Shown: piece after piece, positions 1-64,000 of the stretch
Numbering within the stretch: position 1 is the stretch's first letter
Layout: every line of letters begins with the position of its first letter
Assembly: GCF_964204865.1 (NCBI RefSeq)
Contig: NC_135251.1
Coordinates: forward strand, 19,716,001-19,780,000
Direction of reading: 5' to 3'
DNA length: 64,000 nucleotides
Origin: Styela clava
Taxonomy: Eukaryota > Chordata > Ascidiacea > Stolidobranchia > Styelidae
Notes under the pieces: generated by a model
The model's database searches: none
What the model saw: the letters and a program-made list of their open reading frames with translations, nothing else
Told to the model about the DNA's origin: nothing
Made by a program: the position numbers and the translations under genes

Positions 1-59
1 CTGTGATACCGATGTTTTTCTCATCTTTGACAGAGTTTATTGTTTTATTTTTAATTCAT

Positions 60-1215
60 CATTTTATAGGATATGCAGATGAAAAACAAAATTTCGTGTT
101 TAGCTAGCTTGTAGTATGATATCACAAAATTATCTCAAGAACGGATTGATATGCATTACAAGTGCATCCAAGCCCTTCTACTAACACCGCAGTAGGATGT
201 ATCAGTTGCACTTATTATTAGTTACACGATTGCTGAGTAACGTTTTGAAGTCGTCTATTCTAACTGAAAAACAATATTTACCAAAAAATTTGAATCATTT
301 CTGGTTTTGCAAATGATTTGTAAAATGTTTATTTTCTAATAGTATGAACGGCAATACCTGCTGCAATATTATATATATTTCCATCGTCGTTATTGTCCTT
401 CATTTCCATGTCTGAGTTCGGAGGTAGATCATAAAAATTTTCCATTTTCAAATTTTCTGGTTGTCGAGGAGAAGACTTTGAATAATCTATATTTGAAGTT
501 CCCTTAATAACGGGGAATTACCAAGAAAAAATGGCAAATAACATTATTCGCACATGAAATTTAAATAAGATGTCAACCAATGGCTATCACAAAATTTTAA
601 TAAATTGTTGAAAAGGCTGTTTTGGCCATCAATCTACCTCACAAAAAACATTATTTTCTGGCAAATATCATGCTTCCTGGTAATTCAAAATGACATCGCT
701 ATTACATTTCTCCATCTCAGCTTGTGCTGCGTATTCATTCTACACAATATAATATATATACAAATGCTCGCTCTCGCTATTTTCCCTAAAGTAGAATATT
801 GCAGCTACATCGTATTTATATGGTAATCCGTCAAAAGAGTGTTAAATTTGAGTTGCAGTAATTTTAAACCGTGACTGTTTTAGTCAAGTGAAAAAAATGC
901 ATAGCATATAGGAATGCCTATTCCTCTCGTTTAATGACGGTGATTCAATACGGTGTACTCAGTAAGGATAACTGTCGTAATAATTTGTGAGTAAAGTTCG
1001 TAGTAAAGTACCATCTATGTTTAACCATACAAAATATTTTTGTATTTAGATTTGTGCCAGTGAACGCAATTTCCGAGAATTATTTGACGTATTGTATAGT
1101 TCCTAGTTCCTGGTGTCGGCAATCATTATATCAATGTTTTTCATGATCAAACTTATAACGAATTGGAGGTTGCTGAAATTCCAACTTCCTCTCAAATTGA
1201 AATTCAAGCGGCAGT
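60..1215 (-). repeat. Left arm of a decayed inverted duplication
   Basis: The reverse complement of this stretch matches 2525-3353 and, after an inserted element, 4554-4680. Shared landmarks are the stretch with 'gagaggaagtt' (1189 region against 2559 region), the 'aaccgtgac' block (868 against 2860 region) and the tail exon (329-502 against 3044-3258). The outermost match pairs 'tgcattacaagtgcatcca' near 152 with its reverse complement near 4620. The arms are clearly diverged, so the event is old. The arm includes one putative coding exon, described separately, and otherwise intron-like sequence. Confidence 0.75.
329..502 (-). CDS. Putative terminal exon of an unknown transmembrane protein (cytoplasmic tail), partial
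   Basis: I do not recognise this family. On the minus strand the frame from 502 to the stop at 329-331 is open for 57 codons, starts after a possible acceptor (AAG at 503-505 preceded by a pyrimidine-rich tract) and encodes a hydrophilic, Asp/Asn-rich segment with tyrosines in the contexts IDYSKS, NFYDLPP and NIYNIA. Such tyrosine contexts resemble phosphorylation-dependent signalling tails, but that is inference. A homologous exon lies in the opposite arm at 3044-3258 with one in-frame stop. Frame conservation across two otherwise diverged arms is the main reason to call it coding. No upstream exon on the minus strand could be assigned. Confidence 0.3.
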   Translation of the reverse strand, partial: GTSNIDYSKSSPRQPENLKMENFYDLPPNSDMEMKDNNDDGNIYNIAAGIAVHTIRK

Positions 1216-2524
1216 TTGTCACGTTTGCTTATACATATGACTTGGCAGAACATATGTTTTTCTCGAAAATGACGAGTAGACATTTTCTGTTTATTTTTTC
1301 ACAAGATTTCATATCAAGATCATATCAACAAAAATATCAGTCATTTTTATAATTTGATAATCTTCATAAAAGAAAAATTGTGAGCGCCAAATAAAACTCA
1401 CCTCCACCATCATACATCGATAAAATAAAGGTCATGCGAAACGATATGATAGAGATGCTTTATTCAGAAATATTTGTGAATCGATCTTTGTAATAGATAC
1501 AAAAAATGACCGATGCATGTTTTATGTGGTATTAGAGCGTCTATGCATTCTTTCCACAGAAGGTGATAATTGCAATATATTATCTGAGAAAATTGCCACG
1601 CTTACGCTCTTAATTGAACCAGTGTTATGCTATGTTATGTTAAGCTTTTTCTATTCAAGTTTTCTACAAAGTAAAATTATTATCGAATGTTTAATAAAAC
1701 AGTTCGTGCTTCATATCTAAGAGATAACTCCAATCTTCTGAACGGTAACGGTATTTTGTAATTTATAGCTAGGCAATCGGCGAAGGTATTGCAGAATGGG
1801 TAGCGTATATTATCAAGGCGGTATTTTAACGAGTGCTCAATCTCAAGTAGTAATTGTTGTATTTCTGGCTTGGGCAATTTTGTGTCGAAATCGTAAAAAA
1901 TTTGCGTTGTGGTTATTTACGAACGGAAATATTACCACACAATGTTTTGATTATGGTTTCCATTTCCTAATATGTGTATGTGTAATATGTCTATTATTGC
2001 TCTATATTTATTCAAATTGAAGATAAAAAACACAATTTCGTGCGCTATATGTGAACTTTTATACACTGTGGGTTTCATGAATCTAATGTATCTTCAATAA
2101 TTTTTTTCTCTTTTCATTGAATGAATTATATTCTTCCGAATTGTGGATAAAAGCGTCATTAATTAACGAAGTCGTGCGTTTACCTTCAATGCAATTGTCA
2201 TCATGTTCTTCTAGGAGTAAGATTACTGGCCGTGGAAAGTAGGTTTTTCACAACAAAACATAGATATAAGCTGCATTGGGTTATACCATTTTTCTTATCC
2301 TATTTTAAGCATTTGCCACTTAACTGATTGGAGAAGATATTTTCCAACAGCTAGAGGTAGGTAAGATTAAATATGTTATGCTTCAGTTGTGGACATTAGC
2401 TTTATAGAACCCGCACATTAGAATTTCATCAGGCTAAAAAACAAAGTCAGAAATGTGAGCAAACAAAAATTTTAAACTTGTTTTTTTTTTATGTGAAAAA
2501 CATATCTTCTGCCAAATCCTATTA
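1216..2524. other. Spacer between inverted arms, no gene seen
   Basis: AT-rich sequence holding only short open frames in several directions. None shows splice-compatible borders together with recognisable protein content. Confidence 0.5.
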
Positions 2525-3353
2525 GGCAGACGTGACAAACTGACGCTTAAATTTCAATTTGAGAGGAAGTTAAAATTGAAGCAACCTCCAATTCGTGATT
2601 GGTTTGGTCTTGACATACAATGCATGAAAAACATTGATATAATGTTTCTCTTCGTCTTAGGAACAAAACAATACGTCTAACTATTCTCGGAAATTGCATT
2701 TACTGGCGCACATCTGAATATAAAAATATTTTGTATGATGAAACCTAGGTAATGTGAGTTATATCGACAGTTAGTTTTAGTAAGTACTCCGTGTTGAATC
2801 TGCGTCATGAAACGAGGTAGTCATTTTTATGCTTTTCATTGTTCTCACTTAACTAAAAACGGTCACGGTTTAATAATAGTTTAACTCGGGTTGTCATGAA
2901 AAAGTGAATCAAATTTCTTACCAAGAAAACCAAACTTGTGACACTAGATATCGGATACTGAAAGACAAGTTTTTTAGCTTTATGAATAATTTTTGAAACA
3001 TATAGAATGATGTTATTCACCAATTCCTTTTGATAATTCCTAGGTATTAATGGAACTTCAAATATAGATTATTTAAAGGCTTCTCGTCGATGCCCAGAGA
3101 ATTTGAAAATGGAACCTCTTTAATATGATCTACCTCCGAACTTGGAGATGGAAATGAAGGACAATAATGCCGATGCAAGTAGTTATAATATTGCAACAGG
3201 TATTAACGCTCATAATATAAGAAGAAGAAGACATTGCGCAATATCATTTTCGGCGTGAGGATTTATATTTATTGATTTAATTTGTTTGTTTCAATTTGTT
3301 CTTCTGTAAGAATAAGGTATAAATGTACAACGTTTTCTATCAATAGTTCAACT
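2525..3353 (+). repeat. Right arm of the inverted duplication (proximal part)
   Basis: Reverse-complement counterpart of the left arm. It contains an intron-like block at about 2805-2990 that is also present as a direct copy at about 5400-5640, so this family exists at least three times here: once inverted and twice in direct orientation. The arm is interrupted at 3354 by an hAT-like element and resumes at 4554. Confidence 0.75.
3044..3258 (+). pseudogene. Degenerate copy of the tyrosine-containing tail exon
   Basis: This follows a plausible acceptor (TAG at 3041-3043). The frame shares GTSNIDY, PENLKME, YDLPPN and EMEMKDNN with the minus-strand exon at 329-502. It has a TAA just before the YDLPP motif (near 3121), where the other copy reads through, and its 3' end runs on into an arginine-rich stretch before the TGA at 3256-3258. 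It is therefore probably inactive. Family identity is unknown. Confidence 0.4.
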
Positions 3354-4553
3354 CAGTGGTTTCCATACTGTGTGTCGCGACCCCGGATGGGGTCGCGTAA
3401 AGATTTTCCGGGGTCGCCTAATTTCTGTCAAACATGCTCACACAAGTGAATAGGACTTGGAAATTGGAAAGTGAAATTTGTACTGGTCGGCAAGTACCGT
3501 AAAATTACCCAACTTCGGATTTTTCAGCAATACCTCGCCCTTTATTGTCCAAACGGCATCAAAATTGATCGATTATTTCTATAGCTTTTTCGATCATGTT
3601 ACATCCGAATAAGTTGTTGACCGACCCGCTGCTATGCGAATTAGATATCTTTTCCAGGCTGCGTGAAATTATATTGGTTTGTTATTCTGTATCAGTGTAG
3701 CCGCTTAGTTATGGAATATACAGAGCAAAATGGTTTATTTGGCGATCGGCCCCTAACTAGGTGTTTGACAAGTTTGGTATTGATTACCAGGCGAAGTATT
3801 TACACTTTGAGTTTCGATCAGTTGCGAAAACGCTTTGTTAATTTGCGCACGTGTCCAAAAATCTACGAGTCGGCTGCGTGTTTCGTATTGCAATATTGTC
3901 GTATTCGCATTGCATAATTTTGAAGCGTTCCGAGTAGTCAAACACAAAACACAACGAGTTCTAGCATAATAAAAAGCGCCTGAAAGATGTGCTTCCGTAC
4001 ACGTTTTACCTATTTTACTTTCATGCCCTGTTTTACTTTAGAATTAATAATAGAGCAATCTGTAATATGTTAACATTGTACTGAAAATAATAAAGACACT
4101 GTTAGAATATACTAAATAAGATTTAAAATTTATGTATATTTAGAAGCATCTTTGTATCTCCAAAACCTCACTATTGCCGAAGTATCATATACCTTCCCTT
4201 ACAATCTACCGCATTTCATCAAGTTCGTCTATGATTTGCCAAAAAAAACGTTATAATTCTGATCTAAGAGATTTTTACATTGTGGTTTTCATACGATGAC
4301 ATGAGTTATCAAATCTTCCGAAGTTTCCCGTTTTCCAGCGCATTGCCGGACTCGTTCGTATATTTTTGGTCCAATGTTCACCCTTCACTTGCAGTCGACA
4401 TACAGGTACATTGTTCCCATTGAGGTAATTCAACCTATATACAGAACTGATTACTGAGGTTGCTCAACGTTTTTTAATTGTGGGGTCGCGAGTTTATGTG
4501 AGCTTTGATTTTATGAAAATTAGGGTCGCGAAATAAAAATTTGGAAACCACTG
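3354..4553. mobile_element. Non-autonomous hAT-like DNA transposon inserted in the right arm
   Basis: The ends are inverted: 'cagtggtttcca' at 3354-3365 and its complement ending at 4553. Both ends carry GGGTCGCGA-type subterminal motifs (3378-3415, 4485-4531), typical of hAT/Charlie-like elements. The interior has no transposase frame that I can support; open frames of about 64-84 codons near 3663-3947 look spurious. The expected 8-bp target duplication is not clean: gttcaact on the left against gttttgac on the right. The insertion splits the inverted-duplication arm and so is younger than it. Confidence 0.75.
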
Positions 4554-4680
4554 GTTTTGACTAATATTGACAATAGCAGCGGAAAGATCTTATTATGCTG
4601 TAAGTAGAATGGCTTGGGTGCACTTGTAATGCATATATATCTGTTCTCGTCATAATTTCGTGATGATGTACCACAGTCTA
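4554..4680 (+). repeat. Right arm of the inverted duplication, distal part beyond the hAT insertion
   Basis: The segment containing 'gcttgggtgcacttgtaatg' (from about 4611) is the reverse complement of about 140-175 at the left edge. It shows that the arm continues on the far side of the transposon. Confidence 0.6.
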
Positions 4681-4771
4681 AGAAAACGCGAAATCTGCAC
4701 ATCTTATGTAACAGTGAATAAAAAAATAAATAAAAAAATATCAATATTATCGATAGCTATGCACATCTTTA

Positions 4772-4951
4772 ATGCTAAATCATAAATTTATCTTTATTGC
4801 CACTGACACAGCAAAAAGAACCAGCAGAAATACTAACAAAATATTCAATACAGCAATCGAAAAAGGAGCAATATGCCTGCTTGTCTTTCTAATCGTACTT
4901 TTGTTACTACGTGTAGCTGCAATCTCGTATTTCGGCTCCATTGTATTTCAG
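4772..4951 (+). CDS. Candidate single transmembrane exon of an unknown protein
   Basis: An open frame encodes a basic, Thr/Asn-rich juxtamembrane stretch followed by a strongly hydrophobic segment (core LLVFLIVLLLL) and ends at a possible GTATAT donor at 4952. About 450 bases downstream lies the intron-like repeat (5400-5640) that in the paralogous copy at 2805-3040 sits just before a tail exon; here the tail exon itself is not found. This suggests a fragment of the same family as 329-502 and 3044-3258, in the order membrane exon, intron, cytoplasmic tail. The start and upstream exon are unclear, and it may be a relic. Confidence 0.22.
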
Positions 4952-5394
4952 GTATATATAGTTCAATTAATGAGATCAATGCCAAATTTTTATTTAATAA
5001 TTTCAAAAATACTTGATTAAGCACTGCAATTTGAATTATAGTAAAGCATCCAGCCCAATTATCTTAATTAGGCCTACTATATGAAATAATCGTAGGTTCA
5101 TATACAAACTACTCCATTTGAATTATTACTATGTTTATTTTAGAAATATTTATCAATTATATTGTTTAGCATTTTTAAAGATTTATACAGATTTTTTGAA
5201 ATACATCTATAACGCTGTTTTATTTTACACAAATGAATGAAAATGTGAACAGTTTAATATTAAGTGAGTATGTAGTAAGTAGTGAATATCTTTCGAAATA
5301 AGATTTTATGGGGACGAGTCCTCAAACATTCCTATATTTCTTTGTTGTTTTATATTTCACATAAGTTAATCCAATTATCTGTATCATTGGTAAT

Positions 5395-5645
5395 GTTGTC
5401 ATGAAACTAGGTAGATATTTTGATGCTTTTCATTGTTCTCGCTCAACTAAAACAGTCACGGTTTAATCTTAGTTTAACTTGGGTTGACATAGAAAACTGA
5501 ATCAAATTTGTTACCAAGAACGCCAAACTTGTGACAATAGATATCGGATACTGGACGACAAAAAAAACGAATTTTAGCAATATTAATAAATTTTGAAACA
5601 TGTGTGACTAAAATTATAAAGCGAATAAGTTCATCCAATTCTTTG
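5395..5645 (+). repeat. Third copy of the intron-like repeat of the tail-exon family
   Basis: Direct diverged copy of 2805-3035. Shared blocks include 'gatgcttttcattgttctc' at about 5422 (cf. 2830 region), the 'acggtttaat' block and 'agatatcggatactg'. The similarity stops at the position where the tail exon begins in the other copy. Confidence 0.6.
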
Positions 5646-5649
5646 TATC

Positions 5650-7910
5650 ATTGGTAAAGTTGTAATCATAAGGCGGAAACTACGTCAGGCAATGACGAAT
5701 GGGTATCTGGTCTACTGCATTAATAAAAAGTGAGCTCAAATTTTCTTTTCAACTATATGATAGCACGCATCAACTGACGCTTTGTAATCATAAAATGAAA
5801 ACGCCAAATATCTATCTTCTGCTGATGGAGTGGAAGGTATTACCACCTAATTATTAGCTTAAAACATATTATTTTGTCAGACTATATGGTCAGCGAAAAA
5901 GAGAATGGATGGAGAAAAGGAAATACTATCAATACCACTGTAAACTTGCATCTTATCAACCTTAAAACGCAAATTTCGCAAGTTTTTAGGTCTAGTTAAC
6001 ATACTTGTGAAGCCAATTTTTGTATGGTTTTCGGGAAAATATTTTCTACGATATTGATGTGATTATCATCATGCGGTTCTGCAACCCTTATATACAAATC
6101 TTGCTGAGCAAAAATCGAATTACAGTCTCGCCATTTCCAAATTTATAGTTCCATTTTTTGCAAGTATGTTCTGGTGTCAATGAAAATTAAACACGTATTT
6201 GAATTTTTGGCATTTGCAATAGTGAACAATATTAAATTTGGGTCAATCGAGCACAAGTTACCATCTTCTCAGAAGCTGAAGAACGTGAACTGCAAATTTA
6301 GCGCTGATTTTATCTTTATTTCAATATTTTAAGAAATGGTAAAGCTGATCAAAAACACGAAGTCATGATAGTAGAACTTGGAAACAGGATCAACAATCAA
6401 CAGAGTTTATCATGTGTACGTTCACTCTAGACACTTAAAACTGTTTTTTTTTCTACGATGATTATATGCAAAGAATTATGAGGATACGATGGACGTATGT
6501 CATAACATTCATCGGCGTAATCGTGTGTGCATAACTGTTTCTAATTCATAAAATAAGCGTATTTTCCCTAAGTTTCAGATAAAGATCGTATATTAGAAGT
6601 GATGGTTATCGTTGATTATTAGCCGTGCATTCAGCATGTAAGGAAAGTAAACCTATTTCTACTTACTTGTGTTTTTGTAGTTTAACGTGGTGTTTGGTTT
6701 GAAATCAACTTGTTGTCAAGTATACGTTAAACTAAGCTTTTTATTCACGAATATCCACCTCGTGAACTAATTATCTCCTTTTTTGTCTCATATTGCTTCA
6801 TATTTTAGATTTGAAATTTATTACAGTATGCAAATTTTTTCCTGTATATATATATTAGGGGCTCAGCAGAATCAAATTTTAATTTGAAATTCGGCTTGAA
6901 GTACGTGAAATTCTACATCTGGTTCAACTTGAATAACTTGAAAACTTGAATTGGTTAATGGTCAGTCATGGTACTGTTCACACTGTGCCTGCCAATGTAA
7001 TGTTGCTTTTTGTTTTCGCACCATTTATGTTAAGTTCTGAGATGAAAACCAGGCATATATACTCATCAAAAATACAATAAGATTACAGTCTATGTAAAAT
7101 GAATTGTTTTGAGTTCAGTCAATAGAGAACTATACTACAAAGTTTTGTTATCGGTTTTCACGCTTTGCTTTTAACACTTGTAGCTGCAATATAAACATTT
7201 GGACATTTTCACGTTGTTGCGTATAGTATTCACGGGTGAATATCTCTTTAGTATTGAGTGACCGGATATCAGATGAGATGCAGAGCACAAAGTATTTATT
7301 GATGTTGAAGTTTTATTTCTCAGTCTCCCAAGTTCAGAAAAGAATGTAACGATACCCCATATATAGCTTCTTCGTGTAAGTTTTTTTTGCTAAGATATGT
7401 TCAGCGTCTGGGCATATATGCGAAATGCGCATTCATTTTATAGCTAAAACAAAATTCTCGCGGTGCGCCATGTGAATATTGTGTGCGATTTCAATTTACA
7501 CAATTCCATCATAATAAAAAACTGAAATATTAAACATCAATATTATATTCTTAAATAGTGCCTATTTAATAATGTTGTATGAAATGTCCGTAATTCTACC
7601 AAAGTTATATACCCATCCGTTGGTCAAGTTTTTATCCTTCGTTCCTATTAAAAATCATGGGGTGTAGCGCTCGAGTTATGGTGCTTAGGTTTGGGGATAA
7701 AGTTATCTGTGTAAATGATGATGAATCACTATTGATTTCCTGTTACATTTCCAGCACTTCAAACAATTTACTAACATCAAATATCTCATGATATCTTTTT
7801 ATTACGATATTAGCCATAATAGCGCTCTGCGTTAAATAAACTATCAAAGCGCAGTGTGTATATAACGGATGAGATATAGAGGGTTAATGACAATGCTGCT
7901 GAATTCTATT
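5650..7910. other. Intergenic, no gene seen
   Basis: AT-rich DNA with no convincing exon, repeat border or RNA gene. Confidence 0.5.
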
Positions 7911-7918
7911 ACCTATAG

Positions 7919-8750
7919 CAGGGATGGCGAACCACTGACCCACCGCGTATAAAAAATAAAAATGCTAACATATCAGTGATAAAAATTGATAAAACCGGCC
8001 CTAAATTAATTTAACAATACCTAAACTATTATAATCTACCGTCAGTTGGGCAGTCAGGGCCGCGAGAGCTCATATATATTCAAATTGTTAATTTCGGGCC
8101 GGTATGGTAATTTTCAAAACCCCATAATCTTGGACGCATGTCTGCACCGCTGTAAACCATTATTCAGCTATTGGCTCTGACATCGTTTATGACATAACAA
8201 TGCAACTGATATGTTCATTTGTCGCTACGTCTGGTCTCTTTCGGAAGTTTATCTGCAGACTGTTTTAGGGGTTATGCGAGAACTAGATGCTACTTTGTAT
8301 TTTATTAGTTCCTCGCCCACAATAGCGTTAAGAGAACAAAATCTTTTAGACTTGAAATAAAAGCCTAGAAATCTGAAATAACAATGGGGCAGTGTAAAAG
8401 TGCCTTAATGAGGTTGAAAGTTGATTGAAAAATAGAACACTGTCAGGGTGGGATTCTCTCCAAACTCTTTGAAACCGTAAAATAATTTACCGCATCATCC
8501 TAAACGTTTTTGGTAATTCATATGTGTGTTTTCGTACTCTAATTTCATAAAATCGAGAGTCATAAAAAGTCCCTGATAGAAGTGATGCATAAGTAAAGCC
8601 TGAAACTACACCAACAGAAGCTTAAAAGATTTGTTTCAGAAGTTTCTTATAGATACAAACATTGATCATATATCTGTGACCCACTCTCTTCTGTTCCGCG
8701 ATAAAAATATAATTTTTGACCCATTCATTGAAAAAGGTTCGTCATCCCTG
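7919..8750. mobile_element. Non-autonomous hAT element with perfect 8-bp target duplication
   Basis: The left terminus 'cagggatggcgaacc' (7919-7933) is mirrored by 'ggttcgtcatccctg' ending at 8750. The flanks are identical 8-mers, acctatag, at 7911-7918 and 8751-8758. CAGGG...CCCTG ends with an 8-bp duplication are diagnostic of the hAT superfamily. The 832-bp interior has a GC-rich 'gggccgcgagag'-type subterminal stretch near 8058 and no transposase, so it would depend on an autonomous relative. Confidence 0.88.
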
Positions 8751-8910
8751 ACCTATAGGAACAAGTCAGAATCAACTGTTACCAGGTTCACTCGACAAGT
8801 CACTCTTTTGTGTGAAAGATCATTTCGGTCTCGGTATCTCTCGGACAAAAAGATAAAGTATACACTTGAGCTGGTATGAAAGATTTCGAAAAACATATAC
8901 AGAATATTGT

Positions 8911-9160
8911 GGGTCCGGTCAACGTTCTCTCTAAGATGCGCGGCCGCGCAGGTGGTCGAGAATCCCCGCGCAGTACTTTCGTTCTGCCGCGCACTGCATA
9001 AATATTGAGTTTATAAATAAATTCTGTATTTGTTTAAAATGTTGTGGTCTTTTCTATTTTTTCTAATTTTCCGCGTAATTTTTTTTTTTTTTGGAGCTCA
9101 CATGGCCTTCTATTCCGCGCAACTAAGCAAGCTCTTAGAGAGAACGTTGGGTCCGGGTCT
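8911..9160. mobile_element. Small inverted-repeat element
   Basis: The core 'caacgttctctctaag' near 8919-8935 recurs as its complement near 9134-9149, with GGTCCGG-like sequence outside both ends. The interior is about 250 bp, unusually GC-rich near 8936-8998 (CGCGGCCGCGC) and T-rich near 9078. It resembles a MITE or fossil DNA transposon; the family is not identified. Confidence 0.5.
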
Positions 9161-9858
9161 TTATAATTCGAGAACTTGTGTGTTTCCAGAAGCCTCCAAT
9201 AAAAAACAATAGCAGAACCTGCTTAATATATTGCCAAAAGTCGTTTAAATTAGAGTTTTGAGACTATACGTACGATTGCTACTGACCGTTTTTGCCATCA
9301 ATTGTGCCCCACTATATTTCAAAATCCATCAGTCGCACATTTCTAATATGAAATCATGCTGACTTTGCTGCAGTTGTAATCCATAACTACCAGAAAGGAT
9401 TAGCATAGCTGGATCAAGTCCTATTGAACAGAGGTTATTGAGTGCATGTCCACGAATGTACCAGTAAGAAAAGAAGCCAGTTACTCTGAATAGCCGTTTA
9501 CGACTTATGGGGGCGAAATTTGGAATAATGCAATTTTTCAATTATTGGTGTGGTACAACAAAACCTCACGCTTGTCATTCTCATGGATTTGTTAAACGAA
9601 ATTCAAGGTATGACCATGCTGTTATGTTATCCCATAGATTTATGTGACAATGAAATTTTTAAATGTCGCATTGACTGAAATCGCTCGTATCGCGACTGCG
9701 CTTTTTACCTCTCTATCGTCAACAACAGCTGAATAGGTGGGTCAACAATAGGTCTCAAGCGAATTCTGATCATTTTATTACTATTCAGAGTGTGCATAGT
9801 GCAGAGGACCTTTTGAAGTCATTACCGGTTAGTGTAGCGAATATTTATACGACTTAAA
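9161..9858. other. Region upstream of the CANT1-like gene
   Basis: Presumed promoter and 5' leader of the apyrase gene. No TATA box or leader exon could be assigned with confidence. A possible acceptor (GTGCAG) lies about 55 bases before the start codon. Confidence 0.3.
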
Positions 9859-12800
9859 ATGGAGAAGTATCCAGCAACTGAACCAATCAAAAGAGGAAGA
9901 GTGGTGACTGAATTCAAGATTGCAACAGTTGCCGATTTGGACAAGTTCGCAACAGGTGCGGTTTTAGATTTGGGCAATATTTCTTGCTACTAAAGGCAAG
10001 TTTATATATATACACATAAGCAGCCTTATAGACATTCATGTATACTATGTATACTTATGTATACTGGTCTAAACAGTCACAAAATCATCCGTGACATTGA
10101 GTGTTAGAATCGCTCAAATATTACCAAGTCGGTTTTGAGCATGTACCCATTGCTGATCAAGATTGCTCTTTTCACGATAGTCTATATATTATATATTATT
10201 GTTGAGTTAATATTATGCTCATTTGATTTGATTTTTTTTAGAAAAAAAAAAATGAAATGTCTGAATATCATGGTTGTAAATATGCTCATCATCTATGCGT
10301 ATATTCTGCTTATCAGAATGGCATCTAGATTGTGTATATTCATTCGACTTGCTTTGAGAAAATATCGACAGCAGAGGCGTTTCATTTAGTCAATGTTTTT
10401 ATTCGATCTCACAAAAACTTTTCTTTGTGTCAGTTCCACTTTATGACTCTACGCTCGACTCGATGACAATACGTTCACTGCTTATTCATATTCAGTCATG
10501 TGTAACATCTAATTACATATACGAAGTAAAAACGAAAAGTCCAAATAACAGTGTTTGGAGATGATGACCAGTGTAAACCTCCGTCTATTTCAGCGATTCT
10601 TAATCTCTTTACGACAATACGTACGGGGACATCACTCAATATAGTTACGTTCACGTCAATTAAGTCTCTAACTTTAAAGTTATAAAAATGCTCATCGCAC
10701 ATTTGTGAAATACATATTTGTACAGACATTAATTTGTAGCACCAAGTGGAATTGTTTGAACAATAAAGTTTCCATGTTTCATTTGTCTAAAATAGAGATT
10801 TGATGAAAGGAATTTTATGTTCAATCCAAAATCGTGGGATCCGACGAAGAAAATTTCAACACAACAAAAAGAAACATATTAAATACATATATATATATAT
10901 GTATATTTTGTTCAATAATAAATAAACTCTGTACATATTTTTAGATAAGGATGAAGAAGGTGAAACTGTGTGGAAAAGTTTTCTCGCGAAAGGATCCTTG
11001 ATTTACGATGAAATTAACAGGAAAGTATCGGTAGATCTGCCCGAAAATTCCGGCATTACGGTGACATCAGAGTTTTCAAGAGGGTGAGATTTTTATCAGT
11101 AATTTTGTTTGTATATATCGGCGTTTTATCGTCAAAACTAAGTGATGACTACAGTCTATCCTGACTGACAAAATTTCATGTAAAACAGGAAGTTTTGAGT
11201 TGCAGTTTTGTACTGAATAGATTATATCAATCTGATACAAGCAAATTGATGATTGAATACGATCAAGAAGACGAGTGTATTAGTTAGAGGATTTTCCATG
11301 AAAATAATGCTTGGGGACATTTAATCCAGAAGTAAGCAATACTACATAAATAATTTTAATTACTATTGAATTAAATAAGTATTTAATTATCGTTTTCTTA
11401 ACAAATAGGCAATTTATTGCAAATTGTCCATCACAACTACAAGTATTTAAAACTACGACAAAGTTAGACACAACTGCTCCTAAAACTTCACGCTTGAATC
11501 AGTTAAATACCTAAATTTTAATTCTAAACACATATACATTCTTAACAAAACTGATTAGAAATAAATCCAGAAAGCACTTATTTTATTTTCCTCACTTTAT
11601 TTCCACAGTGGAAGAGGAATGGAATTATCGGCGTTGATTTATTACAAAGATAAATTGTACTCTGTTGACGACAAAACTGGAATTGTATTTGAAATTGGAG
11701 AAGGAAAAGCGATTCCGAGAGTCATTCTTTCTGATGGAGATGGAAATCAGGCCAAGGGTAACATATGACTAAATAGTTCAAATTCTTTTTTATCATTCGT
11801 TCATTTGTGTTTTAATGTATTTCTAAGGTTTTAAAGGCGAATGGTTGACAATTAAAGATGGGATGCTTTATGTCGGCGGTCATGGTCGAGAATTTGTCCG
11901 TAATGATGGATCTATACTTATTATATGTGGATTAAGATAGTTGACGACAAAGTAAGTTGAACATGTTTATTGCATATTTTGTTTTATTTTCACTGTACTC
12001 CTTTTCAACATCTTGAACTGTAGATTGTTCCATGTTCGCTTGCTCTCATTATTGATGTGTCGCCCACATTAGTAGACTTCATTCATTCATTATTCAAGTA
12101 AATTAGAAAGAAAATTAACAGTTTTATTGTACTATGTCAATGCTGTTTGATTTTGTTACGAGCCTCACCTGCCGGGCAGACTTTTTGAATTAGTCCAGTC
12201 TTTGTGTCCCTATTCCAATAGGTATACACAGCCTATCTAGGTACGGTATATATATATATATGTATTTTTTCCAATTGAGTACATATTTAATGGATACACT
12301 AACTACAACTTACAAATATTAATCTGTATGGTACCGGTAATTCAGAATACGTACCAGACTACTCTCACTCCGCCTTACTTACCTTCCGACCAAAGTTATC
12401 CTCTGTGACGTTTGTCGCCTCCATAGTAACCACTTGCACTAGTGCACGAGGAACCCTTGTGCGGTTCATTTTTTTGCAATCATTATTCGTACTACATGCC
12501 GGATATTAAATGTACTATCTTATACCTTTTATTTATATAAAGTGTGATCAATATTTGTACTGCACGAAATGCATTCATTGCGAAGTGCTTATAATATATA
12601 TCTACATTATATATAAAAAAAGGTAAACTGAATCATTCGACAAGAGATTGTAGTTGGGTCACACTTCAATTCATTGTAATGTCGTGTCCTCCGCAGTCCC
12701 AATTCGATAATATTCCATATCATGCTTTATTGTCTGTATTTGAAAATATGTCAACTCCCGGTTAACTCTCCATTTACGTGTTAATGCCTTTTTTCTAAAA

Positions 12801-14575
12801 AAAATTATGAATGAGTAACAACTAAACCCATGTATCCATTTATTTGCAAATGAGAGCAATACCATGTTTTGCGTTACGTTTCAGGGTGCAGTTCAACATG
12901 TGAACTGGTGTGACAATTATAATGCTCTTCGTCAAGCAGCTGGATGCCCGTTCCCCGGTGAGTATTACTAGAAATTTTTATGTATGTATAATATACTCTA
13001 ACATAGAAGTAATAGAAATCAAGTTTGATTTGGGGTTGATCATTACACTGACCGAAAAATTTGAGCGCATAAGCTATAATAGAATATTATCATGTATCCA
13101 AAACAAAGAATCGTCAATACCATTAGTTTTCAACCTTATTGGTGGAACGGAAACCCAATGGAACATTCCAGAGACTGGTCGAAACTTTCGAGGCTGTGAG
13201 ATAATTGTATACAGTATAAAAAAACATACAAGAGCTAATCTAATACTGCCAAAATAAAATGATATTTAAAGTGTAGCAAGTTTAACAACAGTGGCGAACC
13301 AAATAGATACTTCGCTATATTTCAACAATATACATATAATAATATAGACTCTCGTATTTGAATGGTAACTGGACTGAACGTCTGGACTGCACTGGCGCAA
13401 CCCTAGATTGCCGCGGAACCTGGTTGAAAACCATTCGTTCGTACCATCAAAAAAAATCTCTTATGTAATATGGATTGTGGCATCATGATTTACTGTTTTT
13501 CTAAGACTTTGCGTTTTAGTAAATTAATGTTTGAGGGGGAGACTCGTTTCCACATGCGGTTGTCCCATTTCCTCATTCCAAATCCAATATCATTACTTAA
13601 ATAAATTTAGGCAACCAATTGAGACTAGGATTGTTCTTTGAAATATTTTTACGTCAAATATTTAATTAAAACATTATGTGAAATCCATACAGAAAATGCC
13701 TCGACATACTTGCTCGTTTTTCTTTTAATTTTAATATAATTACGCAATAGTGAGTAAATGAGAAAAATTAAAAATTTGAGCAAATATTGTTTAATTGCCG
13801 ATTCAATAATTCCATTATTGTGCAATTTTTGTTTCGTGAAGGCCACGCCCTTCATTCAAGTATTACGTACAGTCAATAACTCCAACAATTATAAATATAT
13901 TGGCAGCTTAAATATAAATCGACCCTTTTCTCTAGGCTATCTGATTCATGAAGCTGCAGTATGGAGTTGGATACATAAGAGGTGGTTTTTCTTGCCTCGG
14001 AAGGTTAGCAAGGATCCTTACGATTATCAATTAGACGAAAAAAGAGCCGGAAATATTCTTCTGAGTTGTACAGACAGATTTGATGATATTAAGGTCGTAC
14101 AGATTGGTAAGATTTGGGTTTGACATTGCGCAAATTCTTTCCCAGTGTCATTGTCGCATGACATACATATTCAATGTTAAAAGATTTTGATTTTTCGTTT
14201 TTTGTAATCAAATTTCGATGGTTCGTAAAAGATTATCACATATCACATGGTTATTCATATCAAAACATGTGTAAAAATACAATATACAATGTTTCTATCA
14301 GAAAATAAAATTCACTAAATCTAAATTGGAAGATTTTCATTAATTCAGGTGTACGTTTCATTTTTGCATGTGTAGGACAAGTTAACTGCACTCGAGGATA
14401 TTCTTCATTCAAGTTCATACCTGGAACAGATGATAAAGTGATTGTTGCTGTTAAGTCAGAAGAAGTTGGAAACAAGCAAAAATCGTTTATTTCTGCGTTT
14501 ACTATTGAAGGAGAAATTCTGCTCGAAGATCAAGAATTTGCTGATAAGAAATACGAGGGAATTGAGTTTATATGA
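9859..14575 (+). CDS. CANT1: CANT1-like calcium-dependent apyrase, frame-disrupted in exon 4
   Basis: Soluble calcium-activated nucleotidase family (five-bladed propeller; hydrolyses UDP/GDP-type nucleotides, usually in ER/Golgi or secreted). Exons: 9859-9955, 10945-11083, 11609-11757, 11828-11951, 12885-12957, 13936-14106, 14376-14575. Motifs in order: [80 protein letters not shown] then TGA. The Ser/Glu residues in MELS, GEWL, IHEA and EGIEF are the calcium-ligand positions of the family as I recall it. All junction phases agree except exon 4, whose length is off by one base; read straight it stops at 11938-11940, while the expected [10 protein letters not shown] reappears in the shifted frame. 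So this is a recent null allele, an assembly error or a pseudogene. No signal peptide or membrane anchor is visible, unlike vertebrate CANT1. AATAAA at 14738-14743. Confidence 0.85.
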
Positions 14576-14743
14576 TATCCTTTTGTGATATTTGTGTGCC
14601 TGTCAGTTACACCTATAAATCAGTGATCTAATAAGCCATCAATGGATCTAATGAATACAAATTTCTACAACATTTATTGCTATGTGCATACTGAAAGTTG
14701 AAGAGTTAGTTATGTTGTATTGAATTCATCAAAAATGAATAAA

Positions 14744-15636
14744 TATTAACATCGATCAAACAAAAACAATAAAATGAGTTAGAGAAATGATGATGATGAT
14801 ATTTGTGCAGGATCAGTGCGCGCTAGATGTGATTTACTTATCGTCCCACTGATGATCAAATAAGCCCAGCACGCTTTTATATTAAAGGACCGTGAACTTG
14901 TGTTGGAAAAAACTTTATTCCGTACGCAGCTCACAAGGTGTAGTTCAATTTAAAAATAGCTACAAAGTGTAGCTTAAATACAACTAGTTCTATTAGCCTA
15001 GAGTTATTGTTCGTTTTAGTGATAAATGGACTGTCATACGTATAGAATATAAGTAAAACAGTAAGTAACATGTCCAGACGTTAAATTATACTTTTTTATA
15101 AAACTTATACGGCCCTAACCTAATAAACACATGATGTCGTAAAACACGATCAAAATCTAGTCCGCAGCAACTTAATTTGGAAATAATAATCTAAAAACTT
15201 TATTTTGTATTAAATGTGAGTTTATAAATCAATTTAAGTTCATCGTTAAAACATTTAAGAATCATTGAATTCTACCTCAGCAGTTCATTGTGCTCCGATT
15301 TTCAGGCTCCGAATTGGATGAAAATGAGTACACGGAACTTAAGCACCAATATTACATAACGTTAGGGATGACGCCCAAATATTATTCAATTGACTGGAAC
15401 TTGACGAATCGAATAAAATACACACTGAACACCAAAGAAAGATAGTTTGAAGTAGGATATTCAGGATATAGCCTATATATAGTTCCAATAGTCGTTTGCT
15501 TACCATCCTTGCATTGAGGACTTATTGGGCTTTCATATATACCTTTGCAATAAATCGTGTTTGGAATAGGGTCGAACCTGGCCATATCTGAAGGAATTGA
15601 GCCAATAAGACTTCATTCGTCATTGATCCGTTGGCG
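14744..15636. other. Intergenic region after the CANT1-like gene
   Basis: No exon or RNA gene recognised. Short open frames on either strand lack splice context or family resemblance. Confidence 0.5.
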
Positions 15637-15864
15637 CTCCTGAAGTATGCGTACCAAGATTGCGGACACCGGAACTTAGTATTTGTACCAGGTTGGGGTT
15701 AGGCCATAATTTTAGGTACAAATACTACAGGAGTCACTTGGCTAGTCTTCGAACTTATATTAGAACTAAAATAAGGAAAATTGGAATACAATTATAGCCT
15801 AACCCTAACCTGGTACACATACTACGTTCCGGTGTCCGCCATCTTGGTACGCATACTTCAGGAG
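15637..15864. mobile_element. Palindromic MITE with telomere-like internal motif
   Basis: Long inverted halves: the left 'ctcctgaagtatgcgtacc' mirrors the right end 'ggtacgcatacttcaggag'. Both halves contain 'ggtgtccgccatctt'-type sequence and a TTAGGGTTAGG-like block (GGTTGGGGTTAGGCCATA on the left, CCTAACCCTAACC on the right). Relatives occur at 20207-20415, 34791-34999 and 57841-58065. It is non-coding and probably mobilised in trans. Confidence 0.8.
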
Positions 15865-16593
15865 TACCAATTTGTTTCGTTTCTGCAATGGAGTTATTTA
15901 CAATCAGTGATCGTTGTGGTTTCTGCCAAAAAATATGGAAACGTCGTAATTTTTTGAATGGTTGTTTTTGAGTTTAGTGTAAGATTCCATTTCTTTGTAA
16001 GATTGATAAGATTCAATGTATCGAATATCAAAAACAATGGAGCAATTCGCGTATTCCATTTGTCCTGAAATTATCAACATCGTAGTAACTTTGCAGTGAA
16101 TTCACGTGTCTGTTATATGTTATGAAAGGGACAGTGGCTTGATTGCAAGTTTTATTATTATATATATCCTGTTTTTGTGTACGCACTATGGACTTTTGGA
16201 ACTTTGTGTTCAATTATGTCGTACTAAAATGCCAACGTAGCCCTCGGAAATACAGATCGTATATATTTTGATACATGACCAAAATAAGTAAGTCAGTCAA
16301 GTGAATTATAATATTTGAATATTTTTATTTATGCCCTAATCTCGCCTAAAGTTTAGCAAAGTAGTGGTGCTAATAAAATATAGGACCGATAAAAATAAAC
16401 GGTACAGACTGTACAAAAAACAATTTGAATAGTTTTAGTAGTGAATAGTAGTAAACAGTTTAATTAATTGGGGGTACCCATCAATAGAGATGCCCGGAAT
16501 TGCTTGCTTTGTTTAATTGCCAAGGGTAGCCTATCGAATATCTTGAATGTGTTCATAGCAGTATAGTGTATTGATCATAAATCCAGATAAAAG
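15865..16593. other. Intergenic region before the second CANT1-like copy
   Basis: AT-rich sequence without recognisable genes. Confidence 0.45.
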
Positions 16594-18450
16594 ATGGAGA
16601 AGGATCCAGCAACGGAACCGATTAAAAAAGGAGAAGTATTGAGAGAAATCAAGATTGGAACAACTGCCGATCTGGACAAATTTGCGACAAGTGAGATTGA
16701 GTATGACACCTAAAAATTAATTGGGCAGGAAAAATAATGCATCAAGTGCATCATTATTAATTCTCTAATGTGATCAATCAGCGACGAACGAAAAAAATGA
16801 TAGTGCAACACATTTGATCATAAATGAGGAAATTGTTTTATTGCGGGGTCATCTGCATTCACTCAGAATTTTAGAATATTTTTTAAAGAATGAAAAGCGA
16901 GTACCAAGAAAATTCACAAGCGGACAGGGTAATAGTCAAATATTAGCTCATGCAATGTTGTCATGTAAGTCAAGCAATACCTGGTGATACCGTTCAACTC
17001 AAGCAAGAGGAGCAGCGTCGAATATTTTCACAAAGTATCGATTCAAATGGCTTATTTGGGCAAATCCTTCCGATTAGATAAAAAATGTCCGATGCAAATA
17101 TGATTCCTTTGCGATTATAATGTTTGCAAAGGCTGATTGTGTCGAGTGAAAACGACCTAGGTGAAATTGTTTGGAAGAGTTTCTTGGCTACAGGATCATT
17201 GGTATACGACGAAATTAACATAAAAGTCTCAGTTGATATGCATAAAAATTCTGGCATAACGTTGACATCGGGTATATTATCAGGTAAGATTTTTTATTGG
17301 AATGCTAAATGTTATAGAAAAAATATAAATATGCTACAACAATATTTTTATTATACCGGAAAATCTAGAAATCATGACAGGGAATAGAATTTTATTACAT
17401 AGATATAGTTGAACACGATTTGTAGTTATTTTTTTTAACTTGGATTGTACTATTGGACACGAAATGCACATGGGGTAGTGGATATTATATTTATTTTTCA
17501 TGTTCTTGTTCTTTTTCTTGTTGTTATGAAAAATTGCTCATTACCATTGCTTTGAAATTATCAGTGGTTAAAGATTGTATTTTTCGCTCGATGGCTATTA
17601 CTTTTATTTAATTTAAAGATTTCTGTGGGCTTTATGGTATTCGTTTTTAGTGTGCGATGACCTCATTAGAATTAAAAATTGTGCACCTTGTGGCGGTTTC
17701 GCGTTAGCGTCCACCATCGTTGCGTGCTGGTGATCACTCGAAGTCCAGAAAACGACTTCGTTTTGTCCATCGTGTACATATATTTGAGCGTCCCTCTCTT
17801 GTTTTATCATAGATAGATATAATTTTGTAATATTAAAATTTTGAAAAAAAATAAAAAGATTAAGTAACACCGCTGAAAGCAAAAAAAAAGCATTCATTTG
17901 TATATATCCATGCACACAGAGGCAGAGAAATGGAATTGTCAGCTTTGCTCTACTACAATAATAAAATGTTTTCTGTTGACGATAAAACTGGAATAGCGTT
18001 CGGAACAAAGGAAGGCAAAGCTATTCCCAGATCTATTTTATAAGATGGCGATGGGAATCAAGTTAATGGTAACATAACACTTTATCGATAGGTGTGTGCA
18101 TGGATTCATTGTTTTGGGTAATTTAATATTGCATTCCAAGCATTCCGCCTCTATTAATCAATTTTGCACTTTTTAGGTACCTCAAAATTTCTTTTCTATT
18201 CTTTTTTCATCCTTTTGCCTTTCTTTTTTCATATTAATATATATTTGAAATTTTTTTATTTTATTTTCTCGTTGATTGTCATCATCATCAACATATTCAT
18301 CAGAGGAATTCGTTTATAGTATTCAAAGGCGAATGAATGACGGTTAAAAACGGAAAGATGTACGTAGGTGGTCATGGTCGTGAGGTTGCCGGACAAGATG
18401 GAACCATACGAGATAAAAATTATATGTGGGTCAAAATTATCAATGAAGAC
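16594..18450 (+). pseudogene. Truncated CANT1-like apyrase pseudogene
   Basis: Paralogue of the preceding gene. Exon 1 (16594-16690 or, with a GTATGA donor, to 16700) encodes ADLDKFAT; exon 2 (about 17132-17283) encodes EIVWKSFLATGSLVYDEI; exon 3 (17920-18068) encodes GREMELSALLYY and SVDDKTG; exon 4 (18320-18450) encodes GGHGREVAGQDG and YMWVKI. Lesions: TAA at 18041-18043 in exon 3 (in place of Ser before DGDG), TGA at 18334-18336 (Trp of GEWL lost), a phase mismatch between exons 2 and 3, and no counterpart of exons 5-7. A TIR transposon lies about 200 bp downstream. The 3' part was copied later into the second tandem unit with the same stop codons. Confidence 0.88.
17580..17770. repeat. 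Dispersed repeat in the CANT1 pseudogene intron
   Basis: The stretch with 'tgtgcgatga' and 'gcaccttgtgg' resembles diverged copies at about 54470-54640 and 56565-56740. The family is not identified; it is part of the repeat set shared between this locus and the 52-57 kb region. Confidence 0.5.
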
Positions 18451-18652
18451 GTAAGTAACTACTAAACATCCATCACAAACTGAAGTGTAACAATAGCTCA
18501 TTACTGATAACCACGATCACGCTTCCGTATTCCATTTTTCAAGTTATCGAATACTGTCAACTCTTTCAGAGTTGCCAACTTGTATGTGAAACTTTTTTTC
18601 CAGATTCACATCTATTTCAGAATTTTCGTATATGATTTAGTTGTTTATATAT

Positions 18653-19398
18653 CGTCACGCTAATAACCGAATTGCGTTGCGCACCTGTCTGGTAACTCAG
18701 ATTTTATTTTAAGAATTCCAAAACCCATAAAAATGGAGATTTAGTATGACATGCACATTTGTGCAATTGTTTCGTCATAATGAATTATCATTGTTACAGC
18801 AGGACTATTGTGTCGTCACAAAAGCAAAATAGCTTCGACGAAGTATTTTCGAGTTTTTGCATCTCGGATTCTACCTTAGCGCGTATTAATTTGAATTTTT
18901 ACTACAGTACGTGCACTTGCGATATTCACCGTCCGAGTCAAATTCACCTTGGTTGGCTTTTATATTGAGTGCATTGCTGTTTAATTCTTTTTATTTAATC
19001 TTATTCTTATTTCGGTGGGTGTGCAGAACGTGTTATATTGATGAAATATATATATTTAAACATAAAAAATAAAGTAATATTTTGCGGATTAGACATTGTA
19101 GATAATGAGAATTACATTCGGTTTTGGAATGTTTAGTTTTCAGGACTGGTGCATATAGTAAAGTTGCAAAATTGCGCATGTTCCCAAGTCATAGACACAT
19201 TTCTGCCTAAGTCACAGTGCGCCATTATGACGTCACTTAACTGCGTTACTCAAATTAACTTAAATCCGGCTACAATCAAAAAATTGAACCATGGCAAATT
19301 ATTGACTCTCCATGGCATAACAATATCATTAGGAAGTTTTTTACGTTTTTCTCAAAACTGCTAAAAATGACTTACGCAATTCGATTATTAGCGTGACA
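18653..19398. mobile_element. TIR DNA transposon, non-autonomous, about 745 bp
   Basis: The left end 'gtcacgctaataaccgaatt' (from 18654) is the complement of the right end, which finishes ...'ttattagcgtgac' at 19397. Full or partial relatives lie at 33238-33981 (unit 2 copy), 52497-53292, 53892-54171 (right half) and 55479-56268. No transposase frame is visible. Flanking ATAT on both sides suggests a short 4-5 bp target duplication, but AT-richness makes this uncertain. Confidence 0.8.
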
Positions 19399-19399
19399 A

Positions 19400-22299
19400 T
19401 ATGCTTCGTTATGCTCAATAATTTAGAACTATTAACTTTTAACTATTGGATTAATTTATGAACTTGAACTTTACATTAATGAAATCAGGAGAATAACAGT
19501 CATAGTCCCCAGATTTAATCTGATATACCACCACATATCCGACTATGAAAGTTTAAACATTCCTAAGTTCGGATTATTTGGTTTTGGTCATGATTAATAA
19601 AAGAGCAAGGATCTTTATGTCACGAGGATTTTACTCTCTCACCTTCAAATACAGGTGAAAGTACAGTAAAATATTGAGTTGAATAATAAGAACTGCAATA
19701 CGATAGGAATATGATAAGAAGTTGATGGTACTGAATTAATTCGACAATTACAGAATCTATAAAACATTTAACAGATAGACAGTTAAAAAATTGTAATAAT
19801 TGTTTTCCAGAGGTTACGACTTCATCCTGGCATTTGATATGTTAAATAAAATGACTATTTACTGTCGTTAAGGAACGTTAGTTGCCAATCACGATTGGTG
19901 CCGCATTATAAAGACATTGTAATCATATCACCTCTGCACAGCAGAAAACATCTCATTTATGTACATAGCACTTCAGACAAACCTCCTGATTGGCGGTCGA
20001 TGCATATTTGCCAAAAATTCGAAAAGTGGCATCTTGTCTATAGGCATACGAATGACCCCGCGTCTACGTTCTTAGTGGACTCTCCTCAGCTCGTACATAC
20101 GCCAAAGAATCCTCGAAACATTCATTTTTGTGTTTTCAATTTCATGTGATGTTGCTATAATCTACACCATATTCATTTTTTGGTTCTTCATACCCAAAAT
20201 TGGGCGCTCCCGTGGGATGTGCACCAGGATGGCAAACACCTGAACACAGTATGTGTACCCGGTTAGGGTTAGGCCATAATTTTATTCCAATTTTCCTTAT
20301 TTTAGTTCTATTACGAGTTCGGGAACTAGCCAAGTGACTCACGTAATATTTGTACCTGAAATTATAGCCTAACCCTAACCGGTGTCCGCCATCTTTTTTT
20401 CACATACTACGGGAGTACCCAAAATTGTTCAGTTCGGCGAAAAAAAAAATAAAAGAAGAGTAATTATGAAATGCAAGAAATTCAATGAGGGTACTGGGAA
20501 AATGGAACACAATTGACACAGTCCAATCAAGTAGAAACTCTCACCAAACCCTAAAGAACCCCCAAAACTCATACAACCCCAAATCAGAGGAAATTAAAAA
20601 ATCTAAAGATCGTTTATTTCTGCCTCCACTACAGAAATTGTTCCCAATGAACAAGAATTTTCAAACGAGAGATATTGGAGATATTTAAAATTCGATATAT
20701 ATGTCTAAGTGAAGTAGGCTAATCGTATGTGCCTCGGTCTGCTGCGTTTACAGTTGTTGTCATATACATATCTTTGTCAATTGATATCATTACAAACTGC
20801 AATGTCGTCTCTTCTGTTTTTACGAAAATTCGATATTTTCTTTACTTGACAGATTGTCATCTTAGAAAGGCTGGTTTTCGTACATTTACAAACGGTCAAT
20901 TGTTTTTACCTATGGTGATGGAAATTAGGTACTAGCACTCGATTTGTTAACGTATATATGTGCGTATTGCGTAGTTAAATTTAAGGAACTAATATTGTTT
21001 TTCACTTGACTATCTGATCAAATAACAAAGACTGGTGTTTGCTTACAGTACACAATAAATAACCCTATCTCGCCATGAGAAATATCATAAATACATTAAT
21101 CATTACATATTTAGAAACTAGATTTCATTGCAATTAACAGGTAGTCACGGAAGATCAGATCTGGTAATCGTACATCTTAAGCTTTTTAAGCATCAACTAT
21201 ATATAATAAGTGTATTGTATTTTATACTAAAATATCTCTCGTACAATTAGTTTCGTACGCGTTGTTCAAATAAAGGTTCCTGTTACTACGATGCGAACAA
21301 ATAAAGGCCCCTGCCATTCACGAAGAAAAATGCGGAACTCTAGTAGATTATGAATACGCAATAACGGAACTTAAGCTTACTCAAAACAATAAGTGTATTA
21401 GGGGGCTTGAACTGATTTCCAGGATTACTTTTACGAAGATGTAGCCTCAGCGCTTGAATCAGTTTTATATAAATGGAAGTAAGAACATCGGTAAACGATA
21501 TATTTGAAGTTCTTAAAAGAACCGGCGTAACGATATAAAATTCAATCGATTCAATATATATTTGTGGCATAGCGGTAGGTTATCGTAGGAATCCAATTCG
21601 TATTTGACAAGCTTGAAGTAGAACTCTTAAAGTAGAGAGTCTGCCTTGCAATTAACATAGATAACGTGAAACATCTCCTAACACCAACTGGATATATCTC
21701 GTTCTACAGATAGGCCAGACATACGGGTGTACAACCTTCAATACAGAAGGGTCAGATACAAACAACCGTAGGCCGTTCTTTTATTTAACACAGACTTTCA
21801 TAGGCAAGAACATAAATTGTACTCGGGTATAGATAATCGCATCGCAAAGGGGTTGTGTAATTACTCGCAAGTATCATATTAAACTAAATTAAAAAATATG
21901 TTTTGCACACTAATTAAAATTGCCACTTCTTCGCGGACTGCACAATTTTTTCCTGTGGACCGCATTTTTGGCCCATCGGGCTAGATAATACCAATATTGT
22001 TGTAAGTTCAACTTTTTGGGCAATTACATAATTTATATGCAAAACTTGGACTTTATTTGAATGTCTCAATATATTTGAAATTTTAATATACCAGTTATAA
22101 AAATAGTGTTCATCAACTTTGTTTGTGTGCGACTGTCTGCGATGATCATATGTCACTTTGGAAATTTTTTTTGTCTAATGTCATCGCCTTTTTGTTTTAA
22201 CAGATTGCACATGAAGTGGTCCAGCAGTAGCATTAAAATGTATTTGTGTAAATTCTCGACTATTCGTGTTAATCATATTATTTGATGTCATAAGATACG
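19400..22299. other. Intergenic region upstream of TNF gene A1
   Basis: No exon assigned. It holds the MITE at 20207-20415 and, at about 21925-21985, a GC-rich 'cgcggactgcac...gtggaccgca' stretch resembling an hAT remnant. The proximal part is the likely promoter. A strong 3' splice site (pyrimidine tract then TTTTAACAG ending at 22203) lies 97 bases before the start codon, implying a leader intron or spliced-leader addition. Confidence 0.5.
20207..20415. mobile_element. Palindromic MITE (same family as 15637-15864)
   Basis: Contains 'ggttagggttaggccataat' and its inverted partner 'cctaaccctaaccggtgtcc', with 'ctcccg...cgggag' outer ends. The unit 2 copy is at 34791-34999. Confidence 0.75.
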
Positions 22300-24314
22300 A
22301 TGGATATACGGCAGGGCCTTATGAAAAAAGCATTTTTTCTGTACAGTGTGGCTCTTGCTTTATTGATTATGTATGCTGTACTCGATTACCAATGGGAATT
22401 GGAGTCCATTGAGAAAACTATCGGTAAGACTCAAATATTTTTTATAACTATTTTTAAATAAAAAATGTTGCTACTAGAAAAAATTGCAGTTGGACAATCT
22501 TTCCACCAATACTTTCAGAATAAATCTTATGTCTGAGCGACTATTAATCGTATATCTTTGTTGTTTCGTGGCAATGATAGGAAATAAAACTGTTCTAGTC
22601 ACCAAACCCAAGTTCAGAATAATGTCGTATATTGAGTTTTTCTTCGTGCTTTTGATTAACATGTCACGTCGCTAAATTATAATACTTATTCAATAAATTT
22701 GAAGTTGTTACTTTTTTGTTGCTCAATATTCTGGAAGACTTGAAAAATATCAATCATAAATGACTAGATAAAATTGAAATTAATAAATTCTTGCATGTTT
22801 AAAGTCAAATGGTGATTTTGAATCAGGCTTGGGACTCACAGTTTTAAGTTTGGAAAGCCTTTGGAATTTTTTTATATGGCAATTTTGATTTTTTTCTAAT
22901 GAAAGTTAACTTATAAGAAAACTTATTTCGAGGGTGGGGTTTTTGTGAACAAGTTCAATTTTTTTTGAAACATATAACTTTTCATCTATAGTTTGACCAT
23001 CGGATCATTAATTGAATCATACTATATTCTTTCAGATGAGTTGCGATTACATCTACAAAAACTATCACGTAGACGAGATGCCAGCTTTAATTATGATAAA
23101 GACATTTATAAAGTAGGTTTTCTGAATAACATTTACATCTTCACGCAATTCAAATTATGATTTGTTTTTATTCTAAACTTCAAATCTAATACTGTACTAA
23201 AATATATTACTTGATTAAAGTAAGTGTATTTGAAATACCCATTATAAATGTACGAAAATCATTTTACAAAATTCCACGCCTTCTGTTTGTCAAAACTAAT
23301 TGCACAAGTATTATTTATTGCCTATAATCTCAGATACTTGGACAGCAAGTTCACGAGGCAAAAAGATGCGATTTGCAAAGAGCTTCAATGAGATGTGAGC
23401 ACAATGATTTTTTTATTTACATCAAGAGAAGAATCAATTTATCTTTTTCTGTCATAATTGGAATATTTAACTGTATTTTTATATTTTTTAATCTCACACT
23501 TTGTACGTAGTGGGGCAAGCTATTCGGAAAAAGAAAATCAAAAACCCGTTAAAAATTTGGGAAGAAGTTGCTCGTCCATCCATATTGTTGCATGCAGAGA
23601 AAATGGAAGCTTCGGATGAAAATTCAGGTGGAAATATAAATGATCCTGGTCATTATTCGTATGCTATAATTCTCACATTTTCTTGTTCATCTTTTATGTT
23701 TAATAAATGTGCCTTTCTTATGCTAGAATCAAAAGAGAGTCGCAGAATCACTGGGTGGAGACCTGTAATAGAGCAATGTTGTTCAGGAATACATCCAGTC
23801 CTTCGTAACAGAAGTAGGGTCGAAATAATGATGTCAGGAAACTACTACGTTTTCAGCCAATTGCCATTATTTCGTCATGATGGAATTAAAAGTAATACGT
23901 ATTTCTATTTCCATTTAAATGAACATAATTACTTTACAAGTTTTTTTGAGATAATCTATTTAATAATTTTATTTATTACTGTGTAACTTTTGTAAACAAT
24001 TTGGAATTATTATACTAAAAACGAATTAAAAAAATCATGTGATAATTTTGCGGACGTGTAATTTGCATTCAGATTCCGAAGTTTATCGACACGTTGTGGA
24101 AATGAAAGAGTACGGAGACTCAGAAGTTTTTCAACTTATGATTAACTCATTCCAATTTTCGAGCAAACCTGCAGAAGTATCTTATCAAGCAGGCGTGTTT
24201 TATTTGGATGCGGGTAGTATTCTACAAGTATCTATGACCAGTCCTTTACTCAACCAACATATTGAGAAATTTGGAGTCCGTGACAGGATGGAGTTTGGAC
24301 TATATCTACTTTGA
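22300..24314 (+). CDS. TNF superfamily ligand, gene A copy 1
   Basis: Type II membrane cytokine of the TNF family, expected to act as a trimer on TNF-receptor-like proteins. Exons: 22300-22423, 23036-23112, 23334-23394, 23511-23627, 23727-23891, 24073-24314; all phases agree, giving 261 residues. Residues 11-27 form the membrane anchor (core FFLYSVALALLIMYAV), followed by a stalk with basic runs (SRRRD, RKKK; a possible processing site) and a C-terminal TNF homology domain: RPSILLH (strand A), GWRPV, GNYYVFSQLPLF, VSYQAGVFYLDAGS and final strand MEFGLYLL. Two adjacent cysteines (EQCCSG) lie in the THD. AATAAA at 24401-24406. No lesion was seen. The receptor and true orthologue cannot be named from sequence alone. 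Confidence 0.9.
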
Positions 24315-24419
24315 GTGAAACTATGTTTCTATCAATAGAAATGATTATATTATAGAATGCGTAATACATAATGAGCAAGAATATTAAATGAATGACAACG
24401 AATAAACAGGCCATAAATT

Positions 24420-25340
24420 GAGTAAAACAAGACTGAGGAAATATGAAAAACTCTTATGTTACTGTGATATGAGTGTTGTTATGAAACAAGTGCTTGACGG
24501 TTAAGTATTGTCGGACGACATTTTGATCGAGATTGTCTTTATGAATAGGTTGTCCTGTTTTCGACTACTTTACTGAAACCAAGCAAAAAGGAGGACAATA
24601 TTCTATTTATCTCTTAGTTGCAACTTTTTAATCATCATTATCTAAATTTATTTTCCATAGAATACGTTGGTTTGGTGTATCTCCATAATTATATATATAT
24701 ATTAATTTACTTATATGGTAACATTTACTGCATACAGCTCTTATTTGTTTTATTTTTTCATTACAACTACAACAACTTTTACTTATGCCGTTTGAATGTA
24801 ATAAAATCTTCTTGAATAATCTCGCAATTTTGTTTTACGTAATTTTATTACTTGTTTTATAGTAGATATTTGATGCATCAGAGCGTTTAGAACTGAGCTG
24901 ATTTTGTCATAAACGCCAATGTCCATTTTTGGTATCAAGTGTTTTTACTTTTTATTTTTGCTTAGAATTTATATTTGCATATTTGAGCAGTTTTATGCCA
25001 ATAGCTCGTTGCGTTGATAATATTCAAGTATTTTTGCTAAAAATGTGATTTTGATTAGGATTCGAACATCTTGCTTTTGCAACAACATTTACCACGTATC
25101 ACTCATTATTCAGTGTGTGCAAATTCAAAGCAGACAAGCGCGTCATCCATGTATCATTTACTTCAATTTCTGAAATTTCCACTATGTTTCTTTTATATTT
25201 GGATGATAAACAAATTTTATTTGGAGGAAGTATATTTCATAAATTCATTTGATTTTTGAATCTTTGAAGATTCTCAGTGATTACTGATTAGTAATTTCTC
25301 GCAGTTTAATAAATGTTTTAGGCCAGCACGTTATCACTGA
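24420..25340. other. Intergenic region between A1 and B1
   Basis: No gene seen. At 25225-25235 the sequence joins two stretches that in unit 2 are separated by about 490 bp (39815-40308); the missing piece holds the first coding exon of gene B. Confidence 0.6.
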
Positions 25341-25347
25341 CTGTTAA

Positions 25348-27460
25348 ATGTTCAATGATCGTGACCATATCAACCAATTTACTTTTGTTTTAACTTTACA
25401 GAATTTGCTGCAATTTCGAGCCTTGTGCAACGGTGAAAGACGTGCAAATGTATCGCTACTTTTCAAGGCATTCTGCATGTTTACTTTGGCAAATATTTTA
25501 CTAGTGGTATACTTTACGGTGGATCACCAGTGGGAGCAGAAAAAACTCGATAATGAAATAGGTATAAAATTGCAAGTCACCAACAAAATATATTCAGAGC
25601 ATAATAAATTTTAATTACTTTACTAATCCCCCGTAGGTGCCATTCGACGAATGCTGCCTAATTTGAAATTTCCACATAATTATCAGACATGTAATGAAGA
25701 AGGAAGCTTGTGTTCTTTAAATCGGGTATGTCAGAAGTGTCAGAATTATCTAATTTATTTATATCAATATATATTTATATGAATTTTACGAATTTATTTT
25801 TTTTGTAGCAAATTATAAACGCAAAGAAAAGATTCGAAACTTGTAATGAGAAGCTGTCTTCGCTCAAAGGTAAACTAAAGCAATTAACGCATATTTCATC
25901 GCAGAATATAAATTCCTAAATCAAAATCACTAATATATTTAAAATACATAAGTCTTTCGACAGGTGCTGATTTAATATGATTGGAGTACGATAAACAAAT
26001 CTATATTACGCCAATACCAGTGGTCTTAATAACTCTCTCAGCTTTCTTGAGACAATATCTCATTAAGGATACAAGTAAAAAAAACATTCCAATTATGCCC
26101 ATTTTTTTTGGCATAAAAAACTATATATACGGTGTTACTTTGGTATGCGATCTCATTTGCGTTAGTGTGATCTCAGGTGGTTCAGTATCAAACCAAATAT
26201 TACAGAGTTAGGAATAGAAACTGAATTCTCTGAGAATGTCTTTATGAGATTGAGCGCATACATCTGCTGCTGCTTTGGTCCACGATCGATATTACGTTAA
26301 AGCAAATGAGGGCATGTACCTAAGTAGTGTATGACGCGAGATCGAATGTCAAAGTGGCATCTATGAAACTTTACAGTCATGAAAAGCATCACACAAGAGA
26401 AAGAAGAGACTTTTGATATTTGGAATTCGATTCAAAGACCATTTATACAACTCGAATTGGGTGGAAATCACTCTCCTGCAAGAAAAATGGACAAAAAGCG
26501 TAAATATGAAAAATATACTGCGTATTTGATTTTATAAATTTCATGAATGAAAATGAAAATTTTATTAATTCTTGTATTTTATTTTTTATTGTTTTATTTT
26601 TCTGTGCCAGAACATTCACCATATTATTTACGAGGGTGGGAGTCAAATCAACCAGATATATGTGTGAATACCAGTCCTTATCTGGTACATGAGCAAAGAA
26701 TAAAAATTAAAAAAGATGGTTATTACTACGTCTACAGTCAGGTCACGTTTGAATGTTCCAGACATAATTCAGGTGAGGTATTCACATGTGTAAAGAACTT
26801 GGGAATTAGTTAAATAATCTCTATTGTAAATTTCTTGCAATAACTCTAAGCAACAAAAATGATACTCATTTTAAACATAGGTCGTTGTTAAACTTGTATC
26901 AAGCACGAAACAGCAAAAATGCATTTTTAAGTTCTACCTAAAAATTTCTCGTATCTTTTCAACCGATATTTACTGTCGTCACGCTAAACCAAATAAAAGG
27001 AAGTCTTTCACGCATAGCAATTTTATGGGTTGCCGGATTTATTTATAAACAATATAGATTTACACAAACAATTGTTTTGTGATCTTCAACGCAATTAAAT
27101 CGCTTCCGAACACTTTTCATGTTATAAATTGAATTGCGAAAAAGACATAAACATGACCTTTATTCTAAGTAAGAATATGTCCTCATAAACTTAAACAAAC
27201 CAAATGACCTTTCAGGCGCCGCACAAATTCACACTCACACGGTAGAGTTACTGGAACGTAAGCCACAAATATTGATGGTCAGTGTCTATCAGCTATGTGG
27301 ATATGGAGAGCAGGGAAAATCGAAAGTGTCCTATCAGGGCGGAATCTTCCATCTGACCAAACGAAATTATCTTTCTGTCAAAATTGGAAAACCAGATGCA
27401 ACAAAAGTACATCATCATTATGAAGATCACAAAGCATTTTTTGGTGCATACCTAATTTAG
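25348..27460 (+). CDS. TNF superfamily ligand, gene B copy 1 (5' exon lost)
   Basis: Homologous to B2 (40279-42548). Exons: 25402-25561, 25637-25725, 25809-25869, 26377-26499, 26611-26772, 27216-27460, with consistent phases. Anchor: AFCMFTLANILLVVYF; stalk with cysteines (YQTCNEEGSLCSLN, RFETCNEKL); THD: QRPFIQLELGG, LRGWESNQPDIC, DGYYYVYSQVTFEC, VSYQGGIFHLTKRNY, final AFFGAYLI. The 10-residue first exon present in B2 is absent because of a deletion. The frame is open upstream of the exon-2 acceptor to an ATG at 25348, so transcription from a new leader could still give a ligand with a different N-terminus. The start is therefore uncertain, and the gene may be silent. Confidence 0.75.
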
Positions 27461-27479
27461 AACTTTGTGATAACGATGT

Positions 27480-28540
27480 TTTATAAATTTTCACTATTAG
27501 TGCTTTGATGACAAATTTCTATGGATTATTTTAATAATTTTTCGATTTTCACATCGTATGGTTTTGTACATATTTTCAAAACAATGGCTATTTAGTCCTA
27601 GCATCTTCTGTAGAGATGCTTAATATTTTATTCAGCAGTTGAATGAATGAATGAAAACAATTTGTACAACATAAAATTAACTCAACTTTTATCTCTCGAT
27701 GTACACGTGACTTCATTTGAATACCTATATCACAAATCCAGAGCAACAGAAAACAAAAAAAAACGTTTATAGATATTTCGCAAGACGACCTCGCGACATA
27801 CTACTCAACTGATATTGAATTTGCATTTAGTTTGCGCTATTCTCTGCGTCTGTTACTGGATATTTATATAGTGTCAAATACGTGATGCTTATATATCTAC
27901 ATAGCTTAATATGAAGATGAAAATGAGGTTGCTTTTTAACAAAAAAAACATTGGAAATTCATCTTATTTAAGAACAGTTCCTTGCGGAGGACTATTCCCA
28001 CTTCATTTTCTCAAAATTCGATCATTAACGTATATGAAAAAGCGTATAAATAAAATATGAAGAAAAAACATCAGGCAAATGAAACGTACTTATGTATATA
28101 AATAGAACATTGGGAAAACTGACTTATCGGAGTTTTCGTGATATAGAATAGATAAATAAAATTCTTAGATATGAAACATCTGATAAGATTTTCAAAAAAG
28201 TAAATTGATAAGATGTACCGAACACATGACATATAAGATTCCTTAGACAATATCAACAATAAATATGAACCATTTAAACTTAGCATCATGTAAACAAGAT
28301 ATGACTAGACACATGAAAGGATGCCAACGTATATGTCGATTTTTATAACAATAAATATGTTGTTTATTGTAACGATAAAATTTGAAGTAAACATCTGATG
28401 AATACGATGTACTTGTTTGTAACTTTTAAGAGCGAACCAAAATCATACGTCTGGCAAAATGTGTTGACAAAAGTTAGTTCATATAGCTATTTAAGCTGTT
28501 TATCTTTTACGTTAGTTTGAGTTGATTCGTTGGTTTAGAT
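27480..28540. other. 3' flank of TNF gene B1
   Basis: AT-rich non-coding DNA, duplicated nearly unchanged at about 42568-43628. No gene recognised. Confidence 0.5.
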
Positions 28541-28615
28541 CAGGGTGGTCCAAAGTTGTCGTCTCAAGGGGCCACAAAATTATTTTTGCCCTGTTCGCGG
28601 GCCACAATAATACAA
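28541..28615. mobile_element. hAT-like element terminus (left end only)
   Basis: 'cagggtggtccaaagttg' followed by 'ggggccacaaaatt' and 'gcgggccacaat' resembles hAT ends of the CAGGG(G)TGG type. No matching right end was found, so it is a fragment. The unit 2 copy starts at 43629. Confidence 0.45.
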
Positions 28616-28934
28616 AGAATAGTTAAACAGTGCAATGCAGAATGAAGATTTTCATTGTGCATACACATTTATAAGTATATCTCACTTAACAAGCTAAAAC
28701 ACACAAAAGTCTTTCTATATCTTCATTCAATATTTCAAACTCTTCGTAATTTTTATCGATCATTTTCTTTTGATGAAATAACGCAAGCGTTGCGGGTTGT
28801 TTTCCTCGATCTGTGTTAAATGGATAAAAATCCAAATTATTCGCGTTCGAGTTTGCGTTGAGTTTGCCTTAATTACTATTCATAACATTAGGATTGGCAA
28901 TATGGCAATAAAACCTTTTTTAATTCAAAGAGTG

Positions 28935-29420
28935 GTATCCATGGGTGTAAATGTTTACGGGTGCAAAATTCCATGGCTGCAGATGTCCATAGATGCGAAT
29001 ATCCGTGAGTGCAAATGTCCATGAGTGCAAATGTAAGCGGGTGCAATTGTACAGTAGTGTAAATGTACCCGGGTGCAAAAGTAGGTGGGTGCAAAAGTAC
29101 GCGGGTGCAAGTATACGCGGGAGCTAATGTATACGGGTTCAAATGTGCCCGGGTCACAATGTTAAAGGGTGAAAATGTCCGCGGGTGCAAATGTCCGTGG
29201 GTTCAAATATCTATGGGTACAAATGTCCGTGGGTGCAAATGTACACGGGTTCAAATGTTCATGGGTGCAAATGTCGTGCAATTTCAATGTGGGTGCAAAC
29301 ATCTGCGTGTGCAAATGTATGGGGACAATTGTTCATAGGTTCAAATGTCCATGGGTGCATAAGTGTGCAAGTGCAATTGTCTGGATGCAAATTACGAGTG
29401 CAAATGTACGTGGGTACAAA
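28935..29420. repeat. 16-bp minisatellite
   Basis: About 30 imperfect tandem units of 16 bp with consensus near GGGTGCAAATGTCCGT. Because 16 is not a multiple of three, several overlapping frames on both strands stay open for about 70-100 codons with a repeating 16-residue pattern; these are by-products. The unit 2 copy is at 44055-44542. Confidence 0.92.
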
Positions 29421-29429
29421 GATAATGAA

Positions 29430-30234
29430 ACCCAAGAAACACCCGTATAGAAATATATTGTTAGGCCATAACATTAGTATTTAGTTTTAATATATAGCCA
29501 ATCTAGGCTAATATAATCCGCATTCGATTTTTAATTTTATAAAAACAATAGCAGCATTCAAGTTGGTGCAGTTTCTTTGAATGTGGGACATGTTGAGATA
29601 AGTTGTCAGGCAAAACCTTAAATTGTTTTATCAAGGCTCAAAGTGGTACTTGTTCACAGATCACATTTGCAACAAGATAGTGTAAAACTGTAAGTTGATA
29701 AGCCCAAGGTCAGTGATCTAGGTCAACACAGATTTGGTATATGTTGTTTCAATAGAAGGTAATTGTTACAGGTTGTACGTGTAGGCAGGTAGTAGTACAT
29801 GATAGTACAAACATATTTATGCATTACCCAATACAAAGCAAAAATTGTGAAGAATCAAACCGAGAAAATCATGCAATTAGACAAATTTATTATTTGTCTC
29901 TATAAGTTAGCTATTAAGTCAAGTAAAGCATGTCGTATAATGTAGCGTGAGTAGTAACATACTAGTGGATATACTGTACAAATATAGATATGGAATTTGA
30001 CATGGTCTTCCAAAATGCGGAACCTGATACCGAGTTTGATACAAAGAAAAACCCTATCATAAAGAACAGATAAATCCCCGCACCAAACCTTCAAAACGAG
30101 AGATACACAGGTAAGAAAGCCGCCCACGTTATGGTCTGTTGTGCACAAGTAAGTAACTATATTTAACACCCAGCAATACAAGCACATAGGTGAATGCGCG
30201 GAGTAAATGGTCGTACTTACTCAGAAAGCAAGTT
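29430..30234. other. Region upstream of TNF gene C1
   Basis: Presumed promoter and leader of gene C. No exon was assigned before the ATG at 30235. The frame is open upstream to 30190 without an ATG. Confidence 0.4.
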
Positions 30235-32429
30235 ATGGCTATCTTAGAATCATCATGCTCGTCAACTGTAACCATTCGACGTGTAGCAGTTGTGATCTCG
30301 GTGTCAATTTGTGCATCGTCTGTTTTAATATGTCAATACTTCATTCGCTCCGAATACATGAATCACCTACTGCAACAGTCCAAAAGTTTACGCTTTCAAA
30401 TGGAATGCTTGAAAGGACCTGAGCCTGAAACGAGACATGGCTGTTGGAAAAAGTGAGTTAATTTATACTATTCGTATAAAGAATAGCAAGAGCTGAAATA
30501 TGCGTTACGCAACGGAAGTTCTAGTAATATTATTAATTATGATATTTTAAATAAATTGACCAATGTTTACTTTCTATTTCGTTTTCTTTTTAAGAGAGAA
30601 ATGATCACGCGGTCCGATAACTAATCGGTCTATACACTGATTTTGTCGAGTTGAAAAATAAAGGTTAACCGTGGCTTGGGCAGCCAGGCATGTCGGAATA
30701 CAAATAGTGTTCACACGATTCAAAATACAACAACAAAATTTGGCTACAGTATTTAATCTCATTAAAGAATTAAAAAAATCATTAGCTTTGTAGTAACTAC
30801 TTCCAAACGGTCCACTAAAAACTTGAAATCGATTGACCATCGAAAAAATCGAAATCGAGTTACGACTTTTCTTTCCCCAAAAAGTCGCCCAACAAAAGAT
30901 TCATATGTCACTTTGTGTCCTACTGCAAAAGTCAGAAATGAGAATCTTTACTAGATTATTGATGGAAGCGAACTGCACGATGTGTGCACAACCAACCCCG
31001 TGCTAGAACCATTACTATAAACGAGAGATGCAATGTTTTCAGCTGTCTTTGTATATTTGTTTGAAATTTTTGTAGATATCAAATAAAGTCATCGGTTCAA
31101 AAACAAAATAACTTGACATCTGAGTGCTTACAGGATGAAAAAATAAGAAGTTTTATTAACAAGGTTAGTCGCCAATATATATATATATACCTTTTTAATT
31201 TCCATGACATATTGCATTTACGGAATATATATGATAATAGGTTGTAAACAAAATCATTGCGAACACAGATATATTTTGTTATTTTATAACAGTAAATTTA
31301 TGGAGCATACGATAAAAGTAAAACATGTACAGAAACCACTTTATTTAAATGAAAAATAAATCGATTTTCCTTTTGCAGAAGATAGACAAAAGTCTTGAGA
31401 GCGAAAAGCAACACCTAGAAAATGAGGGTAAGCGTCAATAACATCAACTTTCAGTCAATTTTATATTTCTTTTTACCATCTTGATAATTTTATAGTTGGG
31501 GAAATTGGGAAGAAAAAGCTCGATAAAATAGTTGAACGTTGCTATGGTGATGACAAAAGATTCGTTGTTCACTGGATTGCACGTGACAATGCAAGTGTCG
31601 GAATGAAAGGTAGTATTGAATTTTAGTTTGCTTAATATGGAATTAAACTTCAGTGCATATTTAAATAAATTTAATTGTTTAACTCCTACTTGGTTCCCAG
31701 TAACGGAATTATCAAACGACAGATCAATATGCACTGTACCTCCCGGATACGAAGATTCATTCGTCAACGGAGCTGTGGAAATACCAAAAAAACGGTCTTT
31801 ATATGATTTATGGTAAAATAACCGCAAAATGTGAAGATTCAGATGAAAAACTAGAAAGGTCAAAATTTTAAATATTATTCAACCAGGTAATTTGTTCATT
31901 CTTTACTTCTAGCTTATTTGGCAGCCACTCACAAAAAATGACGTAGAAGATGTAAATTGCTTTTTAAATATTTTATTATCGGTATTCTTTGCATATGCGG
32001 CTTACGGACACCGGGGCGTGATTATATTATCAAGAGGTTACGTTACGTTTGGGGAATATTGCAAGTTATGATTTCATTGATTTGACTCTGAATATTCACG
32101 TGGTTTGGCTTATCGGTATTTCGAACAATGGACAAACATTTTCGTCAATTTCAATCTCAGGATTTTGATACCTAACCTAGCATATAGATATAAATTCTAT
32201 ATTGTAGAAGCACAAACGTTTTGAACATTCACATTTCCATATGAAGAATCTAGATATTTAATATTTGACAATGAGCGGTCCTGTCAAATACACAGGGAAC
32301 AGGTATAACCACAGAGGTATAAGCTTTTTAAAATCCACTGACAGGATTTATTTTGAAATTCAAATGAGGATATACCACAACAGCGAGAAAACTCTTCTGA
32401 GTGAAACACGAACAGGAGTTTGTAGGATT
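30235..32429 (+). pseudogene. TNF superfamily ligand, gene C copy 1: frameshifted and truncated
   Basis: Matches C2 exon by exon: 30235-30452, 31076-31163, 31379-31427, 31496-31609, 31701-31857, and a partial last exon 32254-32429. The N-terminal anchor (VAVVISVSICASSVLICQYF), stalk and THD strand A (RFVVHWIARD) are intact. In exon 5 a run of seven A (about 31785-31791) replaces six in C2, shifting frame just before the GLYMIYGK strand and ending at DLW-stop. The start of the last exon also differs from C2 by a 2-base deletion. At 32427-32429 the exon is cut off by the tandem junction, removing the last strands of the domain, so a functional THD cannot be made. Confidence 0.88.
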
Positions 32430-32514
32430 AAAATTTTGAAAAAAAATAAAAAGATAAAGTAACACCGCTGAAAGCGAAAAAATAGCATTCATTTGTATAT
32501 ATCCATGCACACAG

Positions 32515-33034
32515 ATGCAGAGAAATGGAATTGTCAACTTTGCTCTACTACAATAATAAAATGTTTTCTGTTGACGATAAAACTGGAATAGCGTTCGGAA
32601 TAAAGGAAGGCAAAGCTATTCCCAGATCTATTTTATAAGATGGCGATGGGAATCAAGTTAATGGTAACATAACACTTTATCGATAGGTGTGGGCATGGAT
32701 TCATTGTTTTAGGTAATTTAATATTGCATTCCAAGCATTCCGCCTCTATTAATCAATTTTGCACTTTTTAAGTATCTCAAAATTTCTTTCATATTCTTTC
32801 ATTTCATATTAATATATATTTGAAATTTTTTTATCTTTTTTATTTTATTTTCTCGTTGATTGTCATCATCATCAACATATTCATCAGATGAATTCGTTTA
32901 TAGGATTCAAAGGCGAATGAATTACGGTTAAAAACGGAAAGATGTACGTAGATGGTCATGGTCGTGAGGTTGCCGGACAAGATGGAACCATACGAGATAA
33001 AAATTATATGTGGGTCAAAATTATCAATGAAAAC
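32515..33034 (+). pseudogene. CANT1-like pseudogene fragment (exons 3-4), duplicated
   Basis: Copy of 17920-18450 carried at the left edge of unit 2: exon 3 at 32515-32663 and exon 4 at 32904-33034. It retains the same TAA (32636-32638) and the same TGA replacing Trp of the GEWL motif, showing that the gene was already dead before the duplication. Exons 1-2 lie outside the unit and are absent. Confidence 0.9.
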
Positions 33035-33237
33035 GTAAGTAACTACTAAACATCCATCACAAACTGAAGTGTAACAATAGCTCATTACTGATAACCACGA
33101 TCACGCTTCCGTATTCCATTTTTCAAGTTATCGAATACTGTCAACTCTTTCAGAGTTGCCAACTTGTATGTGAAACTTTTTTTCCAGATTCACATCTATT
33201 TCAGAATTTTCGTATATGATTTAGTTGTTTATATATC

Positions 33238-33981
33238 GTCACGCTAATAACCGGATTGCGTTGCGCACCTGTCTGGTAACTCAGATTTTATTTTAAGAAT
33301 TCCAAAACCCATAAAAATGGAGATTTAGTATGACATGCCCATTTGTGCAATTGTTTCGTCATAATGAATTATCATTGTTACAGCAGGACTATTGTGTCGT
33401 CACAAAAGCAAAATAGCTTCGGCGAAGTATTTTCGAGTTTTTGCATCTCGGATTCTAGCTTAGCGCGTATTAATTTGAATTTTTACTACAGTACGTGCAC
33501 TTGCGATATTCACCGTCCGAGTCAAATTCACCTTGGTTGGCTTTTATATTGAGTGCTTTGCTGTTTAATTCTTTATATTTAATCTTAGTCTTATTTCGGT
33601 CGGTGTGCAGAACGTGTTATATTGATGAAATATATATTTTTAAACATAAAAAATAAAGTAATATTTTGCGGATTAGACATTGTAGATAATGAGAATTACA
33701 TTCGGTTTTGGAATGTTTAGTTTTCAGGACTGGTGCATATAGTAAAGTTGCAAAATTGCGCATGTTACCAAGTCATAGACACATTTCTGCCTAAGTCACA
33801 GTGCGCCATCATGACGTCACTTAACTGCGTTATACAAATTAACTTAAATCCGGCTACGATCAAAAAATTGAACCATGGCAAATTATTGACTCTCCATGGC
33901 ATAACAATATCAATAGGAAGTTTTTTACGTTTTTCTCAAAACTGCTAAAAATGACTTACGCAATTCGGTTATTAGCGTGAC
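33238..33981. mobile_element. TIR DNA transposon, unit 2 copy of 18653-19398
   Basis: Same termini (GTCACGCTAATAACCG... / ...GGTTATTAGCGTGAC) and same flanks, so it was copied with the segment rather than inserted independently. Confidence 0.8.
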
Positions 33982-36883
33982 AATATGCTTCGTTAAGCTA
34001 AATAATTTAGAACTATTAACTTTTAACTATTGGATTAATTTATGAACTTGAACTTTACATTAATGAAATCAGGAGAATAACAGTCATAGTCCCCAGATTT
34101 AATCTGATATACCACCACATATCCGACTATGAAAGTTTAAACATTCCTAAGTTCGGATTATTTGGTTTTGGTCATGATTAATAAAAGAGCAAGGATCTTT
34201 ATGTCACGAGGATTTTACTCTCTCACCTTCAAATACAGGTGAAAGTACAGTAAAATATTGAGTTGAATAATGAGAACTGCAATACGATAGGAATATGATA
34301 AGAAGTTGATGGTACTGAATTAATTCGACAATTACAGAATCTATAAAACATTTAACAAATAGACAGTTAAAAAATTGTAATAATTGTTTTCCAGAGGTTA
34401 CGACTTCATCCTGGCATTTGATATGTTAAATAAAATGACTATTTACTGTCGTTAAGGAACGTTAGTTGCCAATCACGATTGGTGCCGCATTATAAAGACA
34501 TTGTAATCATATCACCTCTGCACAGCAGAAAACATCTCATTTATGTACATAGCACTTCAGACAAACCTCCTGATTGGCGGTCGATGCATATTTGCCAAAA
34601 ATTCGAAAAGTGGCATCTTGTCTATAGGCATACGAATGACCCCGCGTCTACGTTCTTAGTGGACTCTCCTCAGCTCGTACATACGCCAAAGAATCCTCGA
34701 AACATTCATTTTTGTGTTTTCAATTTCATGTGATGTTGCTATAATCTACACCATATTCATTTTTTGGTTCTTCATACCCAAAATTGGGCGCTCCCGTGGG
34801 ATGTGCACCAGGATGGCAAACACCTGAACACAGTATGTGTACCCGGTTAGGGTTAGGCCATAATTTTATTCCAATTTTCCTTATTTTAGTTCTATTACGA
34901 GTTCGGGAACTAGCCAAGTGACTCACGTAATATTTGTACCTGAAATTATAGCCTAACCCTAACCGGTGTCCGCCATCTTTTTTTCACATACTACGGGAGT
35001 ACCCAAAATTGTTCAGTTCGGCGAAAAAAAAAATAAAAGAAGAGTAATTATGAAATGCAAGAAATTCAATGAGGGTACTGGGAAAATGGAACACAATTGA
35101 CACAGTCCAATCAAGTAGAAACTCTCACCAAACCCTAAAGAACCCCCAAAACTCATACAACCCCAAATCAGAGGAAATTAAAAAATCTAAAGATCGTTTA
35201 TTTCTGCCTCCACTACAGAAATTGTTCCCAATGAACAAGAATTTTCAAACGAGAGATATTGGAGATATTTAAAATTCGATATATATGTCTAAGTGAAGTA
35301 GGCTAATCGTATGTGCCTCGGTCTGCTGCGTTTACAGTTGTTGTCATATACATATCTTTGTCAATTGATATCATTACAAACTGCAATGTCGTCTCTTCTG
35401 TTTTTACGAAAATTCGATATTTTCTTTACTTGACAGATTGTCATCTTAGAAAGGCTGGTTTTCGTACATTTACAAACGGTCAATTGTTTTTACCTATGGT
35501 GATGGAAATTAGGTACTAGCACTCGATTTGTTAACGTATATATGTGCGTATTGCGTAGTTAAATTTAAGGAACTAATATTGTTTTTCACTTGACTATCTG
35601 ATCAAATAACAAAGACTGGTGTTTGCTTACAGTACACAATAAATAACCCTATCTCGCCATGAGAAATATCATAAATACATTAATCATTACATATTTAGAA
35701 ACTAGATTTCATTGCAATTAACAGGTAGTCACGGAAGATCAGATCTGGTAATCGTACATCTTAAGCTTTTTAAGCATCAACTATATATAATAAGTGTATT
35801 GTATTTTATACTAAAATATCTCTCGTACAATTAGTTTCGTACGCGTTGTTCAAATAAAGGTTCCTGTTACTACGATGCGAACAAATAAAGGCCCCTGCCA
35901 TTCACGAAGAAAAATGCGGAACTCTAGTAGATTATGAATACGCAATAACGGAACTTAAGCTTACTCAAAACAATAAGTGTATTAGGGGGCTTGAACTGAT
36001 TTTCAGGATTACTTTTACGAAGATGTAGCCTCAGCGCTTGAATCAGTTTTATATAAATGGAAGTAAGAACATCGGTAAACGATATATTTGAAGTTCTTAA
36101 AAGAACCGGCGTAACGATATAAAATTCAATCGATTCAATATATATTTGTGGCATAGCGGTAGGTTATCGTAGGAATCCAATTCGTATTTGACAAGCTTGA
36201 AGTAGAACTCTTAAAGTAGAGAGTCTGCCTTGCAATTAACATAGATAACGTGAAACATCTCCTAACACCAACTGGATATATCTCGTTCTACAGATAGGCC
36301 AGACATACGGGTGTACAACCTTCAATACAGAAGGGTCAGATACAAACAACCGTAGGCCGTTCTTTTATTTAACACAGACTTTCATAGGCAAGAACATAAA
36401 TTGTACTCGGGTATAGATAATCGCATCGCAAAGGGGTTGTGTAATTACTCGCAAGTATCATATTAAACTAAATTAAAAAATATGTTTTGCACACTAATTA
36501 AAATTGCCACTTCTTCGCGGACTGCACAATTTTTTCCTGTGGACCGCATTTTTGGCCCATCGGGCTAGATAATACCAATATTGTTGTAAGTTCAACTTTT
36601 TGGGCAATTACATAATTTATATGCAAAACTTGGACTTTATTTGAATGTCTCAATATATTTGAAATTTTAATATACCAGTTATAAAAATAGTGTTCATCAA
36701 CTTTGTTTGTGTGCGACTGTCTGCGATGATCATATGTCACTTTGGAAATTTTTTTTGTCTAATGTCATCGCCTTTTTGTTTTAACAGATTGCACATGAAG
36801 TGGTCCAGCAGTAGCATTAAAATGTATTTGTGTAAATTCTCGACTATTTGTGTTAATCATATTATTTGATGTCATAAGATACG
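33982..36883. other. Intergenic region upstream of TNF gene A2
   Basis: Near-identical copy of 19400-22299, including the MITE and the strong 3' splice site (AACAG) about 97 bases before the A2 start codon, so A2 inherited the A1 proximal regulatory DNA. Confidence 0.55.
34791..34999. mobile_element. Palindromic MITE, unit 2 copy
   Basis: Copy of 20207-20415, with the telomere-like TTAGGGTTAGG / CCTAACCCTAACC inverted blocks. Confidence 0.75.
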
Positions 36884-38904
36884 ATGGATATACGGCAGGG
36901 CCTTATGAAAAAAGCATTTTTTCTGTACAGTGTGGCTCTTGCTTTATTGATTATGTATGCTGTACTCGATTACCAATGGGAATTGGAGTCCATTGAGAAA
37001 ACTATCGGTAAGACTCAAATATTTTTTATAACTATTTTTAAATAAAAAATGTTGCTACTAGAAAAAATTGCAGTTGGACAATCTTTCCACCAATACTTTC
37101 AGAATAAATCTTATGTCTGAGCGACTATTAATCGTATATCTTTGTTGTTTCGTGGCAATGATAGGAAATAAAACTGTTCTAGTCACCAAACCCAAGTTCA
37201 GAATAATGTCGTATATTGAGTTTTTCTTCGTGCTTTTGATTAACATGTCACGTCGCTAAATTATAATACTTATTCAATAAATTTGAAGTTGTTACTTTTT
37301 TGTTGCTCAATATTCTGGAAGACTTGAAAAATATCAATCATAAATGACTAGATGAAATTGAAATTAATAAATTCTTGCATGTTTAAAGTCAAATGGTGAT
37401 TTTGAATCAGGCTTGGGACTCACAGTTTTAAGTTTGGAAAGCCTTTGGAATTTTTTTATATGGCAATTTTGATCTTTTTCTAATGAAAGTTGACTTATAA
37501 GAAAACTTATTTCGAGGGTGGGGTTTTTGTGAACAAGTTCAATTTTTTTTGAAACATATAACTTTTCATCTATAGTTTGACCATCGGATCATTAATTGAA
37601 TCATACTATATTCTTTCAGATGAGTTGCGATTACATCTACAAAAACTATCACGTAGACGAGATGCCAGCTTTAATTATGATAAAGACATTTATAAAGTAG
37701 GTTTTCTGAATAACATTTACATCTTCACGCATTTTAGAAATTCAAATTATGATTTGTTTTTATTCTAAACTTCAAATCTAATACTGTACTAAAATATATT
37801 ACTTGATTAAAGTAAGTGTATTTGAAACACCCATTATAAATGTACGAAAATCATTTTACAAAATTCCACGCCTTCTGTTTGTCAAAACTAATTGCACAAG
37901 TATTATTTATTGCCTATAATCTCAGATACTTGGACAGCAAGTTCACGAGGCAAAAAGATGCGATTTGCAAAGAGCTTCATTGAGATGTGAGCACAATGAT
38001 TTTTTTATTTACATCAAGAGAAGAATCAATTTATCTTTTCTGTCATAATTGGAATATTTAACTGTATTTTTATGTTTTTTAATCTCACACTTTGTACGTA
38101 GTGGGGCAAGCTATTCGGAAAAAGAAAATCAAAAACCCGTTAAAAATTTGGGAAGAAGTTGCTCGTCCATCCATATTGTTGCATGCAGAGAAAATGGAAG
38201 CTTCGGATGAAAATTCAGGTGGAAATATAAATGATCCTGGTCATTATTCGTATGCTATAATTCTCACATTTTCTTGTTCATTTTTTATGTTTAATAAGTG
38301 TGCCTTACTTTTGTTAGAATCAAAAGAGAGTCGCAGAATCACTGGGTGGAGACCTGTAATAGAGCAATGTTGTTCAGGAATACATCCAGTCTTTCGTAAC
38401 AGAAGTAGGGTCGAAATAATGATGTCAGGAAACTACTACGTTTTCAGCCAATTGCCATTGTTTCGTCATGATGGAATTAAAAGTAATACGTATTTCTATT
38501 TCCATTTAAATGAATATAATTATATTACAAGTTTTTTTGAGATAATCTATTTAATATTTTTATTTATTACTGTGTAACTTTTGTAAACAATTTGGAATTA
38601 TTATACTAAAACGAATTAAAAAAATCATGTGATAATTTTGCGGACGTGTAATTTGCATTCAGATTCCGAAGTTTATCGACACGTTGTGGAAATGAAAGAG
38701 TACGGAGACTCAGAAGTTTTTCAACTTATGATTAACTCATTCCAATTTTCGAGCAAACCTGTAGAAGTATCCTATCAAGCAGGCGTGTTTTATTTGGATG
38801 CGGGTAGTATTCTACAAGTATCTATGACCAGTCCTTCACTCAACCAACATATTGAGAAACTTGGAGTCCGTGACAGGATGGAGTTTGGACTATATCTACT
38901 TTGA
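36884..38904 (+). CDS. TNF superfamily ligand, gene A copy 2
   Basis: Exons: 36884-37007, 37620-37696, 37926-37986, 38102-38218, 38318-38482, 38663-38904; exon lengths are identical to A1, giving 261 residues. A handful of substitutions are visible, for example Met to Leu at the end of exon 3 (ASMR to SSLR context), Leu to Phe before the RNRSR motif, Ala to Val before VSYQAG, Leu to Ser in TSPSL and Phe to Leu in EKLGVRD. All THD landmarks (RPSILLH, GNYYVFSQLPLF, FYLDAG, MEFGLYLL) are kept and no lesion is seen, so both copies may be expressed. AATAAA at 38991-38996. Upstream sequence is duplicated from A1, implying similar regulation. Confidence 0.9.
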
Positions 38905-38996
38905 ATGAAGCTATGTTTCTATCAATAGAACTGATTATATTATAGAATGCGTAATACATAAAGAGCAAGAATATTAAACAAATGGCAACGAATAAA

Positions 38997-40278
38997 CAGG
39001 CCATAAATTGAGTAAAACAAGACTGAGGAAATATGAAAAACTCTTATGTTACTGTGCTATGAGTGTTGTTATGAAACAAGTGCTTGGCGGTTAAGTATTG
39101 TCGGACGACATTTTGATCGAGAATGTCTTTATGAATAGGTTGTCCTGTTTTCGACTACTTTACTGAAACCAAGCAAAAAGGAGGACGATATTCTGTTTAT
39201 TCCTTAGTTGCAACTTTTTAATCATCATTATCTGAATTTATTTTCCATAGAATACGTTGGTTTGGTGTATCTCCATAAATATATATATATATTAACTTAC
39301 TTATATGGTAACATTTACTGCATACAGCTCCTATTTGTTTTATTGTTTCATTGCAACTATACTTTTGCTTATGCCGTTTGATGTAACAAAAATTTCTTGA
39401 ATAATCTCGCAATTTTGTTTTACGTAATTTTCTTACTTGTTTTATAGTAGATATTTGATGCATCAGAGCGTTTAGAACTGAACTGATTTTGTCATAAACG
39501 CCAATGTCCATTTTTGGTATCAAGTGTTTTTACTTTTTATTTTTGTTTAGAATTTATATTTGCATATTTGAGCAGTTTTATGCCAATAGCTCGTTGCGTT
39601 GATAATATTCAATTATTTTTGCTAAAAATGTGATTTTGATTAGGATTCGAACATTTTGCTTTTGCAACAACATTAACCACGTATCACTCATTATTCAGTG
39701 TGTGCAAATTCAAAGCCGACAAGCGCGTCATCCATGTATCATTTACTTCAATTTCTGAAATTTTCCACTATGTTTCTTTTATATTTGGATGATAAACAAA
39801 TTTTATTTGGAGGAAGTATTACAATTTTATATTCTTATCTCAAAATGAGATTGCTTACATATAACATATTGTGTTCCGCTTCAGAGTCAAATACGTAAGC
39901 GATTGAAATAGAGTAAAGAAATCCTATCAACAGTTCTGCTACATTGATTTGCAGAACTTCTCATCGCAAATGACTGTAGCTTTAAACAGGCGCAAATTTG
40001 AACTATATTGTTTATGTAGTTTTGATTGACTTTTTGGTGAAGGAATTTTCTAGGATTGAGATGTGAACTTGCTTCTGCATTATAATACAATTCTACAACA
40101 ATTGTTTTTGAATGTTTGTCCGATAATTTATCTGCTTGATCTTTTACAAAAGTTAAAACTTTTTGGCAAATATGTTGATACATTAACATTGATACAATTT
40201 TTTTTTCAGGTAAATGAATTAATAGTTGTTAATGAATTTTAATATTATATGATTGCCTTAACATGAAAAGAGAACAAA
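38997..40278. other. Region between A2 and B2, including DNA lost from unit 1
   Basis: Contains about 490 bp (39816-40308) absent from unit 1. Just before B2 a pyrimidine run and CAG (ending 40209) form an unpaired 3' splice site 69 bases ahead of the start codon. A 100-codon open frame on the minus strand (39887-40189) inside this segment resembles nothing I know and is treated as chance. Confidence 0.5.
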
Positions 40279-42548
40279 ATGGAATCAAGTCATCTTCAAA
40301 CTGAAACGGTTAGTATATTTCATAAATTCATTTGATTTTTGAATCTTTAAAGATTCTCAGTGATTACTGGTTAGTAATTTCTCGCAGTTAAATAAATGTT
40401 TTAGGCCAGCACGTTATCACTGACTGTTAAATGTGCAATGATCGTGACCATATCAACCAATTTACTTTTGTTTTAACTTTACAGAATTTGCTGCAATTTC
40501 GAGACTTGTGCAACGGTGAAAGACGTGCAAATGTATCGCTACTTTTCAAGGCATTCTGCATGTTTACTTTGGCAAATATTTTACTAGTGGTATACTTTAC
40601 GGTGGATCATCAGTGGGAGCAGAAAAAACTCGATAATGAAATAAGTATAAAATTGCATGTCACCAACAAAATATATTCAGAACATAATAAATTTTAATTA
40701 CTTTACTAATCTCCCGTAGGTGCCATTCGACGAATGCTGCCTAATTTGAAATTTCCACATAATTATCAGACATGTAATGAAGAAGGAAGCTTGTGTTCTT
40801 TAAATCGGGTATGTCAGAAGTGTCAGAATTATCTAATTTATTTATATCAATATATATTTATATGAATTTTACGAATTTATTTCTATTGTAGCAAATTATA
40901 AACGCAAAGAAAAGATTCGAAACTTGTGATGAGAAGCTGTCTTCGCTGAAAGGTAAACTAAAGCAACTAACGCATATTTTGTCGCAGAATATAAATTCCT
41001 AAATCAAAATCACTAATATATTTAAAATACATAAGTCTTTCGACAGGTGCTGATTTTATATAATTGGAGTACAATAAACAGATTTATATTACGCCAATAC
41101 CAGTGGTCTTAATAACTCTCTCAGCTTTCTTGAGACAATATCTCATTAAGGATACGGGTAAAAAAAACATTCCAATTATGCCCAATTTTTTTTTGTCATA
41201 AAAAACTATATATACGGTGTTACTTTGGTATGCGATCTCATTTGCGTTTGTGTGATCTCAGGTGTTCAGTATCAAACCAAATATTACAGAGTTACGAATA
41301 GAAACTGAATTCTGTGAGAATGTCTTTATGAGATTAAGCGCATACAAGTAATTGGTGTTGCTTTGGTCCACGATCGAGATTACGTTAAAGCAAGTGAGGG
41401 CATGTACCGAAGTAGTGTATGACGCTGAGATCGAATGTTAAAGTGGCATCTATGAAACTTTACAGTCATGAAAAGCATCACACAAGAGAAAGAAGAGACT
41501 TTTGATATTTGGAATTCGATTCAAAGACCATTTATACAACTCGAATTGGGTGGAAATCACTCTCCTGCAGGAAAAATGGACAAAAAGCGTAAATATGAAA
41601 AATATACTGCGTATTTGATTTTATAAATTTTATAAATGAAAATGAAAATTTTATTAATTCTTGTATTTTATTTTTTATTTTTTATTTTTCTCTGCCAGAA
41701 CATTCACCATATTATTTACGAGGGTGGGAGTCAAATCAACCAGATATATGTGTGAATACCAGTCCTTATCTGGTACATGAGCAAAGAATAAAAATTAAAA
41801 AAGATGGTTATTACTACGTCTACAGTCAGGTCACGTTTGAATGTTCCAGACATAATTCAGGTGAGGTATTCACATGTGTAAAAAACTTGGGAATTAGTTA
41901 AATAATCTCTATTGTAAATTTCTTGCAATAACTCTAAGCAACAAAAATGATACTCATTTTAAACATAGGTCGTTGTTAAACTTGTATCAAGCACGAAACA
42001 GCAAAAATGCATTTTTAAGTTCTACCTAAAAATTTCTCGTATCTTTTCAACCGATATTTACTGTCGTCACGCTAAACCAAATAAAAGGAAGTCTTTCACG
42101 CATAGCAATTTTATGGGTTGCCGGATTTATTTATAAACAATATAGATTTACACAAACAATTGTTTTGTGATCTTCAACGCAATTAAATCGCTTCCGAACA
42201 CTTTTCATGTTATAAATTGAATTGCGAAAAAGACATAAACATGACCTTTATTCTAAGTAAGAATATGTCCTCATAAACTTAAACAAACCAAATGACCTTT
42301 CAGGCGCCGCACAAATTCACACTCACACGGTAGAGTTACTGGAACGTAAGCCACAAATATTGATGGTCAGTGTCTATCAGCTATGTGGATATGGAGAGCA
42401 GGGAAAATCGAAAGTGTCCTATCAGGGCGGAATCTTCCATCTGACCAAACGAAATTATCTTTCTGTCAAAATTGGAAAACCAGATGCAACAAAAGTACAT
42501 CATCATTATGAAGATCACAAAGCATTTTTTGGTGCATACCTAATTTAG
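40279..42548 (+). CDS. TNF superfamily ligand, gene B copy 2 (complete)
   Basis: Exons: 40279-40308, 40485-40644, 40720-40808, 40892-40952, 41466-41588, 41699-41860, 42304-42548; all phases agree, giving 289 residues. Exon 1 encodes MESSHLQTET and splices (GTTAGT donor) in frame to NLLQFRDLCNGE, a cytoplasmic tail preceding the anchor (AFCMFTLANILLVVYF). A cysteine-containing stalk follows, then the THD: QRPFIQLELGG, DGYYYVYSQVTFEC, VSYQGGIFHLTK, AFFGAYLI. As a type II ligand it should be presented or shed as a trimer. It differs from B1 by the retained first exon and a few substitutions (such as Gly to Ser at the exon 2/3 border and Asn to Asp in TCDEKL). Exon 5 was found only by splice and domain logic; it is too short to stand out as an open frame. 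Confidence 0.88.
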
Positions 42549-42567
42549 AACTTTGTGATAACGATGT

Positions 42568-45335
42568 TTTATAAATTTTCACTATTAGTGCTTTGATGAC
42601 AAATTTCTATGGATTATTTTAATAATTTTTCGATTTTCACATCGTATGGTTTTGTACATATTTTCAAAACAATGGCTATTTAGTCCTAGCATCTTCTGTA
42701 GAGATGCTTAATATTTTATTCAGCAGTTGAATGAATGAATGAAAACAATTTGTACAACATAAAATTAACTCAACTTTTATCTCTCGATGTACACGTGACT
42801 TCATTTGAATACCTATATCACAAATCCAGAGCAACAGAAAACAAAAAAAAACGTTTATAGATATTTCGCAAGACGACCTCGCGACATACTACTCAACTGA
42901 TATTGAATTTGCATTTAGTTTGCGCTATTCTCTGCGTCTGTTACTGGATATTTATATAGTGTCAAATACGTGATGCTTATATATCTACATAGCTTAATAT
43001 GAAGATGAAAATGAGGTTGCTTTTTAACAAAAAAAACATTGGAAATTCATCTTATTTAAGAACAGTTCCTTGCGGAGGACTATTCCCACTTCATTTTCTC
43101 AAAATTCGATCATTAACGTATATGAAAAAGCGTATAAATAAAATATGAAGAAAAAACATCAGGCAAATGAAACGTACTTATGTATATAAATAGAACATTG
43201 GGAAAACTGACTTATCGGAGTTTTCGTGATATAGAATAGATAAATAAAATTCTTAGATATGAAACATCTGATAAGATTTTCAAAAAAGTAAATTGATAAG
43301 ATGTACCGAACACATGACATATAAGATTCCTTAGACAATATCAACAATAAATATGAACCATTTAAACTTAGCATCATGTAAACAAGATATGACTAGACAC
43401 ATGAAAGGATGCCAACGTATATGTCGATTTTTATAACAATAAATATGTTGTTTATTGTAACGATAAAATTTGAAGTAAACATCTGATGAATACGATGTAC
43501 TTGTTTGTAACTTTTAAGAGCGAACCAAAATCATACGTCTGGCAAAATGTGTTGACAAAAGTTAGTTCATATAGCTATTTAAGCTGTTTATCTTTTACGT
43601 TAGTTTGAGTTGATTCGTTGGTTTAGATCAGGGTGGTCCAAAGTTGTCGTCTCAAGGGGCCACAAAATTATTTTTGCCCTGTTCGCGGGCCACAATAATA
43701 CAAAGAATAGTTAAACAGTGCAATGCAGAATGAAGATTTTCATTGTGCATACACATTTATAAGTATATCTCACTTAACAAGCTAAAACACACAAAAGTCT
43801 TTCTATATCTTCATTCAATATTTCAAACTCTTCGTAATTTTTATCGATCATTTTCTTTTGATGAAATAACGCAAGCGTTGCGGGTTGTTTTCCTCGATCT
43901 GTGTTAAATGAATAAAAATCCAAATTATTCGCGTTCGAGTTTGCGTTGAGTTTGCCTTAATTACTATTCATAACATTAGGATTGGCAATATGTCAATCTA
44001 TTCATAACATTAGGATTGGCAATATGTCAATAAAACCTTTTTTAATTCAAAGAGTGGTATCCATGGGTAAATGTTTACGGGTGCAAAATTCCATGGCTGC
44101 AGATGTCCATAGATGCGAATATCCGTGAGTGCAAATGTCCATGGGTGCAAATGTAAGCGGGTGCAATTGTACAATAGTGTAAATGTACCCGGTTGCAAAA
44201 GTAGGTGGATGCAAAAGTACGCGGGTGCAAGTATACGCGGGAGCTAATGTATACGGGTTCAAATGTGCCCGGGTCACAATGTTCAAGGGTGAAAATGTCC
44301 GCGGGTGCAAATGTCCGTGGGTTCAAATGTCTATGGGTACAAATGTCCGTGGGTGCAAATGTACACGGGTTCAAATGTTCATGGGTGCAAATGTCGTGCA
44401 ATTTCAATGTGGGTGCAAACATCTGCGTGTGCAAATGTATGGGGGCAATTGTTCATAGGTTCAAATGTCCATGGGTGCATAAGTGTGCAAGTGCAATTGT
44501 CTGGATGCAAATTACGAGTGCAAATGTACGTGGGTACAAACACCCGTATTGAAATATATTGTTAGGCCATAACATTAATATTTAGTTTTAATATATAGCC
44601 AATCTAGGCTAATATAATCCGCATTCGATTTTTAATTTTATAAAAACAATAGCAGCATTCAAGTTGGTGCAGTTTCTTTGAATGTGGGACATGTTGAGAT
44701 AAGTTGTCAGGCACAACCTTAACTTGTTTTATCAAGGCTCAAAGTGGTACTTGTTCACAGATCACATTTGCAACAAGATAGTGTAAAACTGTAAGTTGAT
44801 AAGCCCAAGGTCAGTGATCTAGGTCAGCACAGATTTGGTATACGTTGTTTCAATAGAAGGTAATTGTTACAGGTTGTACGTGTAGGCAGGTAGCAGTACA
44901 TAATAGTAAAAACATATTTATGCATTACCCAATACAAAGCAAAAATTATGAGGAATCAAACCGAGAAAATCCTGCAATTAGACAAATTTATTATTTGTCT
45001 CTATAAGTTAGGTATTAAGTCAAGTAAAGCATGTCGTATAATGTTGCGTGAGTAGTAACATACTAGTGGATATACTGTACAAATATAGATATGGAATTTG
45101 ACATGGTCTTCCAAAATGCGGAACCTGATACCGAATTTGATACAAAGAAAACCCTATCTTAACGCACAGATAAATCCCCGCACCAAACCTATAAAACGAG
45201 AGATACACAGGTAAGAAAAGCCGCACACGTTATGGTCTGTTGTGCACAAGTAAGTAAATATATTCTACACCCAGCAATACAAGGACATAGGTGAATGCGC
45301 GGAGTAAGGGGTCGTACTTACTCAAAAAGCAAGTT
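42568..45335. other. Intergenic region between B2 and C2
   Basis: Copy of 27480-30234. It contains the hAT-like terminus (from 43629), the minisatellite (44055-44542) and a small local tandem duplication near 43967-44031 ('attcataacattaggattgg' twice) that unit 1 lacks. No gene seen. Confidence 0.5.
44055..44542. repeat. 16-bp minisatellite, unit 2 copy
   Basis: Same array as 28935-29420, with a few base changes and a 3-base loss near its start; the unit number has changed little since duplication. Confidence 0.92.
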
Positions 45336-47627
45336 ATGGCTAACTTAGAATCATCATGCTCGTCAACTGTAATCATTCGACGTGTTGCAGTTGTGATTTC
45401 GGTGTCAATTTGTGCATCGTCTGTTTTAATATGTCAATACTTCATTCGCTCCGAATATATGAATCACCTACTGCAACAGTCCAAAAGTTTACGCTTTCAA
45501 ATGGAATGCTTGAAAGGACCTGAGCCTGAAACGAGACATGGCTGTTGGAAAAAGTGAGTTATATGCGTTACGCAACGGAAGTTCTAGTAAGATCATTAAT
45601 TAGGATATTTTAAATAAATTGACCAATGTTTACTTTCTATTTCGTTTTCTTTTTAAGAGAGAAATGATCACGAGGTCCGATAACTAATCGGTCTATACAC
45701 TGATTTTGTCGAGTTCGAGAGGTAAAGGTTAACCGTGGCTTGGGCAGCCAGGCATGTCGGAATAAACATAGTGTTCACACGATTCAAAATACAACAACAA
45801 AATTTGGCTACAGTATTGAATCTCATTAAAGAATTAAAAAAATCTTTAGCTCCGTAGTAACTACTTCCAAACGGTCCACTAAAAACTTGAAATCGATTGA
45901 CCATCAAAAAAATCGAAATCGAGTTACGACTTTTCTTTCACCAAAAAGTCGCCCAACAAAAGATTCATATGGCCACTTTGTGTCCTACTGCAAAAGTCAG
46001 AAATGAGAATCTTCACTAGATTATTGATGGAAGCGAACTGCACGATGTGTGCACAGCCAACCCCGTGCTAGAACCATTACTATAAACGAGAGATGCAATG
46101 TTTTCAGCTGTCTTTGTATATTTGTTTGAAATTTTTGTAGATATCAAATAAAGTCATCGGTTCAAAAACAAAATAACTTGACATCTGAGTGCTTACAGGA
46201 TGAAAAAATAAGAAGTTTTATTAACAAGGTTAGTCGCCAATATATATATATATACCTTTTTAATTTCCATGACATATTGCATTTACGGAATATATATGAT
46301 AATAGGTTGTAAACAAAATCATTGCGAACACAGATATATTTTGTTATTTTATAACGGTAAATTTATGGAGCATACGATAAAAGTAAAACATGTAAAGAAA
46401 CCACTTTATTTAAATGAAAAATAAATCGATTTTCCTTTTGCAGAAGATAGACAAAAGTCTTGAGAGCGAAAAGCAACACCTAGAAAATGAGGGTAAGCGT
46501 CAATAACATCAACTTTCAGTCAATTTTATATTTCTTTTTACCATCTTGATAATTTTATAGTTGGGGAAATTGGGAAGAAAAAGCTCGATAAAATAGTTGA
46601 ACGTTGCTATGGTGATGACAAAAGATTCGTTGTTCACTGGATTGCACGTGACAATGCAAGTGTCGGAATGAAAGGTATAGTATTAAATTTTAGTTTGCTT
46701 AATATGGAATTAAACATCAGTGCATATTTAAATGAATTTATTTGTTTAGCTCATACTTGGTTCCCAGTAACGGAATTATCAAACGACAGATCAATATACA
46801 CTGTATCTCCCGGATACGAAGATTCATTTGTCAATGGAGCTGTGAAAATACCAAAAAACGGTCTTTATATGATTTATGGTAAAATAACCGCAAAATGTGA
46901 AGATTCAGATGAAAAACTAAAAAGGTCAAAATTTTAAATATTATTCAACCAGGTAATTTGTTCATTCTTTACTTCTAGCTTATTCGGCAGCCACTCAAAA
47001 TAAAAATAAATTACGTGGAAAATGTAAATTGCTTTTTTAAATATTTTATTATCGGTATTCTTTGCATATGCGGATTACGGAACACCGGGCGTGTATATTA
47101 TCAAGAGGTCAGGAGATTGATTTGACCCTGAATATTCACGTGGTTTAGCTTATCGGTATTTTGAACATTGACAAACATTTTTGCCAATTTCAATCTCAGG
47201 ATTTTGATATCTAACCTAGCATATAGATAGATTATATATTATAGATGCACAATCGTATTGAATATTCACATTTCCACATGAAGAATCTAGATATTTTATA
47301 TATTTGACAATGAGCGGTTCTGGCAAATACACTGGAAACAGGTATAACCACAGATGTATAAGCTTTTTACAATCCACTGACAGGATTCATTTTGAAATTC
47401 GAATGAGGATATACGACAACAGCGAGAAAACCCTTCTGAGTGAAACACGAACAGGAGTTTGTAGGATTCCCGGTGATCTTCTAACAATCTTTCAGCAAGG
47501 CTTGTTGAGACTGGCAAAGGGAAATCTTATCTACATCAGAGTCAAATTCCCAGAGAATGTCAAATTATCGGATGAAGACTCTTGGTTCAAAAACAATATT
47601 GGAGTTTCGTGGGTTGGCCGAAGTTGA
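45336..47627 (+). CDS. TNF superfamily ligand, gene C copy 2 (complete)
   Basis: Exons: 45336-45553, 46141-46228, 46444-46492, 46561-46674, 46768-46924, 47291-47627; all phases agree, giving 320 residues. Residues about 14-33 form the anchor (VAVVISVSICASSVLICQYF); a long charged stalk follows (KYQIKSSVQKQNN, KIDKSLESEKQHLENE, likely coiled), then the THD: RFVVHWIARD (strand A), NGAVKIPKNGLYMIYGKI, TDRIHFEIRMRIYDNS, LLRLAKGNLIYIRV, final NNIGVSWVGRS. The last intron uses a weak donor (AG/GTCAAA) and the acceptor AATCTAG; it is the least certain junction, though its phases fit exactly. AATAAA at 47790-47795. The tandem junction equivalent (47466-47468) lies inside the last exon, but here the exon is whole. 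Confidence 0.87.
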
Positions 47628-47799
47628 ATTTTGTTACATTATGGTTTCGAAGTTGAACTTTTTACATTATGGTTCACTAAAACTAACTCCCAATTTACAT
47701 CTCATCCAAATTTTGATTGGATTGATAATAAATTTTGATTGAGATGTAAATAATAATGAACTATGCTTTTAATTAATTTATTTTGTAAAAATAAATCTT

Positions 47800-49560
47800 T
47801 TGTGTTTAAATATGACCCCTCTTTCATTGCAAGATCTAAAAATAAACAGGATAATGAAATCGTTTCGAATTGATTGTAATTTTCTTTTTTCTCTTCAGTC
47901 GTGGTTGTAATATTTTTATAAAATAAGATCTACCTATATTTACGTTATTGAAGTATTCAGAATATAAATTCCAGTCGTTTTTACCGATACCTCCGTTGAA
48001 CTGAAGGGATTTTCCAAATAATTCTTTGTGAAATGCATTCTTTTGTGTCAAGTTACAACTTCGAACGAGCGATTGTTCGCACTGCTTTGTGCCCTAGCGT
48101 CCATATAGTTTATTAGTGTCAGACAGAATAAAAAACAACGCCATCCTTTTTAGGGGGTGTATCAGAAGATATTGTTACCTGGAATATTCTGTAACTTCCA
48201 ACAGCTATATCGGGATAACAAAAACATGTAGGCTTTGTCTGATTGAAGGTATTTGAAAGTTACAGTCCAAAATCAACATCTTCATGATTCTATTTATGTC
48301 GTATTTACGACAATTATTCAGACTGAATATATACGCTGAATAACACGGATAAATGTGAGAGTAAACGAAATGGTTGAGTAAGCTTGTATTTCGAAAAACA
48401 TCTGGTGACGAGGAATACGATATACAAGGAAGTGATGATGGCGAGTGATGTAATTTATTATACGAAAATTTGTTATAATTGAGGCAATTTTGATTACAGT
48501 CGATACAACACGGGCCTAATATCGGTGTCGCCTGTAGAAAATATTTATATCGAAACCAAGATTACATACATCATTTTAATACCTTTTCAATTTACAATAT
48601 ATACTCGGTATCTATTTCTGATTTTCGTATAAACAAAGCAACAGACGACGTACAATTTCAAAAATAATCAGATTTAAATGTATTCTAAACGAATTCTAAC
48701 TAAAATTCTATTTCCGCCAAAAACCCGAGCGCAGTTACCAATTGGGATCACGATCAACAGCAGGTGATGCATTATTTTGTCAGTTACAAACCATTTACCA
48801 GTTAAGAAATTCGTTACAAGTTTTGTTTTTTCTCTGAAAATATGAAAAGCAATAGGTGGATATTTTAGTTTTTGTAATTGAGAATAAATGATTCAAATGT
48901 TGATCGGTTGAAATTAAAATAGTTACTGTTTAGTAATTTCGCTTACTCTTGAAGCCTGTAACCAATTTGAGGACAAGTCAAGCGCAATGCAAACACTATC
49001 AAAAACTGTTTCATTGCGCAGGTTCCCTTTCCCAGTATCTGATGGCTATGTAAATATTTTTCAACCAAGCTTTATTTATCTTTATTCACACCCCTAACAC
49101 ACCCCCAACACAAAGGTTGCTCTCTTGTTCAGCGATGCGGTTAGATATTTGGCATAAGGGTTATGTGGTGAGAAAATATGAAATAAAATATACGAATTCT
49201 GGTAAATTAGATCTATTCAAATAGATTTTGTTTTTCACGACGGTTGATGTAATTGTTAGAGTTCTTCCCAAATTCTATTGACAATTTAGAACGAAAGTTC
49301 TAAGTGAAGTTAGATCAACATGAAATGCTTCCACGTTCATCACCCGTGTCTTTTATTCACTCAATAAAAAAACGGATTATTTTGGTTAATTTTTCCTATA
49401 TCTTTTCCTAAAAAATATTAATAGAAATGCTGGTATAACCAACATGTAAATGCTAAATTGAGTTACTCTGTCTAATCGAATTGTTTGTAGTTATTTTTTG
49501 ACACGAAGTGGACATGCAGATCGTTTAATTACCCAGTTGCATACTGCATACCCGTACTAC
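47800..49560. other. Intergenic region, start of the second segmental duplication
   Basis: No gene seen. From about 48300 the sequence ('gtgagagtaaacgaaatggt') recurs in diverged form at 52275 and beyond, and from about 48590-49540 in pieces at 53300-53860 and 54880-55390. Confidence 0.5.
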
Positions 49561-49564
49561 CTAC

Positions 49565-51680
49565 CTTTACCCTAATTAACTCATATTTTCCAACAACAAA
49601 CATCGTGCGCTATACAATATATTACGAATAGATTTTACATAATGCAATAAATCGCAGAAAAATGTAGGTACTGACGTATGCAAGCTGCAAGACGTATATA
49701 TTAAAATAGCAAGAACTTTTTGAATTCGACAGATAATAAATAATTATACATTTGTAATAATCTATATATGCCCGATTCATGTTGCCTATAAGCATTTTTG
49801 CTGAAATTTGGAATATAAAATTTCATTTTTTGAAATATTTAAAAAATAAATAAAATTTTCATTTTGTTCTCAGACCTTTGAACCCGTACTTTTTAAACAA
49901 CATTTTCACTTGGTCACTTCATCGTTTATTCCCTAATTCAATATATTACTTAGGACCCATTGTTTTTGTTTTTTAAAATAAAATCAGGAAATAAGTTGAT
50001 GTCAGAGGTCAAATAAATGAATAGTATTTTAGTTTTGAGAATGTTATTTATTAATTCCCCTATATTAAGGGAAAAAATAGGAATATTCATTGTGATATTG
50101 CCAGATAATTTGTTTACGGGCACGATGACTTAGTGCAAATTTGGTCTGACGATTTTGGCATGACAGCTTACAGTTCTTTACTCTAGAACATGTTCAAGAC
50201 GCAACCTATTCTACGGACCTTCGTAAGACATTTTCCATTAGAAGACTATTTGTGAATATTTGTAAAGAGTGTAGTTTAAAGTAAAAATATAACAAGAGAG
50301 CTACGCACAAATATATGGACACGTTAGACCAGAGCGAATCAGTCTTCACCGGTACCTTTGACGCTACCGGTACCCTCAAAAAAGTTCTGAATTTCCAGTA
50401 GCAAGAATTTGGCAGAATCAAAACGTACAGCCAGTCATGACACTGACTAAAATCCGTCTTCCCATGGATAGAAAATAATACAGCAAAATTTTGGACGAAA
50501 TATCAAATTTCATAGAATTCACGCAAAATTTTGAAATAAATAAAAGTAATAGCCTTCTAGCGAAGAAATTAATCTTTAACCACTGAAAATTTCAAAGCAA
50601 TTGGTCCAGTATTCGAAGAGAAAAGCGATTTTTTGAAAACGTGTCAAAGAACAAGAACAAGAACAACAACAACAACAACATAATATTGAAACGATCGTTA
50701 TGGCCACTAAATGTGTCCAAAAAACGTCATTGAAGTTCGATACTAATTCATAGTTGCCAGAACAAGAGCTTCTTCATGAATGGGCACTAATCTAAACTCG
50801 AAAATTGTTGAACAAATGAACAAAAATTACTTCACAATCATAGAAATACCATTGACATTATCCAGATAACCAATATTGTTCAAATCTAGTGATGAGAGAT
50901 TCAGAATGACGGAAGCATTAATTTTAATGAACACAATAAACGATAATATTACTTTACTTTTCCATACGTACTCGTAATCTTAAAACAAAATATGCTGCGA
51001 GTCTCAGCACAACAAAAAAGATTGCTAGAATCACAAAATCCAGCCAGAGATCATCTTCGTCCACATCCATCTCTTGAAGTACACGAGTTGGATCCTGGAA
51101 TTGACATCCGACTCCTTGAAAAGATATTAAAATGTAATATTTATATTTAAATAAAGCTGGATTTTTGGGCCACCTCGTCAAACTTAATATGAAATTCGTG
51201 AGTGTAAATTACAAGTTTACAACGGTAAAATATTGATACGTATATTGTACGTGCAATGATCAGTAGTTAAGATTCGATGTAACGAAAAAGGAAGCAAAAC
51301 ATCGACTATTAAGGAACTGTCGAGCATGGTATTTTGATATTTTATGACTCTATGATCAGCTCTGTGAAAAGATTAAATTTGCTTTACACATACAGAAGTT
51401 CCGTTTTTTGTTACATAAAATTACATCATTGTAATGTTTACCCTATTCGACGATTTGCATAATATAATGAAATTTATTCAGTAAACAGATGTCATGGGAC
51501 AAATAAAGAGTTATGGGAATTCCTGAGGTATATGCAAAATGAAAGTGCTTCCTAAGTTCAATATACCACCGTACTCAGGATGTGAGTCCGTTGACTCCGT
51601 TGGTCTGTACACCTTTTCTAACATTAAAAAAGTAAATATAGGAATGAACAAACAGAATGGGAAACCCCTATTCGAATAAT
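49565..51680. repeat. Segmental duplication of the ABCG gene 3' end (copy a)
   Basis: Matches about 58095-60010, for example 'catcgtgcgctatacaat' against 58131, the 'ttggcatgacagcttac' block at 50155 against 58650, the coding exon at 50954 against 59018, and 'gctttacacatacagaagtt' at 51381 against 59709. Identity is moderate in non-coding parts with several indels, but near complete in the exon. Confidence 0.88.
50954..51114 (-). CDS. Duplicate terminal exon of ABCG1/4-like transporter
   Basis: Encodes the same 53 residues as the terminal exon at 59018-59178: [17 protein letters not shown], then the last membrane helix region ([21 protein letters not shown]) and RLRVRMEK. The stop is TAA instead of TGA. 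The splice acceptor is TTTTCAAG rather than TTTTCTAG, still usable in principle. Within coding sequence I see one synonymous difference. It lies 8 kb downstream of the real terminal exon on the same strand, so it could be an alternative terminal exon or a young, non-functional copy; no other transporter exon accompanies it. Confidence 0.6.
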
Positions 51681-51714
51681 GGACTATCGTATTTTGTAGT
51701 TATACGAACAACAG

Positions 51715-51824
51715 CCACATCTTCATTATTATTATTATGTTGTATTTGTTTCCCATATTCATTTCAACATCCACATCTTCATTATTATTATTATGTTGTA
51801 TTTGTTTCCCATATTCATTTCAGT
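51715..51824. repeat. 56-bp tandem duplication with ATT microsatellite
   Basis: Two copies of a unit beginning 'ccacatcttcattattatta' and ending at 'catattcatttca', the second starting at 51771. Recent local duplication, non-coding. Confidence 0.9.
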
Positions 51825-51829
51825 TCCAA

Positions 51830-52496
51830 ATCCTGCCTGAAAGCAATGCCCTTTATTACATACCCAACATGTTTTGCTTCCGAATAGTTTTTAATTATGA
51901 AGCAAAGCGGAACATGATTGGTTCGAGGATTTCATTCATCACTAAATTAATTACGGAAGCCTAACATTGTTTGAGCGCGATAGAAATGAAATATAAGTCA
52001 TATTGAAGCTCAGTCACCATGGCCTAAGTATTCGGAGTCAATATTGCTTCTGCTGTGAACGCTCAAGAATAATTTAAAATACTTGAAAATGTATGAATAA
52101 ATTTTATTTTTGCCTTACTTTCAATTTCAACATTTTGTCGCAAGTTAGAACAGTCGATTTAACCCCTCCGTTATTCAGTAGGGTGTAGGGTGCAAATTTG
52201 ATGCCATTGTTGATTTAAATACATCCTTATGACAAATATCTGAATGAAATATATACGTCGAACAACAAAGGATAAATGTGAGAGTAAACGAAATGGTCGA
52301 ATACGTCAGTATTTCGAATGATAGCGGGTAATGAGGAACGAATAATACGATATACAAAGAGATATGTGTTTGTTGGTTGCGATTAATGTGATTTATTATA
52401 CGATAATCAGATATAATTTCTGCAATTGTGGTCACGGCCGATACAACGCGAGCTAAATTTCGGTACCGTATAAATATTTATGTCGAAACAAAGAGT
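51830..52496. other. Intergenic, no gene seen
   Basis: From about 52240 it is a diverged copy of the 48320-48540 region. No coding signal. Confidence 0.5.
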
Positions 52497-53292
52497 CGTA
52501 AGTCTTTTTTGGCGATTTTGAGTTTTTCATAAAATAGGTATTTATGTAATGCTGCGCACCTGTCTGTTAACTCAGATTTTAATTTAAGAATTCCGAAACC
52601 CATAAAAATGGAGATTTAGTATGACATGCCCATTTGTGAAATTGTTTCGTCATAATGAATTATCATTGTTACCGCAGGACTATTGTGACGTCACAGGGGC
52701 AAAATAACCTCTGCTAAGTATTTTCGAGTTTTTGCATCTCGGATTCTAGCTTAGCGCGTATAAATTTGAATTTATATTACATTATGGGAAGTCGTGCACT
52801 TGTGATAGTCACTGTCCGAGTCCAATTCACCTTGGTTGGCTTTTATATTGGGTGCATTGCTGTTTTATTCTTTATATTTAATCTTAGTCTTATTTCGGTG
52901 GGTGTGCAGAACGTGTTATATTGATGAAATATGTATTTTTAAACATAAAAAATATTATAATTGAAACTGATTAGTTATTTTGGGGATTAGACATTGTAGA
53001 TGCTGAGAATTACATTCGTTTTCGGAATGTTTAGTTTTCAGGACTGGTTCATATAGTGAAGTAGCAAAATTGCGTATGTCCCCAAGTCATAGACACATTT
53101 CTGCCTTAAGTCACAGTGCGCCATTATGACGTCACTTAACTGCGTCATACAAATTAACTTAAATCCGGCTACGATCAAAAAATTGAACCATGGCAAATTA
53201 TTGACTCTCAATGGCATAACAATATCATTAGAAAGTTTTTTACGTTTTTCTCAAAACTGCTAAAAATGACTTACTTCGGTTATTAGCGTGAC
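52497..53292. mobile_element. TIR DNA transposon, left-truncated relative
   Basis: Body and right end (...ggttattagcgtgac at 53278-53292) match the 18653-19398 family. At the left only the inner part of the terminal repeat ('gtaagtcttttttggcg') remains. Confidence 0.75.
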
Positions 53293-53844
53293 GATATTTC
53301 AATTTACAATACTCTATATCTATTTCTGATTTCGATATAAACAAAGCAACAGACGATGAGCAATTTTTAAAAATAATCACATTTGAATGTTTTTAAAACA
53401 AAAATCATATAATATTTCTGCCAAAAACCCCAGCAAAGCTGTCAATCAGGATCAATAGCTGCATGTGAGGCATTATTTATTTTGTATATTTACAAATCAT
53501 TCACCAGTCGAAAAATATGATTACAAGTTTCGTTTTTTCTCTGAAAATATGAAAAGCAGTCTGCAAGGAACAACATTCCTGCGGGTATTGCTATAAAATA
53601 TTCGAATAATTAGATATTTTTATGTTTGTCAAATGAGAATATGTGATACAAAAGTTGATCGGTTCAAATTAAATAAGGTAGTGTTAAGTAACTTAAATAA
53701 TTTTTGCAGCATGTACCCAATATCGTGTCGACGAGCGAAGTGCAACGCGAACACTGTTAACACTCTTTCAGTGCACAGCTGTCATTTCTCAGTAATTGAT
53801 ATCAATGTAAATATTTTTCAATAAAGCTCACTTCCCCTTTTTTA

Positions 53845-54905
53845 TTCACGCCCCTAACACACCATTATGTTATCGATCGAAATAGGACTAAGATACTAAG
53901 AATTACATTCGTTTTCGGATTGTTTGGTTTTCAGAATTGGTGCATATAGTCAAGTTGCAAAATTGCGTACGTCCCCCAAGTCATACCACATTTCTGCCTA
54001 AGTCACAGTGCGCCATTATGACGTCACATGACTGCGTCCGGCTACGATCAAAAAATTGAACTATGGCAAACTATTGACTCTAAATGGCATAGCAATATCA
54101 TTAGGAAGTTTTTTACGTTTTTCTCGTTTTTCTGCTAAAAATGACTTACGCAATTCGGTTATTAGCGTGACGCACTGTTAAAAAGCCCCATTTCGGTATG
54201 TGTTGTCAATGTAAATATTTTTCGAAGTATTGTTCCTCAAAATTCACACTCCCTTAACACACCCACGCGTTTTCAAACTAAGTTCGCTTTGCAGCCATAT
54301 TTTTCGGGTTTACCGATGCAGAAAATGAAAAAAAAATACCTAAATAGTAGTAAACTTGATAATTCGGTCTATTAGGTTTTGAATTTGTTTATTTGTGTAA
54401 TTGCTGTTGTTAGAACACGTCGTGAAAGAATGTCTACTGGCCAAATTGCTTTGAATTTTTGATTAATTTTTCGCTCGGAGGGTATTACCTTTATTCATTC
54501 AAAAAAAACATCTGTGGATCCCAAGGAATTCGTTTTTTTGTGTGCGATGACGTCATCAAAATTGAAAATTGCACACCTTGGGGTGGTTCCGCCGTCGCGA
54601 TCTAGTGATCAGTCAGTGCCGCTAGCCTACTGTCACAGATACTTATACTTATACTACTTTGTTTCATCTTCGATTTGACAGATTTGAATACCGATTTCTT
54701 GATTTAGCAGACAAATGTACTACTAGATTAGATGAGGTGTCAAAATTACGGTTGCATATCTTATCTGAAACGACAACCAAAAATGCACTTTAAAACAGGG
54801 GTGCACAACACGGGGCACGCGTGCCAAATTTGGCTCACCAGACGCGGCACGCGAACGGTTTTGTAAAAAAAATTCACGCCCCTAACACACCATTATGATA
54901 TCGAT
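53845..54905. repeat. 1-kb segment inserted between 35-bp direct repeats
   Basis: The flanks 'cacgcccctaacacaccatt' plus about 15 more bases occur at 53847-53882 and again at 54872-54906. The interior, about 53892-54870, is a copy of about 56003-56970, including the right half of a TIR element and the first 75-80 bp of the hAT element that is complete at 56895. The 54-kb copy is therefore derived, since it holds only a cut-off hAT end. Confidence 0.8.
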
Positions 54906-55478
54906 CAAAGTTTGCTCTCTTGTTTGCCATAAACTTGCGACAATGCAGACTTTGTACCGTGTCAGCGATGCAGTTAAATATGAAATAAATTATCCAAATC
55001 GTAGGGAACTTTAAATTAGATCTTGAGAATTAATTTTGTTTATTTATGACGGCTGATGTAATTGTTGGGGTACATATCCAAATTCGCTCGACAATGTAGC
55101 TAGAACAAAAGTTTTAAGTGAAGTTATATCAACATGAAATTTTTCCACGTTCATCGTGTGTATTTTACTCACACTTAATAAACGAATTATTTTGGTTGAT
55201 GTTTTCTATATCTTTGTTAGAAACAAAATATGTATATTTATAGAAATGCTGGTACCACCAACATGTAAATGCTAAATTGAGTTACTGTAATCGAATTATT
55301 TGTTGTTGTTTTTTGACACAAAGTGGACATGCAGATCGTTTGGACCAATTGCTGCGTAATTTTTAGTAGGGAAAGATGGAAAGTAGTTAATGTTTAGTAA
55401 TTTCGCTTACTCGTTGAAACATGTATTAGAGACCAACCAACTTTGCGTGCCAACAAGGCAAGTGCACAGCACACACTG

Positions 55479-56268
55479 CGTCAGGCTAATAACCGAATTG
55501 CGTAAGTCATTTTTGGCGGTTTTGAGTTTTTTTTATAAAATAGGTATTTATGTAATGCTGCGCACCTGTCTGTTAACTCAGATTTTATTTTAAGAATTCC
55601 GAAACCCATAAAAATGGAGATTTTGTATGACATGCAAATTTGTTCAATTGTTTCGTCATAATGAATTATCATTGTCAACGCAGACTATTGTGACGTCACA
55701 TAGGCAAAGTAACCTCGGCGAAGGATTTTCGAGTTTTTGCATCTCAGATTCTAGCTTAGCGCTTATAAATTTGAATTTATGCTATATTATAGGAAGGCGC
55801 GCACTTGTGATATTCACTGTCTGAGTCCAATTCACCTTGGTTGGCTACTACATAGGGGTACATGGCTGTTTTATTCTTTATATTTAATCTTAGTCTTATT
55901 TCGGTGAGTGTGCAGAGCGTGTTATATTGATGAAATATATATTTTTGAACATAAAAAATATTGTAATTAAAACAGATTAGCTATTTTAGGGATTAGACAT
56001 CGTAGATACTAAGAATTACATTCGTTTTCGGATTGTTTGGTTTTCAGAATTGGTGCATATAGTCAAGTTGCAAAATTGCGTACGTCCCCCAAGTCATACC
56101 ACATTTCGCCATTATGACGTCACATGACTGCGTCCGGCTACGATCAAAAAATTGAACTATGGCAAATTATTGACTCTAAATGGCATAGCAATATCATTAG
56201 GAAGTTTTTTACGTTTTTCTCGTTTTTCTGCTAAAAATGTCTTACGCAATTCGGTTATTAGCGTGACG
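55479..56268. mobile_element. TIR DNA transposon, full-length relative (about 790 bp)
   Basis: The left 'cgtcaggctaataaccgaat' continuing into 'tgcgtaagtcatttttggcg' mirrors the right 'aaaaatgtcttacgcaattc' and 'ggttattagcgtgacg', giving terminal inverted repeats of about 34-38 bp. CACTG flanks both ends (55474-55478 and 56269-56273), suggesting a 5-bp target duplication. No transposase frame. Confidence 0.82.
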
Positions 56269-56894
56269 CACTGTTAAAAAGCCCCATTTCGGTATGTGTT
56301 GTCAATGTAAATATTTTTCGAAGTATTGTTCCTCAAAATTCACACTCCCTTAACACACCCACGCGTTTTCAAACTAAGTTCGCTTTGCAGCCATTTATTT
56401 CGGGTTTAACGATGCAGAAAATGAAAAAAAAATACCTAAATAGTAGTAAACTTGATAATTCGGTCTATTAGGTTTTGAATTTGTTTATTTGTGTAATTGC
56501 TGTTGTTAGAACACGTCGTGAAAGAATGTCTGCTGGCCAAATTGCTTTGAAATTTTGATTGATTTTTCGCTCGGAGGGTATTACCTTTATTCATTCAAAA
56601 AAACAAACATCTGTGGACCCCAAGGGATTCGTTTTTTTGTGTGCGATGACGTCATCAAAATTGAAAATTGCACACCTTGTGGTGGTTCCGCCGTCGCGAT
56701 CTAGTGATCAGTCAGTGCCGCTAGCCTACTGTCACAGATATTTAAACTTATACTACTTTGTTTTATCTTTGATTTGACAGATTAGAATACCAATTTATTG
56801 TTCTAGCAGACAAAAGTACTACTAGATTAGATAAGGTGTCAAAATTACGGTTGCATATCTTATCTGAAACGACAACCAAAAATGCACTTTAAAA

Positions 56895-57526
56895 CAGGGG
56901 TGCACAACACGGGGCACGCGTGCCAAATTTGGCACACCAGACGCGACACGCGAACGGTTTTGTAAAAAAAATTTTTATTCATGTCATACAATATAATATC
57001 ATGTTTATATCAAAAGAAACCTGAACGATCATGTTTGTTTACACATTGCTAGCTTGTGGCCATGTTTTCAGAAGGTAGTTTCTGAAAAAAGAGTCAAACC
57101 AAGTTTTCCGACAAAATAACTTGAGTTCTACTGTCGCCTCGAAGAAGAGAAATATTCAGTTTTGGTTGAAAAATGCAAAAATCTGGATTTGTCAATTTGC
57201 AAGCACATACAGTTGTAAACAGGCTTTCTCAATCATGAAAATAAACAAATCCCGTTTACTAGATTCAGTGATGCCCATGGCTAATTCTCCCTTGAAGCCC
57301 AACATTTCGAATTGGTCCATCAAAAACGAATTCAAATCAGCAGTTTTTCAGAACATTGAATTGTTTCAATGAATAGATAGATATTCGTTATTATGTATTA
57401 TTATTGAAATTTGTTTGATGTGTGTTGTACGGTAGTTAATTTACAATACCAACGACTGTGCGTGGCACGCGACAAGATTATTTTGACAACTTTGGCACGC
57501 GTCCTCATTTGAGTTGTGCACCCCTG
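56895..57526 (+). mobile_element. hAT element with perfect 8-bp target duplication and transposase remnant
   Basis: Ends: 'caggggtgcacaac' at 56895 and 'gttgtgcacccctg' finishing at 57526. The flanking 8-mer ctttaaaa is identical at 56887-56894 and 57527-57534. Subterminal GGCACGCG motifs occur at both sides. Its length of 632 bp is far below an autonomous element, and it keeps only the C-terminal part of a transposase frame. Confidence 0.93.
57121..57372 (+). pseudogene. hAT transposase C-terminal (dimerisation) fragment
   Basis: The open frame contains CQFASTYSCKQAFSIMKINK, the hallmark of the C-terminal hAT dimerisation region seen in ZBED/GTF2I-repeat-like transposases, followed by a short tail and a stop at 57370-57372. 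The catalytic RNase H-like core and BED finger are missing, so it is not an active transposase. Confidence 0.75.
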
Positions 57527-57840
57527 CTTTAAAACACCCTAAATCGGAGAAATTAAAACTATGAAATTATTAAATATTGATTCTCGAGAAGCTGGAATTA
57601 AAGGAATTGTTTAAATCATTTTTAGCGGTTACGAAATCCCGTCAGGCGGTTATTTCCGCTTATTTAGTGCCCCGTAGTTTCACTCGTCTGTTGACTTCTG
57701 TAAATGTGCTTGATATTGGTTTCGGTCACGTAGTTGTATTTCCGATTTTTAATATATAAAGTATTAGGTTAATTTTTAACTTTTTTTCAAGCCGATCTAA
57801 TGTCAATAAAATTTATAATAAAACATGAGTATAATATTAA

Positions 57841-58065
57841 GAGGTATGTAAACCACGATGGCGGACACCAGGACGTAGTATGTGTACCAGGTTAGGGTTA
57901 GGCCATAATTTTATGTGCAAAAACTACGGGAGTCACTTGGCTAGTCCCCGAACTCGTAATAGAACTAAAATAGGGGAAATTAGAATAAAATTATGGCCCA
58001 ACCCCAACCTGGTACACATACTACGTTCCGGTGTCCGCCATTTTGGTTCACATACTTCGGGAGTA
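57841..58065. mobile_element. Palindromic MITE, fourth copy
   Basis: Contains 'ggttagggttaggccataat' and inverted 'ccaaccccaacctgg' with GATGGCGGACACC / GGTGTCCGCCATTTT arms. The outer end is partly eroded on the left. Confidence 0.75.
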
Positions 58066-58094
58066 CTCATAGTTAGCTCCAAAACAGCACTGGT

Positions 58095-60010
58095 ATCCTT
58101 TACCCGAATTAATTCATATTTGATAACAACAACATCGTGCGCTAAATAATATATTACGAATGGGTTTTACATAATGCATTGAATTGCAGAAAAATGATGC
58201 AATATAACATATATATATAATAAACTGCAAGACATATATATTAAAATAGCAAAAACTATTTGAAATTCGACAGATAAATAATAAGAATGCATTTTTATAA
58301 AAACCCATATATGCCCAATATATGTTGCCAATAAGGATTTTTGCTAAAATTTAGAATTTCAAATTTTGTATAATTTAAAAGATTAAGGAGGGAATGAAAT
58401 TTCATTTTGACCTCTCCCCTTTAAATTCCTTCCTTTCTAAACAGACATTGGTTACTTCACCGTTTATTCCATAATTCAATATTTTACCTAGGACCAATTG
58501 TTTTTGTTTTTTGAATGTTAGAGATGAAATACCTGAATAGTATTTTGGTTTTGAGGATGCTATTAAAAATATGAATATTCATTGAGATATTGCCAGATAA
58601 TTTGTTTATGGGCACGAGGGCTTAGTGCAAGTTGGTCTGACTATTTTGGCATGACAGCTTACAATTCTCTACTCTAGAATATGTTCAAGACACAACTTAT
58701 TCTTCGAACCTCCATAAGACATTTTCCACTAGAAGACTATTTGTGACTATTTGTAAAGAGTGTAGTTTGGAGTGAAAATAAGAAAAACGTCATTGAAGTT
58801 CGATACTAATTCAAGGTTGCTAGAACAAGAGCTTCTTCATGAATGAGCACTAATCTAAACTCTAAAACTGTTGAAAAAATGGACAAAAATTACTTCACAA
58901 TCATAGAAATAACATTGACATTATCCAGATAACCAATATTGTTCAAATCTAATGCTAAAAGATTCAGAATGACGGAAAGCATTAACTTTAATGAACATAA
59001 TAAACAATAATATTACTTCACTTTTCCATACGTACTCGTAATCTTAAAACAAAATATGCTGCGAGTCTCAGCACAACAAAAAAGATTGCTAGAATCACAA
59101 AATCCAGCCAGAGATCATCTTCGTCCACATCCATCTCTTGAAGTACACGAGTTGGATCCTGGAATTGACATCCAACTCCTAGAAAAGATATTAAAGTGTA
59201 CAATTTATATTTAAATACAGCTGGATTCCACCAAAGTAAAATTGGTACTGGATTTTCTGATTGTGCTCAAGTTGTATAATTAAGTTTTCTCAGATACAAC
59301 TTGAACGGAAAATGACATGTCATAAAATTTATTATTTAATAATTTCAACGTCTTAACCACCTTTTGAGCTCAAAAACAAATCTGCGTCAGGTGGGTTTGG
59401 AAAATCCGGAATATATTTGAACTGCAACTTTTTTTTTGTATTGCGCATTGATAACTGGGACTTACGCATAAAAGTGTTTGTTTAATTTGAAAATTTTCTT
59501 TGGGCCATCTTGTCAAACTTAATATGAAATTCTTGAGTGTAAATTACAACGGTAAAATTTTAATACCTATATTGTACGTGCAATGATCAGTAGTTAAAAT
59601 TAAATGTCACGAAAGAGGAAGCAAAACATCGACTATTAAGGAACTGTCGAGCATGGTATTTTGATATATTATGACTCTATGATCAGCTCTGTAAAAATAT
59701 TAAATTAGTTTTACACATACAGAAGTTCCAATTTTTTGTTACATAAAATTACATCATTGTAATGTTTACCCTATTCGACGATTTGCATATTATAATGAAA
59801 TTTAAGAGTTATATGCAAAATGAAATAGCTTTCTAGGTTCAATATACCATCGTACCCAAACTGTGAGTCCCTTGACTAAGTTAGGCCCGGTGTAAAATAT
59901 ACAAGCAATAGCTGATCTCGGTCGTTTTGACCTATACGCAGTGGTACGCTGAATACCACCTTTTCAAAAATTTTAAGGAAGTAAACATAGTGAACAAACA
60001 AAATGGGAAA
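58095..60010. repeat. Segmental duplication of the ABCG gene 3' end (copy b, native)
   Basis: Counterpart of 49565-51680. It carries the terminal exon that is contiguous with the rest of the gene, so it is taken as the original. It has about 270 bp after the exon-proximal intron start (near 59225-59500) that copy a lacks. Confidence 0.85.
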
Positions 60011-63000
60011 AGCCCTACTCGAATGTTGCGCTATTGTATTTGCTATAGTTACGAAATCGTGTAAAATAGAAGTTTTCAAGCATTGTACTTCATTTTTGTG
60101 ATCTGTAATCTAATCTATCTGTTCTCCTGTTGGTTTAACTTTAGTCGGACTTTGTTTTTTAACGGTCGACTTGGATGCGCGCCATACACAAACTACAGGG
60201 TGCCATGCGAGTGTAACGAACCAGAACATGGTGAATATTTTGTACGAATAGAATAATATCGAAATAGTTTTGATTAAACAGCCCGTCTAGTGATCAGTAC
60301 TACACAGTAAAATGTATTGCGCTATTGTGTTTGGTAATTGGATAAAACGTTATATATGTTATATATATATATGAGGAAAATGCAAAAAATGAGTTACGTT
60401 ATATTTGACTTTGAAACGTTCCACAAACAGACAAGCAAAAAACAAATTCAAAGAAATATCAAATTTCCTGCTATGGTTGTAAGATTTGTTTAGTTTCAAT
60501 TCCAAATTTGTATACGACTTAACAACACAGTGTTGCAATGTTTTCTGTGATGTAATTCCCAAATTTGGTTATGAGGCGAGATAAAGTATTTCGAGTGGAA
60601 ACTTTGCGTGCGACACGCATGAACAGCGACCACAGTTTTGAATTCCTTCCGAGTAAAAATGTTATATTGACTGTAACTTTGTTTGATATGCATTTGTATC
60701 TTCGTGCAAGTACAAACCTAACTCGATAGAAGTTAGTAAAAGATTTTAATATACGAGGACAACTGAGCGGAACGTTCGTCCTCGTTCATATTGAGGACGC
60801 AACAAAATTCTAAATCGTACAATCAGGGGATTGTGGTTGTCATAAGTCTGACAAAATCAATATGCTGGTATCCTACCTGATTCATCATTGCACTGTAATT
60901 GAGTACGATTTAATCCATATATAGAAATCAAAATTCCTTCGAAGCTATATCGAACGTACGAACTGTAGGAGAGCCATTTTAAGTACCAAGGAATGGTTTC
61001 AAATCGAACAAAAAATCCAGAAAACAGTAACACCGGAATGGTAGTAATTGGTCCAACAAAAGTCGCAACCTAAATATATGATTGAATTCTTGAAAAAACT
61101 AGTTTTCTAATTCTAGTTTTTATCGTATTATAATAATTGGTTGGTAGTTGCTCCAAACCAAACTTTCCGAATCTTTTGCTTAACCGAATTCACCACGCCA
61201 AATTGGAGATTCTGTTCATAACAAATTTTGTCATTACGCCTCCGTGCATGCTTGCGCCGAACTTTGTTATAATTTAAGCCTTAAGATGTGTAATTTGCTT
61301 TGAAATTTCAAACAAAAGCGCATCTATCAATAACATATATTTAATATATATATATAGGTATTGATATAACAATATAAAATGCTTATACCTGAAGAGAGGT
61401 TGAAGCAGCACCAATGAGAAGTCCACAAGACTGTGCAACAATTGACGTCATTATAAATAGAGCCACAAATAAAAGAAATCTGTCGGCTTCCTTAGGTTGT
61501 GACGTCATCCAATAAACGATAGTACAGTAGGCAATAGGAAAAAGCATCTATATAAAAGGCATTGAAAAGTACTAATTACAATTGGATTAGTTAGAGTAAT
61601 ATATATATATATTTGTGCGCCGCCCAGACTTGACTTGACTTTGGGTTAGTCTAACCATGTACATTTCCTCTCGTCATACTATGATCGAAAAGAACTTTGA
61701 TTTCTGATCTTGATAATGACATGACTCGTGTTAGATTCGTTAAAAAACATTCAATTCTGCTAGGACATATCTAGGGTATGGCAGCCATGGCTCGTGCCCG
61801 AAAAGGGGCGAAAACGAGCTAAAAGTTACAATCGTTAAAAATCTTAACAAACTAATTTAAATTTGAAAATAAATAAAACTCATATTTTTACTCAAATAAT
61901 AACGTAAAAAAATCTCACTCAGTCAACCAACGATCAAGGGGCGCATATTCAAGCTTCGTCATGGGCGCCATTTTACGTAAATACGCCGCTGGTGAAATCA
62001 ATTCGAAAATAATAATAATAAATTTTGAATAAAAAAATACGATAGCTGACCTGAAATGGAACATCGGCAAGAGTTTTTGCAATATAGTACGATTTCAAAC
62101 TATACCAGTAATTCATGTGTTCTCGTATAAATACAGACATCTCTAACGGGACTGCAAAAAAAATTAGATGAGACAATTAGAAAAAACGATTCAGTTGTGT
62201 ATATAACGGTAGAATATTATTTGTCTATATTTATGGCGACAAACTATAGATTGAAAAAGTGTTTAATGTAGTTTAAATGATCTGATATTGAATACTAAGC
62301 GAAATAAAAGCTTTTAGCATCTTCAAATCAAAAAACCACCATACATTAAAAATTAAAATATTTTGGTTTACCAAATAACGCAAACGACCGATAAAAAATA
62401 CTATTTTTACATTATACGTGCTGTAGATTTAAAAGAGTTTTAAATAACAAAACGGCCAGAACATTGAACAAATACACTAATGAATGACGAAGAATTAAAT
62501 TGACCGATACAAAATGCTCAAGTAATAATTTAGTTTCAACTTTAACCAGACGATGGCGTAAGGGAGTTAGGTTTAATTGGTAAGGTACAGGTACAGACTT
62601 GTATAGGTGTGGTAATACCTGATGGAGCAACGATTTAATTTTAATATATTTTTATATAAAGTTTACTTACAAGTTAACACAGTAGGCATGAGAGAAGCAA
62701 ACATGACAAAAAGTACAGAAAAGAACAAGAATCCAGAATTATTAAGAACTTTGCCGGCATCTTCTCCGATATCCAAGTACAGAAGTCCAATCATCACTCC
62801 GATGACAACATGGCTCATCAATCTCAGATGAGTTAACACCTAATACACAAATTTAGTTTGAAATTGATTTGTTTTATTTTATTTATCAAGAAATAAGTAA
62901 TACAAAAAAAAACGGCGATTGAAGAGTTTATTAAAGTGTTTTTCACATATCAACAACACAATAACAAAACGAACCATAGATCAACTTCGTGTATATATAA

Positions 63001-63591
63001 TAAATATTAGAGTGAAGATGCAGTGAAACTAAATACTCAATTAAAAACTTGCGTCAGCAGATTTTCTATCGAATTTAATAGAAAATTAACCTTACCTGGT
63101 CCCGAATTATAGACAGAAATGTTCTCTTGAATAAAACAGAAAACTGAGTCCAACAAGTAGTATAGAATAATTGACATCGATTCAAGTCAATATCAATTTC
63201 CTGCAAAAGTAATGCAGTTTTAGATAGCTATTTTGAGAAATATTCGATGAGAACTGCATATCAATCTGTTATAATCAAGCGTATCATATACTATGATAGG
63301 TGAGGCATACCATATGACTAAACACCCACTCATTAACTGCTTTAGGATAATAAAAAACAATTTTACACGTGGTGATTAATCAAAATTTATTAGTGCGTGC
63401 TCCAATCTTTCTAAAACAAACTATGCGTTACAACATACTGTATTATTGTTCATTTGTCTTGCTGCATCTAATAGAAACTGAGGAGATTCCCGGGCTTTCT
63501 CAGTGTATGATGTAGAACTGTTTCTTTTTACCCAGACGTCTTCGTCATCATCTTTTGAAAGTGATACACTGAGATTGTCTTTTGTTGATTT
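59018..63591 (-). CDS. ABCG1/ABCG4-like half transporter, C-terminal membrane part (5' end beyond window)
   Basis: ABC subfamily G half transporter, usually a dimer exporting sterols or lipids. Exons on the minus strand: 63591-63439, 63200-63096, 62839-62671, 62151-62051, 61547-61389, 61069-60877, 59178-59018; all phases agree (346 residues plus stop). Seen in order: acidic linker ([15 protein letters not shown]), [148 protein letters not shown], then an extracellular cysteine (CQFQD) and the last helix. The Walker A/B ATPase domain must lie to the right of the window. It is distinguished from ABCG2 or ABCG5/8 by the PLEMxVFxREHxNYWYSL and SLRL-like C-terminal patterns; ABCG1 and ABCG4 cannot be separated here. 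Confidence 0.93.
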
Positions 63592-63599
63592 CTAAGGTA

Positions 63600-64000
63600 A
63601 GACGGTTGTATAAAATCATACGTGTGACACAAGAAAATATCTTTGAATATGAAATGAAAAAAGTACATTCGTTTGCACTATCCCGGACCAGGTCATAAAA
63701 ACAACAGCATCACGGAACAAAACTTATAAAAACTGTACAGGCTACTAAGAACGGGGATAGCTATGTGCCTATACAGTTAAAAAACCAAAATTTAGCTGAA
63801 ACTGATTTTCCACACCTAAAATATTTATCTAATAAAGTTATGGCCAGTATTCAGAATATAGCAACGGGTTGAATACATTGGTTGAATTCCGGTTAAATAC
63901 ACACACTTGGTTTTACAGCGTTATTGAGTGACTACGTTCCCTGTGTGTGTCTTGGTTTCGATATAGCATCAGTGTCAATTTTCATGTTTTCCGATGCCGC
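63600..64000 (-). other. Intron of the ABCG-like gene, possible further exon at the edge
   Basis: On the minus strand 64000 to about 63931 is open and reads NMKIDTDAISKPRHTQ before a stop. This might be linker exon sequence, but no well-placed donor with matching phase was found. The remainder shows nothing. Confidence 0.2.

Follow-up and report, generated by a model that had tools for sequence, protein, structure and literature searches.

Head-to-tail duplication of a three-gene TNF ligand cluster, joined without long homology and with one gene copy cut at the seam

A block of approximately 15 kb carrying three TNF ligand genes (A, B and C) was found twice, head to tail, in the window analysed here, a 64-kb stretch at positions 19716001–19780000 of contig C2 in an assembly of 376.6 Mb and 379 contigs. 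Self-BLAST, global alignment and a direct reading of the seam placed unit 1 at 17832–32429 and unit 2 at 32427–47468, both on the plus strand, and confirmed that the duplication of the cluster described in an earlier sequence-only reading is real and had been read correctly to the base. We are fairly confident that the best explanation for this arrangement is one non-homologous join, after which gene conversion or recombination between haplotypes acted between the units.

The comparison of the window with itself, which the sequence-only reading had proposed as a check, revealed five consecutive direct matches, in order, linking the two halves of 17832–47468: 17824–25233 with 32419–39819 (98.2% identity), 25229–28909 with 40312–43997 (98.6%), 28876–30460 with 43998–45561 (96.0%), 30498–32038 with 45561–47109 (96.5%) and 32076–32429 with 47116–47468 (91.6%). 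In the global alignment of both units, 14,221 of 14,472 aligned bases were identical, leaving 251 mismatches, together with 31 listed gaps, the largest of 497 bases. The latter corresponds to a stretch present only in unit 2 (39816–40312, plus strand). It is bordered on each side by AGTAT, of which unit 1 has a single copy, and may represent either an inserted sequence with its target-site duplication or a loss from unit 1.

On the left side of the seam, unit 1 tracks unit 2 up to 32429/47468, and on its right side unit 2 tracks unit 1 from 32427/17832. The bases ATT are present at the left end (17832–17834), at the seam (32427–32429, plus strand) and at the right end (47466–47468). The claim that the breakpoint can be read to the base, with the last exon of gene C joined through ATT to intron sequence of a CANT1 remnant, was upheld by this reading. 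In particular, the left breakpoint lies between the two apyrase/CANT1-like exon remnants (17151–17285 and 17921–18070) that make up, as exon-like matches, a remnant at 17151–18070 on the plus strand; the second of these stretches is repeated at 32519–32665. The right breakpoint falls within the final exon of gene C; the copy of this exon in unit 2 continues to a stop at 47627. A CANT1/apyrase gene is located left of the cluster (10950–14572, plus strand; four exon frames match PF06079, one below the cut-off), and another CANT1-like gene lies approximately 7–9 kb left of the window (about −9446 to −6754 relative to its start). The neighborhood hence holds two CANT1/apyrase-like genes in tandem plus the remnant.

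Ascidians are often highly heterozygous, and two units of this kind could also stem from a false duplication in the assembly, in which the block of one haplotype, ending in gene C, had been joined to that of the other, starting in the CANT1 intron. The uneven divergence of 0–9% between the units has the look of two alleles of one outbred animal, and other tandem duplications nearby could have one common technical cause. However, the seam is gapless and has three shared bases, where scaffolded haplotigs would usually leave a gap or an overlap; no N occurs in 184 kb of sequence spanning the locus; and C1, the left copy of gene C, has no 3′ end, while no other C tail was matched by a probe over the right end. 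This 1-kb probe matched itself and, with its first 269 bases only, C1, stopping at the seam. Likewise, a probe over the seam matched the seam and its two parents, and a 1.5-kb probe comprising gene B and its 3′ side matched both units plus one 38-base stretch elsewhere. A 1.4-kb probe over the left end matched its own location, the beginning of unit 2 and 43 further listed places confined to a dispersed repeat (1,985 first-look candidates, 40 scored). Neither a third copy of the unit, nor a further C tail, nor a single-unit haplotig was found by these assembly DNA searches, which skip simple and very common sequence and can miss such matches. Compared with the haplotype (‘heterotype’) false duplications described in passages of PMC8081667, the locus is alike in its two near-identical adjacent blocks and their mosaic divergence, and differs in having no gap, no long overlap and no further C tail detected by the right-end probe. 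On this evidence, joined haplotypes appear an unlikely source of the two units.

With regard to the gene content of the duplicated block, gene A was modelled at 22300–24314 (A1, from exons and splice sites) and 36884–38904 (A2, 261 aa), and gene B at 25348–27460 (B1, from exon models) and 40431–42548 (B2, 297 aa), all on the plus strand. All four are open and comprise six exons, with GT-AG introns in phases 1, 0, 1, 1, 1 in both units. The spliced products of A2, B2 and C2 were scored against the TNF homology domain (PF00229, curated cut-off of 23 bits), and all three exceeded this value (28.7 bits for A2, 56.0 bits for B2), which assigns them to the TNF ligand superfamily. The best PDB matches of B2 were TRAIL, FasL and LIGHT, with E-values of 8e-5 and weaker. 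In the conceptual translation of exon 1 of each of the three genes, a hydrophobic stretch near the N-terminus, as a type II membrane protein would have, was recognized by eye only. A1 and A2 differ at seven codons, five of them residue-changing, and the same numbers were obtained for B1 and B2; exons 5 and 6 of B, which encode the TNF domain, are identical between the units.

Gene C presents a different picture. C2 (45336–47627, plus strand) was modelled with six exons and 309 aa, with intron phases 2, 0, 1, 1, 2; its PF00229 score of 27.8 bits depends on an exon 5 donor and an exon 6 acceptor that were chosen by hand and are uncertain. Because AT stands in both C copies at the position of the exon 5 donor GT of gene B, C2 needs a different donor and may perhaps not be a sound gene. 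C1 (30235–32429, plus strand), a probable pseudogene, retains exons 1–5 and, of the modelled exon 6, 127 bases from its 5′ end. Beyond the seam, the 52 codons with which C2 ends give way in C1 to 10 codons of CANT1-intron sequence followed by a stop. C1 does not encode a complete TNF homology domain and has probably lost its function, since roughly one third of this domain falls within the 52 residues absent from C1. In addition, an extra A at approximately 31786 in exon 5 (A6 to A7) shifts the frame of C1; the affected site is an A homopolymer, and a sequencing error could account for it. A second candidate frameshift, a two-base gap at 31610, was rejected, as the gene model places it in an intron, and only one frameshift is claimed.

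Exons 2–4 of C1 are identical to those of C2. Over exons 1–5 up to the frameshift, pN/pS was 0.31 (5 synonymous and 6 non-synonymous changes), a value that does not suggest long free decay, and in the shared part of exon 6 it was 1.25 (6 changes). The corresponding values were 0.65 for A and 0.64 for B, with 7 differing codons each; those of all three genes rest on too few changes to claim selection. The sequence-only reading had counted an increase from three to six TNF-like loci. This is right inasmuch as six loci carry TNF exons, which is also what would favor six working genes; at most five can be complete, with C1 cut at the seam and frameshifted. Six working genes are highly improbable given that C1 is frameshifted and missing roughly a third of its TNF domain, which refutes a standard full-length C1 protein, and six complete genes were rejected on the same grounds. 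As judged from the gene models, a cluster of three would have become one of no more than five complete genes and a broken one.

As for how the units were joined, the ATT microhomology had been taken to point to end-joining or template switching. This argument did not hold: when 200,000 pairs of positions were drawn at random from this AT-rich window, 7.1% of them shared at least three bases, and for this reason ATT singles out no joining pathway. The match extends imperfectly to the left of the seam (9 of 12 bases equal), which gives mild support to a guided join; the resulting junction score of 7 was as high in 0.76% of random pairs (P 0.008), under a scoring scheme that was picked after the seam had been seen. 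The absence of direct flanking repeats provides a stronger argument than ATT against repeat-mediated crossing over. Between the sequences up to 3 kb from the ancestral ends, no long direct homology was found, the longest direct matches being one of 34 bases at 82% and one of 16 bases exact, both away from the ends. The earlier case against repeat-mediated unequal crossing over thereby gained support, on grounds other than those first given.

In favor of a duplication produced by such crossing over (NAHR) are a high-copy dispersed repeat (17451–17807, with 43 of the 45 matches listed) which stops 25 bases left of the left breakpoint, and stretches related to it at 50287–50323 and 50526–50605. 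However, these relatives near the right end are inverted and at least 2.8 kb from the right breakpoint, so that the repeat offers no direct-repeat substrate. Moreover, this type of event would leave a repeat at the seam, and the seam carries none; the direct homologous repeats that it requires are seen neither at the seam nor at the two ends. We give repeat-mediated crossing over next to no credence, and it was rejected given the lack of long direct homology near the ends and of a repeat at the seam.

What the locus does display, namely direct adjacent units, few shared bases at the seam and no long homology at the ancestral ends, is what characterizes non-homologous joining. In the mechanism that we favor, a single event would have connected the final exon of gene C with a site approximately 15 kb leftward on the unduplicated map, in the intron of the CANT1 remnant, and its product would have been a head-to-tail copy of the block with its three TNF ligand genes. 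With no long homology at the join, either end-joining or template switching during replication would be likelier than crossing over between repeats. Genes A and B were copied whole and the left copy of C was severed at the seam, so that A and B are now each present twice and C can be complete in one copy only. Afterwards, gene conversion would have re-homogenised parts of the units, or recombination between haplotypes would have reassorted them. The locus resembles other tandem duplications joined without long homology in its few seam bases, direct head-to-tail units and mosaic identity, and it differs from them in that its three shared bases are so near chance (7%) that the pathway cannot be named.

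The earlier description of the units as near-identical is accurate as an average and fails locally, with 0 to 37 mismatches (0 to 9.25%) in aligned windows of 400 bases. A two-state model, with rates set by hand, divided the unit into five segments. Three of them are divergent, at 2.36% (17832–19416), 3.03% (23691–26604) and 3.28% (28823–32429); the last contains the 9.25% window, which is mostly intron 5 of gene C. Between these lie two near-identical tracts on the plus strand, the first of approximately 4.3 kb (19417–23690; 0.23%, 10 mismatches in 4,273 aligned bases), with two small gaps near its right end, and the second of approximately 2.2 kb (26605–28822; 0.05%, 1 mismatch in 2,218 aligned bases), with no gap and an identical run of 2,027 bases. 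The index of dispersion of mismatches was 8.5, compared with at most 2.0 in 5,000 shuffles, and the longest identical run in the same number of shuffles reached at most 724 bases. Identity is hence clustered beyond chance, as expected from gene conversion and equally from allelic recombination. Either conversion between units or recombination between haplotypes would explain this mosaic; a uniform clock would not.

Because divergence is so uneven along the unit, mean identity cannot date the duplication; dating by this means was rejected in view of the alternation of 2.4–3.3% segments and near-identical tracts, and the claim that the duplication is recent was not borne out. The sequence-only reading was correct in its main lines and overstated gene number, age and pathway. 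Near-identical tracts of 2–4 kb are long for gene conversion. In a variant of the best explanation, rather than an exclusive rival to it, the event would have joined two different haplotypes, the units would never have been identical, and the near-identical tracts would mark where the haplotypes happened to be alike, with no conversion needed. The same mosaic pattern would result, and the divergent segments are at a level plausible for the allelic diversity of ascidians; we regard this variant as a tentative possibility. It is mainly because two alleles of one animal would give the same mosaic that our confidence in the best explanation, although fairly high, is held short of certainty.

Several repeated elements were observed in and around the units. 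An interspersed repeat of approximately 0.8 kb, 84–93% identical between copies and in both orientations, is present at 18678–19402, 33262–33986, 52497–53297 and 55479–56268, and also at several places left of the window. A dispersed element of approximately 0.2 kb, also in both orientations and 85–87% identical (15653–15867, 20207–20383, 34791–34967 and 57852–58066), resembles a MITE, although this is a guess from its appearance. A minisatellite with a 16-base unit differs in length between the two units, with approximately 21 copies at 28938–29275 and 27 at 44060–44479. On the minus strand, a duplicated frame (50957–51208 and 59021–59266; 94% over 69 aa) resembles, on visual inspection, the C-terminus of an ABCG transporter, with no match in a Pfam search of this frame, and frames matching ABC2_membrane were found at 60860–62839. 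Searches of the window with Rfam at gathering thresholds and with a tRNA scan yielded no matches and no genes, respectively.

Three other adjacent tandem duplications were found between −66 and −30 kb of the window start, within the 184 kb read around the locus, with matched pieces 96.5–99.5% identical. They comprise one of 2.43 kb (about −66336 to −61478; 16 mismatches in 2,432 aligned bases), one of approximately 5 kb (about −55356 to −45185; 70 mismatches in 4,943 aligned bases and 286 gap columns) and one of 1.22 kb (about −33341 to −30898; 6 mismatches in 1,223 aligned bases). At their seams, the copies of the 2.43-kb and 1.22-kb duplications overlap by 5 and 2 bases, and the matched stretches of the approximately 5-kb one are 3 bases apart. 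Adjacent tandem duplications are thus locally common within the 184 kb sampled. A further TNF-like gene, with three exon matches and B-like domain exons, lies approximately 78–79 kb left of the window start (contig C2, 19636637–19638425), and a TNF-like stretch running into two stops lies at about −71.9 kb (contig C2, 19644124–19644294). Across the assembly, the TNF family search returned 13 matches, 8 of them over the cut-off, on contigs C1, C2, C4, C8 and C18.

The host animal is almost certainly a tunicate, on account of a cellulose synthase/GH6 pair on contig C9. At E ≤ 0.001, PF13632 and PF01341 (GH6) each match the genome once, at places 2.1 kb apart on this contig and on the same strand, and these two matches putatively form one gene that encodes a cellulose synthase with a C-terminal GH6-like domain. 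On its own, the GH6-matching open frame scores 42.4 bits, and three other open frames of this locus gave nothing of note in Pfam. A cellulose synthase ending in a GH6-like domain has, according to PMC7464555, been described in tunicates but in no other organisms. A search of the assembly for COX1 returned no match.

For the TNF superfamily (TNFSF) of tunicates, which is reported to change quickly, Marin 2026 (PMC12843592) lists 168 genes in 24 species, with up to 14 per species, in groups TNFSF-T1 to T6. According to the same paper, most new genes arise by tandem duplication, with species-specific duplicates, and segmental duplications in Ciona savignyi were taken by the authors as very recent; the word ‘pseudogene’ does not occur in the main text. 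The present locus is alike in having TNFSF genes in tandem and duplicates that arose by tandem duplication, and compared with what that paper describes it stands apart by duplicating three genes as one block, with a seam resolved to the base and one copy truncated. It is a well-resolved case of known tandem TNFSF growth and ordinary in kind.

A far bolder picture would combine a TNF cluster segregating in copy number in a living tunicate population, conversion that holds the receptor-binding domain of B identical while A and C diverge, and a cut-off C1 expressed as a membrane-anchored decoy; we consider this combination very unlikely, although it is compatible with the identity between units of both TNF-domain exons of B and of exons 2–4 of C. 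The mosaic itself is a warning against dating such duplications by average identity, and locus counting alone gives six genes, of which no more than five are complete. The locus provides a base-level picture of one growth step in a cytokine family, in which a single step can add whole genes (A and B) and, together with them, sever the copy at the seam (C1).
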